A stretch of DNA of 64,000 nucleotides, taken from NCBI RefSeq assembly GCF_964204865.1, contig NC_135262.1, positions 13,888,001 to 13,952,000 of the forward strand, read 5' to 3'. Within the stretch, counting starts at the first letter, position 1; every line of letters starts with the position of its first letter. Position numbers and translations under genes: made by a program. Under the pieces are notes generated by a model that was not told the DNA's origin, did not search any database, and saw only the letters and a program-made list of their open reading frames with translations. Source of the stretch: Styela clava. Lineage: Eukaryota; Chordata; Ascidiacea; Stolidobranchia; Styelidae. Below, piece by piece: positions 1 through 64,000 of this stretch.

Positions 1-462
1 ATGTACTACATAATCTACATTACAAAAGGCAATGTGGATTAGGGGAGTACATGAAAGTGCATTGTTTTAAATGCTGAATCCACTGTCACATAATGAATCA
101 ATAGCCCGATGAAGTTTTTTCCTGCAATTTTTTTTTCTTATAACGTAGTTATGTGCGTTTCTCTCTTCAATCATTAAACTTTCACATTGTGTAGTTCGCA
201 CACCAAGTATTTATAAGGGCTGTCCCTTAGTTTCACCCTCTTTCCTCGAGAGAGCTGAATACTTCTTGTAAAAACTAAGTAAAAGTGTTCCAAACAGTTA
301 TTTGGGGATGTTTGATAGAAAATAATTCTGAGAAAAAATAGCAAAAATTGTTGTCATGCATGCTCGAATATTGTTAGCTCGAAAACTTTCAAGTATGGCA
401 ATAATTTGAGCAATATGTAGAAAAAATTAAAGAAAAAACCTTCCCACTGTTTAAATTTCAAG
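1..462. other. Non-coding flank
   Basis: I see no convincing exon here. There is a TATA-like TATTTATAAG at about 207-216 on the plus strand, about 250 bp before the plus-strand cysteine-peptide relic, but no signal-peptide exon linking the two. Confidence 0.4.
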
Positions 463-956
463 TTTCATTTCAACTTGCGGTATGAAAATTCACCTTGGAA
501 AATTGCATATGTTTGTGCTATGCCGAGAAACTCGTTAATATTGCCATCAAAAATGGTTGCAACTATTTTAAAGTTTATAGAGGTAAATACTTTTATTACC
601 TTTGCACATTTATCAGCATTCCCGTGACAACAGAGGCTATTGTTGTCAAATTACTTCATACAAGAAAATATGATTAATTTGTAGAAGTGAAGTATATTTA
701 GTCAGATAATATATATTTAATGGTCCTGATGAATTACCAAATTTTCATTGATTCTATATTCTAAGCCATACATGCGCCATTTGTTTATTCAGTGAGATAT
801 TTTTTGAGATCATGTTGCGTTCTATTGAAAAATGTTTTTCAGATAAGAATTGTTTAGTTGCAAGAAATAAAGTAATAAAATATAGTTAATTATTTCCTAA
901 AATAATGCCTATATTATTTACTTGCAGGTAACAAATGTTGGGAATGCATTCATTGA
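463..956 (+). pseudogene. Relic of secreted Cys-rich peptide gene (paralogue 0)
   Basis: Two blocks match exons 2 and 3 of the minus-strand cysteine-peptide genes further right. Block 463-582 follows a CAAG acceptor, keeps phase 1 in and out, ends in G|GTAAAT, and encodes the C-x-C-x-C run followed by a further Cys (NCICLCYAEK, then NGCNYFKVYRG). Block 928-956 follows TTGCAG and encodes NKCWEC. Lesions: an in-frame TGA at 483-485 in the first block; a TGA at 954-956 where the paralogues have their last cysteine; and no recognisable signal-peptide exon upstream. A working gene using an acceptor I missed is possible, but two stops plus a missing first exon favour decay. It is the only family member on the plus strand, so an inversion or inverted duplication separates it from the others. 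Confidence 0.5.
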
Positions 957-1864
957 TCATTGCAACACCTGAAATTTCTGAACTTCTATCGGACTTGCTG
1001 GCTAGACGTTATATTTTAATTCACTGTTATTCCTAATTGCGATTGCGTGAATAAAAAAATGAAGATTTATTTAAAAATGCATAATATTATTACTGGAATG
1101 TATGCTAATTTCGTATATAATATTATTCTGCTTTGGTTTTGTAATTTTTATATCTTATTTGAAAAAAAAATTCTGTTTTCGTTTGTTGATAAGCTAATAT
1201 AAATTAATGGAGTCACTTTAAAAGCACGCTTTCTGATTTCTGAGGTACGGCAAACAATACTAAACTTTAGGGCAAATGCCATGATTTTGTTGAATGAAAA
1301 TTGTACTTTTATTAACAATGAGAACACGATTCACCTCATTATTTAATTAGAATTGACTTGTATTTGGAGATTTTTGTGCTTGTAGCAGATAAGCTTCTGG
1401 CGCCATTTTTTCATACAATGAAGATTTATTTACCTGTTCTATATCGATGAAACAAAACGTCAATATTATCGTTCCAGATCATATACTTTTAAAAAATGTC
1501 AACTTTCAGTAAGATTTTGTGAAATAGTAATTTTAATCATTCTTCGTTTGAAATTTATGTATTAGAATAACGTAAAGCGTATGTTAATGTACCGTACATA
1601 GTGACATACATACATTTACTGAAATGAGGGAAACCGTTATTAGTGAGTTTGAAACAAAAGAGAACCTGTTGTTGAAATTTTGATTTTCATCAATGAGTCT
1701 AATACTCTAGTCTAGTATAACTCATACAACATTCTCATAGACTACTTATTGGTTAAGGTGACTGTAGCGCTACACTAATTACTACAAGATTTTGATGTGG
1801 AACTGATGTGGACCGAATACCCATGACGTACTCAACATATACAAAGAAATTTTATATGCTCCAT
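957..1864. other. Intergenic, nothing recognised
   Basis: AT-rich sequence between the plus-strand relic and the poly(A) side of the first minus-strand peptide gene. No splice-bounded open frame, repeat arm or RNA gene was recognised. Confidence 0.4.
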
Positions 1865-1976
1865 TTTATTGAATATTAAAAGTTGTCCAGCTTAAACGTG
1901 AAAATAATTCGAAGCTTTGCCAATCTGGTTTCTATTTTAAAGCATTTGTGACATGTTGTTCTTGGCTTCATTTCGT

Positions 1977-2768
1977 TTAACTCGCGAGATTAATCGATCT
2001 TTGCCCCTTGTAGCTCTGACAACTGTTACAGGCCCAACATTTTTCGACTGTTGAAAACAAATTTAAAAATTATTAAATATCTAAACATAGCAATATACCA
2101 ATTTATATGATAGGATGTAGACGCATATAAAGATAATAACAGAATCACCTCAACTAAGGAACAAAAACTCTATATCTTTAATTAGTATAGATATTTCACG
2201 TTTAATGTCATTGTTTTGATAACATCACCATCAAAAAATCACATGTTTCTTGTTTATTTAATAAGTTTGAAGATATAAAAAAACATACCTTTCGACTTTC
2301 TGAGAAACGTATCACATCCAAATCTTCTCACACGGTTTGCATATACAGCACAAAAACATTTGCATGTATTGCAGTTACGTTTTGAAGATCTTCTAGATTT
2401 GGCTTCAGTAGATGAAATCGCTAAAATCATATAATTTGAAATCTCAAGATAAATGTTGTTGCTAGTGTTGAGGACGAAAATTTAAAAAAAATACAGTAGC
2501 AATTTAGTGAGATATTGGAAGTTCATTCGCTGAGCATTTGACTCATAGCTTATTAGAAGTTGAGCATTTCAGATGTAAAAATAGTTCCATGGATTACTGA
2601 AAGATATTAGTTTTTGTTTATCTTACATAAATAAGAAGAATAAAAAAATAATAAAAAAAATTCTTTCCATTTGATGTATAATTTGAAAATTCAAAAAATT
2701 ATACACTTATAAAACTCACCCAGCCAAAGAAGAATCGTTGATAGTAATAAAACTTTGAAGGGCTTCAT
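1977..2768 (-). CDS. Secreted basic Cys-rich peptide, paralogue a (83 aa)
   Basis: Three exons on the minus strand: 2768-2720 (49 nt), 2420-2289 (132 nt) and 2047-1977 (71 nt), all joined in phase 1 with consensus ends (G|GTGAGT, TTTTAG|, G|GTATGT, CAACAG|). Exon 1 encodes a signal peptide (MKPFKVLLLSTILLWLG). Exon 2 starts with a basic linker ending SSKR, a plausible processing site, then C-x2-C-x-C-x-C and one more Cys 11 residues on. Exon 3 carries KCWACNSC and the TAA. The mature part has eight cysteines and is rich in Lys/Arg, as in many secreted defensin-like peptides; I do not recognise a named family. A TATA-like element lies about 180 bp upstream (2941-2950, read on the minus strand) and a poly(A) signal at 1870-1865. 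The structure is shared with the genes at 4975-5682 and 8312-8957, which strongly supports the model. Function is unknown; antimicrobial or toxin-like roles are guesses. Confidence 0.7.
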
Positions 2769-2940
2769 TTCACCAGTCTTTTGTTTTATTATGAAAATAA
2801 TTGATACTGTCTAACTTACAGAAGTTTTAATAAATTTTATACAAATCGTACGGTCGGTGAACGGTGTTGGTTTAATTTTTCTGTGCAATATTCCACCACT
2901 AAGTAGTTTTCGAAACTGGTCGGTTGATCATCACGTTACC

Positions 2941-2950
2941 CTATTTATAC
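2941..2950 (-). promoter_or_regulatory. Candidate TATA box for peptide paralogue a
   Basis: GGTATAAATAG read on the minus strand, about 175 bp upstream of the ATG at 2768. Position fits a TATA box with a 5' UTR of roughly 140 nt; it is based on sequence match only. Confidence 0.4.
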
Positions 2951-3916
2951 CATTTCGAACAATTTTTCTAGGTATTTTTCTCCCAAAATAAATTATTCGG
3001 TTACGAGCGTCAATATTTGAGGAAATATGATGTTCGATTCTTCTAAAAATAACACGTGCATTATACTGAGGAATTCTCGACACCGCTACGTTTTGTGGCA
3101 TGTGGCACTATTTCTATGATACGTTTGCCAAAGATAAATGGGTAATTGAATATGCCCTTGATCTGCAATTCGTATGAACATTGAGTTTGGTATACTATAA
3201 TATTTCGATTAAGTATTCCAATTCCTTCCTACGTGTTTAAAGGTGATTTACTAATATTTGCAAAGTATAGAATTATCTATGACCCACTTACTGTAAATGA
3301 CGTTGTAGCTATGAAAAAAACACAGTGTAAAAACATAATTAGACCTAATCTAGTATTCAAGTATAAAGAGTTTTAAAACATCACTCATCTACTTCAGTAA
3401 ATCTCGTTTTTGCAAAAATTAGTGGTATTTAAAATAATGGTATTTTTGGATCTATAGTCGCAGGACTTGATCCATGATTTTTTTTTTGCTTTTGAATTGG
3501 AGTGGGGCATTAGTTTACATAATGATATAAAAACGAATAATGAATGATTTAAAATAAGAACCTCCCACTACTACAAAAAATAATTAGAATTTATAAATAA
3601 ATGAAAATAAAAGGATGTGACCTTAGGAAATTGGCAAATATTTTGGGTAGATTGCCAGTATCAATGTTAGAGTAGGAATAGTGTCTTGCATTGCTTGACG
3701 AATCGTCGTGCGATTAGATTGGTATAACTGTATAATGACATTCCAATGTAGGCTACATTTAATCACTGCTTCAAATAGATATCTTGTATTTTATGTACAA
3801 TATGGCATGCCAAACGGTGGCAGTTCATAAACTCTTGAACTTCAGCTTTAGTGTTAGGTTTTCGATATGTTCGAGAGAAAAGGAACCATCGAGTTTTTTT
3901 TATTAGTCATCATAAG

Positions 3917-3985
3917 AGTATGTGGTAGAGGCCGGTGAGAAACAAAGATTACAACCGCGTTATAAAGCTCTCCGACCACATAGTC
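3917..3985. other. Conserved inverted repeat in the duplication
   Basis: AGTATGTGGTAGAG (3917-3930) is complementary to the block around 3968-3985 (CTCT...ACCACATAGT), giving a stem with a loop of about 37 nt. The same arms are kept at 6483-6553 in the second copy although the loop has changed. It may be a structured RNA, a repeat end or an old palindromic element. I could not match it to a known RNA class. Confidence 0.4.
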
Positions 3986-4974
3986 TGCGGTCTTAATATT
4001 TCACTGTTCACTACACATGAATAAAATATTAGCTTGTAATGCTATAACTGTAGTACTACAACTTTCACCTGGAACAACATAAAAACAAACATCCTACGGT
4101 GTTGTGGAAATTTTCTCGATCATCATTTCGTGCTCCAGTGTGATTTATTTTTTTTATACAAAACAGGAGAACAATTTCATACGCTGGAAAATTTTGTGAA
4201 CATGTGTTTCCAACTACATGAATACTGAGCTGTATGGTTGATATGAGTAGCACACAGCTACATTTTCTATGCAGCTGGAAGGGATGATACTTATGTATAT
4301 TGTAAGACTCATCAAGGCTGTATTAATTGATTTGAATGTTCTACATCACATTCATCACATTTTTACAAATTTTATTCTGTAACGTTTCGTCTGTCAGGAC
4401 TCAACAATGTCAAAATATACACTACTGAAAATTTTACAAAAGGGATATAGCAAATTTATTCTTATATTTTTATTAGGTGAATCGGTATCTATTGACTGTA
4501 ACATGACCTTAAAACTTTGTTTATGTTTCCGATAATTTAGTAAATTAGTAATTAATTTTTTTGTTGTAGTGATAATTGCAAAGAGAACATCATTGAAGGA
4601 TTATTTTTTCTTAGAACTTTTAGAAAACCACTCCTGCAAAAAAGAGAACCGAAGAACAGCTGGGCACCATCAATTGTTTATAACGGGCAGTAACATTACA
4701 GGAAACACACCTGCAACTATGTATTGAGCAACACCCATGTAGTCTATGTTGAGAAACCTTCTCAAGTTTAGATAAACAAATCTTACAAATGATTGAGTTA
4801 TGCGTTGTTACCCAGAACATAGTAAGTCATGAGTCTCACTATGTTTAGATAATTGTTCGATGCGACATGACATCATCAACTATTCTTTCTCACAATCGAG
4901 AGAAAAATAATCACATACCAAAAGTCTTCCAATATGTTCTCCAATGTCTTTATTCATGCAGTTGATGACAATGT

Positions 4975-5682
4975 TTAATTTCTAATTCCTTCAACAACTC
5001 TATCAAGTATTTTGCAACTGTCTCGACATTTTCAACATCTATCAGCTAAAATATAATGAACATTGCAAGTTTAGAAAAATTTTATTGGGAAAATTCAATT
5101 GTCAATGAAAAATATTTATTTTTATTTTTACCTTTCCCTTTCAACTTGAAAATTGCTTCACAGCTCTCTTTAATTAATCGTTTTCTAAATCTTTTACAGA
5201 AACAGTCACAAATCTTCCACACCCGTTTAAATTTTTTGTCATTAATAACTCTTTTCTTTGTTTTCAGACCGAGTTCTCGAAATGTCGTTTTTTCAACAGG
5301 ACGGTCGGTGCCTGCAAAACTGTTCAAGAAACTTGTTAATTTTAATATTCGTTATAAATTAAATTCCAAAAACTGTTATTTTATTTATTGAAAAATGGGA
5401 GTTGCAGAATTATGTGCATCAATATGGCGCACATCCCGAACATAGTATGTGTACCAGGTTAGGATTCAGTTTGTTTGCCATCTTGGTGCACATACTTCGG
5501 AAGCGCCGAAAAATGTATAGAAAATGGAAAACTGCAGTTGGTTATCTTGAGTTTTCATGGTCATCCATCGTAATTAGGCCTAATTTGATAAAGCTTTTAA
5601 AATAGCCGATGCACCAACTTCTCAAAACATTTATATAGTTAACTATAAATACAATGAAGATTGTAGTTAACACAACTTTCAT
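4975..5682 (-). pseudogene. Cys-rich peptide gene, paralogue b, probably inactive
   Basis: Three blocks match the intact gene at 8312-8957: signal exon 5682-5643 (MKVVLTTIFIVFI), middle exon 5311-5132 (180 nt, phase 1 to 1, containing KICDCFCKRF and KESCEAIFKL), and last exon 5045-4975 (71 nt, the same length as in both relatives). Two lesions are visible. The exon 1 donor, ATAG|GTAACT in the intact gene, reads ATAGTTAACT here, so the GT is displaced and a phase-0 splice would run into a stop. In exon 3 the conserved Cys-Trp is Cys-stop (TGG to TGA). The middle exon is fully open and longer than in the intact gene, so decay may be recent or an alternative donor may be used. A poly(A)-like signal is present at 4954-4949. 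Confidence 0.62.
5409..5509. mobile_element. Palindromic MITE, copy M1
   Basis: Inverted arms related to GTATGCGCACCAAGATGGCGC flank the core GTACCAGGTTAGG. Three further copies occur at 20873-20974, 33580-33693 and 42911-43135. This copy sits in the first intron of the peptide pseudogene. Confidence 0.6.
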
Positions 5683-6820
5683 CTACTTTTATTCAAATAT
5701 CTTACTTTGACAATCATCTTCAATTTGAAATAAGCAAATTTTACTATAGTTTAGAGTTAAGACGAATACAAATTTTATTACTAGTAATTGAGTAGCATAA
5801 CATCACTAATCTACTAAATAAATCTTATCTAAAATAAATTTTATTATCAAATAATGGAATAATTTTCGGAGCAATAGTCGCAGAACTTGGCAAATGAAAT
5901 TTGTTGTCTTTGAATATGAATGGGTGCATATATTTACTAAATTTTGCTTGAAATCCCCCAATAAAATATTTTCATAAAGTTTATGATTTCAATATAATTT
6001 AATCAATATAAAATCCATCTGTTTGTTTCATAAAAATTATTGACATTTTCATTCGTTTTGGGAGAATATGTGCCAGTATCAATGTTAGGAGAGAATTAGT
6101 TTTTTGCACTGCTTGGTGAAATGTTGCGCTATTTGATTGGTGTGGCTGTTCATGTTTTTCAATCTACATTTAATAATTACTTTGAGTATATACCGTTTAA
6201 TTTATATAAAAATTGAGTGAAATAAATGGCATGGAAATACATTTTGGTAAATTTCAAGACTGCTAACTTCAAATAAATGAATAATTTATTAAAAAATAAA
6301 TTCCAAATTGCTTTGGCGATTGATGAGGATTGTTAATCTTTAGTGTACGCAGTCATGTTCTACATCACGATGTAGGAAACCAAACCGTGACTGTCATGTA
6401 CTCTTCGATTTCAGCATTAGTGTTAGATTTTCGATATGTTCGAGAGAAAAAAATAATAAGAGTTGTTTATTAGTCATCATAAGAGTATGTGGTAAAGGGC
6501 GGTGAGACAGAAACCATACAACCGCGTTAGATCTCTACAACCACATAGTCTGCGGTCTTAACCTTTCACTGTTCACTACGCATGAGTAAAATATTAGCTT
6601 GTAATGCTATTATTATCGTACTAGAACTTTCACCTGGAACAACATAAAATAACATCACACGGCGTTATGGTAATTTCTTGATCCTCATTTCTTGCTCCAT
6701 TGTGATTTATTATTTTTATACAAAACAGGAGGATAATTTCACACGCTAGGGAACACGCTAGGGAATTTTGCGATTATGTGTTTCCAACTACATGATAATA
6801 AACTATATGGTTGGTATTAG

Positions 6821-7763
6821 TAGGGCTACCAACCGTGCCGGAATAACCGGGACAGTCCCGGAATTTACGTCTAGCGTCCCGTGTCCCGGGCTGGAATACG
6901 GTTGTCCCGTAATTTAACGACAACCCAGTCGTTTTAAAATAGAAGGCCATTGTAAGCGTGTCGGCTTTGTTCAAAACGGGGAAAGGATGTAATTCACACA
7001 AATATATTATTCAATAAATTATATCGGTATGGATCAGTCAAATAAAAGTGAGTTGAAATTTGGGGATAAGACAAGTTTCGTCAACCGTAGCCTATGACAA
7101 AACACTGAAATAATGTGAACAATTGCAAATGAATGATAACATTATATACAGCAGTTATCTTAAGAAGATCAAAAAATTATTTCAGTAAGATTTGTTTAAA
7201 ACTTTAGTCAATAAAGTTGTGACGTGAAACAATATTTTGTGTCTATTGTTTTTAGTTTATAATTCACTGTTAATGTAGGGCTCTTTTATTAACAGAATTT
7301 CATTATTCAGTCAGTTTTCAGGCTTGCATAGTCGTCTGTTTTTAGCGAGAGTTCATTATTTATTATATTTCCGTAAGAATTACAAATTTTAACAAAACTT
7401 TGTGAAAACTAACAAATATCTTCTTAAAGCGGCAAAATCACAACAAAAATACAAACTCAAATACCGGGAATGCTGATTTCTTGTGTTTTCTGTTAAACAA
7501 TTAAATCTACTTAATACAAATTTTACATTTCCCCTGTTTTAGTTTTTTTTTTGCATTTATGCGTCAAAGACTATACATTTCACAAGTTTTTTTTTTCATT
7601 ATGATAAAATTATTTCCAGTTTGTGAAAATAACACTGCACGACACGCGGCGTGCACTGTTGCTTTTGACATGCTTCGCGTTTCAAACGCTTCTGTTGCAT
7701 CAATTTTCGAATTCTAGACATTAAGGTGTCCCGGAATGATTTAACACAAAGTTAGCAACCCTA
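6821..7763. mobile_element. hAT-like non-autonomous element (943 bp)
   Basis: The element begins TAGGGCTACCAACCGTGCCGG and ends in the inverse of TAGGGTTGCTAAC, so the tips are imperfect inverted repeats (TAGGG-T-C-AAC). The uninterrupted sister site near 4224-4240 shows exactly where it inserted. The flanking 8-mers, GGTATTAG and AATATGAG, match at 5 of 8 positions, consistent with a decayed 8-bp target duplication as made by hAT elements. Inside, GTCCCG/CGGGAC stretches near both ends suggest subterminal repeats. No transposase frame is present. Confidence 0.65.
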
Positions 7764-8311
7764 AATATGAGTAGCATGTACCTAACCACGGCTAAATTTT
7801 CTATGGCGCTGTAATGGATGATCTTTATGTATATTGCAAGAATCACCAAGACTAAATTAATTGACTCAATTGTTCTACATCACAGTCATGACATTTTTAC
7901 AAATTTTATTTTGTAGCATTAAGTCTGTCAGGACTCTACAAATTAGCAGTTTGCAACAATGATGAGAATAATAATTCATACGGTTCAAATGTACACAAAT
8001 AAAAATTTTGCAAAAGTGGTATAGCATATTTATTCTTGAATTTATAATTACTGATGTTAAGTTAAGTTTGTAAAGAAAAAGGACCGAAAAACAGCTGGGC
8101 ACCATGACTTTTTAATAGTAAGCAGAAACTTTCGTGGAGCACAACTGCAGCCATGTTTATTGCAAATCTGAATAACCAATTGAGTCTAGGTAGATTTGTT
8201 CAATACGACATCATCAATTATTCTATCTGATGTTCGAAAAAAAATATTCATATAACAAAAGTGTTTTAATTTATTTCACGATATGTTTAATCTCCATCTA
8301 GATGACAATGA

Positions 8312-8957
8312 TCAATTTCCAAGTCCTCCAACAACTCTATCAAGATTTTGGCAACTGTCTCGACATTTCCAGCATCTTTTAGCTAAAATAAATATAACAA
8401 AAACTTCGGGTTTTGAAAAATTAAATTGGGAACATTCAATTGTAAATGAAAAATATTTTAATTAATATTTTGATTGAAGTAATATATTAAACAACTGAAA
8501 GGATAAATATTCATATATTCATTTTTATTTTTACCTTTCCATTTTAACTTGAAAATTGCTTCACAGCTCTCTTTAATTAAGCTCTTTTCAAATCTTTTAC
8601 AAAAACAGGCACAAATCTTCCACACCCGTTTACATTTTTTGTCCTTAATAAGATTTCCTCTGTTTTTAGACTGAGTCGAATCGCCGTATTCACACAGAAC
8701 GATACCTGTGAAAAGTTTTAATGAATTTGCTAATTTTAATGATAGTTCATGCATAAAATTTCAAAAACTGTATCTATTTATATAAACAAATATATATGTA
8801 AAAATAGAAACCTGCAGTTGGTTGTCTCGAATTGCCATGCCAAACTACTTAAATAATTCTAATTTAATAATGATTTTAAAATAGCCAATTCCCAGGTTAT
8901 GGATTTTTTTTAGTTACCTATAAATAGAATGAAGCCCGTCGTTAACACAAGTTTCAT
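8312..8957 (-). CDS. Secreted basic Cys-rich peptide, paralogue c (93 aa)
   Basis: Three exons: 8957-8918 (40 nt), 8705-8535 (171 nt) and 8382-8312 (71 nt), each junction in phase 1 with good signals (ATAG|GTAACT, TTCACAG|, AAAG|GTAAAA, TTTTAG|). Exon 1 gives a short signal peptide (MKLVLTTGFILFIG). Exon 2 contains KKCKRVWKICACFC, then KESCEAIFKL; exon 3 contains KRCWKCRDSC and ends in TGA. Nine cysteines are predicted; eight align with paralogue a (C-x-C-x-C-x11-C-x11/12-C-x2-C-x2/3-C) and the ninth (VLCEYG) is private. The chain is strongly basic. No open lesion is seen, and a poly(A) signal lies at 8275-8270. This is the best preserved member. Secretion is a firm prediction; biological activity is not known. 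Confidence 0.75.
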
Positions 8958-8969
8958 TTTCTTTTCTTC

Positions 8970-11900
8970 AAAAATTTCCTTCGATAGTCTTCTTCAATTT
9001 AAAATGAACAAATTTTACTATAATTAAGACAAATACAATAATTCATAATATAGAATGGGTTTAATTGAAAAACGTATATGTAACATGTATAATCAAATTT
9101 GTACAAAGCTACTTAAAACTGAAAAGACTTGATAAATACGATGATACAAAACAGAAACACAATGAAGACAATGGAGAATGCACTAAAGACCGTATTCTAA
9201 TGACTCGCAGGACAATAACGATGACCACGCGATATAGTTTTACATGAACTAATGCGACACTTGTGCATCATTTGTCTAGCACGTGTCATGTTTTTGTGCA
9301 TATCTTACAATGAACGTGATGCAAACCCTTTGCGTTACATCTATCACGAAATATCGTCACGTACACCACAAGTTGCTGATTATTGGCATAGATTTATGAT
9401 ATTGTTTGACCATTCAGTATATTGCAGGTGTTTTGTTGAGATTGAATTCAAATTTTTGAACCAGTAAATCAGGGCCTTTAAGCAAGGATATTGCTTAATT
9501 TTTTTATCACGTTAATATTTACTGTCCCATTTATTCACCGAAACTAGGAATACTATTTCTATTTATACTATCTATCAAAAGCGCGTTGATAATTGTATTT
9601 TTCATTTATGCTTCATTTATCAGTAAATGAACAGTGAATCTACTTCGGTGATTAGCGTTTTATGTCGACTATAACTAAAATTTCGTACCTCATGCATTTT
9701 AACATTTTAATTGTGACGCCCTGATACATTTTACACAGCGTGGAAAGGCCTATTATGACGTCACATTATATTTTATGAAGTCGTTAAATAGGGTATCATG
9801 GCTTAGCCAAGGTTCTCGCATCGTGTGAATCCGACACCGCAGCAAATAATTTCCACAGTTTTGTGTAATATATATTCGTGAAACACGTTCTGTAGGCGTT
9901 TGTAGTAAACTTCATTTTAGTAAAATGAATTCGGGATAATTACTATCACGCTTTTTAATAGCAAGTTTTGTACAAAACGATCCATCAATGAAACATTCCC
10001 GCTTTTAATATTCACTTTACAAAAACTATAACAACATTCCTAAATTTAGCTGTATTGTACCCCCGGTTGTGGTTACTAACAAGATTATGGTAATCCCAGT
10101 AATAATCGATATAAACCGAAAATATCAACGTCAGTCAATAATGCTGAGTAGAAAGCATCAACATATTTCATGATTTTAATATTTATTTGATTTGGAATTG
10201 ATCGCTAAATTGTTCAAATACATTTGAAGAATTTTGAGAATATTGAACGATGTTCATACATTTACTTAAAGGCGAACGTAAAATCCACTATTATTACCTT
10301 GTTTGTATTAGTATTCTGTAGTGTAGACTGTAGACGGTAGTCTATAATGATCGATAATGTTTCATTTCTCCGACAAATATCCTTTGTTTACTGCAAATAC
10401 GGATGATCCGTACTATGAATTACAAACTATAGTTGTTTTTTGAGCTTATCTAAAATGATTGCTCGTAGATTACATAGAATAAGTGATTTTTTAGTCACTA
10501 CCGAAAATAGATATTTTAGTTACTCCTTGATAACTGGGTTCACGTACACTAAACTGAAAAACATCAAGGGACTTTTCGAATAAATTTCTCATGTTTGTCA
10601 GACTACCTAATCCGCATATGAGTCTTTGTCACGTGTGGTGTATTAGAGTCAGACAACCTTGACAGACAAGTTTGCGAACTGAAGAAAAACTAATTACACT
10701 ATTTGATGGCATATTTTACTCTATTTGATGACATTCTTTTTTCATGTTGACGCGTCATCAAATAAGTGACTATTTACTGAACCTGTACAAATTTATAAAA
10801 GCTAACGTGTATCTAAAGTATGCAAACCCAGGTTAATAAATTTGTGCTGAAGTTTGATCAAATAACAATATTAGGAAGAAAAACTGGAGAACAAGTCACA
10901 ATAAAAAACTAAATAAACGACCAAGAGACAATTAATATATTAAATACTCTATTCCAAATATTGTCCATGTAAAATTTAAATGAAAAATGAAAATAGTGTA
11001 TAACCAGAAAATACCATGGTAATATCTACTATCTTTTACTTATAAAAACGTAATATGCCACGGATATAAAAGAACACAAAGAAAAAACGGTAGATGAATT
11101 ACACATACCTTGTTATATTATCATTGTTCGCTACGAAAAAAAAGTAAGTAAAGCTAGTGAAAAATAACTAGAGTATTTCTAACGTTACAATATATTTGAC
11201 TACCGTAATATTTCACATATTTTACCTAATGTTAATCGTAATCTACATCCGAGATGCGAATTTATTTACAAAGTGCCTATTTCTGGGAAAGACCAAAAAT
11301 CGTTTATATTCTATGGTCACATCATACGAAATACACAACTTTGCTGTCTCGCCATACGCATCCGGAAGGTATTCTGAACTTAAGTATAATAAGCGTTGTA
11401 GTAACCAGACACCAGTCAATTTTAATCAATATTCACTTTTAGTAACGCAAAGAAGAAAAATTTAATCGACATCCTAAATTTTTGTGATTGATCCAGCTCG
11501 AATTCCTTGAAGTCGTTACAGATAACCTACTTGATTCCAACCCACGTCGCTACTAAATATCCAAGTCAGAGAAAAGTAAACATAAATTTGATCTTGAAAG
11601 ATTGAAGTTCTTTTATTCAAAGATTAAAATGCAATATAAAACTGCACGAGCATCAACATATTTATGAATATTATTTTAATAAAGCGTCTTGGATAACTTT
11701 TTATTTGGTCAAATTAACATTGTTGTAGTTTTAAGCGCATCCATTGTAAAAATAATGGTCTTGTTAAAACATCATTTTATTGAATTACAAAACAACATGA
11801 GGATATTTTTGATATTGAATGTTTACATTAAGTCCAACGTCAACTATATTTACTACCATTTCGGTCATAACAATAAATAATTATAATGATTTGAGAGCAT

Positions 11901-14200
11901 GAGTGGTAGCCTCATTCGTCAGTGGAATTTGCAAAAATTAGTTTTTTGTTAGAATTTCGCTATGAGCTATGAAAATTTTCGTCAAATGCTTGCAGAAAAT
12001 AGCCAATTCTTCATTTTGTTGTGTTGGTCTTTTTCAATACAATACCATCATCTAACTATGAAATTTGAAATTTAATGTTGTTTTCAAATTTGACATCTCT
12101 CTGACATGTGTTTGAAAAATAATTTTTCTTGGAAGAATTATATAAAAAAAAGGTATTCAGTAAATATTAAGTAGCATATGTTGGTGTCAAGCAAAAATGA
12201 AAGAAAATAGTGTGGTCTGACGAACGCGTGGCATGTTTGCGTGTCACGAACAGCATTTCATGAAAGAATTCTTAGTAAAATATTACAATAAAACTTAAAA
12301 TCGGGCTTCAAAATAATGATTAAATTAAGAGCAATATCAATTTCAACAACTTTCTAAAATAAAAGTCATAACAAAACAACAAAGTACAGCAAATAAACAA
12401 GATGTTTTTTGACGTAATTAGTCAAAATAGTACGAGCATCAAGATAGGCAAAATTGAAAAACGTATATACGCGTCAACCAATCGCTGTTTATGAATCCAG
12501 CGGAAAATTGAGAATCTCCTACGCCACCTTACGGAACGTGACTACATTCAAATTTTTCTTACGCAACAGTTATGTCTTGATTTTATTTGGTTGTTTTAAA
12601 GAAAACATGATACAAGTTTGTACATTTCAGATCTATGTTTAAGCATATTAACTGCGATTGCAACTCGAATATTCGGAATTGTCTTTATTCGGTCATTTAA
12701 CAAAATAAATATTTTGCTGCTTCATTTTTAGTGTAAATGATTACCTACTGCATTTTTGTTTTTATTGGGACAGTAATTTCATTTACCTTTATTGTATACT
12801 TTATTATTTCATCGTCACTCATGGTTCATATATTTTGGCATTTTATTTTTAATACTTGCCAAGCTTCTACATAAGTTTTTGAAATTCTCTTGAATCTTCT
12901 CGCTGGCAAATTTTGCGTGGCATATTCATGTGCAAGAGAATAGGTGAAATTATCACAGTCGCAGGTTGTTTCGAGTAAAAGCTGAGCAAATACGGTTTCT
13001 ATCACCCTTCAAGTAAGTTTGTAAAAGAAACTATTTCTATACTCGATATAAACTAGTAACTTGGCTAGGGAATATTTGCTTATCAAGTTATCAGTATTCT
13101 TCACCTGCCTCAACGGCTTCACTGTCTCCCTGAATAAATAAAGAGAATTTCTTAAATCCCATTTCCGTCTCGATAAAAGATATTGATGCTGATCAAAATG
13201 TCTCTTTTATTGCTGAAAATATATTAAGTGTCATTGAGTTAATTTTTTTGCTTGGTACAATTATACAAATCTTTTCCTATTACTTTTACATTGCAATTTG
13301 GAATTGACGAAATAAATCCGCTCTACTTAGCTATCCACGGGTTAACATTTTGATCAATATGCCATTTTGATGGGATTTTTATATCATATGTCATTGACCA
13401 TAAAATTATTGATAAAAGTATTTGAACACAAAAGAAACATACCCGCATAAAAGTTGTAGGTAAAAAGAAAATAAATCCTGATTCTGGTTGTTATAATACA
13501 CTCATTAGGATTTTTATACTGCGGACTCGAGGCTGCGTTCACATTGGAGTAACAAAAATTAAATTTGACTGAATAATTCATGACATGTATTTACGACCCA
13601 TAGGTTCCATGACCCAATCGGAATATCCGTGCCATATCAGGCTATTGTTTGAGGATTTATATGACCAGCATCGAAATATAATACCCATCGTATCTTACAA
13701 AGCAAATACAACTGAAACGAATAACAAACAGTCTTCAGAATAGGTGTACTTGTCTGATATATATACTCTGTTTGAACACTCTCCGTGGTATCAATAAGTC
13801 AACAACTTGATTCTGTTCTAGTTCACGCTATAGCAGAAGGAATCAGATGTGTGAATACTAGACATATTAGTGTCGTTCGTTTATAATATATTATATACGA
13901 GCTAAGCTATAGGGAGCGTTTAGTAGCGCTGGGATGCAAAAGTTCTTTAATGGCGACAATTCTAACCATTTTTTTTGTAATATCTAAAGTAATTTTACCG
14001 TCTAAACTAAAAGAAGTATACGAGTATATATATCGAAAACCGTCAGACATGAAACTTATATATATTATATATATATATATCATTATAGGCAGGCCAACTG
14101 GTCACTCGAGGAAGTGTTAGAAACGATATCTGCTCTAAATACCTGGCTTGTATCAGTAACCGAGAAAAAAGCCGTTGTTTGTGACATTAGCAGTAGCGGT
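8970..14200. other. Gene-poor 5.2-kb interval
   Basis: I found no exon set that holds together. Short open frames exist (for example 9252-9467, 11196-11465 and 13384-13581 on the minus strand) but none has a splice context, signal peptide or family resemblance. A perfect CRE-type palindrome TGACGTCA lies near 9757-9764, and an (AT)n run at about 14055-14080. I cannot exclude a lineage-specific gene with very short exons. Confidence 0.4.
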
Positions 14201-14344
14201 TTTCAACCTCGTATATAAATTGTGTCAAATATCCGTTACATATAATTTCTCTATTTTCTGTAAAATAAGATCTCTTTGTGATATATGATGAGTGAACACT
14301 ACGGACAGGAATAAATGTAGTCCAAGTAGTTCTTTACGAGAAGC

Positions 14345-15115
14345 ATGAGGGCACTGGCTAACAAAAATATTCGCATTGGATTAATTGAAATTGAAGATTT
14401 TTATCAGGAATTACCACCATGCTTCAGCAGAGACAATGCCAGCAATGAATCTGTTGATCACGATGTAGAAAGAGCCACCGTGTTTTCCTATGACACCAGT
14501 TTTTTTAAAAAAGGATACCCTGAAATTATTAAAACATCAAACCTTGGTGAATTTGAAGCTTTAAAAAGACGTCTTCCAAATTTACCGATGTTTATGAATG
14601 TAAGTGTGGGGGTTGAAGGTCGTCCAGAGAGCGAAGTAGGACTCATAATGTTTATTAACACAAAGCACTCCGAAATTTCACATGCTCTAAGAGGAAAATT
14701 GGACGAAGCAGAAAATTACTTCAGACGTGGAAAAAAATTTTCTCTTCAGATTGATTTTAGTCGTTCGCTGATAAATTGGTATAAGCATGATCGCTTACAA
14801 GGGGGCGGGGATTGCTATACAAAACGGGCACGATTTTACATAACTAATTCGAGTATTCCATGTGGTGTAGGCAAAAATTACTTGTCTCGCATATTTTTCC
14901 AACCTCCGTATTCCATATACAGAAGTATAATTTTTAATGACTTGAAAGCTTCTATCTCCAGCCCTACCCAGCTGATATTACCAACAAATCAGGGATATGC
15001 AAATGCACAACAAGAACAGTTACAAGATGACGACCCAAACGTTCCTCAGCCTGCATACAATCCGGGCGCACCTCCTCCATATAAAACATTTCTACCTGGA
15101 ACCGCAATGCCTTGA
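14345..15115 (+). CDS. Uncharacterised intracellular protein, single open frame, 256 aa
   Basis: A single ATG-to-TGA frame of 257 codons. It is the longest open frame in the window and the only long one without introns. An in-frame TAG lies five codons before the ATG, so the start is well supported unless an upstream exon exists. A TATA-like GTATATAAATT lies near 14213 and AATAAA at about 15787. The protein has no signal peptide and no convincing membrane segment. It has a soluble, mixed-charge body (EVGLIMFINTKH; KRARFYITNSSIPCG), then a Gln/Asp/Pro-rich end with PAYNPGAPPPYK. PPPY matches the PPxY ligand for WW domains (NEDD4-type ligases, YAP); whether it is used is unknown. I do not recognise the fold. 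Absence of introns could mean a retrocopy or simply an intronless gene. Confidence 0.7.
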   Translation: MRALANKNIRIGLIEIEDFYQELPPCFSRDNASNESVDHDVERATVFSYDTSFFKKGYPEIIKTSNLGEFEALKRRLPNLPMFMNVSVGVEGRPESEVGLIMFINTKHSEISHALRGKLDEAENYFRRGKKFSLQIDFSRSLINWYKHDRLQGGGDCYTKRARFYITNSSIPCGVGKNYLSRIFFQPPYSIYRSIIFNDLKASISSPTQLILPTNQGYANAQQEQLQDDDPNVPQPAYNPGAPPPYKTFLPGTAMP

Positions 15116-16280
15116 CGAATTATCCATCATAGGCATAAAATGGATGTATAGCAAAGAAGCGAAATTAACTTGACGAACTTAATTTAAATTGACGCATTCA
15201 CGAACAGACAACAATGAGACAAAAAGTACAAAAGCTGTTTCAAATGTGATACCGTTCACTTTATTAGGACGTTTTTCAAAAGGTCACTAAATCCATCTAT
15301 TTTTTATGTTTTTTAAAACACTATACAAGTTTACCAGAAGTTCGTTGGGAATTTCCACATGTATTTTGTGTAAATTGTAAGCAAACCTAAGATGAGAATT
15401 ACTAGACATGAATTGTGCATCGTTTTGCTAAATTGTTGCTGGTACTTGTGGTTGTTGTCTCAAAAACATCACAGAGCGTTTTGAGAATCGCTATTTTCCA
15501 ATTCACTGTTTATTGAATTATATAGTCATTTCATTTTGTAACTGAAATTATTTTAAATATATTTTATATATGTGTTATGTAGTATGGTTATCAAGCTTTT
15601 ATCCGATTTGTAGTTGATATGTCTCTAATCATACATGGGGGTAGGTTCCTACGGGAAGCTTTTTTTTGTATCCAAACATGTTTAAAAGCGCTTGTTCTAC
15701 AAAAAAGATTTGTTTTTAATTTGATTTTATAATGTTGAGGCACCATAATTGATGAAGCCATGGGCCTGATAAGAATGGAAAATTTCAATAAATCTTATGT
15801 CGTTTTTAAAATGAGGAAAACATTTTCATATTTTGATATTTCCCTATAATCTCAACGCCACGGATAGGAATATGTAAATATTATTACGAGCAGCACAGAA
15901 ATTTGATTTCATGGTATAAATGTTTGTAAAAAACGAACAGTGGTCTCAAACCTTGTTGTTTCAATATTGCACAACTTGATTTAAATTTAAAATTGGGCAG
16001 TGTTGCATTAAATCGCCTCAATTAATTTCTCTGATGATCATTTTTAAGACAGTGGAACGCACATGCATGTAACGTATACCTGAAAATTTGATTCAGGAAA
16101 TTCTGAGAGGAGGACAGAACGTCATAACCAGACCAAAATCTATAAATAACACGCATTAGTCTAGAATAAAATTGGTGGATTCGACAGCAAAACACCAGTT
16201 ACTCTCATAAATCCTGATTATTACAGATTTATTCGAAATAGGTAAGGAATATACATTAATTATTAGAAATTTCCTCTTAC
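15116..16280. other. 3' flank of the 256-aa gene, nothing else seen
   Basis: Likely 3' UTR up to the AATAAA near 15787, then AT-rich sequence. A 65-codon minus-strand frame at 15591-15788 has no supporting context. Confidence 0.4.
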
Positions 16281-16289
16281 AAGAAAGTG

Positions 16290-16920
16290 AATCAATGTGG
16301 TATGATCAGGCTTGTCCCTGGGACGTATTTTTCTGTTCCATTCCATCCCATTTTTCCATTGGAATACAATTCAATAAAAATTAACAAAGTGGCGCTTCCC
16401 ACGAGGGCAAGTTATAGGTAAATATGAAGGGATGCTGGTTAGGGGGTGGATGGATGCAGGCGGGTCGTAGCACCGGACGAATCCCGAATATTCTTCCGGC
16501 TCGGGGCACGGCCCCCACCGCAAAAACTACTCGAAAAGTTTCCAGTGATCGCACAAATGCTATTCCATTCTAGAAACAACGCTAAACGATCCCTAAACCA
16601 CAAAATCATTCAAGTGTGATTTATTTGATGGTATGATTTACAGGTACTCGCCTCCAATTCACAAAACTCCTCTTTCTCTTGACCGGTCTCAATGGTGGAG
16701 TATGTATGTGGACACCGTTCCGGACTCAAATGTCCAGTTTTGTCCAAATCGCCCCGCCAGGACATAATGTTAATTTTGTTGACGCACAAAACGTAATCTC
16801 ATATAAATTTTTCCCAATTATCTTTCGTGTCCCGCTTGTCCCAATTGCTTCACGTGTAACATGGCAAATACAAATGTGTGGTGCCCCATCTCATCCAAGC
16901 CTGGATATAATATAGAAGGG
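16290..16920. repeat. GC-rich patch, probable transposon relic
   Basis: This stretch is clearly richer in G and C than its surroundings (for example GGCGGGTCGTAGCACCGG and GGGGCACGGCCCCCACCG near 16458-16520). It includes a 78-codon open frame at 16679-16915 on the plus strand that I cannot assign. Composition unlike the neighbours suggests inserted repeat DNA. No terminal repeats were recognised. Confidence 0.35.
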
Positions 16921-18426
16921 CGCGCCCTATTGATCCCGAAGACGAATTTAGCTATTTTATGAGATGAAGGGAATACGAAATAAAAGTTGATAAAATCTTT
17001 TGGTAGCGCATATATGCTTATTATTTATTGTATTATCACCAGAACTCTGGAAGTATACAAGTATTTTTCTTATTGAAGAAGAGATCGAAATCAAGTCAAG
17101 TGTTTCTGGTCGGGTGCTTGTTTGAGTTCAGGTTTGAGTACAAATGTACAAATAGTTAGCTTATTCATTCAATGAATTTTGCTCTACAATTTTATATTAA
17201 TTCTGCATGTCGTAAAATGATATTTAATAAATTATATTCAATAACTATATTGTAAAGCAGCTCAGTTGGAACATTAAATTTATCACGTTAAATTCAACTT
17301 AATAAATTTTGCGTAATTTTTCACTGAGGTTTAGTTTAGAATAACCAGAAACTGTATGTTGCAAAAATTGTCAATAATTCTTTTTCTTTTTCAATATTGA
17401 TAAACTTTTTTTTGTCCAGCCTTCTCACGAATGTGGTAAAGCCGAAAAAAACAATAGTTTTTGATTTCCATTTTTAGTATATTGGGAGGGTTTGCGGTGG
17501 TTAGCTACTACAAATATAATAGGAAATCCCTTAAATACCATCACATCTCCGTGACGACGGGGGATAATCACACTGGAAAAATTAATACATATAACTTAAA
17601 TATTGCGGTATTTGCAATAAAACAAACTTTATAAATACGGAAGTGTTTTGTATGAATTCAAAGAAATAAAGGAGATAATTACGTAAAAGGTACAAAATTC
17701 GAAAGCAGTTGAACAGTAAAATTATTATTAATTTTGCATCACTTTAAAAGTATCCTATTACAGAAAAAGTTATTCCGTATTTCATGTCTAGTCGAGCATC
17801 GATATTGTGGCGGCTTTCCGCAGCACATCCTTGGTCTGCTTATTGATATAATGATATGGGTATATATATGACTTTCGTGAAAACAGACATAAATTACCCA
17901 CTTCAAATTGCGGAATGGGTCAGGGTGTCTGAACGCCAAAGTTTAGTAATGTCGCAGTAATATGGTCTGATACTATATGTATTCCGATGTGCCAAACAGT
18001 GAAAGATTTTTATAATTTAGTTTCAGAACTGCTATAAAAACTAACAAAGTGTGGGTAAATATACTGTAATTTGCGTTTCTTGATTTTACAAGCTATAGAC
18101 CAGACCAGACAGGGTCCTGTAATATTACATTGATACGCTGATAGAACACATTTTTCACATAACTATAATAGTTATTGGGAAGTATTCAATCGTCTTAAAT
18201 AATGAAGATTTTTATTTATTTTTTGACAAATATTTAATATTTAAAATTTTTATACCAATTTTCGATAGATAAGCAAAATGGGCGGAAAATAAAAAAAAAT
18301 GGTTCTTAAAAATTTGAGTTTTAATACTAAGAAATATAATCAGCATGTAGAAAATAAGAAAACAAATATTGTACTGAAATTTTATTCATTAATTTTTCAA
18401 ATGAGATATAAAGCTACTCTGCTGCT

Positions 18427-21400
18427 ATGTATTCTAATATACTCACTACGCTTGTAATGTTATGTATCCAACAATTCAACAGTATCTTGGGATTAATGGA
18501 AGATCAATTTGATAAATCAGTGAACGGTAAGGGTAAATGTATTGTTTGTTGCATTATTATGTTAAGATTTATTTTATTTTATTGTATTGCTTCTCTCTTT
18601 TGCTTATTGATCTTATTTTGATATTGATCTGTTTTGATATTGATTTGACACGTAATTTAGGAAAATCTTAGAACTTTAAATGATATAGATCTATTCACTA
18701 TTGTATGTTACATCATCGTTGATATAATGATTTTGATATTGGTCTCTTATAATTGAGCAAACAAATTAAGCTTAAAAGGATCCGAACCAAAAACTATGCC
18801 CTATCGTAACTTCATATTTTATAGACATATATACTAAAACAATAATGAAAATAAAATACCCAAATATAATAATTCAATGATTTTATTGAAACAAAATATA
18901 CCATTGTGTTAGGATTCTATATTAACAATATTGAAAGAATAAAAACGTATAAGAGAATTAAATAGTGGTACGATACAGTTTTCAAATACAATGAGCTAAC
19001 AAGCCTAAAAATTAGAAGTTCAGATCGAACTAACTACTATAAATGCAATAATAATTACATAGGTCATAGATGAATCTTTATCAAGAAAAAAATTCAGCAA
19101 TCCTCCTATTGTAGTTTTCTGTTACATTATTCCATTTTTATATGAGAGAGATAAAAATGTTTGTTACAGAGGAAAATGCAATCGCTGAATCAGTAAGAAT
19201 TTCTGATTCTTGGAATTCTATGGTTGATCAGTCAAGAGTGGAAATTTTCAATGCAGCATCCTCTTCTAGTCATATCAGACCAAGAAAGAAACGAACAGTT
19301 TCAACAGGTGAAGTAATATGTTTAAAAAGAGGAAGGTTTTCAAGGCTCGTATGTTTCAACATTCGGGCATCATCAAATCACATCATTGAATTATAACTAA
19401 AAAAGTTTAATCGAGTAATTAAGGCAATTTATTGAAACAAGTTCTATTTCAGAAAACAACGCGTGTGTAACCGGAGAGCATAATTGCGGAGAAAATGCAG
19501 TTTGTTTGATAACTTCGTGGTCTGATTACAAATGCAATTGTAAGATTGGATTTGTATGGAATGGTAACCAGTGCACAAGTGAGTTTTTCAATCCTGAAAT
19601 AAGCTGGACGGTACGATAACTTTATGATATTTAGACTATGAAATCTTAGATTTACAAATAATTAATCAATTTTATTTGGGGAAATCGCTTAATTTTGGCC
19701 ATATATTATATCATGTGAGTAGAATTAGAAACATGACACTTTAAAACAGAAACATGACACTTCAAACAAAGCGGAAGTAAAAAGGAAACTCGAATCTTAT
19801 CACGTTTTAAAATAATTGCGGAGAACATAGTTCGACAAATCCACTTAGCTCATAGACGAGGTCAAGATGTCTAACATGATTTGTCAAATCTTTTAAAAAA
19901 AAATGTAATGATAGATTTGTAAACTATTAGTTTTTGTCCATGAATACAGGTCACATTCACGATTTAATTGTAAAACTAAAAATTGAAATACCAAGTATAG
20001 GCAAAAGTAGCTTTTCGTAAGCTATACTACTACTTTATAATATATTGAAGTAGAAAAATGCTCAACATGTGAACTAGAATCTTGACAGCAATGTCTGACA
20101 ATGTCAGAATGTCTGACAGCAAAATTTTGAACAAAGTAACAATTTATGTAAATATGTAATTTTCATTCCGCAGGAGCTAAAACTATTTATATGGTATCAA
20201 ATCAAGGAATTTCTATACAGTTGTCGCTAAAAAGCAATACATACACTGTAAAATATTTTTGTTTGTTTGTGAAAAAAATAAGTATATATCCGTAAAAATA
20301 CGAGCTGTGGTGAGGGGAATTTCGCATTAGGAAGCCATTGCGTACGAACATTTTGTAACACTTCGTATTCTTACGTTTGTTTGGCCAATTGTCTGAACAT
20401 TTGGGTATATGTCTGATTGGTGTCGCGTTTGAAAACTTGATTATTTTTTCAAACAACAAATATTCCTGCAGACGTATTGCCAGAATGCGCAATATAATGG
20501 ATCAACTGTAAATCCACAGTCATTCTGCAACTTTTGAAAGAGGTTTTCTCATTAATGGCAAGTTTGTTGTATAAACAACAAAGTTTTGAAAATAGACCGA
20601 AAACACCCTTCAATTTTAAAAAAGTCGTACTGCAAAACAGAAACCCTGTATTAGATTACAGGAAGTTGTATACATAAATATTACTTCTTGCTCATCCGCT
20701 GTTGAAAATGTCTGAGCAAAATAGGGTTAAGATTAGAATTGATTTCACATTTTTCTTTTAATTCAAATTTTATTCAACTTACAGATAGTTTTTATTTATG
20801 AATTTTTAACCAGTTTCTCCCAAGAAATGGATTGATATAATAATTGTTTACAAAAATAAATTCTCATTGGACCTCCTGAAGTATGCGCACCAAGATGGCG
20901 CACAGCCTGAAATCAGGTTGTGTACCAGGTTAGGTTTCAGGTTATGCGACATCTTGGTGCGCATACTTCAGGAGTACCGTCTCATTTTTGGATATGATAT
21001 ATATATGGTCCACACTATTTATAAAAAAAAATGAACGCAAAGATTATCCGGCATCATAGGCTATCAATTAAGGGGTCTCATTTCAACATCAAAGAAATTG
21101 TGATGAATCTAATACAGAAAGAAACAAACTTGCATATATACTAGCCTTTCATAAGCTCAAACGTCAACTAAGAGTCTCAAAGCAGCACAAACCAAAAAAT
21201 GAATTTCAAATCAAAACACCATGCTATTAAAGGACGAACAATATACGTCACCAGGGTCAAATGTCGTGGCTGTTTTATGCGTTGCTAGATTTTCAGACAT
21301 AAATCAACACAAAGTACTGTCCTCCGAAGAATGATTTGTATTTGCTACATATATAATTTGATTAATAAAAATTTCTGCGTATTTCCCCAAATTTTTTGAA

Positions 21401-24400
21401 CTGTTGCTGTGTGATTGTTCGGTTACTTTGATAAAGTCAGCTATTCCCAAAACAATCATTTATACAGGGACTGATGAAGTATACGTTCGTCTGAATGGAG
21501 TATTTTCTTCAAATGCTGGAGTTAATCGTGGAAGAGCAGAAATTTTCCACGACGGTGAATGGGGAGCAATATGTGATGATGGATTTGGTATAGAAGAAGC
21601 ACAAGTAATTTGTAGAATGGCGGGATTTATAGACGCGTTAGAGGCTCCTTTAGCTGGATATTATGGACTACCGGATGTGGATGTAAAAATTTTGATTACT
21701 AGTTTGGATTGTGATGGAACGGAAACAAGCATAAACGATTGTAAGCATTCTGGGTGGGGAAATCATTCTTGTAACAGAGGAGAGGAGGCTTCTGTTGTAT
21801 GTACAGGTATAATTTTCCATAATGATTTTTACATATCTAAATCCAGAATAAAATTATTCCTGAGGGTATTAAATGAGATAGAAATTTAATACTATATATC
21901 GGAGTTTGGTGAAAGATTGGAGGAACTTAAATATTCACAAACAAAACTATTCTACGTAATAAAAACAATTGGAAATGAAATTTTTTTCAAACAAACAAAA
22001 TACTGAATATTTTACGAAAAGATAATTTTTTTTAACTCAAATTTTGTTTTTTCTAATTTCCAGGTAACACAATTCGTTTAAGAGACTCAAAATATAATTA
22101 TGAAGGAAGAGTTGAAATATTTCACGACGGAGAATGGGGAACAATTGGTGATGATTCATGGGATAACCTCAATGCTTTGGTAGTTTGTCGAATGCTTGGA
22201 TTTCCTGGAGCGGTATGGGGAATCCAAGACGCCTATTTTGGCGAAGGTACAGGAAAAATTTGGTTGAATGACGTCTCATGTAGAGGAGATGAACATAATG
22301 TGGAATACTGTCGACGTAGTGAGTGGGGGAATCCAGGTGCCGATCACAGTGAGGATGCATCTGTTGTTTGCATGCCAAGTAAGCAGCATTATCCGTGGCT
22401 ACCGGTAACTGACTTTTTTCAAAAATTTAAATAGTGAAATTTGTTCTATAGGAGAGAGTCGGAAACACTTTTTTTCTTTTACATCTTTTGGAGTAATGTA
22501 GAGAAGAGTAAAATGTAGTTTTTAATCAGCGACTAAGATTATACCCAAGCAAGATACACTCACCACCAAAATACCTTGTAAAACGTTTGTCACGAGCCTA
22601 CTTCACCCCACTGGTTGAGCACATTCGGACACACTTTGGTGCACGGTGAAGGAATTTGTTCAACTCAACAAAAATATCAACAAATCAGAATCGTTATTCA
22701 AACATTTTGAGGAACTGCGGAATTTCAAATTTGGAGATTTATTAGTTTGAAATTAATTTTCAATCAAAATATTCCAGACCTTTTTCAGAAAAATTCTTGA
22801 TAGTTTTTTTCCACATTGGCAGTATAAAGCTATCTCAACGACATACGTATCTGAATAGATTTTTATTGTTGAATTGTCTGTTAAATATTTTAGATCCTTA
22901 TTATTAAATATGAAATAAATTCATTGTGTTTTCCTTTGAATAATGCGTTATTCCAATCAGGTGAAAAGGCGTTTTGAAAGTTAGATTCTCGACAATTATA
23001 ATTTTCTTGTAAAAGGGCCGAAGAGTCTCTGAGTGCTTAAAAAGAACAATAATTGAAAGTGTAATTTTTTCCAATGGCCTGAACTGTTCACGGTGTTAAA
23101 CAAAACAACGAAATCACCAGATATAGAAACATTCGAAATGCCTGGCCAGAGCCCAGAGGCGACTAATTTCCTCTTTCGAATAAATTCAAAAATTTTATGT
23201 TTGAATCTGGGAATATATTCCAAATTGGCCCGGAAAATTGCACACAACATAACGCATTCCCAGGTCTTTAAGTACTCAATGGATAAAGGGCTGATATTTT
23301 TCAGCAATTATGGTGCGTCTCTATGGATCAACAGGAAAGCATCAAGGAAGAGTGGAAGTTCTGCATGATGGAGAATGGGGGACAGTTTGTGACGAATCAT
23401 GGGACATACGAGCTGCTGATGTCGTCTGTCGGATGCTTGGATATATTGGTGCAGACTCCGCACGTAGTGGCGCTTATTTTGGGAAAGGAATGGGAAAGGT
23501 TTGGTACAATAACGTTAATTGTACTGGATATGAAGATCACATGGATGAATGCAAAATATCGATTGGAGACGGGAGCTGTGGACATGATCGTGACGCCTCA
23601 GTGATATGCATACCTTCAAGTACCCCTTATCATACTTTATTGTTTACGCATTGCGTATTCTATATTGTCTTCGATATTATTTTTCCTTTATATGATTCTA
23701 ATTCAATATTCTCCCAAGAAAATATTTTGATCTATGGTATTACAAATCAATTTACGTTGTAGAAAAGATGATATAAGTGCCTTGTGTGAGCGAAGAAGTT
23801 ATGTCCATGAGATTCTATCATATGCTTTTTCAAGTTATAAATCTTTTATTTCAGTATCTCCCAGCAAAGTTCGTCTTGTAGATGACAAAACAGGTTTACA
23901 AGACAGAGGTCGAGTTGAAATTCTGCATCACGGAGTTTGGGGTACAATATGTGATGATAACTGGGATTTTGAAGACGCAAGAGTTATTTGTCGCATGTTG
24001 CAGTTTCAAGACGCGATGGATGCACCAGGTCAGGCTTATTTTGGGGAAGGAAAAGGAGTAATTTGGATGGATGAAGTTGAATGCACAGGAATGGAAACAG
24101 ACATCAAAACTTGTCCACAGAGAAAATGGGGTTTGCACAATTGTTATCACGACGAAGATGCATCTGCAGTGTGCATTGGTAATTATAATATAGAACAGTT
24201 CTTCGCTATTAATTATTTATTACTAAAATAATATCTAGTTTTGAACATTTTACAATATGCTCATAAGGTGTGAATCACTAAACAATATTTTAGCTGACAC
24301 ATTAAATGCTATAATATGATACGACTTTCCTGCTGAAATATTGCCATGAAAATCTGCAGTGAAGTCGTATGTACTATAAGCTAAAAACACCCAACCAATT

Positions 24401-26391
24401 TGTCAATTAGATGTTGATTGGCCTGGCTCAGTCTAATGTTTAATGCGGTCATTTCTTCAGCTCGCGGCTGGAATATCTTAATTTCATATATTGTAGTTAT
24501 AAAACTTAAATTATTTAAAATTAGAATAAAAAACAAGGTATTTAATTAGTCTTATATTATGTGCTCAAGATGTTGACGAGTGTTCTTCGTCTGATATGCA
24601 CAACTGTGATACAAATGCAATTTGCACAAATATTCCTGGTCGATTTGTTTGTACTTGTAAGAGTGGATGGAGGGGGAACGGAATCTCTTGTAAAGGTAAA
24701 AAAAAATGGCATATATAATTAATATTTATATAAACATTATTGTTATACAACTTATAATATCAAGATTATGAAATATATTTTTACAAAATATGAGAACAAT
24801 TATTTTCAAATTTTGTCACACATTTTCATTTGCCACATTTTTTAATACTTATGAATACTACTAAAATATTCGGCACAAGTTACTTTTACTTGTTAAAATT
24901 TCAAAACCATATTACGAACAAAGAAATAAAAGGATTTGAAAAACATTCCATGTATTCAAACCAAACGATTTTTCTCAAATAACTACAAACAACTGATATT
25001 AATAATAATTTTATAAAACACGTAAAATTGCAGTTTTTCAAATATAACCATTTTAGTATGAGTGTACATCAAACGTTTTTTTTTCTTCTTTTCAGATGTG
25101 GATGAGTGTATTGAGATGAATGACTGCGATCCACTCAATGGAATATGCACCAATACAGATGGAGGATATTATTGCTCGTGCCCTACTGGGTGGAGTGGAA
25201 GTGGAAGTGAATGCATAGGTAGATGAATTTCAGAAATAAAATGCTCTTCATTGACATTGTATCGGTTGATTGAATAGGAGCTATAGCGATAAACTATAAC
25301 ACAATAGTACTGGATTATGTGTATGTATATAAGTAGACAAAAGAAAGCGATCAACTATTTTTTGTCTCTCAATGTCATCTCTGATTCATCTAACGCTGAC
25401 ATGGGCAAACTACGACTCGCAGGCCAAATTCGGCGAGCTTAGTAATTCAATCTGGCCTGGCTGATGCCGTCACAAACAAACCCAACCTCGAATTTTGATG
25501 TTTTAGATAAAAAATAGCACAAGTAATTTGTTGAGATTGCGATTAAATTTGGTTTTGGCACAAGGATTATTGTTTTTGCTTTTGTAAAACTGTAAATATT
25601 GTTCCTAAAATGAAACTTTTTGCATCACGATTACTCGACCCGCCAGTCTATTTGGGCAAAAAATTTTTGCCCCTGATCCAAAAACCGTATCACCCCTGAA
25701 TTTTAACGTTATGATAACAAAAACAAATTTATATTATAAACACAGAATATGCTCTTAGACAGTTTTTGTAATAATCCAATGAGAAAATGTAATAATCGGA
25801 AATAAAATAAAACACACAATTATCGTACATTATTCAAGTTTTTTTTATTGCAATTAAACCCATTTTTAAAATTGTAGGGACTAAAAAAAATAGGTTAGTC
25901 TGCATAACATAGAATATTTAAGAGTGTGATTTATCTATTCATTTCTCTCTATTCATCAGAGGGATTGACCCTACCGAAGTTGGCAGGTATAATAGCCGGA
26001 GTAATCGTGTTTTCACTCATCGTTGTACTGTTGATAAGTTGGAAGTTTTTGAAAGATAAGGAACTGATAATTTGCTGCATGCGCACGAGAGGAAACAGAG
26101 AACGAAATCAAGTATTTATATTTTATACTTATTCATTAAGATCAGATTGTATTCTCAGATCCCCTTTTTCTCGTCATTATCTTAAAATTCAGCTATAATA
26201 CTCATGAAAATATTTAATTTCACCCAGGGATTAGATGAGGATGGGACACCGCGTCCGAATGAAAGAGCTGGAAACGTATTTCATGGTAAAATGAACTTTA
26301 TCAATCAAATGTGAAATGCCTCTTTGTGCATATGTATATATTTATATTATTTTTTTGTTTTTCAGTGAACGGAAACATAAATTTGGCCTAG
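18427..26391 (+). CDS. SRCR/EGF type I membrane receptor, 713 aa, 12 exons
   Basis: Exons: 18427-18526, 19170-19307, 19453-19578, 21468-21806, 22064-22378, 23305-23619, 23855-24178, 24570-24695, 25096-25218, 25960-26111, 26228-26285, 26366-26391. All junctions up to the TM exon are phase 1, and the assembled frame is open for 714 codons. Order: signal peptide ([14 protein letters not shown]...); N-terminal segment with a furin-like RPRKKR; EGF-like domain; four SRCR domains of 105-113 residues, one exon each; two calcium-binding EGF domains (DVDEC starts); TM ([20 protein letters not shown]); and a tail of about 45 residues with a juxtamembrane CC pair and no ITAM/ITIM-like tyrosine. SRCR 1, 3 and 4 have six cysteines (group A-like); SRCR 2 has four. 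Poly(A) signals lie at 26506 and 26513. Family knowledge suggests scavenger or adhesion binding of polyanionic or microbial ligands through SRCR; the actual ligand is unknown. Confidence 0.9.
20300..20430 (+). pseudogene. Possible decayed EGF exon inside the receptor gene
   Basis: In the intron between the EGF exon and the first SRCR exon, the frame around 20300-20421 reads NTSCGEG ... [16 protein letters not shown] ... then a stop. The cysteine spacing and the nucleotide run near 20338-20418 resemble the intact EGF exon at 19453-19578 (compare AACTTCGTGGTCTGATTAC with AACACTTCGTATTCTTAC). No good acceptor or donor frames it, so it looks like a dead duplicate exon. This is a weak similarity judged by eye. 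Confidence 0.35.
20873..20974. mobile_element. Palindromic MITE, copy M2 with perfect 25-bp arms
   Basis: The arms 20873-20897 and 20950-20974 are exact reverse complements over 25 bp (beginning CTCCTGAAGTATGCGCACC). The centre carries GTACCAGGTTAGG. It lies in the intron before the first SRCR exon, and the perfect arms make it the youngest-looking copy of the family. Confidence 0.8.
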
Positions 26392-26519
26392 CAATTTAAT
26401 GATGGCCCGAAATTTTATGAAATTTCATGAAGTGATTCGAATATGACTTTGAGACATCACAATTTTTCGAGCAATGCCCTTCTTTGCACCACTGAGAGAT
26501 GCCAAAATAAACAATAAAT

Positions 26520-26960
26520 CATTTGACCGAGGCGAATATGACAGCGGAAAACACATTTAACAACATTTCTTTTTTAGCTCTGTGATATATTTTGTATTTT
26601 ATGAACCTATGGCAATCCCAATTATAACAAAAAATTCTCGTATGGATTTTAGACGAAAATAAAATATTAGTAATCAACATTTTTGAAGCAAAATATATGA
26701 CATGCTTTACGTTGTATTATTTGCTGGCCTGTCCTTATAATAGAGAAACCATAATTATTAATATAATTTTAATTGCGGGCTTTAAAAAACTAGGGTATAA
26801 CCCATCATATTCAATATATATAAGAGTGCGCACATTCCGAGTTGAAATTTACTTCTTGTATTCTGTCATTTTATGTTTCTTTGCCAAAAAAGGTTCGTAA
26901 AATTCTTAAATCATAAATAATACACATTAGTTATGAATATAACAATCTCGTCGTTATTAC
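26520..26960. other. Intergenic, nothing recognised
   Basis: Tail-to-tail gap between the SRCR receptor (plus) and the 132-aa membrane protein gene (minus). An open frame at 26697-26900 has no supporting context. Confidence 0.35.
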
Positions 26961-26964
26961 AAAC

Positions 26965-28780
26965 TTATGGTTTCTCGGTTTCGCTTTTATCTGAAACTGT
27001 TGATACTTCTTTTATTTGTCCAGTTGCATAGTTATCGCTGATTGTCGTTCCGCTGGATATTTCCGGTTTATTCAGGTAAAATCTAACTCTTGCATAGCTT
27101 TTGCGAACCGGCCCTTGTTGTTGAGTGTTGAGGGCGGTCTGAGTTGTAAGTTTCTGCACAGAACCATATTCAATTTGTTTGTAATTAGCAAGTGTCAAAA
27201 AAACTACCAAAAAACTTATTAAAGCGCCTTAGTAATGTATCATCCGCAGGTCTATTCCATACATTATTACACTGAACTAAAATCGATCTAGTCATTATAA
27301 ATTGGACTAATCGTGTGTATTCAAAATCGGATAAATACTACTTTTTTAAAATTAATTTTCTCGCTGAAAAAAACTGTAGCTCAACTTGCGCTAAGCAAGT
27401 AAAAACGTCGTGTAAAACAAATATTACGATTTAGTAAAAATAATGAATTTTGAAACTCACAGTACAAATACATATGCTGAAAACGCATACCAATGTCAAT
27501 AGGACAACTGAAAAAGAAGAAAAGAATAGGAGATTTATAGAGTGAACAATATTTTCTAGCGGATTCCAGGAGTTGAGACGCTTTTGTCAATCACCTAACG
27601 ATACAAAAATTCTTCTAAAACACAAGGAGCATGCAAGTGGAGCGCCATCTTGTGGCGTTTGCGTTTGTTAATAAGCATTACAAAAATAAAATGTTTGCAG
27701 TTGTCACGATAAAAAAATCAGCCTAATATCATCAAAGTGAAACAGATATGACATCACTTCCAATTAACTATCATTGTATTTATTTCAAAATAGAATTCAC
27801 GACTGGGACTGGGCTAAAACAACGCTGCCACCATACATTTTAATAAAACTTACTTATTACTAATCCTACGACGACTATTGCAATCCAATTTGGATTAGCA
27901 CATGTGCATTCACACTTACAAATGCAGGTAAAATTTTTGTCGTCTTTAGAATTTTCCTCAATCTATTTAAAATAATATGTGTGAAAAGTAAGAAAATCCA
28001 AACGATTGAATATTCAAAATCGCATGCAATTATTTATTTTATTGACTCAACTTTAGAAAAGCGTAGAAATTTGTTTTGTAAGTTCAAACATTACAGAGAA
28101 ATAGCTCCCATATGTCAAAATGCAACAAAAAATGTCACATTAAAGTTTAATAAAAGTATGCCTGAAATATAAAATATTATATAATATAAATGATTAACTG
28201 GATTCGTGACTTAATCTGTTTTTAAAGTTAATAATTTGAAGGTTTTGTCGGGAACCTTGTTCGAGATTAACTCAAATGCAACTTGAAAAGCAAGGTCGCC
28301 GAATGACTCCGATTACAGATATCTGTGTAAAATGAAAATTCAGGTTCACGGGGTTTTAGAAATTTATGTCTTTGAAAATTAATCAAAATATTTATTATCA
28401 AATAACGTCATTTGGTGATTCACGACTCTTAAAATTTTGTCACGGGCATTTTAGAGCCTCTTTTCAATTATATTAGTTCATTTAAAAAAAGTTCTTTTGA
28501 TCAAATTATTTTCTCATAAAAACCAACAAAAATCGTTGATAATTAAAATTAGAGACTTTTTCTATTTTTGCTAAACTATACAAATGGAAGTGAATGAGCC
28601 AACTGTGGACATGGGCAATCAGCTTATAGTGATTTGAGTACCTCTGCTTTAAGGAAATTTTATGGGAATTCGTTACATTGCTTTCAATAAAATAAAATTC
28701 CGTATGATCAGAAAACAGTATCTTACCTCTTGACACCATGCTATACTTGCTACGAATAACACGATTACTAATTTCCGCAT
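26965..28780 (-). CDS. Small single-pass membrane protein A, 132 aa
   Basis: Four exons: 28780-28727 (54 nt), 27962-27854 (109 nt), 27507-27461 (47 nt) and 27153-26965 (189 nt). Exon 1 is a signal peptide (MRKLVIVLFVASIAWCQE) ending in phase 0 at a GTAAGA donor. Exon 2 gives an ectodomain of about 25 residues containing CICKCECTC, then the first half of the membrane segment (NWIAIVVVGLVI), ending in phase 1. Exon 3 completes the membrane segment and adds cytosolic-side cysteines (VCVFSICICT). Exon 4 is a polar tail rich in Thr, Ser and Gln. The alternating Cys run could bind metal or be acylated or disulfide-bonded; that is inference. The phase pattern is shared with genes B and D-H, which supports both the model and common descent. 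No named family was recognised. Confidence 0.72.
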
Positions 28781-31700
28781 TTTATCTAACCACAATAAAG
28801 CAATACTAATCTGATATTGACCTTTGATCTCAGTCACTGCCTCGTTATAGAATCTTTAGCAGGAATAGATGAACTACAAATGCTTTGAATGCACTTTTCA
28901 AGAAATCAAATATTTTGGTTTTAGTTTTTAAACTGCATTACTACTGATGAACTATTTTCAAATCTATTTTTATAGTAAATAAAAAGATTGAAAACCGCAT
29001 AACCAGTGACAATGCAATGTTCGTTTTCAATTTTTCAAATGCAACTTTCTACAGAAATTACCAGTTACCTTATACCGACTGAATTAAATATACGAAACAA
29101 TATGTTTATATGCAGCAATGACTGGCTGTTGCATTGTTCGCATGACGCTTGTCACGTTCACAGATGTAACGATTAATGAACAAAATTTCGACTGAGACTC
29201 GAGATTTAATTATTTGTCTTTTGAACGGCACATATTTTAAAACGATAAATTAATGAGAAAATTGTGTCGGTAAATTCTACGAGAGGTATGACAATTTTCT
29301 CAAATTTGGGAAAATTTCCGGACAATTTGATGTTGCCAAATAAGACTGTTGGAAACATTTTGTACACTATAAAGTTAAAATCTAAATATAATATGAAATT
29401 ATGAATGTACACAGGTTTAAGCGTGACATAAAGTTTGTTTGTAGCACAACGCGTGGTGGACGCTGGTTGGACACGTTAGTGGACATAGCGATCGTTTTGT
29501 TATAATGTTGTTGTGGTTCTTGTTCTTCTTTGTCACAGAAAAAATCGCTTTTTTCTCTGATCACCGGAACAATAGCTTTGGAATTTTCAGTGCTCAAAGA
29601 TTAAATTATTCTCTAAAATGCTATTACTTTTATTTATTTTAAATATTCCGGTGAGCTGTATGGAATTCGATTTTTGTGTTCTACCACGTCATTAACATTT
29701 GCCACTATGTAGCGCTACGTGTCCATATATTTGAGCATAGCTCTCTTGTTTTTATTTATATCATCAGGTATACCATATCATTTTATATTATATCGTTCAT
29801 GAGAAAATATGACAAACTAAATCAATTACTTGCAAATATTTTATTCTAAATACGAGTTGTATCCATTTTATTGCTTATAGTTATTGGGATAATATATTTA
29901 ATGCCCGTTGATACCGTTGTTTAACCTGGGTTCGATCGAACCCCTGGGGATCGGTGGAGCTGTTGCATGTGTTTTAAGAAGGTCTTCTGGAATAGTTTTT
30001 CTCACAATTATGAAAATATCCAAACTTGCGTTGCGTTGTCTCGCACAGATATAATCCTATTGGAACTGTCAATGACGGTTATACTTTAGAAAGTTCACTA
30101 CTTCGAAAACTCGATTTATCGTCACAGATGGAGCGAGTGTACTTCTGTATGATAGCGTTTTTAGATGTTTTCTGCTTATAGCTTCACAATATCTTAGGTT
30201 GTTAGTTACAAACCTCGGGGGTTTAAGCCCAATATTTGCGTGATCGACACCTCATTCAAAATATACTATTAAAAACTACATGTTGCAGACAAGTTGAAAG
30301 TCGAAATTAAGATAGCATGAATGAAAGTGAAATCAGATAAGTTTGAAGATTACTGACTGATAAAAGTTGCGGCAAAGGGTATTATAGCAGTTCAATATAG
30401 CAGCTCTTGTTGCAATTTATGTTGTTATAACCAGTCGAGAATCCATAGGGTTGATGGTTGATCCCTCTTTGATAATGCATGCCATTTGAATTCAAACCTA
30501 AAAGCCTAACCTGTGCACAAAAATAACGCAAAAAATTCATAGTCTATCAATTGAAGACGGTTGAATTTTGTATAACCTGCTGCACAAAAGTAGCTTCCCC
30601 TTTTTTTAAGTGCAAATGCTCCTGGTTTTCAACTGTTCGAAACGTTGGATTTCGGCGGAAGCTTGCAGAACAACTTATGAATTCAGCAGGTTCACAAAGG
30701 TTAAGAACGACTACTACCTTATACCCAAGAGAATATACTATTGCTTACTGCGTTATATCGCTATTCGATTCAAAGAATTTGGTTTTGGATGTGGCGGCAT
30801 AAACTGTTCTAAATCAGTATGATCGTCCCTCGACTGACAGCGTTTACAATTCTAGCGGTTGAGTGCACGCTTGGTTTGAAACCAGAGAATAACTTGACTG
30901 ATTTCAATAAAAACGTAATGACCACTCGTATAGTCACATGTGAACAAAGTAGCATTACATTCAACCGAACCATCAAGCCAAAGTACTAACAGTGTATTGC
31001 AGATATACTTTGGGAAACGTCTTGAAATTAAACCATTTTTTTACTAAATACCTCCCAAAATCTGCCTGTTGGTATATTCAGACGGTGGTATGAAACATTC
31101 ACTAAAGCAATGTCTTACTCCAAGGTTTTTGAAATAGGTTTATGGTTTCCACAAACTTTTCAAATCAATTGATTGTCGAATAAATAACCTTCCGTACATA
31201 TGCCGTCAGGCGAAGCGTCTGATACCTGCGACCAGAATCATCAACTTTGAATGTACAATTGATTGTTCATAGCGTTTGCTTGAATTTTCCACACTCAGAA
31301 AATTTGTATATCACATCCTATTTTACAGTATTGATTTGCTTGAACTATTTTTTGTATAGTTGTTTATCTTTTATCATTGTCTATCATGGTAACTTCGCGA
31401 GCATGAGTGTAAATGCAGGAAGTTGAAGAAATTTTGTATTCGACACATCAACTGGGGCAATAATAAGATTATTATGCCAAACAAGAGACAAATCATACAC
31501 GAACGGAAGAATTCTAACTAATAAGAATTTAAAACAATTAAAAGGTCAATGAGATGAAAAATCATTCTGATCGTTGCTCCTGAAAGAATTTTCTGCTTTT
31601 GTGTACTATTTATATTTTAGTTGTGCTCTGATATAATTGTTCCATAATATTAATTGGAGGGTATTTATTATGATTTACTCAATTACCTAATTGCAATAGT

Positions 31701-32300
31701 AAATAAAAACATAAAAAAGGCAATAAAAATAATTTGACGAATGATTAAAGAGTTCCTGTCGTTTAAAAAACAGAATATTATATATAGCACCAAAATACTT
31801 TTCAGCGGTGTTTTACGAAATCATATTCAGAAAAGAATTTTTAGATTGATGAGTCCACACACAATATCAAAGCCGTATTCGGTCTAGACCGGAGATACAT
31901 TCTACTTGAAAATAAAAGCAAGGCCAAATAATTGAACATCATTCATTTAAATGAATAAATGAATTTATAAATTTAGCACAAAATATAAGTAATATTTTAT
32001 TCAAATTAGCGGATGAATTTTCTGTAAATAATAAAAAAATTAATTATAAACTATAAAATTATACGGGTCATGTCAAACTTGCTTTAAAAATAATTATGAA
32101 CAATTGTTGGTAATTTACATGTCAGTAAATCGTATGCCAATAAGTGTCATGGGTGTCGTGAAAATCCTAGAGTGTTTTGCAACATGTATTAATTAGAAAA
32201 ATTATTTGCAATTTTCATAAATAGTATATTTGCATAATTTTGATAGCTTGCATAAAAAGGTTGTGACAAACAGGTAAAGATGTATTATCGCGAAACCTAT
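28781..32300. other. Interval without a solid gene
   Basis: Mostly AT-rich non-coding DNA. Two stretches look unusually coding-like: a minus-strand frame at 29597-29382 with a polar, Glu/Gln-rich composition (DKEEQEPQQHYNK), which could be the tail exon of a gene I could not complete; and plus-strand frames at 30551-30822, one of which contains VGFRRKLAEQLMN. Neither has a full exon set. Confidence 0.35.
30551..30822 (+). other. Possible transposase remnant
   Basis: The frame 30551-30802 contains CITCCTK, then FRRKLAEQLMN. The latter resembles the FRxxLAxxL segment near the C-terminal end of piggyBac-type transposases. It has no catalytic block, no terminal repeats, and overlaps a second open frame (30610-30822). 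This is a tentative call. Confidence 0.25.
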
Positions 32301-32308
32301 TTCGAGTG

Positions 32309-34123
32309 TCAGACATCGTTTGCTAAAATCGCCCAGGGCGAGGCAGCATCCGCAGACTTCCTCTGAAAAATAATTTATAAATCACATGAATGTTGAATAC
32401 TTGATGTAAATAAAGGTCGATTGGGTTTCCGTTTTGGTCACATCCTTACATTGAGGAAGGTCTGTGGTTTCAAGTCTGTGGTTACTTTTGAAGCGTTTAG
32501 TATGTGAACCGAATCTCATTTTACACCCGCGACATCAAATTTCAAGAATTGAAACATTTTGTAAATATCATTTGTCGGCTTGGTCAAATTAAAAGGTTTG
32601 AGGTGCAAAGAATATTGTAGGAAGTAATGGGATATATAAAACTGATCAAAATTCAATCAAAAATGTGTATTGAATGCTAACGAAACTTTTTGTTTATTAG
32701 ATACACAATTAGGAAAATTATTTTCAAAATTACTAATATATTTACCGATAGACATTTTATGACAACAGCCGCAAGTAGAATACCTGAAAAATAAAAAAAT
32801 GAACATTAGAAGTTTGACACGTTGAGCTTGCTATCCGTATATTGGTCGTGATATGGTAAATTGTTAAAATTTGCTACAAACTTGATGAAAATTTTATTTA
32901 ATTGAAAAAAAAAAAGATTTTATTCTGAGAATTTGACTTCAGCAAATTCATATAGGCATTGTGTTTAAATATTTATGCATTAATTGGGATTAGTTTTAAA
33001 AATTTGTAGCAGCCAAACAGTCGGTGTATTATGCTGAGTTTTCAAAATTACGACCACGACTGATTATTGACCAGCTAAATTCATGCATTTAGTCGGTAAC
33101 ATCAACAATTTGAAGTTGTCCTATCGGTTTACCACTTTCCCATTATATGTTAAGTATATTTCATGTTTCATTTTTTGACAATTTCTAGTACTATATACTT
33201 ACATAATATTACGACTATTATAACAGCTTGCCATGGTACTACAATTATTGAGTCATTTCCTTTGCAATCACATTCATTATCACAGTTACATTTAGGCGTT
33301 TGGTTGGCTGTACTCGTCATAGCAGGAGTTGTAATCTTGATGTAAAAACAAGAGAGATCAAAAATATTTACCTTTACTGAAGATTGAATGAAACAACTAC
33401 AAAATAAATTAAAAATAGAATATAGTAAAGATCAAAATAGTTGTTCCATATATATCTCAATACCATGTTAGGGTACAAACGCACAGAAAAAGGATGGATT
33501 TCAATAAGAAATCGATAAAGATTAACAAACTTATCGGTAGCATGGGGCCTCCTAAAATAAAGTCATACGACCATTTGTTGGCGCTTCGTAGGTTTTCTTA
33601 CCCAAGATGACGTACAACCTGAACAACCCTAACCTGGTACCCATACTATGTTCAGGTTGTGCGCCATCTTGATACGAATACTTCGAGAGCACCCATTTGT
33701 TGAAAATTATAGTGTGACATAAAGTATTTCAAACTATACGGCTCGTGGCAAGGAAATGATAAAATGCAACATATATTGCAATAGTAAGCGGTAGACTTTT
33801 GCTTAAAATGTAAAAAAAGTACGAAAATTACCTATGATTACTGAAATTATAATTGGATCAGCTATCAATGAAATAGTCTGAGGATTTATACTTGTTAAAT
33901 TGGACATTATCAATTACAATTAAAATATTTGTTTGTGATGAATATTGCAAATTCTACCATTACGATTCTACATAGAATAATATTAATTAATAATGTAGTT
34001 CTATAATAGCATGTATTTGAACAGGAAGAAATCTTGCCCACTTACCGCCAATACAAAGCCATTCATCTGAAACAACATCAAGCAACGAATGAAAATCCAT
34101 ATTCTGTTTGCTACCTGAGCCAT
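32309..34123 (-). CDS. Small single-pass membrane protein B, 100 aa
   Basis: Four exons: 34123-34046 (78 nt), 33335-33203 (133 nt), 32783-32746 (38 nt) and 32362-32309 (54 nt), with phases 0, 1 and 0 at the three introns. Exon 1 encodes a signal peptide (MAQVANRIWIFIRCLMLF...) with a GCG|GTAAGT donor. Exon 2 has a Thr-rich start (ITTPAMTSTANQ), a CNCDNECDC cluster and the first half of the membrane segment. Exon 3 finishes it (ILLAAVVIKCLS). Exon 4 is a 17-residue tail ending in TGA. The 78-nt signal exon and the phase pattern match genes D, E and F on the other strand. A second exon with the same phases exists at 33877-33832 (separate entry). An alternative reading starts at the internal Met (33320) without a signal peptide; I prefer the version with the signal exon. 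Confidence 0.68.
33580..33693. mobile_element. Palindromic MITE, copy M3
   Basis: Inverted arms around CCAAGATGACGTACAACC and GTTGTGCGCCATCTTG flank CCTAACCTGGTAC. It is the reverse orientation of M1, in an intron of gene B. Confidence 0.6.
33832..33877 (-). other. Candidate alternative membrane exon of gene B
   Basis: 46 nt between a CCTCAG acceptor and a G|GTAATT donor, phase 0 to phase 1, exactly the phases of gene B exon 2. It encodes TISLIADPIIISVIIG, half a membrane segment with no cysteine ectodomain. Because both exons run 0 to 1, they cannot be used together in frame; they would be mutually exclusive. It could also be the first exon of another transcript starting at MSNLTS (33918). 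Confidence 0.4.
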
Positions 34124-37100
34124 TTCCTTTTCGAAAGCATTTAAAATGTAATTAGTATATAGTATTTTACAGTGGAATTGAAACCACTATACAGTAAACA
34201 AAATAAATAGGAAATCATTAAACTGACGTCACTTCATTAACGTTTGAGGAAATAATTCTGCATTGGGAACATCTATCGTTGAAGAAGTCGTGTTTAAATG
34301 AATTCTATTGACTTGACTCATGTCACTTCACTCATGCTAATTGTTAAGATTACTCTCATGTAGTAAATTTGGTAGTCCATAGCGAACCTAAAAGATTCCG
34401 GTCCTCGTTGCTTGTTCAGCGACATATTTGTAGTGAAAGCGAGAAAGCGACGTATAAAATATTTTCCTCAAAAATTGACATCCACTTATGATAAAGACGA
34501 AAAAGCACAGTTAACAAAATGCAAGTCATTCATTGTCCATTGCGGTAATTGGCCGTGAAGTACGAGAAGTTATATTGGATCGCATGCTTTATGTTACATT
34601 GCTTGACTCTCGACACAGCTATTGCATTTTTGGAATATATCAACTCTTAAACTAAATTCCATCCAACTTTGGTAACTTTCTACGTGCTAACGATCGAATT
34701 TAAAAGAAAAAAACGATACAGACTTTTGATGATCTGATTAAATACTAACTACTTCAACCTTGTCACATTTGAATCAACATCTTGAAATTTTGATAAAAAA
34801 TTTTAACAAAAAAAAAAACGCACCTAAGCGTTTGCTTTGAAGGGAAATTCCACCGTGTTGTAATAGTTTATCTGGAGGGCATGAGAATAAACTCTCGGCG
34901 TGACGGCGGTTCACATTTTTGCGAGATTGGGCAAGCGATACTGAATTACGTAAGACTGGAATTCAAAACTTCGTAGATAATCGTTTAATCTTGGCCGTCG
35001 ATAGTCTGAACGCAAATTGCACGTCTATAACACGTCTGACATTTAGCAATGAATGAAGAATTTTTGAATAGCGCACGCTATGACTACAACAATCAATATT
35101 GCGCTTATATTCAATACGCGACATTATTCATATAAATCTAAATAATATTAAATACTATCTTGTCCTATTGATTTGATACGACTCGCATCACCAATTTACA
35201 TACCTCTTGCTGTGTTTCGTTTTTTTCTACTTCTGTAAGTCTGAAGCTGGTTTTTAAAATGCTACAACTGTTATTTGCAAATGTATCAACTGTTGAACAA
35301 ATGTAAAGATGTCTTTGAATAATCACTCGACCACGATGGCTTAGTCGCGCGTATCGAGATTTTTATCAATGGAAATATTAAGACATGTAGCATGTCCGGA
35401 GTTAGTTGACGCAAAATTGTTCATGAAGCCTTTAGCATCTTGGCATATATATATTTGGCATGAGCATGTGAAGGCCAAGAAATACCTCAACCACGTTTAA
35501 AAAGGATGTAAACTCAAATTAGGTAAAGATAATAACCGACCACTGCAATATTGAATAATTATAAAAAAACATCTGTAAAATTGCGGCGTTGTACTATCCA
35601 GCGCATATATTGTCGTGGTACTTAAAGTATATGGACCCCTAATAGTCAAAAAATACTCAGCATGATTTGCTAATAAACTCATATACTTGATAAAAGATTA
35701 ACTGGACTTCATTCCCTTCAGTAAATATTGAAGAAAATTTATTTTTACCAGAGTTCGTTTTGAATAACTAATCGCCAAAAGGTAACAAATCAATAAACCC
35801 GAGCGCACTTTAACAGAGCTAAATCGAAAGTATTTTATCATATTGAAAAGTTCATCAAATTGCGTTCTGGTATTTGAACAAGTTAATATTTCAAATACTA
35901 GAAGTAGACAAATAATATATATACGAAGCTCACCGATCCAGTCTCAATATAACATTGAAAGTAACTCACAAAAGAATTGTGTTTACTTACTTACTCTCAG
36001 CTTGAGCTGCTCGTCAAACGGATTAGGTTTAAGCGAAATTTTCTTGAATAAATTAGCAGATGGATAATTCAGCTTTTAGATCGCAGTATTGCGAGAATTA
36101 ATTTTGAATAATAAGTCACAATAAAACATTCATCATTCTTAAAATAGGTTTCGTTGTAAGAATTCACACTATGAAAACTATGGCATAAACGTTAAGTCAA
36201 GCGATTTAAAATTTGAATAGATCAAACTTGCCATTAACGTCCAAGTTTACAATTACCCCTTTAATTAACCCAATCGATATCTTGGAATTTCCCCCTCAAC
36301 TGTCATATTTTGAGCAAAAGCGGTTGCCACTGCGAATTTTTCATACTGAAACACATGAAACACTGAGGATTGAGAAAGTGAAATTCTCCCATGATGTAAT
36401 TTCTGTACACGAAAACACACATAACGTCATTCGCACGTTCAATTCAAGTTCAAACTATTTTTACATGATAGTGAATCTTAAGTACAGTTTCTTGTGAACA
36501 GTGCTCATGAGTTTTGAAATAACATATTTTGTGATAACAGGTATGTGCTACTAAACGTCAAAACCTAAGCGGAAATATTCTTAAGCGTCAAATGTAAGAC
36601 GCAAAAATGCGAGTTACCGTGGCAAAATTCATTCAAAACTTAGACTTTGGGTAAAAAAGTTTCCGTAATTAAATAATAATTTTTTTCAAATTTTATGTTA
36701 AATCGATCTGTCATGATAACAAGATGACATTTTGAAACAAAAGCTGCTAAAGTTGCAAAAGTAAGAAAATCCATTTTAAGCTTTTTTTTCATTTTTGAGA
36801 AATGAACAAAGTCAGTAAATGTATCGTTATTTATTTTATTAAATAAATCGTATATTCCATAAAAGTACAGGTAAATGTTGTTAGGTAATATGTCAATACA
36901 AATTTACTATAACATTTAATCTTCCTCGTATTCATAGAAGTTTTCTGCAATACTATTGTTTTGTAAACAGTATTTCCGGCAACAGAGAAATTTTTACAGC
37001 TATCAATGGCACATATTTGATTTGCATCTTACAAAGATATGAGAAATTACCTGTTAGATATTTAAAAGAAATCAACCAGAAGCTATTAAAGATTAAGGAA

Positions 37101-37841
37101 ACAAAAACGAACGGTTTAAATTATTATCAACCATCGATTTATTTCAGATTGTATATATCGTATTTTAATCAAGACGTATAGGCTACTAAAGAGATGTATA
37201 TGCTACTAAAAGAATATGTATATCCAAAACAATTGATGCGCTAGACTAGACAGAAATAAATGCAATTTGGGCATCTTACACTTTCTTGATTAGATCAGTC
37301 AGTAGTGCAGATGGTTATCATATATTTTTTTAATATTTGAATAAGTTGAACTCAACCAAATGACGCACCCAACGTTTTGTTACGTAATCGAAACCTAATT
37401 ACACGCAACCAATTGTTTTTGAATTTGGACCAAGATTCCAAAACATTTTGCCGTATACTTTAGTTTAATTTCTGGGATTTGAATATAATATTTTTCTTTA
37501 TAGTGTGTCTAAACTTTAAATCATGTGTGGAAATCGAAGCAAGTAATAATATATTTTGATATCAAATTCTTTCATATGTTCTTTCAAATTCTTTCAAGTG
37601 CTTCAAAAGTGTTGAAACTTTCAAAATAGAAGGAAATAACAAATCAGGTTGAAACCTTAACAATAACTGAAACTATTGGAAACAAAATGTTTCATAAAAC
37701 TAACAAAGCAAATTATAGATTTACGGAATTCTCGAATATCTTGGACAAACCCATCCACCTTTCACAATCGCCCCCCCAACTTTATATTAAAAGAGAACGA
37801 TCGTTTGTTCCACGCATATATATGCTAATATAGGTGACATT
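34124..37841. other. Interval without a recognised gene
   Basis: AT-rich. A 94-codon plus-strand frame at 36213-36497 and a minus-strand frame around 37040-36850 (ANQICAIDSC) are open but lack exon signals or known similarity. No transposon ends were seen. Confidence 0.35.
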
Positions 37842-39037
37842 TCATGGGTCTTTATCTTTATTATTGTTTTCCTCTTTCTTTTTTGTTCCAATTTGATCAT
37901 TAACTTCCATATCATTCATAATTATGTCAAATTTTTCTATTCGTTGTTGGTGTTGGAGGTCTTTTTCGGGGACTTCATTTTCTACAATTGCCTCAGTTTT
38001 GCTGTTTTTATGCTCATTCTCTGTGCCATTGGCTTTATTATTTTCTTTATTAACATTTTGTTTTTTGTCAGCATTGGCAATATTCAAATTGTGAGACGAC
38101 ATAGGTCTGGCAGGAACCACTCTTTGTTCAAATACACGATATTCATCGTATTTTCTTAATGATGGTTCGGAAATTTGACGACCGTCAATGTCGTAAAACC
38201 GTATTTCTCCTCCTTTCCTTCTACCTTCTATAACTCGAGATGATTTTTCGGGATCATATGCTGATTGTCTGCTGTATTTGTACTGAAAACAAAAATATTT
38301 TCAAGAACCATATAATTAATTCATGCGATTTGCAAAATGAAAGCCTTGTTAAGGCATTCGAAACACGACATAAAAATTTTGAAACAGAAAATCTAAGAAT
38401 AAATACGACTTAAACACATACAGATACGTGGAACTGATTTATACACCAGCTAAAAAGTGTATTCATACATCAAGAAGGCTGGACAACATATCATTATTGT
38501 AATTCATAAAAATATTTACTCACCTTGTAATTTGCATAAATTAACACAGCAATACAGAGTAAACCTGTAAAATAAATAGCCTCATTATAGAGGTAAACTG
38601 ATGCAGTATTAGCATGATACAATGATAGTGTCAATAATTTTTCTAATATTCAAAATGAAAATGATTTAACGAAGATATTTAGCAAAATTGGCCTAATCAC
38701 GTGATTGTGATTAATTAACACGAGGTGCTCTGACTAAATTTATAATAAATATTATTAATATATTAAAATAAATATTATTTGTATACGGAAATCTTAAATC
38801 ACCAATTTTGTTCTCAAATCGAATCTTGATAGAATGAGTGAACAAGTGAAAAACGCATAATATCATATGACTTTTCTCTTCTTTCATGTATTAGGTACCT
38901 GCAATAACAGCTGGAATAATAATCCCCCATTGCGTTGATGACGGATCATCTTCAACAACACATATACAAACGTTGTGACATATCTTTTTCAAGCCTTCGG
39001 TACAATTGGCATTGACAGGAGTTGTAAAAGTTGTCAT
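37842..39037 (-). CDS. Small single-pass membrane protein C with long charged tail, 206 aa
   Basis: Three exons: 39037-38899 (139 nt), 38564-38524 (41 nt) and 38282-37842 (441 nt). The N-terminus (MTTFTTPVNANCTEGLKKIC) leads to a CHNVCICVV cluster and the first half of the membrane segment, ending in phase 1 like its neighbours. Exon 2 gives LLCIAVLIYANYK. Exon 3 is a 146-residue cytoplasmic tail: basic and tyrosine-containing near the membrane (YKYSRQSAYDPEKSSR), then very rich in Asn, Lys and Glu. No signal peptide is visible in this model. Either the membrane segment acts as a signal anchor with the N-terminus outside, or a signal exon lies further upstream. The first option is favoured by a TATA-like TTATATAAAG at 39079-39086, which leaves a very short 5' UTR. 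The start resembles gene B exon 2 (TTPAMTSTAN), suggesting common ancestry. Confidence 0.7.
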
Positions 39038-39078
39038 TCTTGTGTGTTATCTGAGAGATTCATGATAAAGTTTTACTT

Positions 39079-39087
39079 TATATAAAA
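39079..39087 (-). promoter_or_regulatory. Candidate TATA box for gene C
   Basis: TTATATAAAG on the minus strand about 42 bp before the ATG at 39037. The spacing suits a TATA promoter only if the 5' UTR is very short. Confidence 0.35.
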
Positions 39088-39167
39088 TTATTTACAAAAA
39101 ATATTCAACATTATGTGAAAGTGAATGAAATAGTTTAAGGCCCTCACGCCAACCCGATGCTATAGAC

Positions 39168-39573
39168 CAGTGTGGTTTCCAACCTTTTGTTTCAAGCGGC
39201 CCAAATTTTGTAAAAAAAATTATTTTGTAAAATCTCGCGATTCGAAGATATATTCAAATACTTCACGACATGTAGTGCTTTTATATCCACAAAATTAAAT
39301 ACAAAAACAAAATCATTTTTACATAACATTATCTCATTATTTCAAAATTATTGCTTGCTTGCCCTCAACGATTTATTTAAATCATGGCGTGGATACTTTT
39401 TACGCTGTGATACTTCCAACATATACAATTACGATTGATAAACACTTCAATACCAGAAATAAAAAAGGCAACAACATTTACAAAAAATGAAAATCAATAC
39501 ATTTTAGGTTTTCGATGAAAAAATTAGCAATTCTAAAAAAATTGGGTCGCGAGCCATAGGTTGGGAAACACTA
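39168..39573. mobile_element. hAT-like MITE with 8-bp target duplication
   Basis: It starts CAGTGTGGTTTCCAACC and ends GGTTGGGAAACACTA, inverted tips typical of hAT families (CAGTGGTTCCCAACC type). Flanking 8-mers are CTATAGAC and CTATAGAA, matching at 7 of 8, as expected of a hAT target duplication. No transposase is encoded in these 406 bp. Confidence 0.75.
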
Positions 39574-39586
39574 CTATAGAATGGTG

Positions 39587-39772
39587 ATCGTACATTTGAA
39601 TCCACGTACATTTGAACCCATGTGTATATCCACGGGTTCAATCTATATGCGGGTGCTCAAACCCATGGGTTAAGGTTAGTATAGGTTCGAATATCCGCAA
39701 AACAAAAAAAATTCTATAGGTGCAATAAAATGCAGGTGCAATTGTCGTGGGTTCAAATGTACGGGAACCCTA
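39587..39772. mobile_element. Second palindromic element (TTTGAACCC arms)
   Basis: GTACATTTGAACCCATG near 39606-39622 pairs with CGTGGGTTCAAATGTACG at 39747-39764. A further copy of the arm lies at 39589-39600. The element abuts the hAT-like MITE, making a nested-repeat island of about 600 bp upstream of gene C. Confidence 0.55.
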
Positions 39773-39779
39773 TAAAATA

Positions 39780-42700
39780 TAGAGACTTGAAAGTCGCTTG
39801 AATACTGTACTATAGGTACAGTGAGTACCAAATGTTCAAAGAAGAAAGCAATCACAGGATGTGGGTTTTCTCGTTTTATGTTGCGTTATCATTACTATCA
39901 TTACATTACCTCTAATGAGAATATTATATTAATTTAATATACCTGTCATAGTTGGCTAATATTGCTATATGACAGTTACTGATTGTGCTATACTATTTCC
40001 TGCAGGGCTATTTATTAATACAAATACAATCTTTCACTATCAACTATTCTCAATTCGATAACACACTGCTATACATACCATGCAGGAAGAACCAACAAAA
40101 TTATTATTGCTACTTTAGCATGACTGTCTGTTTCTTTTCATGCTACTTTCATGCTGTTGCAGACGAATCCGCTATGTTCAAAGTTTACATTAGATGACAC
40201 ATCAATGACCATTGCTTAACCGGTTTATGTTGAATTAAATTCACATATGTACCACACATCAAAAACGCATTTATCTAGGCATCATCCTTGATCGGAATAA
40301 CGACTCATTGTTCGGTCAGATCAATATGTACATTGACGCAATTAATCATGTTGTCACGTGACTTCCTGTGGTCCGTCCAAAGTTTCAAACTCCAAGAAAT
40401 ATGGCGCCTAATGAATTGATTTAATGAATCTTATGCATTATTTTTAGAAAAGAAGTAATGTGTTTTCTGAAACCTATAATTAAATTGCGAGGTTGGTTGT
40501 AATTAGCTGTCAGGTTTTATTCCCTGGCACCATTGATGAAGTTGTGTCAAATTATTAGATATTACTTTCTGTGTACCATTGTCAATTCAAGATTGAAACC
40601 AATTGATAATAAAATAAAATTAACTTGATCATTCTCTTCGTATTTATGGTGATATTTGAATCTTATGTACAGAAAACACGTTATGGTATGTGAACTGCTT
40701 GATGATGAATTGGCCTGAAATTTCCGTATTACGGAAGTTCAACAATCGAACGATAAAATAGTTCTAATAATTTTAATTTCATTCCTGTATTTAGCAATTT
40801 CATTTTTATTTCATATGTTCGATTTATTATAGTAATTATACGTAAATGTATTATCAACATATGGCAAACTTTATAGATTTCCTAACAAATTTGAAAAATC
40901 AAGACTCTTCTTGTCATATAACTGCCTAACGGCGTGAACAATATCAATGAAAACATTCAAATCTGTTCCCGCATATGTTGAACCCAAATTTAACCCAAGC
41001 TATGTTTGCTTAACTATAAAACTGTGTAACGTAGATTTGTCAAACAGATGTTATCCATGCACACGAGGACAACTAGTATTAATTTATCTCCCTCGATTAG
41101 TCAGTTCTATGGACTTGTCTCTGACGTAAATAATCGGCAGTCTATAAATAACACCAAAAATGTAGCCATAAAGTGTCACTAAAATGCTCACATTTTCGTT
41201 GACTGATGTGACATCGTATTTGGCATTTTTCAGTGGTTATTCTAAAGTGAAAAAAAAAAACTAATTGAGCATGACAATGAATGACGTTAACATCTACCAC
41301 ACATACTGCACTTTTATAAGTAATTTATTTTTAGAAATTGCAATTTGTTATTTTAGATATAACTTTGGAAATTTATGCAATATTTCATGTTTATTTTATT
41401 TTTAATTTTACGTTCAAATTCATTTCGGATATTGTAACCTCAAAATATGACAAACTTGGAGTGAGGTCATAATGGTTGCAAATTACTAATATATAGCGAT
41501 TGGAAAAGCACCTTTGGTTAGAATTTAGCGCTGAAAAACACTGGACTTGCTACTGATGTAGATTTTCCCAGTAAGAAATATCCAAACGTAGCTGAGGAAA
41601 CTTCAATATCAATTTTGGACAAAAAAAAGTGCAAATATAGATATGATAGTTTTTGAATAGTGCTTATTTTTTGACCTACTTGAAATAATTCAAATGTACA
41701 TAACTATAGCTATAATTGGTCTAAAACTTAAGTCACTTGACTCAATTGTATAACCTTTTTTACCAAACTTCAAATTTATATATATATATACTTTAAGTGT
41801 TGATGAATGCTGCCTAACATGAAGAAGACGATGTGCGCAATGTTTATTTTATATGACTCAGTATGGTTCGTAATATTCGGTCAACAGCAATTTATTTCTT
41901 TCATATTTATTACCTATATTATTATCCTATGATTATTAATGACTATAATATATATTTAGTCTTTGTTGTTTGATGTATGGTAGGTGGTGTTTCTTGAGTG
42001 CTTTGTTTTGGAAGTCAACAAGAACCACACGTTGATATTGAATATTGTGATGTTTGATTATTTTTTTGTATAAGTTTGCCCAATTGCAAATTGTGAGCTG
42101 TACGATCTGGAACAATTTACCAGCACCACTGACACTGGAAGGTCTTGTAAGATGAAAATGTATATAAGGATGTATAATGCAAGAGTTGAGACTTAAGACT
42201 ATCAGGGAAACATACATAGTGAAACATTATAAAAAAAACTTTTTAGAAACAAAATGACACAAAGGCATTGTCAACAAAGACGACGTTATTAGATTAAGAC
42301 TAGTCGATAATCCATTAGATCCCCCTCAATGTTTAACTCACAAAAATATTTGATGTTCTCGTCATTTTGATCAAAGTATGCTAGATACTTATGAATACAC
42401 CCTGAGGCGTATCACTAGGGGGAATCACCGTTGAAGAGAAGTTAGTTTCGAATAACGTTGAGCGAAAAATAACATACAATTAAGTTGGATTCTCCTGTTC
42501 CATAATATTAGTCAGCTGATAGAATTGAAATGAAAATTTAAACAAAAATTTCCGGATTTACGTAAGATCGTAATTGTATGGTACAGATATTTAAAGAAGA
42601 GAAATCCATATACCATGCTATTCGGAGTATTTTCGACAAAGAGGCGCGTCGCTTATTATCTCAATTTTTACCAAATTCGTAAAGATCGGCCTCATCATAT

Positions 42701-42900
42701 GAAAAGTCATATCTTGAATATATTATGTCTATCGCAAAAAGAGCTTTGAAAAAGACGGATCCTTTTCGTTCCGGAGAATGTTTATCGTCTGTATTAATAA
42801 TTCGCTTATATAATATGTCATGTACTGCTCAAATATCATGAATACCGTTTTTTTTTATACTTGTTTTTGTTCTTGACAAAATGTGGATTTACCTAATTTA
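39780..42900. other. Interval without a recognised gene
   Basis: Upstream side of both the minus-strand genes (A-C) and the plus-strand array (D-H). One minus-strand frame at 42217-41936 (93 codons, starting MYVSLIVLSLNSC, Lys/His-rich) could be a small secreted peptide, but has no relative in the window and no clear promoter. Confidence 0.35.
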
Positions 42901-42910
42901 TTTTATACCG

Positions 42911-43135
42911 ATTATGACTGACCGTTCAAGATGGCGGGAACCTGACTGTAGTATGTGTACCAGGTTAGGGTTAGGCCACATTTTCAGGTACAAATACTAC
43001 GTAGGTCACTTGGATAGTCCCCGAACTCGTAATAGAACTAAAATAAGGAAAATTGGAATAAAATTATGACCTAACCTGGTACAAATACTACGTTCGGGTG
43101 TCCGCCATCTTGGTTCACATATACTACGAGAGTAC
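42911..43135. mobile_element. Palindromic MITE, copy M4 (long form)
   Basis: The core GTACCAGGTTAGGGTTAGG near 42958 and its inverse CCTAACCTGGTAC near 43072 both occur, with outer arms CAAGATGGCGG and CCGCCATCTTGG. This is a longer copy of the family seen at 5409, 20873 and 33580, about 90 bp upstream of gene D. Confidence 0.6.
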
Positions 43136-43225
43136 CAAAATCTTTTATGTCGCTTCACTAGATCTACTACACTTTGTTTCAGTTTAATCTCTTAATCTGA
43201 TTTTCAATTTAGAAATTGTAATATA

Positions 43226-44247
43226 ATGCATGTACCTGATATAATAATATTCTTCACATTTTCATTTGCTGCATTTCTGTCGACATATTCAGCATCAACC
43301 ATCGTAAGTAGTAGAAGTAAAAACGAAAAAATGTTCTGAAATGGTATTTTCATTTTATATATAGTTCTTGAAACTTCAAAACTTCAAAAGCATAAAGAAT
43401 GAATATTTATATGACGGAATTTCAACTTCAAGCTTAAAGCTTACTTCACTTTTTTATAATTTTCTATATTTTTATAAACCCATTGAAACTTTTACATTTA
43501 TGGGGAATAATGAATTGTGCTTACCCACTATTAAAACTATATTGTTGGGTATATTTAAAAATTTGTACATAAATATTATACTTTCAGACTGCAAACCTGG
43601 ACAAATCCGAACTGAACAACTCTACAAACTGTACTAACAGTGCAAATTTGACTGATACCAAAAATTCAACTAGCTTTACGTGCCCAGAAGAAAGCAAAAG
43701 CCGTGCTTGGATTGCTGGTGTTGTTATTTTTATAGGTGAGAGATAGTAAAAATAGTAATATTTAATAAATTATTTTGTTTAGTTCAAATTTTTGAAGCTA
43801 TGGATCTTTATTTTTAATGTTGCTGAAACTCGCAAGGATATTATTAAAAAATCGAGTCTACCGCAACCTACGTCTAGTTTTTATAATAATGTTTTACAAT
43901 ATTTCTTAATTATCTTCACTATAATAAGTTTTAGATAAACGAAAAATCAAAATAATTTTAGTAAAAATAATAAGTCGTAGATTGCAATTGTAATGTATAT
44001 GCACCAACCAATTGCAATTTATCAGACCCATTGCATCAAAATATTTGCATTAGTAGTCTCATTGTAAAACAGTGCATATCGTCAAAAATTGAAAGTACAT
44101 GAGTTACCATTAGGCAAGTAGAAATGTACTATATTTTTTTCAGTGCTCTCCCTATTTGGCGGTATTTGCGGAAAAGGAAACGTATCCGTTTCAATTGGTG
44201 GCGGGGGTTTCGGTGCTGGAGGAGGGGACGGCGGGGGTTGTGGATGA
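43226..44247 (+). CDS. Small Gly-tail membrane protein D, 109 aa
   Basis: Three exons: 43226-43303 (78 nt), 43588-43735 (148 nt) and 44144-44247 (104 nt). Exon 1 is a signal peptide ending AAFLSTYSASTI at a phase-0 GTAAGT donor. Exon 2 is an ectodomain of about 40 residues with exactly two cysteines separated by 16 residues and five N-glycosylation sequons (NNS, NST, NCT, NLT, NST), then WIAGVVIFI, the first half of the membrane segment. Exon 3 completes it (VLSLFGGICG) and ends in a Gly-rich tail closing GGGDGGGCG then TGA. The poly(A) signal is at 44528. Its 3' UTR is homologous to that of gene F, so part of D and F share recent history. This is the shortest tail of the Gly class. Function is unknown; the layout suggests a heavily glycosylated surface stub. 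Confidence 0.8.
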
Positions 44248-45893
44248 AGAGATTTTGTTTTTGAGGTTTTATAAGAAAAATGTAACAATATATAATTATC
44301 ATCAAGCACAGTTTTTTTCATACGTATTTATGTATATTGTAAATGTTTCATTTAACGTAAAATCAACGTTCTATTTTAAATCAGACGAGTTTTAAAAATA
44401 GTAAGATCTATATATCATTGGTCATTCCGTACATTTCTAAATATTTTAAACATTATTTCATTATTATTCGTTTTTGTGTGCATAATAATGACATGTACCC
44501 AAATTTTGTATGGTATATTTTTACTTCAATAAAATAATAACCAATAAGTAACAATATATTATATTTGAATATTGCTTTTTTTGTTACGTGCTAACTCATT
44601 ATGTTCAAGCTTAGAAACAATTAATGCCTATTTGAATAAAGTTAAACCCGGTATAATATGATCTATGAAGTACGCTCCATGTAAATAAAAAAAGCTATTG
44701 CACTCATTGAATTTAAACTAATAAAATACTGTAGATAGAACAATAATATTGCTATCGTTCATACGATTTTTATGTTTAAATTGCTCGTACTATTTCATAA
44801 TTTTGATTTTAAAATGGATGTGCAATTTCGGTATTGCAACATCATTTTCATAATTAAAACATATGATTTTGAAATAAATAATTCTGACAAAAACAAGAAT
44901 TAGCAATTTTGGATGAAATAGTAAACGTGAATAAAATGAAAAACGTCATCGCCATGCGATCAACACAATACTGATTGATAGCCCGGGGGTTAATGAGTAG
45001 GGAAATAACCTGCACAAAGAATTTAGTTTTGGCATAACATGTCAGTCGATACCACAAGCAACTGTGATGGAGCATTTCTTAACAATTATGTCCAAGTCGA
45101 GAGACATAGAACCCAGAACAATACGAAATCGAGACAGCGGAAATGTAAAATGATAATTTTATGTAGCATGTAGTGAAACATTTTTTTTTATCTTTGTCGT
45201 ATTTCATGGAGTGCGTTGAAATACTAACTTAATAAGTGCGCGTATTTCGTCTTTGATTAAAAATTCTCGTTGAAAAAGGAATGGTCGCAAGATGATCAAA
45301 ACTATTTAAAACTAATAGTAGTTTTACTAGCCTAGCAAAGTCAGGTCTAATGTTAATATATTTGATTATGAATATTGGCGGACAAAATGTTAGACGTTTA
45401 AATTAGTTCCCATTTTCCCAATATTGGAAGCTCACAATACAATTTTGAACGAACTAAAAATCGTCACACAAAATTGTGGAAACATGCATTGAAATGACGT
45501 ATGATTTATAGATAGTCAGATATTTACTGTTGACAATCATTGAGCGTGTACTACTAACATAAATGTCTTCTATAAATAATGTCAAACGCAAGCTGAGAGA
45601 CATAAAATAAAAATGTTTGTAAGATAACAATCGCATGTAGCAGATAATTGGAGAACAACAGGCCAGATACCATACCAACAGTAATATTTCTTCAAGTATC
45701 AAATGGAGTTACTTTATTACTATAATTTGCTTCCATCACGAAATATTATCCAATATACCAAAATATGATTTGCTAGGCATTGCCATCGTAAAAGTTATAT
45801 TGCTAGAACTACTTTAATATTTATACCGGGAAAATTGAATAAAAAAATTAACGTTTTGACATTTGGTACGCAGTTTCCTAAGTTTTCGAAGGG

Positions 45894-45900
45894 TATAAAA
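45894..45900 (+). promoter_or_regulatory. Candidate TATA box for gene E
   Basis: GGGTATAAAACAGCTACTC, about 100 bp before the ATG. The orthologous position upstream of gene F (near 53460) reads GGGTACACAACAGCTAATC, so the TATA is lost there. Confidence 0.5.
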
Positions 45901-45996
45901 CAGCTACTCAAAAAAATCATTTGGGGCATACGAATTTATTTTCATATTATTTTTTCTCTTTGTATTTTGTTATTAAAGTTCAAGAAGCGTAACAAA

Positions 45997-47073
45997 ATGA
46001 GTATTTCTCAACTTATGATAATCTACACATTCTGTTTTTCTGCATTTCTTTTGACATATTCAGCATCAATCAGTGTAAGTACTACAATACGAATTCAATT
46101 TTTTTTTAATATATCTCACTTTCTGTGAGGAAATATTTTGATTGGATTTACTAGTCATAATCATTGACTCGGTTCTAGTTGGAAATCAGTCATCATTTGT
46201 CAAAGAATCTAACTACCTTGACGTGTCTGAATGGAATAACTCGCACATGTCATAATTTAATCACCAGTGAGACTTAACTGAGTGATAGAATCGACTTTGG
46301 GTCAGAATCGACGCTTAGATAACCATAAACAGATTTGACTACCACGCACTGCTTAGATTTTTATCATATTCCCAAGTTCTTCAAATTCCCATTGACTGCA
46401 AGTTTAGCCCGTCACCTTCTTATATTTGCCGAACATGATAATGGAACCGTTAAAATTTATAGGCCTGCGTCTTATGAGATCAGTGAATGAATCAGGTGAA
46501 ACTAATATAAAAGTGGAAGTGTACATAAATGTTAAATATATCAGAATTACCTTTGTTAGTTGTTGTCGTATATGAACTTCCAGTATATTAACCATAATTA
46601 TTGTTTTAACTCTAGACCCAAACACCAGATATCTCTGAACTCAAAAACTCGACGAAATGTGCTCAGGGTTCAAATTTAAACAACAAAGACGATAGAAATA
46701 ACTTCCCGTGCCCTGAAAAGACCAGACATCTGGGTTGGATTGTGGCAGTAATTTTTGGTGGCATAGTAGGTGAGAAAATGTACAATTTATAAAAGATATG
46801 CAATAATATGATATATATGTGCAATAAATAGTTGTAATATAGCAAGGTTCATTGGTTTCTATATATATTATGGGAATTTCGGCTTCACCATTAGATTGCG
46901 TTAAATCCTGTTTTGTTTTAGCTCTCTTCATAATTGTAATAAGTATGAAAAGATTAATTTGCGGGGGACTATCACATCCAGGAGGAGGAACAACAAGAGG
47001 AGGAGGTGGTGGAATAGGTTTTGGTGGCGGGGGGTTCTCTTCTGGAGGAGGAGATGGGGGTGGCTGTGGCTAG
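45997..47073 (+). CDS. Small Gly-tail membrane protein E, 127 aa
   Basis: Exons: 45997-46074 (78 nt), 46616-46769 (154 nt) and 46922-47073 (152 nt), with phases 0 and 1. Exon 1: MSISQLMIIYTFCFSAFLLT, a signal peptide; the open frame continues upstream but this ATG gives the same 26-codon exon as gene D. Exon 2: ectodomain starting TQTPDISELKNSTKC, a 16-residue loop to the second Cys, then WIVAVIFGGIV. Exon 3: LFIIVISMKRL finishes the membrane segment with a basic stop-transfer, followed by about 35 residues that are mostly Gly and end GGGDGGGCG. A poly(A) signal lies near 47378. Gene F is the closest relative. There is no enzymatic motif; it acts at the plasma membrane or in endomembranes by prediction only. 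Confidence 0.85.
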
Positions 47074-47830
47074 GAAGGATTTATGAGCATTAATCATGAT
47101 TAAATCGATTTTTAAATAATACCAGAATTCCAATATAGAAAATGTTTTTTTTGTGTCATCGTTCGACATATTATAATTGAAATGGAACTTTCGTCTAGCT
47201 TGTTTTGTAATACATCTTGTAGACTCATCGGAAGTTATCAATCATAACAATTTGCTTTAAAGAGAAGTGCCGAAACCCAGTGATTTGATATTTTTTCTTT
47301 CACTTGATTTTCATTGACTAAGTGTGCTAGACAAAAGCTTCAGTTGCGTTTATACTTTGATAGTGATTAATTGCTAAAATAAAACCTCCCATAGCAAGTT
47401 GAGTAGCAAGCACCCTTACAACGTATAGGTAAATAACAATCTTTGACAAAACAATAAAGTTTGTGAAATAGTTATTGGGTATAAGAGTTTTGAAGTGTAG
47501 AATCATTTATTTCGTTGCTCATGGGGTAATCTATAAAACTGAGTTTAAGGTGGGATATATAATCAATCAATTCTTATATCAAAAATATACTGAAACGTAT
47601 TCAATATTATAATATTGTTTTCAAACGTGACGTAAGGTCGGCGTCTAGATTTAGAGCCACCACTTGTTTTTATGTGTAATTCATTTTCTTTGTAAGTTAA
47701 TGTTTCAAAATTATTCCATAATACGTTCAGAATCCATAGTTTCTATCTAAAGTTTTATAACTCAACAAAGTCAGTAATGCATTGTCTGCCTGTGATATAT
47801 AATGCAACCTGGTCTGAAGCTGGTCAAAAA
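47074..47830. other. 3' flank of gene E
   Basis: Likely 3' UTR to about 47400, then AT-rich sequence with nothing recognised. Confidence 0.4.
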
Positions 47831-48089
47831 ATTGTGTGTAGGGCGGTATCTGAAATTAAAGATAGACATTTAAAACGAAGTTGAAATTAATCATTACTGC
47901 CAAAAGGGCATTACTGACGTTCTTTAAAAAATGAAACGCAATGCTCACGTAAATAATTTTATTCATAAGTAAAGATTTGTCAAAAATGGCTCTGATAGTC
48001 GGTGTCTTTGATAGTTGGAATTGGTGATTGTGATATGGTATTTTTCCAGTAGTTTCATATTCCATATTAAAACAGGCCCATAGGAACCC

Positions 48090-48570
48090 AGGATCTCCAC
48101 TGTTATATGAAGCGGCAGCACTCTAGTAAACCGTTGCCATCAGCGCAAAGTTGTACCTTAAACACCTGTACCTGTACTGCAGTGACCGGGATACCGCATC
48201 TCGTTAACGGCATAATATAATAAAATATGTTCACTAAAATTCCTAAGGCTTACCCAGTTTATAAATTAACGAGATGAAAAATGGGTTGTTTAATTAAAAT
48301 AGTATTTGCTGTTGTCTTCTGTTACCAGGTAGTTTTCGAGAAAATGGCAAAAAAAGTGTGGAAAAACTAGAAAGTATTCAACGATCGGCGCGTTTTCGCT
48401 GATGCCATGTGAATGAAACACCAATCCTGACTTTTGGTGAAACGCACATTACCAGGATGACAGCATAACCCACGTAAAATTTTTTAACCAGATTGACCCA
48501 GCAGTAAGCTACAACTAGACACACAGACAGAACGACCGAGAATAGGGGTCTGCTAGCGCGGATATCCAGA
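48090..48570 (-). mobile_element. GGATCTCC-family element, degraded copy
   Basis: It begins CCCAGGATCTCCACTG and ends near GCGGATATCCAG. The interior ATGTGAATGAAACACC...GCACATTACCAGGATGACAGCATAACCC is the reverse-strand relative of the repeat block near 49620-49690 in the larger element. It lies in the same position relative to the relic of G as the copy at 57578-57806 does to gene G, so the insertion predates the block duplication. Confidence 0.55.
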
Positions 48571-48639
48571 GAATATTATTATCATTTTTTTTTATTAAAT
48601 GGAGAAATGAAAAGCACTCCGCAAAATAGCTTTTCGTGT

Positions 48640-49433
48640 TGAACAATGGAAAATATGTCAGTCAAATGTTGTGAAAAAACAACCTCCAAGAGGAAAGTTC
48701 CACAATAAAAACAGTTAAAAGTATATAAGATTAAAGATGTCTGAAACAATTATTCGAGTAAGAGTAAACACTACAAATTGCTGTAGATAGAATGATTCAC
48801 TTTATTTTACCAAGCTATGCGGTATGTTTATTCAACTGTTTACAATAATAGTGCATTAAATAGAATATGATAGTACCAGCTTCTAAGATACATAAAACGA
48901 CAAAAAGTATTTTCTTATATAAAATAAATCGATTTATTTATTTTTATCCTGCATTTTCAAGATATATGAGTTAGAATAGGAAATCAAGTCAAGACTGTGA
49001 CAGAATTTAGGAAGCTTAAAAAATCTACACATGCTGTTTCGTTATCGTATTCGTTAGGTGATGTCAGTATCAGAATGAATGAACTAAATTGTACCAGCAC
49101 GTAAATTATAAAGGTAAAGTACACGAGAGAGGAATTTTCTCAATAAAAATGTGTATAAATCTGATTAAAGTGTAGTGAACAAAACTATTGCATGTACTAA
49201 CTACTAACTATTGCATATCGCATGAACTAACTTTAACAAGACTGTAGCAAAATGTAATGCAAAATGTAACCAAATCAGTATTTTGTGACAAATTGGCCAC
49301 AATTCAACAGAAAAATATTGGTCAAAGATTAGTAAAATATTGTCCTTCATGTGCGAACATATATATTGCTTTTTAAATTATGCTTTTTCTTTATTTGGAG
49401 TCAGAACGCTACAAATACATTAAAAATGGGGTT
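48640..49433 (+). pseudogene. Relic of gene G (G')
   Basis: 48640-49080 matches the upstream region and first exon of gene G (58360-58800). The signal exon equivalent at 48975-49065 begins AGGAAATCAAGTCAAGACTG where G has ATGGAATCAAGTCAAGACTG, so the start codon is lost, and frameshifting changes follow. The remaining exons of G are absent: after about 49100 the sequence jumps to the region just upstream of gene H (match near 61565). This is an internal deletion of a G/H pair. Confidence 0.7.
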
Positions 49434-49471
49434 ATGTTTTATGCAGTCGGAACCATCTCAATAACAACGTT
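49434..49471 (+). pseudogene. Start of gene H copy (H'), cut by a transposon
   Basis: ATG TTT TAT GCA GTC ... ACG TT matches the first 38 nt of gene H exon 1 (61711 onward). After ACGTT the sequence switches to transposon DNA and resumes gene-H-intron-like sequence at 52122 (TACTTATTTACTAAGTACT, compare 61808). The rest of the signal exon and its donor are missing, so the copy cannot encode the protein. Confidence 0.75.
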
Positions 49472-49559
49472 TAATAATTGGATCTCCGCTGTATAGGAGA
49501 CCCTTATTGTCAGTCGTTCTGTTGGATCTCCGCTCTATAGGAGACCCTTATTATCAGTC

Positions 49560-50320
49560 GTTCTGTCTGTCTGTCTGTCTGTCTGTGTATCTGTCTGTCT
49601 GTCTGTTTAGATGTAGCGTCTTAATGGCTGGACCAATCTGGATGAAATTTTTCACATGGGTTATCCTGTCACCCTAGTAATGTGCGTTTTATAGAAAGTC
49701 CAGATAAATGTTTCGTTTCCATGGTAACAACGAAAAACGCTCCGATCGTTATGAAATTTCTATTTTTTTCACAGTTTATCGCCGTTTTCTCGCCAACCAA
49801 GTCGAAAATTAAAATTCCAAGAGCGCTTCCTTCCGCATGGCAAAGTACTCTTTCCAATAAGTCGTCTTTGGTCTCGATACTTCATAAACTGGAGAAGCCT
49901 TAGGGATTTCAGTGAACATAATTTCCCCATTTAGTCACAGTATATCAGTCACGTGAGTATGTCAACGGAACGCGCAGCGTTTGAAATGAACTCAACGGAA
50001 CTGGTGAGCCGGTGCAGGTGTTCTTGATATACGGAATTATTATTTGCTTGAGATTTGATGTACTTCTCGCTGTTAGTGGGTGGTCTGTCTGTCTGTCTGT
50101 CTGTGTATCTGTCTATCTGTCTGTCTGTCTGTTTAGATGTAGCGTCTTAATGGCTGGACCAATCTGGATGAAATTTTTCACATGGGTTATCCTGTCACCC
50201 TAGTAATGTGCGTTCGAAATGAACTCAACGGAACTGGTGAGCCGGTGCAGGTGTTCTTGATATACGGAATTATTATTTGCTTGAGATTTGATGTACTTCT
50301 CGCTGTTTGTGGGTGGTTCA
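49560..50320. repeat. Duplicated (CTGT)n-linked blocks
   Basis: The CTGT microsatellite followed by TTTAGATGTAGCGTCTTAATGG occurs at 49560 and 50085. The adjacent AACTCAACGGAACTGGTGAG block occurs at 49988 and 50220. These are internal direct repeats of the transposon, apparently produced by slippage or segmental copying. Confidence 0.7.
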
Positions 50321-50511
50321 CCCAAACGCTGGCTACAGTTTTTTTAACTATTTAAGTCTATAAATTAGGATTGCTATATCCGAATCAAACTGGTAAGCAG
50401 ATATCGTTGTATAAATATGATAAATAAATAATCCTATTAAACCGTGAAGTACCGGGGAAAATGTTGAGTCTTGCATGTATATATGTTCCTTCAGCTTAAG
50501 TTGTAATCATA

Positions 50512-51565
50512 ATGCCTAGGCGAAAGAAAACTATTAAGCGATTATTGGAAGCACAAACACGCCAAAATTTGGACGAATGTTGCAGCAGCAGTCAGATTGA
50601 AGATGACCCGCATAGCGTACAGTCTACTACTTACTCGCAACGTTACTGACGTTACACAACATTTCAGTAATAGAATGAAAGTTATTTTTAGACACTTGCA
50701 AAAACCAGGTCTGTTGGGCAAATACAAAGTTTCTGACTATTTCTTCCGAATCGAATTTTAGATGCTAGGTGCACCACATGTCCATTCTTTATTGTGGCTG
50801 CAGGATGAAAATGGCAAAATTCCCCCTTGACACTTGCAAAAACCAGGTCTGCTGGGCAAATACAAAGTTTCTGACTATTTCTTCCGAATCGAATTTCAGA
50901 TGCGAGGTGCACCACATGTCCATTCTTTATTGTGGCTGCAGGATGAAAATAGCAAAATTCCCCCTCGTTATGATTCAGAAGAGTCTCGATCTGCTTGTGA
51001 AGCATTTATCGATTCTGTGATAGCTGGAAAACTCCCTCAGGGTAACTCTGATATTCTGGACACAGTGTCTACTTTTCAAAGACATAGCCACACTTTTACA
51101 TGTCGCAAGAAGAGTCGTAAAATTACTATTCATTCCGATGAAGGCCATGGTGTTAATGATTGTACAATAGAAAGACAAAGAATTCATTTAAACACGTGCA
51201 GATTCAAATTTCCCCACTTTCCAATGCCTAGAACAATGATCCTTGATGCACCAAATGAAAATGTTGACCCAGAAGATCGCAAAATATGGAAGAGCGATTA
51301 TGTCATGCTTAGAAAATGTATTTTACGTCAAACTCATTCTGATCGAGACACTCAATGTAATCAAGAGTTTTTGACCCTAACATTTAATGATTTCCTTCAT
51401 GCAGTGGGCCTAACGGAAGAAGCATATTATAATGCGCTTCGGGCATCTCTTGCTGAGAATAAGTGTGGATCGCAGGTGTTCTTAAAGCGTGACTGTTGTG
51501 ATTTGTGGACCAACAATTACAACAAGAACATTCTGGAAATACACCAAATGTCCTGGCTACCCTGA
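50512..51565 (+). pseudogene. Helitron-type Rep protein, broken
   Basis: A start-like frame 50512-50649 (MPRRKKTIKRLLEAQ...) stops early. Further on, 50829-51565 encodes FRIEFQMRGAPHVHSLLWL, which holds the HUH-type His-x-His of the Helitron Rep N-terminal region, then HTFTCRKK, CRFKFPHFP and VFLKRDCCDLWTNNYN, all typical of that domain in order. A 138-bp segment containing the HUH region is tandemly duplicated (50691 and 50829); the upstream copy has a TAG where the other has CAG. The frame ends at 51565 before the catalytic Tyr region, and the PIF1-like helicase is absent. In intact elements this protein nicks and replicates the transposon; this one cannot act alone. Confidence 0.75.
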
Positions 51566-51885
51566 GTTTCAGAAAACTCTGATTGTGATGAAAAAGCTTC
51601 ATCCATTTCACCCTTTTTAGTGGGACTTTTGAGGCCTGTTATAGTTCTGTTCATTACTGTTATTTTAGCGTTCCGTGCTTTTATTACACGCTCCTGTCGT
51701 TTGTAACTGCTTTCCATTCTTTTAATCAAAGCTGCAATACGAGCTGCAGACGCTGATACTTGTTGTGTTGCTAAAATAGCGTACTGGCTGTCGTACCCTT
51801 TTTTACGAAGGTGGTCGGCAAGTGCTTCTACGGAATCTTTTATGAATTCTGCATCACGTTTACAATCTTTGAAATACGCCGTCAT
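51517..51885 (-). CDS. Transposon-borne small protein, 122 aa, unknown
   Basis: A full ATG-to-TAA frame inside the transposon, convergent with and slightly overlapping the Rep remnant. The sequence is helical and charged (SVEALADHLRKKGYDSQYA, then RIAALIKRMESSYKRQERV), suggesting a coiled coil, with a Ser/Glu-rich C-terminus. It could be a second transposon protein or captured host sequence. The last dozen codons lie antisense to the Rep frame and may be fortuitous. I do not recognise it. Confidence 0.4.
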   Translation of the reverse strand: MTAYFKDCKRDAEFIKDSVEALADHLRKKGYDSQYAILATQQVSASAARIAALIKRMESSYKRQERVIKARNAKITVMNRTITGLKSPTKKGEMDEAFSSQSEFSETQGSQDIWCISRMFLL

Positions 51886-53560
51886 TGCCCCGCAACAAAT
51901 AATCGTCAGCTAGTGCAAAACCTACTCGCCTCTCGCCTATTTCTTGCGAGGAAATTTTCATGAATTCACTTCCAAGCGCACAAATTAAAGAGATTTAAAT
52001 CTGAACGAAGTTAGGCCGACCACTAAAGTGCTACAGAGACTAAAATAAATTGGATCCTCGCGATATACTGTATGCCGCGGGCCTGGGTGTCAGCGGAGAT
52101 CCTGGACGCCTACCGGCTTGTACTTATTTACTAAGTACTAAAAGAAGTTTTTTTTATAGTCTTTACTTTGTTCATTGCCGGAAAAGCCATAATAAAATTT
52201 TTTTTAAATTGTAATTTAAGAGTTTTTATATAAAGATTCTTCAAAAAACATAAACAATTATTGCTTTGTAATAAAACTTTAATTTATTTTCAAGTTGGCA
52301 ACCATGACGTTCAAGCTTAAAAAAAGATACCTGCCTATTCGAATAAATCAAACTAGATATAACATGATTTATCTAAGAAGCACGCACCATGTAAATAAAA
52401 TAAGATATTACTCTCGTTGAATTTAAACTATTCAATAGATAGGACAGTAAACTTTGCCATCATTTCTAAGATTTTCAGGTCAAAATTGCCCGTACTATTT
52501 CATAATTTTTATTTCAAAATCAATGTGCAATTTTGTGATTTGTCATATTATTTCCTATAACTACATACTTTAATTTCGCCATTGCTATCAACACACTACA
52601 TATTGAAAGCACTTAGTGAGTTGGGAAATTACCTTAACAGAGAATTCAGTTTTGACAAAACATTGTAATCGATACCTCAAGCAACTGTGATGGGCATTTC
52701 CTAACAATTATGTCTAAGCCGAGAGATTTTGAATTGAACAGAAACAGTACAAAATCAAGACAGCGGAAAAAATAAACATGTATGTAAAATGATAATTTTT
52801 TGTATCATATATTGAAGCATTTTTCTTATCTTTGTGATATTTCATGAAACGAGTCCGTTGTAATACTAACCTAATGGTAAAAGTGCGCGTATTTTTTATC
52901 TTTGATTGAAACCTTCTATTGGAAAAGAAATGGTCGCAAGATGATCAAAAAATCGAACTCTTCTAAACTGATGGTGATTTTAATAGCCAAGGAAAGTCGG
53001 GTTTAGTAAAAATATAATTGGCTATGAATATTGCCGGACAAAATGTTAGACGTTTAAAATGAATTCCATTTTTCTAATATTTAAACATCACAATACAATT
53101 TTAAACGAACTAAAGATCGTGACAAAAAGTGTGACGTTATATATTGAAATAACATGTGATTAATGGATAGGCAAATGCTTGGTATACTACAGGCAATCAT
53201 TTAGGGTGTACAACTAACATAAATGAGATTGAGATAATCGCATGTAGCAGACGATTAAATAACAACAGGCAAGATACCATGCATGTAGTAATATTTCGTC
53301 AAGTATTAATGAAATACTTTCTTGCTTTAATTTGATTCCAGTGTTTTCTACGCGTCGCAAACTTAAGAGATATATTGTTAGAAAAACTTTAGTGAAATAT
53401 ACCAGAAGAATTAAATAAAAAATTACCGTTTTGACATTTAGTACGCAGTTTTCTAAGTAGGGTACACAACAGCTAATCAAAAAACTATTTGAGGCTCACG
53501 AATTTAATTTCATTGTATTCTCTTTGTATTTTGTTATGGAAGTTGAAGAAGCGTAACAAA

Positions 53561-54708
53561 ATGAGTATTTCTCAACTTATGATAATCTACACATTCTGTT
53601 TTTCTGCATTTCTTTTGACATATTCAGCATCAAACAGTGTAAGTACTATTATACGAATTTTATAACTACCTAAAATATTTTAATTGGATTAAATAGCTGT
53701 ATTGGAAAGATCAAAATCATTGACTCGATTCGAGTTGAAATGGAGTCACCATTAATCAAAAACTCTAAGTACCTCGACGCGTTTGAATGGAATAACTTGA
53801 ACATGTCATCATTCATTCGCCAGTGAGACTCAACTTAGTGATAGAATCGACTTCGGGTCGGACTCGTCACGTAAATAATTGTACTATAGACCTGACTCAC
53901 GGGTTTAAATAATTCTACCAAGCACTGTACTTACACAATTACATTTTAAATCATATTCACAATTTCTTCAAACACCCATAGACTGCCTGTCATCTTCCCA
54001 TATTTGCTGTCCATGATAATGAAATCGTTCAAAGTTACGAGCCTGCGTCTTACAAGATCAGTGAATGACGACTAATATAAAAGTGGAAGTGTACATAACT
54101 ATTAAATATATCCGAATTTCCTTTGTTAGTTGTCGTCGTATTTGAACTTTCAGTATATTAACCATAAATATTGTTTTAACTCTAGACCCCAAAACCAGAT
54201 ATCTCTGAACTTAAAAACTCAACGAAATGTGCTCGGAGTTTAAAATTAAACAGCACTGATAATAGAAACAGCTCCACGTGCTCCGAAAAGCCCACAGATC
54301 GGGGTTGGATTGTAGCTGCAGTATTTGGTGGCATAGTAGGTGAGAAAAAGTACAAATTATTGAAGATATGCTAAATTTATGTAAACGAGGTAAACCGAAT
54401 AACGAATGGCGTTAGTTTATTAACAGACACTTTGTAGTTATATTTTTTTGCATTGTTCTATTGTTTAATAACTAGATGTAACACAGCAAGGATTTCTATA
54501 CATATTGGGGATTTCGAATTATCCATAAAATTGCGTTAAATTCTATTTTCTTTTAGTTCTTTTCATAATTGCGATAATATACCAAGTAATATGTAACAAA
54601 GAACTATCAGATTCAGGAGGAGGAGGAACAAGAGGAGGAGGTGGTGGATTGAGTTTTGGTGGCGGGGGGTTCTCTCCTGGAAGAGGAGGCGGCGGGGGTT
54701 GTGGATGA
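53561..54708 (+). CDS. Small Gly-tail membrane protein F, 127 aa
   Basis: Exons: 53561-53638 (78 nt), 54186-54339 (154 nt) and 54557-54708 (152 nt), the same lengths as gene E. Exon 1 differs from E by one nucleotide (SASNS for SASIS). Exon 2 keeps PDISELKNSTKC, has a strongly different 16-residue loop, then GWIVAAVFGGIV. Exon 3: LFIIAIIYQVICNKELSDSG, then a Gly/Arg/Ser-rich tail ending GGGGGCG and TGA. Several N-glycosylation sequons are present (NST, NST, NSS). The poly(A) signal is at 54979. The TATA box seen before E is mutated here, so expression may differ. The pairing with E (near-identical signal exon, divergent loop) is the strongest sign of selection on the ectodomain in this window. 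Confidence 0.85.
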
Positions 54709-54984
54709 AGATATTTTGATTTGGGTTTTTTATAAATATGAAACAATATAATTATCATCAAGCACAGTTTTATTCACACCTCTTTATGTATTTTCTAAAT
54801 GCTTTAATCAATGTATAATCAACGTTCCAATTTAAACTAGACGAGTTATAAAAACGGTAGAATCTATATATCATTGGTCATTCCGTACATTCTCATTTTA
54901 AACATTACTTCATTATTATTCGTTTTGTGTGCATCATAATGACATTTACACAATTTACATATGATATATTTTCACTTCAATAAA

Positions 54985-57900
54985 ATGATAAAAATAGGGA
55001 ATTGTGTGTAAATTGGTGTTTGGTGCGAAAGGCAGGGATAGGTATATGTATGACCACCGCCGTATATATCCACAGCAGTTTCCATAACACAGACACATTT
55101 ATGCCTGCCACACGAATATAATACTCAAAACAATATAGCAATTTGAATATTGTTTTTTTTGTTTCGGGACACCCCATGATGTTCAAGCTTATAGAAAAGA
55201 TAACTGCTTATTTCAATAAAGTCAAACCAAATATATCATGATTAATATAAAAAACACGTTCCATGTAAATAAAATAAAATATTACACTAATTGAATTTGA
55301 ACTATTCAATAGAAAGAACAGTAAACTTTGCCAGCATTCCTATGATTTTCAGGTCAAAATTGCTTGAACTAGTTCACAATTTTAAAATAAATGTGCAATT
55401 TGGGTATTGTAAAATTATTTTCATACCTAAATCCTTTGATTTCGAAATAAATTATTCTTACAAAAACAAGAATTTGCAATTTTGGATGAAATAGTAAACG
55501 TGAATAAAATGAAAAATGTCATCGACATGCAATCAACACAATACTGATTGATAGCCTGGAAGTTAATGAGTAGAGAAATAACCTACACAGATTATTTAGT
55601 TTTGACATAACCTGTCAATCGATACCACGAGCAACTGTGATGGGGCATTTCCTAACAATTTTGTCCAAGTCGAGAGACTTAGAACCCAGAACAATACAAA
55701 ATCAAGACAGCGGAAATATAAAATTATAATTTTAGGTAGCATTGAAACAGATTTTTTTTTCTATGCCGCATTTCATGAAACGAGCGCGTTGAAAAACTAA
55801 CTTGAAGGTACAAGTGCGCGTATTTCGTCTTTGATTAAAACTTCTTGTTGGAAAAGAAATGGTCGCAAGATGATCAAAACTATTTAAAACTAATTGTGCT
55901 TTTACTAGACTAGCATAGTCAGGTCTAATATTTATATATTTGGTTATGAATATTGCCGGACAAAATGTAAGACGTTTAAAATGAATTCTATTTTTCCGAT
56001 ATTGAACATCACAATACCATTTGATCTAAAATCGTGACAAAAAGTGTGACGTCATATATTAAAATGACATACGACTGATGGACAGCCAGACTCAGTATCG
56101 ACAATCATTGAGCGTGTACAACGAATGTAAATATCTTTATAAAAATGTCAAAGCCAAGTTGAGAGACATAAAATAAAAATGTTTGTAAGCTAACAATTGA
56201 AGAACAGATAGATACCATACCAGCAGTGAAATTTATTCAAGTTACTGAAGTTATTTAATATTATGAAGTTACTTTATTACTTTAATTTGATTTCATTATG
56301 GAAAATTAACAACATATGATTTACTAGGTATCGCTATTTTAAAAGATATATTGATAGGAATACTTTAATCAATTATACCAGGAAAATTAAATAAATTGAC
56401 GTTTTGACATTTAATTAATGTCATATTATAATTACGTATGTGTCAAGTCTTGCGTCCTGGTGGACATTGGCGTTAGTTTTTTTTTATTTATCGCAGAATT
56501 GTGGTGCGTTCTGTTCGACGAACTCGAAAGATATTTCGCGATTATCGGGGATGAACGCTGATCGCAATTATAGGAATGAATTTGGAGCCTAAATTTGCAA
56601 ATTATTTTCATTTTGATTGCTTTCTTTCGTATCGGCCTTGATTGTCTTTATCGTCAACGTAAAATAAATACCAATAACTTTAGTACTGGCTCAGGGACTC
56701 ATTTTATGTTTGTATTTTTGTTTATGTTATGTTTTCCTTAAGTAAGATTTCGGCAATGTCGTCAATGCGTATCCGCAAATAATTATATTAAAATTGACTT
56801 AATGTCATTACTACATATTCAATTTAGTATATATCTATGTGTCCAGTAATCTTTGTACTGTTATTTTATTAAATACTTGTATTGATGTTTCAAAATTTAC
56901 AAAACGGCGCACTAAACTTGATATTCCCGCGACATTGGCGCACACTATGCTCATTTAAACTTTGAGACAGTATCATAGACACTGCAAATTAATGAATTAA
57001 TGAATCTCTATAACACAAATAATACTATCAGTTTAGACGTTTTTGTTTATTATTGGAAACTGTGTCTAGATTCTTGTGTGGTCTTCAGAAATTCGCGAGT
57101 GTTATGTCATTAATGATTCTTTGATTTGGCGACCCGCGAGTGTCATGTCCCCGACCCGTGTTACCAGATATTCGAATCGTAAACTGCTATTCTAATATTC
57201 GATTTGATATTGGAATAAAGTATATTATGTGAAGTATACCGAAATCAGGACTTAGCTGGTATTTAAAGTTTGGTATGTTTGCATCCCGGAACGAATTTCG
57301 TCACGTGAAAGAGGAAAAAGGTTTGGCAGGCCTGGGCAGGGTATCTGAAATTTCAGAATTGCCATGGAAACGAAGTTGCCATCAACCATTACCACCAAAA
57401 GGACATTACTGACCATCTTTAAAAAATGAAACGGAATGCATACGTAAATAATTTTATTTATAAGTAATTGCTTGTCAAAATGGCTCTGATAGTTGTGTTT
57501 GATAGTTGGATTTATTGATTGTGATATGATATTTTTCCAGTAGTTTCATATTCCATATTAAAACAAACCGGTAGCCACGCAGGATCTCCATTGATATATG
57601 AACGATCTTCTAACGATCGGCGCGTTTTTCCCTGATGCCATGTGGTGAAACGCACATTACCAGGGTGACAGCATAACCGCGTAAAAAATTGGAACCAGAT
57701 TGTCCCAGCTGAACGCTATAGCTAGACACACAGACAAACAGCCAGACGAGATAGCACAACTGAGGATAAGGATCTACAAGAGAAAAGGGTCTACGGAGAT
57801 CCAGGGAATACAAAAAAATTTACGTTCATAGTTTTATGTGGCTGGACTGAACCAACATATCCGAAGATGCCCAATCAAATCAAAATTGCAAGTTCCACAT

Positions 57901-58360
57901 GAATCAATTTGCTCTTTATTAAAAAAGTTGCAAGAATCACTGAATATCAATCACTAGAAAATGCGGTGACGAACCATATATATGACTTCAAGTCAATTTA
58001 CTAGACAATCGATCAAACCGAATATTATCATTTTACCGAAAAATGATTTTTAATGAGAAAAATAAGTTCTATTTTACCACTTTTTACTTATTATTCTGTT
58101 CTTTTTTAGTATTATAATATTGTATGAAATAAGGAATTAGTCTCCTTCAAATTTAAAAAAAAAAAAAAATTTTTATACAAAGATTCGGTCAAATATAAAA
58201 CATGACAAAATAATATGACGCAATCTCAAGTGTTAAAAATATATTACTCACAAATAGCCTCGAGGTTATCAATCGGGAAATCACCTTTAAAGAGAATTTT
58301 TTTTATAATTTGTGTGAAACAACGTGAGACTGGCCGCGCTTATATTTAGGCTGAACCTTC
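54985..58360. other. Non-coding stretch with truncated duplication copy
   Basis: 55170-56415 is a third copy of the region that precedes genes E and F. It breaks off just before the signal exon should begin (after TTGACGTTTTGACATTTA), so no gene follows. 56420-57330 is of unknown origin, with no exon seen. 57330-57580 matches 47840-48090. No functional gene is present. Confidence 0.6.
57578..57806 (-). mobile_element. GGATCTCC-family element, short copy
   Basis: It begins CAGGATCTCCATTG and ends TACGGAGATCCAGG, short inverted ends of the same type as the Helitron-like element at 49472. The interior, read on the minus strand, contains the GTTATGCTGTCACCCTGGTAATGTGCGT block also found near 49660. 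Internally deleted and non-autonomous. Confidence 0.6.
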
Positions 58361-58648
58361 AAGTGGAAATTTCCACAAAAAAGTTAGAAGTATATAAGAT
58401 AACAGTTGTCTAAAACAATTATTTGAGTAGGAGCAAACAGTATCAATTGTTGTAGATAGAATCACTTTATATTAAGCTGTGTGGTATGTTTAGTCAGATG
58501 TATGTTTAGTCAGACAGTAATAGTGCTTTAGATTAAATAAGATAGTACCAACTTCCAAGATAATAAAAAAAAAACACCAAAATATTATCTGATATAAAAT
58601 AATTTCTTTTTTATCCTGCTTAGCTTTGCAAATAGTATAAGTCAGAAT

Positions 58649-60267
58649 ATGGAATCAAGTCAAGACTGTGGCAAAGTTTTGAAAGCTAAAACAATCTACA
58701 CATTAATTTTTGTTATATTTTTATCGACATATCCAGCTTCAACTATTGTAAGTATCAGAATAATTTGTGAAGTTCTATTACTAGATTTGGACTCTACAGA
58801 TTAGGATTAAACTAAATTGTATCAGAACGTAAATGATAAAGTTATAGTATATCAGAATGAAATATTTTCAATAAATATTTGTATAAATCTGATTAGAGTA
58901 TATTGAACACTGTTCCATTTTTAATGAATACATAAATACACATATTCTGACGTTAATGGCACTATAACAAGAAACTTTTTTTTTTAAATTCAAGACGAAT
59001 GATGTAGCCTACCTTAATAGGTATTTTGTTTTAGCCATAAGGAATTTGATAAACCTTAGAAATAATTTTTAAATAAACATTTATACAGAGAGAAGAACAT
59101 TTAAATGCATCCACACAACAGAATTCAACAATGTGTGTACAATGCACAAATTCAAATTGCACAAGGAATAGAAATGAATCTATGTGTCAAGGTACAACTA
59201 AGTATCGCGTTTGGATTGCAGGCGCTGTTGTTGGGGGTTTAATCGGTTAGTAATAAAAAATGTTATAGCATTAGCAATTTAAGGATTTAGAAAAATATAC
59301 CCAGAAAAGAAATCTAAGTGTCAATAATTTTTGAACATACAAAAATCTTTAACCTGACATTTTCAATAGAAATGCCATTTTTGTTTCAAATTACCATGTT
59401 GTGGATTGAATGTCGAGTCAAATTGATCACATTCGTTAGTCTAAGAGATAAAATAGTGTTATTATGTAATAAAAACGCCTCTCATTTGTAGATTCTCATT
59501 TTCAGCTCTCCTCGTGATAATTTCTGCTTTAAAAAACTGCCGTCAAGTGAGTACAAATGTTTTTTGAACTTTCTTTAAAGCTTCATAAAATACAACAAGT
59601 AAAATAAATAGAAAATTTTCAACAAGTGTTTATGATTATACATTGTTTTCAACAAAACTATTATATTGAATTCGGTGCGAGTTTCACGCCCTTACCCCAA
59701 CCAGGAATTGAATAATTTATTAAGAATCATATTATGAAATAAAATAATCATATTCGTCCGGAAATAAAACGATATTTTGCAAATACATTTGTAACTGCTT
59801 TTACCTATACTAGTTTGAAAATACGGCGCGCAACACTTACAAAGATTCATAATTGATAATAGTGTTAATAACTAATAGTATTTTATAATCCAAAATAAAT
59901 ATTTGGATATTTCAATAAAAAGAAATTGTCATTTTAACAGGTAATTTGTTCAAAAAGTGATATACGATTAGGAAATTCAGGAAACTCAGTTGTCCAGTTT
60001 TGGGCACCGAGCAATGGATATAACAACAGAACGCAAAATCACACCTTGCAATCGAGTTCAACTACAAATAATCACTTTGCAGCAGACAGCACAAGCAATT
60101 GCAACGTAATAAGCAATCATTGTTTGCCTCATGGTGGAAACTATGATGTTGGTTGCCATTCAGGAGGATTCGAATCGAGTGGAGGCGGAGGTGGCGGATG
60201 CAGTTTTAGTGGCGGAGGAGGATGTGATTCTGGGGGCGGGGGTTGTGATGGAGGAGGGGGTTTTTAA
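58649..60267 (+). CDS. Gly/Cys-tail membrane protein G, 207 aa
   Basis: Four exons: 58649-58747 (99 nt), 59089-59245 (157 nt), 59506-59546 (41 nt) and 59941-60267 (327 nt). Exon 1: a hydrophilic start (MESSQDCGKVLKAK), then a hydrophobic signal or anchor ending FLSTYPASTI, related to gene D. Exon 2: an N-glycan-rich ectodomain with four cysteines, C-x2-C-x4-C-x8-C; first to last are 16 residues apart, as in D-F. The membrane segment spans exons 2-3 (WIAGAVVGGLI / ALLVIISALK). Exon 4 is a 108-residue tail: Ser/Asn/Thr-rich, then Gly blocks punctuated by Cys (GGGGCDSGGGGCDGGGGF, stop). A TATA-like TATATAAG lies near 58391 and AATAAA at 60458. It is the largest member of the plus-strand family. 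Function is unknown. Confidence 0.83.
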
Positions 60268-60463
60268 ATAATAGGAACTGAGTTTACTGTACAAATATAT
60301 TTTAAAACTACAATGTAGTTTATGCAATGTAAATATTTACTTATATTTTAACCCTATTAGAAAATCCGCATTTGTCTCAATGTTTAGTACTGAAACATGT
60401 TGCAATTTCTCTCGATATTTTGTTTTATTGCTACATTTATTAACAGCTTTTATTTTGAATAAA

Positions 60464-61690
60464 ATGAGTCGTCCTCAATAACTGATTATTCATGCATTGA
60501 TTACAATAGTTTGTTATTTAGGCGCATTTTTAATAACTTGAGCTATATAAAATTTACCAGGGTCAATTTTCATTGCGGGGTACGTTTTAGCGCATCCGTA
60601 AGGGATGACCTTATCGGTAAGGCATTTTTAACTCTTGCTGATAGGCCCCGCCCTCTTCATACAACGTCAAAAATCTGTCCTAATGGGCAAGTGTTTCCAC
60701 TTTCGGATAAAAGTTTGTATTATTCAATATTGATTTGCATTTACTTTAAAAATATTATGAAGTATCAATATTGTCGAAAAATAAAAGTACATTTCAAGAA
60801 AAGTGGTTACTTTTGTCCCAAAATTATAACCTCAAAGTTAATCGACCAAATATATATATACTTTTACACATACTTCAATTTTGTTCAAAAATTAACAACA
60901 TGAAATTTCAATGTTTAGGCATTAATTAAAGTATACCTGGTCCATATGTTGGGTTTCGGGCGCCAAACTTGTGTTCTCGTTCAACGTATTAGTGATATTG
61001 GTGTTGTTACAAAAAAGGGAGGCTGAAATGCTATCGTGAGTTCCGATATAAATTCCAATTCTATCAATACGTTAGACACGGTTGAGTGGTTGATAAAATG
61101 AAATTTGTCGATTGAATGTTATAACACGATGCTAATCATGCGCATAAAAATGATTCTATTATTTATATGTTGTCGATATGTGAGAAAGCGATTTTGCATT
61201 CGTAACGCGCTAACGTAATGTAAAGATAACATTTTACGAAGAACTGGAGTTAACCTACTTGCACTATTTGACAAAAATTGTGCTAGACAGACATTTTCAC
61301 GAATTGGTAATGATTCATCGAAAAACAAATATGATCAATAGTTTATGAGACAGAAAATAGTTTATTGATTTTGTGGAAATGACTAAAAATTATTACTAAA
61401 TATTACTGCAATAAGTTAACACAGAAAGCATATGTGTTGTATTACAATGCAGGAAGTTTTATTTTATCATTTAAATAAAAATATGATGGGAAAACATTGT
61501 ATGCATACTTTAGGAAGGTAATATATTGGATATTATCAGTTTGATCAAATCAGTAATTTGTGTCGAATTGGCCACAATTCAAGAGGCAAATATTGGTCAA
61601 AGATTAGTAAAATATTGTCCCTTATGCGCAAACGTGTATCATGTTTTTTTTTAATTATGCTCTTCTTATATAGAGTTAATACGCTACAAA
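60464..61690. other. Between G and H; no gene
   Basis: A 130-codon plus frame at 60511-60903 has no splice or family support and lies just after the poly(A) signal of G. 61560-61690 matches the sequence before the H' relic. Confidence 0.4.
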
Positions 61691-61710
61691 TACATATATA
61701 AAATAGGGTT

Positions 61711-63333
61711 ATGTTTTATGCAGTCAGAACCATCTCAATAACAACGTTATTTCTAGCATTGGAAATTACAGCAAGTAGCAATGTAAGTATATACAATTTA
61801 ATAATACTTATTTACTAAGTACTGAAAGAAGTATTTGCAGTCTCTATTTGTTAATTGTCGGGAAGAGACATATTAAAATTTTGCCTCCGTTGTGAGTTGT
61901 AACAATGAAATCTTTTTATGTAAGATTATTTCACTAAACTTGAAAAAAATGTATTGCTTGGTCATAAAACTCCAATAATTTCAAGTTGCTTACAATAAGT
62001 TTAATGCACTCTTATTCATAATATATTCATTATAATTCACATGCATCTTGGCACTGCTGAGTCATAGTCTGAAATGGTTATGAATTCATTTTTAAAATGC
62101 GCTCCTATGCACAGTGGTAAAATCCTTTTTATTTTTTATTTTTTCAAAATTCTTGGTTAATTAGGTCTTGTCTGTGTTATATATTTTTTAGAAAAACAAA
62201 GCAGGTGGAGTTTATACCATAAATTCAACGCATTGTGAATATTGCTACAACACTACTTGTAAAATAAGACACGATGCCATATGTGGTAACTACAATCTAT
62301 CAGATAACAAAGCTATTGGGATAGGCATATCAGTCGGAGTTGTTGGTAAGCACGAAACACAAAATTAAAATTATTTTTAACAAGGAAGTAATTTGAATTG
62401 GAAAACACAATGGATGTGTTCATACATTAAGTTTGAAGTCGCTTCATGTCCACAACCTGCTATGCTCTGATAACGCAAAACTAGACGTGATTTAATTTTG
62501 GTTATTATTAGAGTAGAGAATTGATAGATAATCTTTTACTAAAACAGCAAATAACATATAGCATTGGCTTCGTCTTGATTTTTTTTTCCGATTTCCAATT
62601 TATTCTTCTGCAAGTGATTTCAAATTTTAAAGAAGAGAAAGGGAGTTGGTTGCAATAAAATGTCAAAATATGAATTTCGTAATTATGCTGTTAAGTAAAA
62701 TAACCTAATATAAAAAATTAATATTGCTGAATTGTCAAAGTAAAGTATGTTTACTGTTCATAATATTCACGAAACAATATAGCAGTACTGTCCCACAGGC
62801 TTTAAAAGTCTTCCGCTGCAGTTAACAATCTGAGACAACCCAATCAGAATAAGCCCAAACCAATGAGAAAATCCTGGTGAATCTCAAATAATTTACTCGC
62901 TTTAGAGGCGCACGATTCAAATTTAATTTTGTGATTGTGTTTTCTGTTTCTACTCATTGCTTTCTAGTATATTTAAAAAAGAACTTTTTTTTCCAGAGCG
63001 CTATTGTTATCATGTGCTTTTATGTTTCAGGTTTTATTCTGATCGTCTGGCTATGTAATGTGAGTATGTATTTGTTCTTAATTTGTAAAGGCATGTAGAA
63101 AAGGTTATTAATCATCTATAGAAGTAAGGCAGTATGATGGATTGATATCGAAACATTTTCAGCATTATACTTCACTCGACTAACTTACAAAATTCAAATT
63201 AAAAAAATATATTGTTAACTTAAGATACAAAAAATATTAGATAAAATTCGATTAATAAGATATACGTTCTTATATACAGAAGCTACTTTCAAGAAAGAGA
63301 ACGAACACACTTCCAAACACCCAAGATTTGTAA
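61711..63333 (+). CDS. Small membrane protein H with short basic tail, 102 aa
   Basis: Four exons: 61711-61782 (72 nt), 62192-62345 (154 nt), 63031-63059 (29 nt) and 63280-63333 (54 nt), with phases 0, 1 and 0. Exon 1 signal peptide: MFYAVRTISITTLFLALEIT, ending SSN|GTAAGT. Exon 2 ectodomain: INSTHCEYCYNTTC, then the fourth Cys in DAICGN, giving C-x2-C-x4-C-x7-C, almost the spacing of gene G; then AIGIGISVGVV. Exon 3: FILIVWLCN. Exon 4: KLLSRKRTNTLPNTQDL and TAA. There is no glycine tail; the 17-residue basic tail has the same length and exon size as that of gene B on the opposite strand, linking the minus- and plus-strand sets. A poly(A) signal lies at 63489. Confidence 0.78.
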
Positions 63334-63499
63334 TTAATTTTGATGGCGAATTCCCTGACGATGGGATAGAATAGGATTTAAAAGACTGTGTGATACTGAT
63401 ACCACGGAGTGTGATTGGATAGTGCAAGTGCAAACAATGGCAGAATTGATGAAACGACTCGGATGGCAAAGATATGGATAATACTAGTAATAAATATAC

Positions 63500-64000
63500 A
63501 AACTTGGTAATCAAGACACAGTGTACACAATGTATCTCCTTTAGTAATATAACCTTTATTTTCAAGTTAAATATGCATTATTGTTCTAAGCTTCGTGATT
63601 TTGGTGTCTGTACATATGAATACATTCTATGTCTGAATGTTCAATGCTACAGGAGGCAGATCATGTTTCTGGGCCCAACGTGGCTTAATTGTAAGCATTT
63701 GCATAGCCAGCCCTAATTTGTAATTTTGTGCAATGACATTGGATTTAAGACACCACTTCTTTAAGCAGAAAAAAACCGCATTTGGTCAATAATCAACTAA
63801 TTTAAAATCTCGGCTGACTTTTCGTAAATACAAAATCTATTTTCCCAAACAACTTTTTATTTAAATTTTTTTTTTTTTAACGCAATCTGAATCAGTAAAA
63901 GACATCACCACGATTAAAAGTCCATTCTTCGCTTTTCGACAACTATGCTCGCCACAACCCGATTGATCTTCTTATCAGAGACTATTTCACAGTGACAATG
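63500..64000. other. Right flank, nothing firm
   Basis: A plus-strand frame at 63474-63716 contains TQCTQCISFSN, superficially like the C-x2-C of gene G, but without matching spacing, acceptor or TM. The next array member may lie beyond the window. Confidence 0.3.

Follow-up and report, generated by a model that had tools for sequence, protein, structure and literature searches.

A 36.4-kb array of eight genes for small predicted membrane proteins in Styela clava, with a phase-1 intron splitting each transmembrane segment

The window, a 64,000-nucleotide stretch of the Styela clava genome (contig NC_135262.1, positions 13,888,001 to 13,952,000), contains eight genes for small proteins, here called A to H, which all lie within 36.4 kb. 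We rebuilt the eight genes from the raw sequence with a script check and obtained outer coordinates of 26965..63333, exactly the ends that a first-pass annotation had given to an eight-gene array, with the stop codon of gene A ending at 26965 on the minus strand and that of gene H at 63333. Genes A, B, and C are on the minus strand and genes D, E, F, G, and H on the plus strand, and all modelled introns in the eight genes are of the GT-AG type.

Gene A (26965..28780, minus strand; 132 aa) consists of a signal exon ending in phase 0 (28780-28727), an exon running from phase 0 to 1 (27962-27854), one running from phase 1 to 0 (27507-27461), and a tail exon (27153-26965), and its ectodomain carries five cysteines in the arrangement CxCxCxCxC. 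Gene B (32309..34123, minus strand; 100 aa) has exons at 34123-34046 (78 nt), 33335-33203, 32783-32746, and 32362-32309, and shows the ectodomain pattern CxCxxxCxC. Gene C (37842..39037, minus strand; 206 aa) is built differently at its 5′ end: Its ATG lies inside the exon that encodes the transmembrane (TM) segment (39037-38899, ATG to phase 1), a signal exon is missing, and two exons follow (38564-38524, phase 1 to 0; 38282-37842, tail). On the plus strand, gene D (43226..44247; 109 aa) has three exons (43226-43303, 78 nt; 43588-43735, phase 0 to 1; 44144-44247, phase 1 to stop, with a Gly-rich tail), as do gene E (45997..47073; 127 aa; 45997-46074, 78 nt; 46616-46769; 46922-47073) and its tandem copy, gene F (53561..54708; 127 aa; 53561-53638, 78 nt; 54186-54339; 54557-54708). 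Gene G (58649..60267; 207 aa) has exons at 58649-58747, 59089-59245 (phase 0 to 1), 59506-59546 (1 to 0), and 59941-60267 (tail), and gene H (61711..63333; 102 aa) at 61711-61782, 62192-62345 (0 to 1), 63031-63059 (1 to 0), and 63280-63333 (tail). The predicted cytosolic tails of D to G (43226-60267) are Gly-rich with a few cysteines, and those of D and E end in GGGDGGGCG.

For six of these models, a protein record was found. Gene C as the query returned a single protein, LOC120332648 of Styela clava, identical across all 206 residues and with the same start, and queries with D to H (whose glycine tails had been masked or removed) and with A plus B returned five further proteins, all from Styela clava. 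By exact comparison, the models of B (LOC120332990), C, F (LOC120333345), G (LOC120333015), and H (LOC120332917) equal the annotated proteins letter for letter. These identical proteins are probably the annotation of the same assembly, so that they inform on splicing rather than on variation, and they are not RNA data. Gene D differs from the UniRef/nr entry LOC120333227, of the same species, at 4 of 109 residues (D5E, T11I, S44R, and S77F, the last also listed as residue 78), and may thus be strongly polymorphic within Styela clava. No record for A or E was found among the matches to the D-to-H and A-plus-B queries.

The eight genes have a common exon-phase layout. Upon rebuilding, seven of them (A, B, and D to H) showed, as had been proposed, a signal-like exon that ends in phase 0, followed by an exon that runs from phase 0 to 1 and terminates inside the TM segment, and all eight showed a later exon beginning in phase 1 and completing the TM segment, which bears out the central claim of the first-pass annotation that a phase-1 intron splits the TM in every gene (signal peptides and TMs were assigned by eye and by hydropathy). 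Gene C, which had been said to fit only from its second half, indeed follows the layout from exon 2 on. In A, B, C, G, and H, the TM-completing exon measures 29-47 nt and ends in phase 0, with the tail on an exon of its own; in D, E, and F, it continues through the tail to the stop codon. In B, D, E, and F, the signal exon is 78 nt long, in agreement with the earlier count, and in A, G, and H it measures 54, 99, and 72 nt. A Trp encoded in exon 2 marks the start of the TM in all genes but H, and the split falls 8-10 codons downstream of this Trp.

We evaluated how often such a layout is encountered by chance with a scan that required an acceptor followed by a polar, two-Cys stretch and half a TM running up to a donor, and then the second half of the TM past a later acceptor. 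The scan left the phase free and covered all nine exon-phase classes, with hydropathy and Cys thresholds that were chosen after the genes had been seen, and in both its strict and its relaxed version alternative acceptors of one donor were collapsed into one. Gene C is invisible to the scan because its exon lacks an acceptor. The strict version yielded five donors (A, D, E, F, and H), all of class (0,1) and all in the array, and two matches in six random windows, neither of class (0,1). The relaxed version yielded 11 donor/phase combinations, seven of which were of class (0,1) and corresponded to the spliced second exons of A, B, and D to H, the other four being alternative sites within exons of A, B, E, and F; gene A was thus picked up by both scans. 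For G and H, the top-scoring partner exon differed from the modelled exon 3. In 40 dinucleotide-Markov windows, the relaxed scan gave 35 matches spread over the nine classes, with two in class (0,1). Two unrelated TM genes of the same genome, the only two examined, both have an unsplit TM: TMEM9 and the downstream neighbour, about 29.6 kb beyond the window end, where by eye the whole TM is contained in one exon, entered in phase 1 and left in phase 2.

At the level of sequence, D to H are one family. They have in common an invariant N-S-T-x-C motif with a second Cys 15-16 residues further on (spacing by eye), and in shuffle tests with the TM excluded, all six pairings within D to G, as well as the pair G and H, reached p ≤ 0.002, with p = 0.04 for D and H and no significance for E and H or F and H. 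The earlier statement that almost no residues are conserved is therefore too strong for these five genes. For A, B, and C, we found no convincing similarity to one another or to D to H. In the same tests, A, B, and C showed no significant similarity to one another, and among the 18 pairs that include A, B, or C, only A and E fell below 0.05 (p = 0.019), which is about what is expected by chance. A likeness between the tails of A and C, both of which contain an RFY stretch, was rejected (p = 0.24). A profile of D to H matched exon 2 of A at E = 0.97, second among the frames that are not members.

What links A, B, and C to D to H is mainly the exon grammar, plus the shape and position of the TM. 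Published intron phase shares are about 5:3:2, with an excess of phase 1 reported at signal peptides (PMC7259759, PMC1626468), and introns in tetraspanin genes are described as rarer within TM segments (PMC2650405). Taking shares of 5:3:2 and D to H as one reference, we find a probability of ~8e-4 that A, B, and C would all match the D-to-H phases by chance, or ~3e-3 without the signal intron, with the matching TM position and the adjacency of the genes left out of the count. Shuffling into a symmetrical intron is not open to an exon of class 0-1, a further consideration that would favour descent. We conclude that the phase match favours common descent of A to C with D to H, short of proof.

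The alternative is that two or more unrelated sets, D to H on the one side and A, B, and C on the other, lie next to each other with phases that are coincident or convergent. We consider this unlikely, albeit with an appreciable share of the probability. It would account for the lack of significant ectodomain similarity of A, B, and C, for the tail result and the marginal profile match of A exon 2 given above, for the location of A to C and D to H on opposite strands, and for genome searches in which the second exons of A and B matched neither one another nor D to H. It has to contend, however, with the low probability of a chance phase match, with signal introns in phase 0 where the papers cited above report an excess of phase 1, with the rarity of introns in tetraspanin TM segments, with a split 8-10 codons past the Trp from A through G, and with the fact that everything lies inside 36.4 kb. 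Of the earlier proposal of one superfamily of eight, the shared phases and the position of the TM split thus hold up, whereas kinship in sequence extends to D to H only.

Further members were sought in the window, downstream of it, and in the whole genome. With three profiles, no other frame in the window scored below E = 0.4. In the 40 kb downstream of the window, the phase-agnostic scan found nothing, and the profiles gave seven matches at E < 1, the best of which (E = 0.014) corresponds to an exon whose TM is unsplit; all others are at E ≥ 0.2. Searched against the 377-Mb Styela genome, exon 2 of G recovered its own locus and those of F, E, and D, besides two matches at E 2.4 and 2.6; exon 2 of B recovered its own locus and two matches at E = 7.5, and exon 2 of A its own locus alone. 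The reach of these searches is that of close kin, as G also missed H. Close paralogues of A, B, and G are hence likely confined to this single locus, and distant members may be located elsewhere.

Outside this species and among known domains, we obtained no relatives. Searches with C, D to H, and A plus B gave no protein from outside Styela at E ≤ 1 (0.1 for C), in a procedure that relies on shared five-residue words and that distant relatives could escape. No Pfam model exceeded its curated cut-off in any of the eight gene models, with A, B, F, and H giving sub-cut-off matches and C, D, E, and G giving none at E ≤ 1. The six LOC names are absent from open-licence PMC papers, and such a gene layout is undescribed in the titles and abstract beginnings among the matches listed from these papers. 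As far as tested, this agrees with the first-pass statement that no family with this layout has been described. Two individual likenesses were set aside. Gene A has a Cys-rich juxtamembrane stretch and a weak match to TMEM9 (PF05434; 17.6 bits against a cut-off of 28.6), an identity that we rejected as sub-cut-off, and the other seven models are unlisted for PF05434; the Styela TMEM9 match scores 113.6 bits and, in contrast to gene A, is a single uninterrupted 227-aa frame with an unsplit TM, perhaps a retrocopy. Residues 33-81 of C match the TM and juxtamembrane stretch of neurexin-1 (E 0.0011), which we attribute to TM composition, since these 49 residues are largely TM and C has no Pfam domain.

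Self-comparison of the window (matches above 80 bits, the best 26 of 41) revealed a block duplication between ~44 and 62 kb. Duplicated blocks of flanking and intergenic DNA surround D, E, and F on the plus strand (44195..56412), with 44550-45864 resembling 55129-56412 and 44949-46801 resembling 52576-54371. Two relics are located in the interval between E and F, next to repeats. The first, on the plus strand at 48681..49181, is G-like and comprises flank, a decayed exon 1 (48982-49045, 81% against exon 1 of G), and intron-1 sequence. The second, on the plus strand at 49271..49471, is H-like and retains 5′ flanking sequence along with 38 nt from the start of exon 1 (49434-49471, 97%), after which it is interrupted by repeats and the intron-1 match picks up at 52121-52297. 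In neither relic were exons 2-4 matched. The same interval holds, at 49480-52120, a Helitron-like N-terminal fragment (26.8 bits against a cut-off of 28.9), CTGT-rich stretches, and short direct copies that are 97-98% identical among the matches listed.

Other features of the window lie upstream of the array. A second set of tandemly duplicated segments, with 76-83% identity among the matches listed, occupies 3810-9029, and an open frame of 261 aa that has a PPPY motif close to its end and no Pfam match is located at 14330-15115 on the plus strand. At 21362-24231, also on the plus strand, four open stretches each contain an SRCR domain (87-106 bits, far over the cut-off) and probably represent exons from at least one gene of the scavenger-receptor type. 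Rfam gave nothing at gathering scores within the window, and ARAGORN found no tRNA in it.

The tandem copies E and F allowed us to examine how these genes diverge. Exon 1 is 98.7% identical between them (77/78), exon 2 81.8%, and exon 3 75.0%, and the two introns are 79.5% and 77.6% identical. The introns contain nine indel events in 798 columns, whereas the coding sequence contains none in 384 columns, where the intron rate would predict 4.3 (P = 0.013). Outside the signal, dN/dS is 0.87 (95% interval, 0.49-1.71); by part, it is lowest in the TM (0.60, a difference that comes from few sites), 0.88 in the ectodomain, and 1.1 in the tail. The reading frame has thus been maintained, with residues changing nearly freely and at about the speed of the introns. 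A dN/dS near 1 with so wide an interval does not demonstrate positive selection, and relaxed constraint fits equally well. Either constraint or gene conversion may lie behind the near identity of the signal exon. We also considered that some members (A, E, or more) might be pseudogenes or mis-modelled, given that A and E are missing from the protein matches, that two relics lie nearby, and that C lacks a signal exon. Yet the frames are open, the splice sites are GT-AG, the phases are the same throughout, and the E/F coding columns are free of indels, and we regard this explanation as improbable.

The products of all genes except C would be type I membrane proteins 100-207 residues long, and the topology of C may differ. 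The predicted plan comprises a signal peptide, presumably cleaved, a Cys-bearing stub of 25-41 residues with sequons, an uncharged TM that usually opens with Trp, and a divergent tail. Counted by eye, the ectodomains contain five cysteines in A, four in B, C, G, and H, and two in D, E, and F. The 294 ectodomain residues contain 19 N-glycosylation sequons, whereas shuffled versions contain 8.0 on average and none of 5000 shuffles reached 19. D, F, G, and H together account for 15 of these sequons, and the remaining four are spread one each over A, B, C, and E. The stubs would be glycosylated and held by disulphides. Within 18 residues around the split (nine on either side), no TM in the eight genes contains a charged residue. 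Small-xxx-small spacing occurs in six of the eight TMs and a Cys at the inner TM edge in seven (by eye), features through which, with possible S-acylation of the Cys, the helices might associate or sit in membrane domains. AlphaFold models gave a mean pLDDT of 53 for C (one sequence; ≥70 in only 28 of 206 residues; a helix over the TM) and of 52 for F (four sequences; ≥70 in only 26 of 127 residues; helices over the TM and the signal), a quality too low for fold searches.

These features bring several known systems to mind. Members of the STMC6 group (Shisa and Shisa-like proteins, WBP1, VOPP1, CYYR1, TMEM92) have a signal peptide, a short six-Cys ectodomain, one TM, and a disordered tail. ITAM adaptors such as DAP12, DAP10, FcR-gamma, and CD3-zeta likewise combine a minimal Cys-containing ectodomain with one TM and a short tail. 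A role as signalling or trafficking adaptors of either kind would be consistent with this overall plan and with the single YxxPhi motif found in the tails of A and C. The proteins of the array differ, however, in that their ectodomains have two to five cysteines rather than six, that acidic TM residues are absent near the split, and that none of the eight tails contains an ITAM, ITIM, YxxM, or PPxY motif, the last of which is described for STMC6 proteins (PMC11399591). With no Pfam match over cut-off in addition, we deem an adaptor role very improbable.

The main rival to a surface role of the stubs is that the proteins act through the TM as regulatory subunits of the FXYD or KCNE kind, where the helix would bind a larger channel, pump, or receptor and the ectodomain and tail would be secondary. 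The tiny size, the single TM, the Trp at its start in seven of eight, the small-xxx-small spacing, and the low dN/dS of the E/F TM all speak for such a role. Conversely, that dN/dS difference comes from few sites, the sequon excess is unexpected for a TM-acting subunit, and no Pfam model of such families is matched over its cut-off. On balance, we think a regulatory-subunit role rather unlikely, but a serious contender.

The reading that we prefer, tentatively and at somewhat less than an even chance, is that of a fast-changing family of minimal type I membrane glycoproteins, restricted to this lineage and evolving by tandem block duplication and loss, with A to C descending from the same ancestor as D to H. 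CD52, CD24, and the glycophorins offer a parallel as very short peptides that chiefly carry glycans, a parallel whose sequence side was probed by Pfam only; CD52 and CD24 are GPI-anchored, unlike the TM proteins predicted here. The stubs could act as cell-surface glycan carriers or as ligands in a fast-changing interaction, not as ITAM- or PPxY-type adaptors, with haemocytes, epithelia, or gametes as candidate surfaces. This functional step is one that we infer from composition alone. Fester (350 aa) and FcoR (520-610 aa), which belong to variable ascidian families of clustered genes for membrane proteins, carry Ig and sushi domains (PMC12065747); no Pfam match to either domain was obtained in the eight models at E ≤ 1. 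In its fullest form, the proposal would be that all eight genes derive from one gene whose intron grammar is the sole lasting signature and that they make up a styelid-specific, rapidly diversifying glycan-stub recognition locus of haemocytes, epithelia, or gametes that is not based on Ig or lectin domains. Such a scenario we hold to be a long shot.

Tandem orphan families are common. We place the array as a new orphan family among the tandem, fast-evolving, lineage-restricted small membrane proteins. It provides an apparent case of a conserved intron that cuts TM codons and has outlasted nearly all sequence similarity. The combination of a phase-0 signal exon with a TM that is split in phase 1, 8-10 codons past a Trp, can serve as a search key for relatives that sequence searches miss. 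If the guess at the function is true, the array would add a minimal glycan-stub class to the surface proteins of ascidians.
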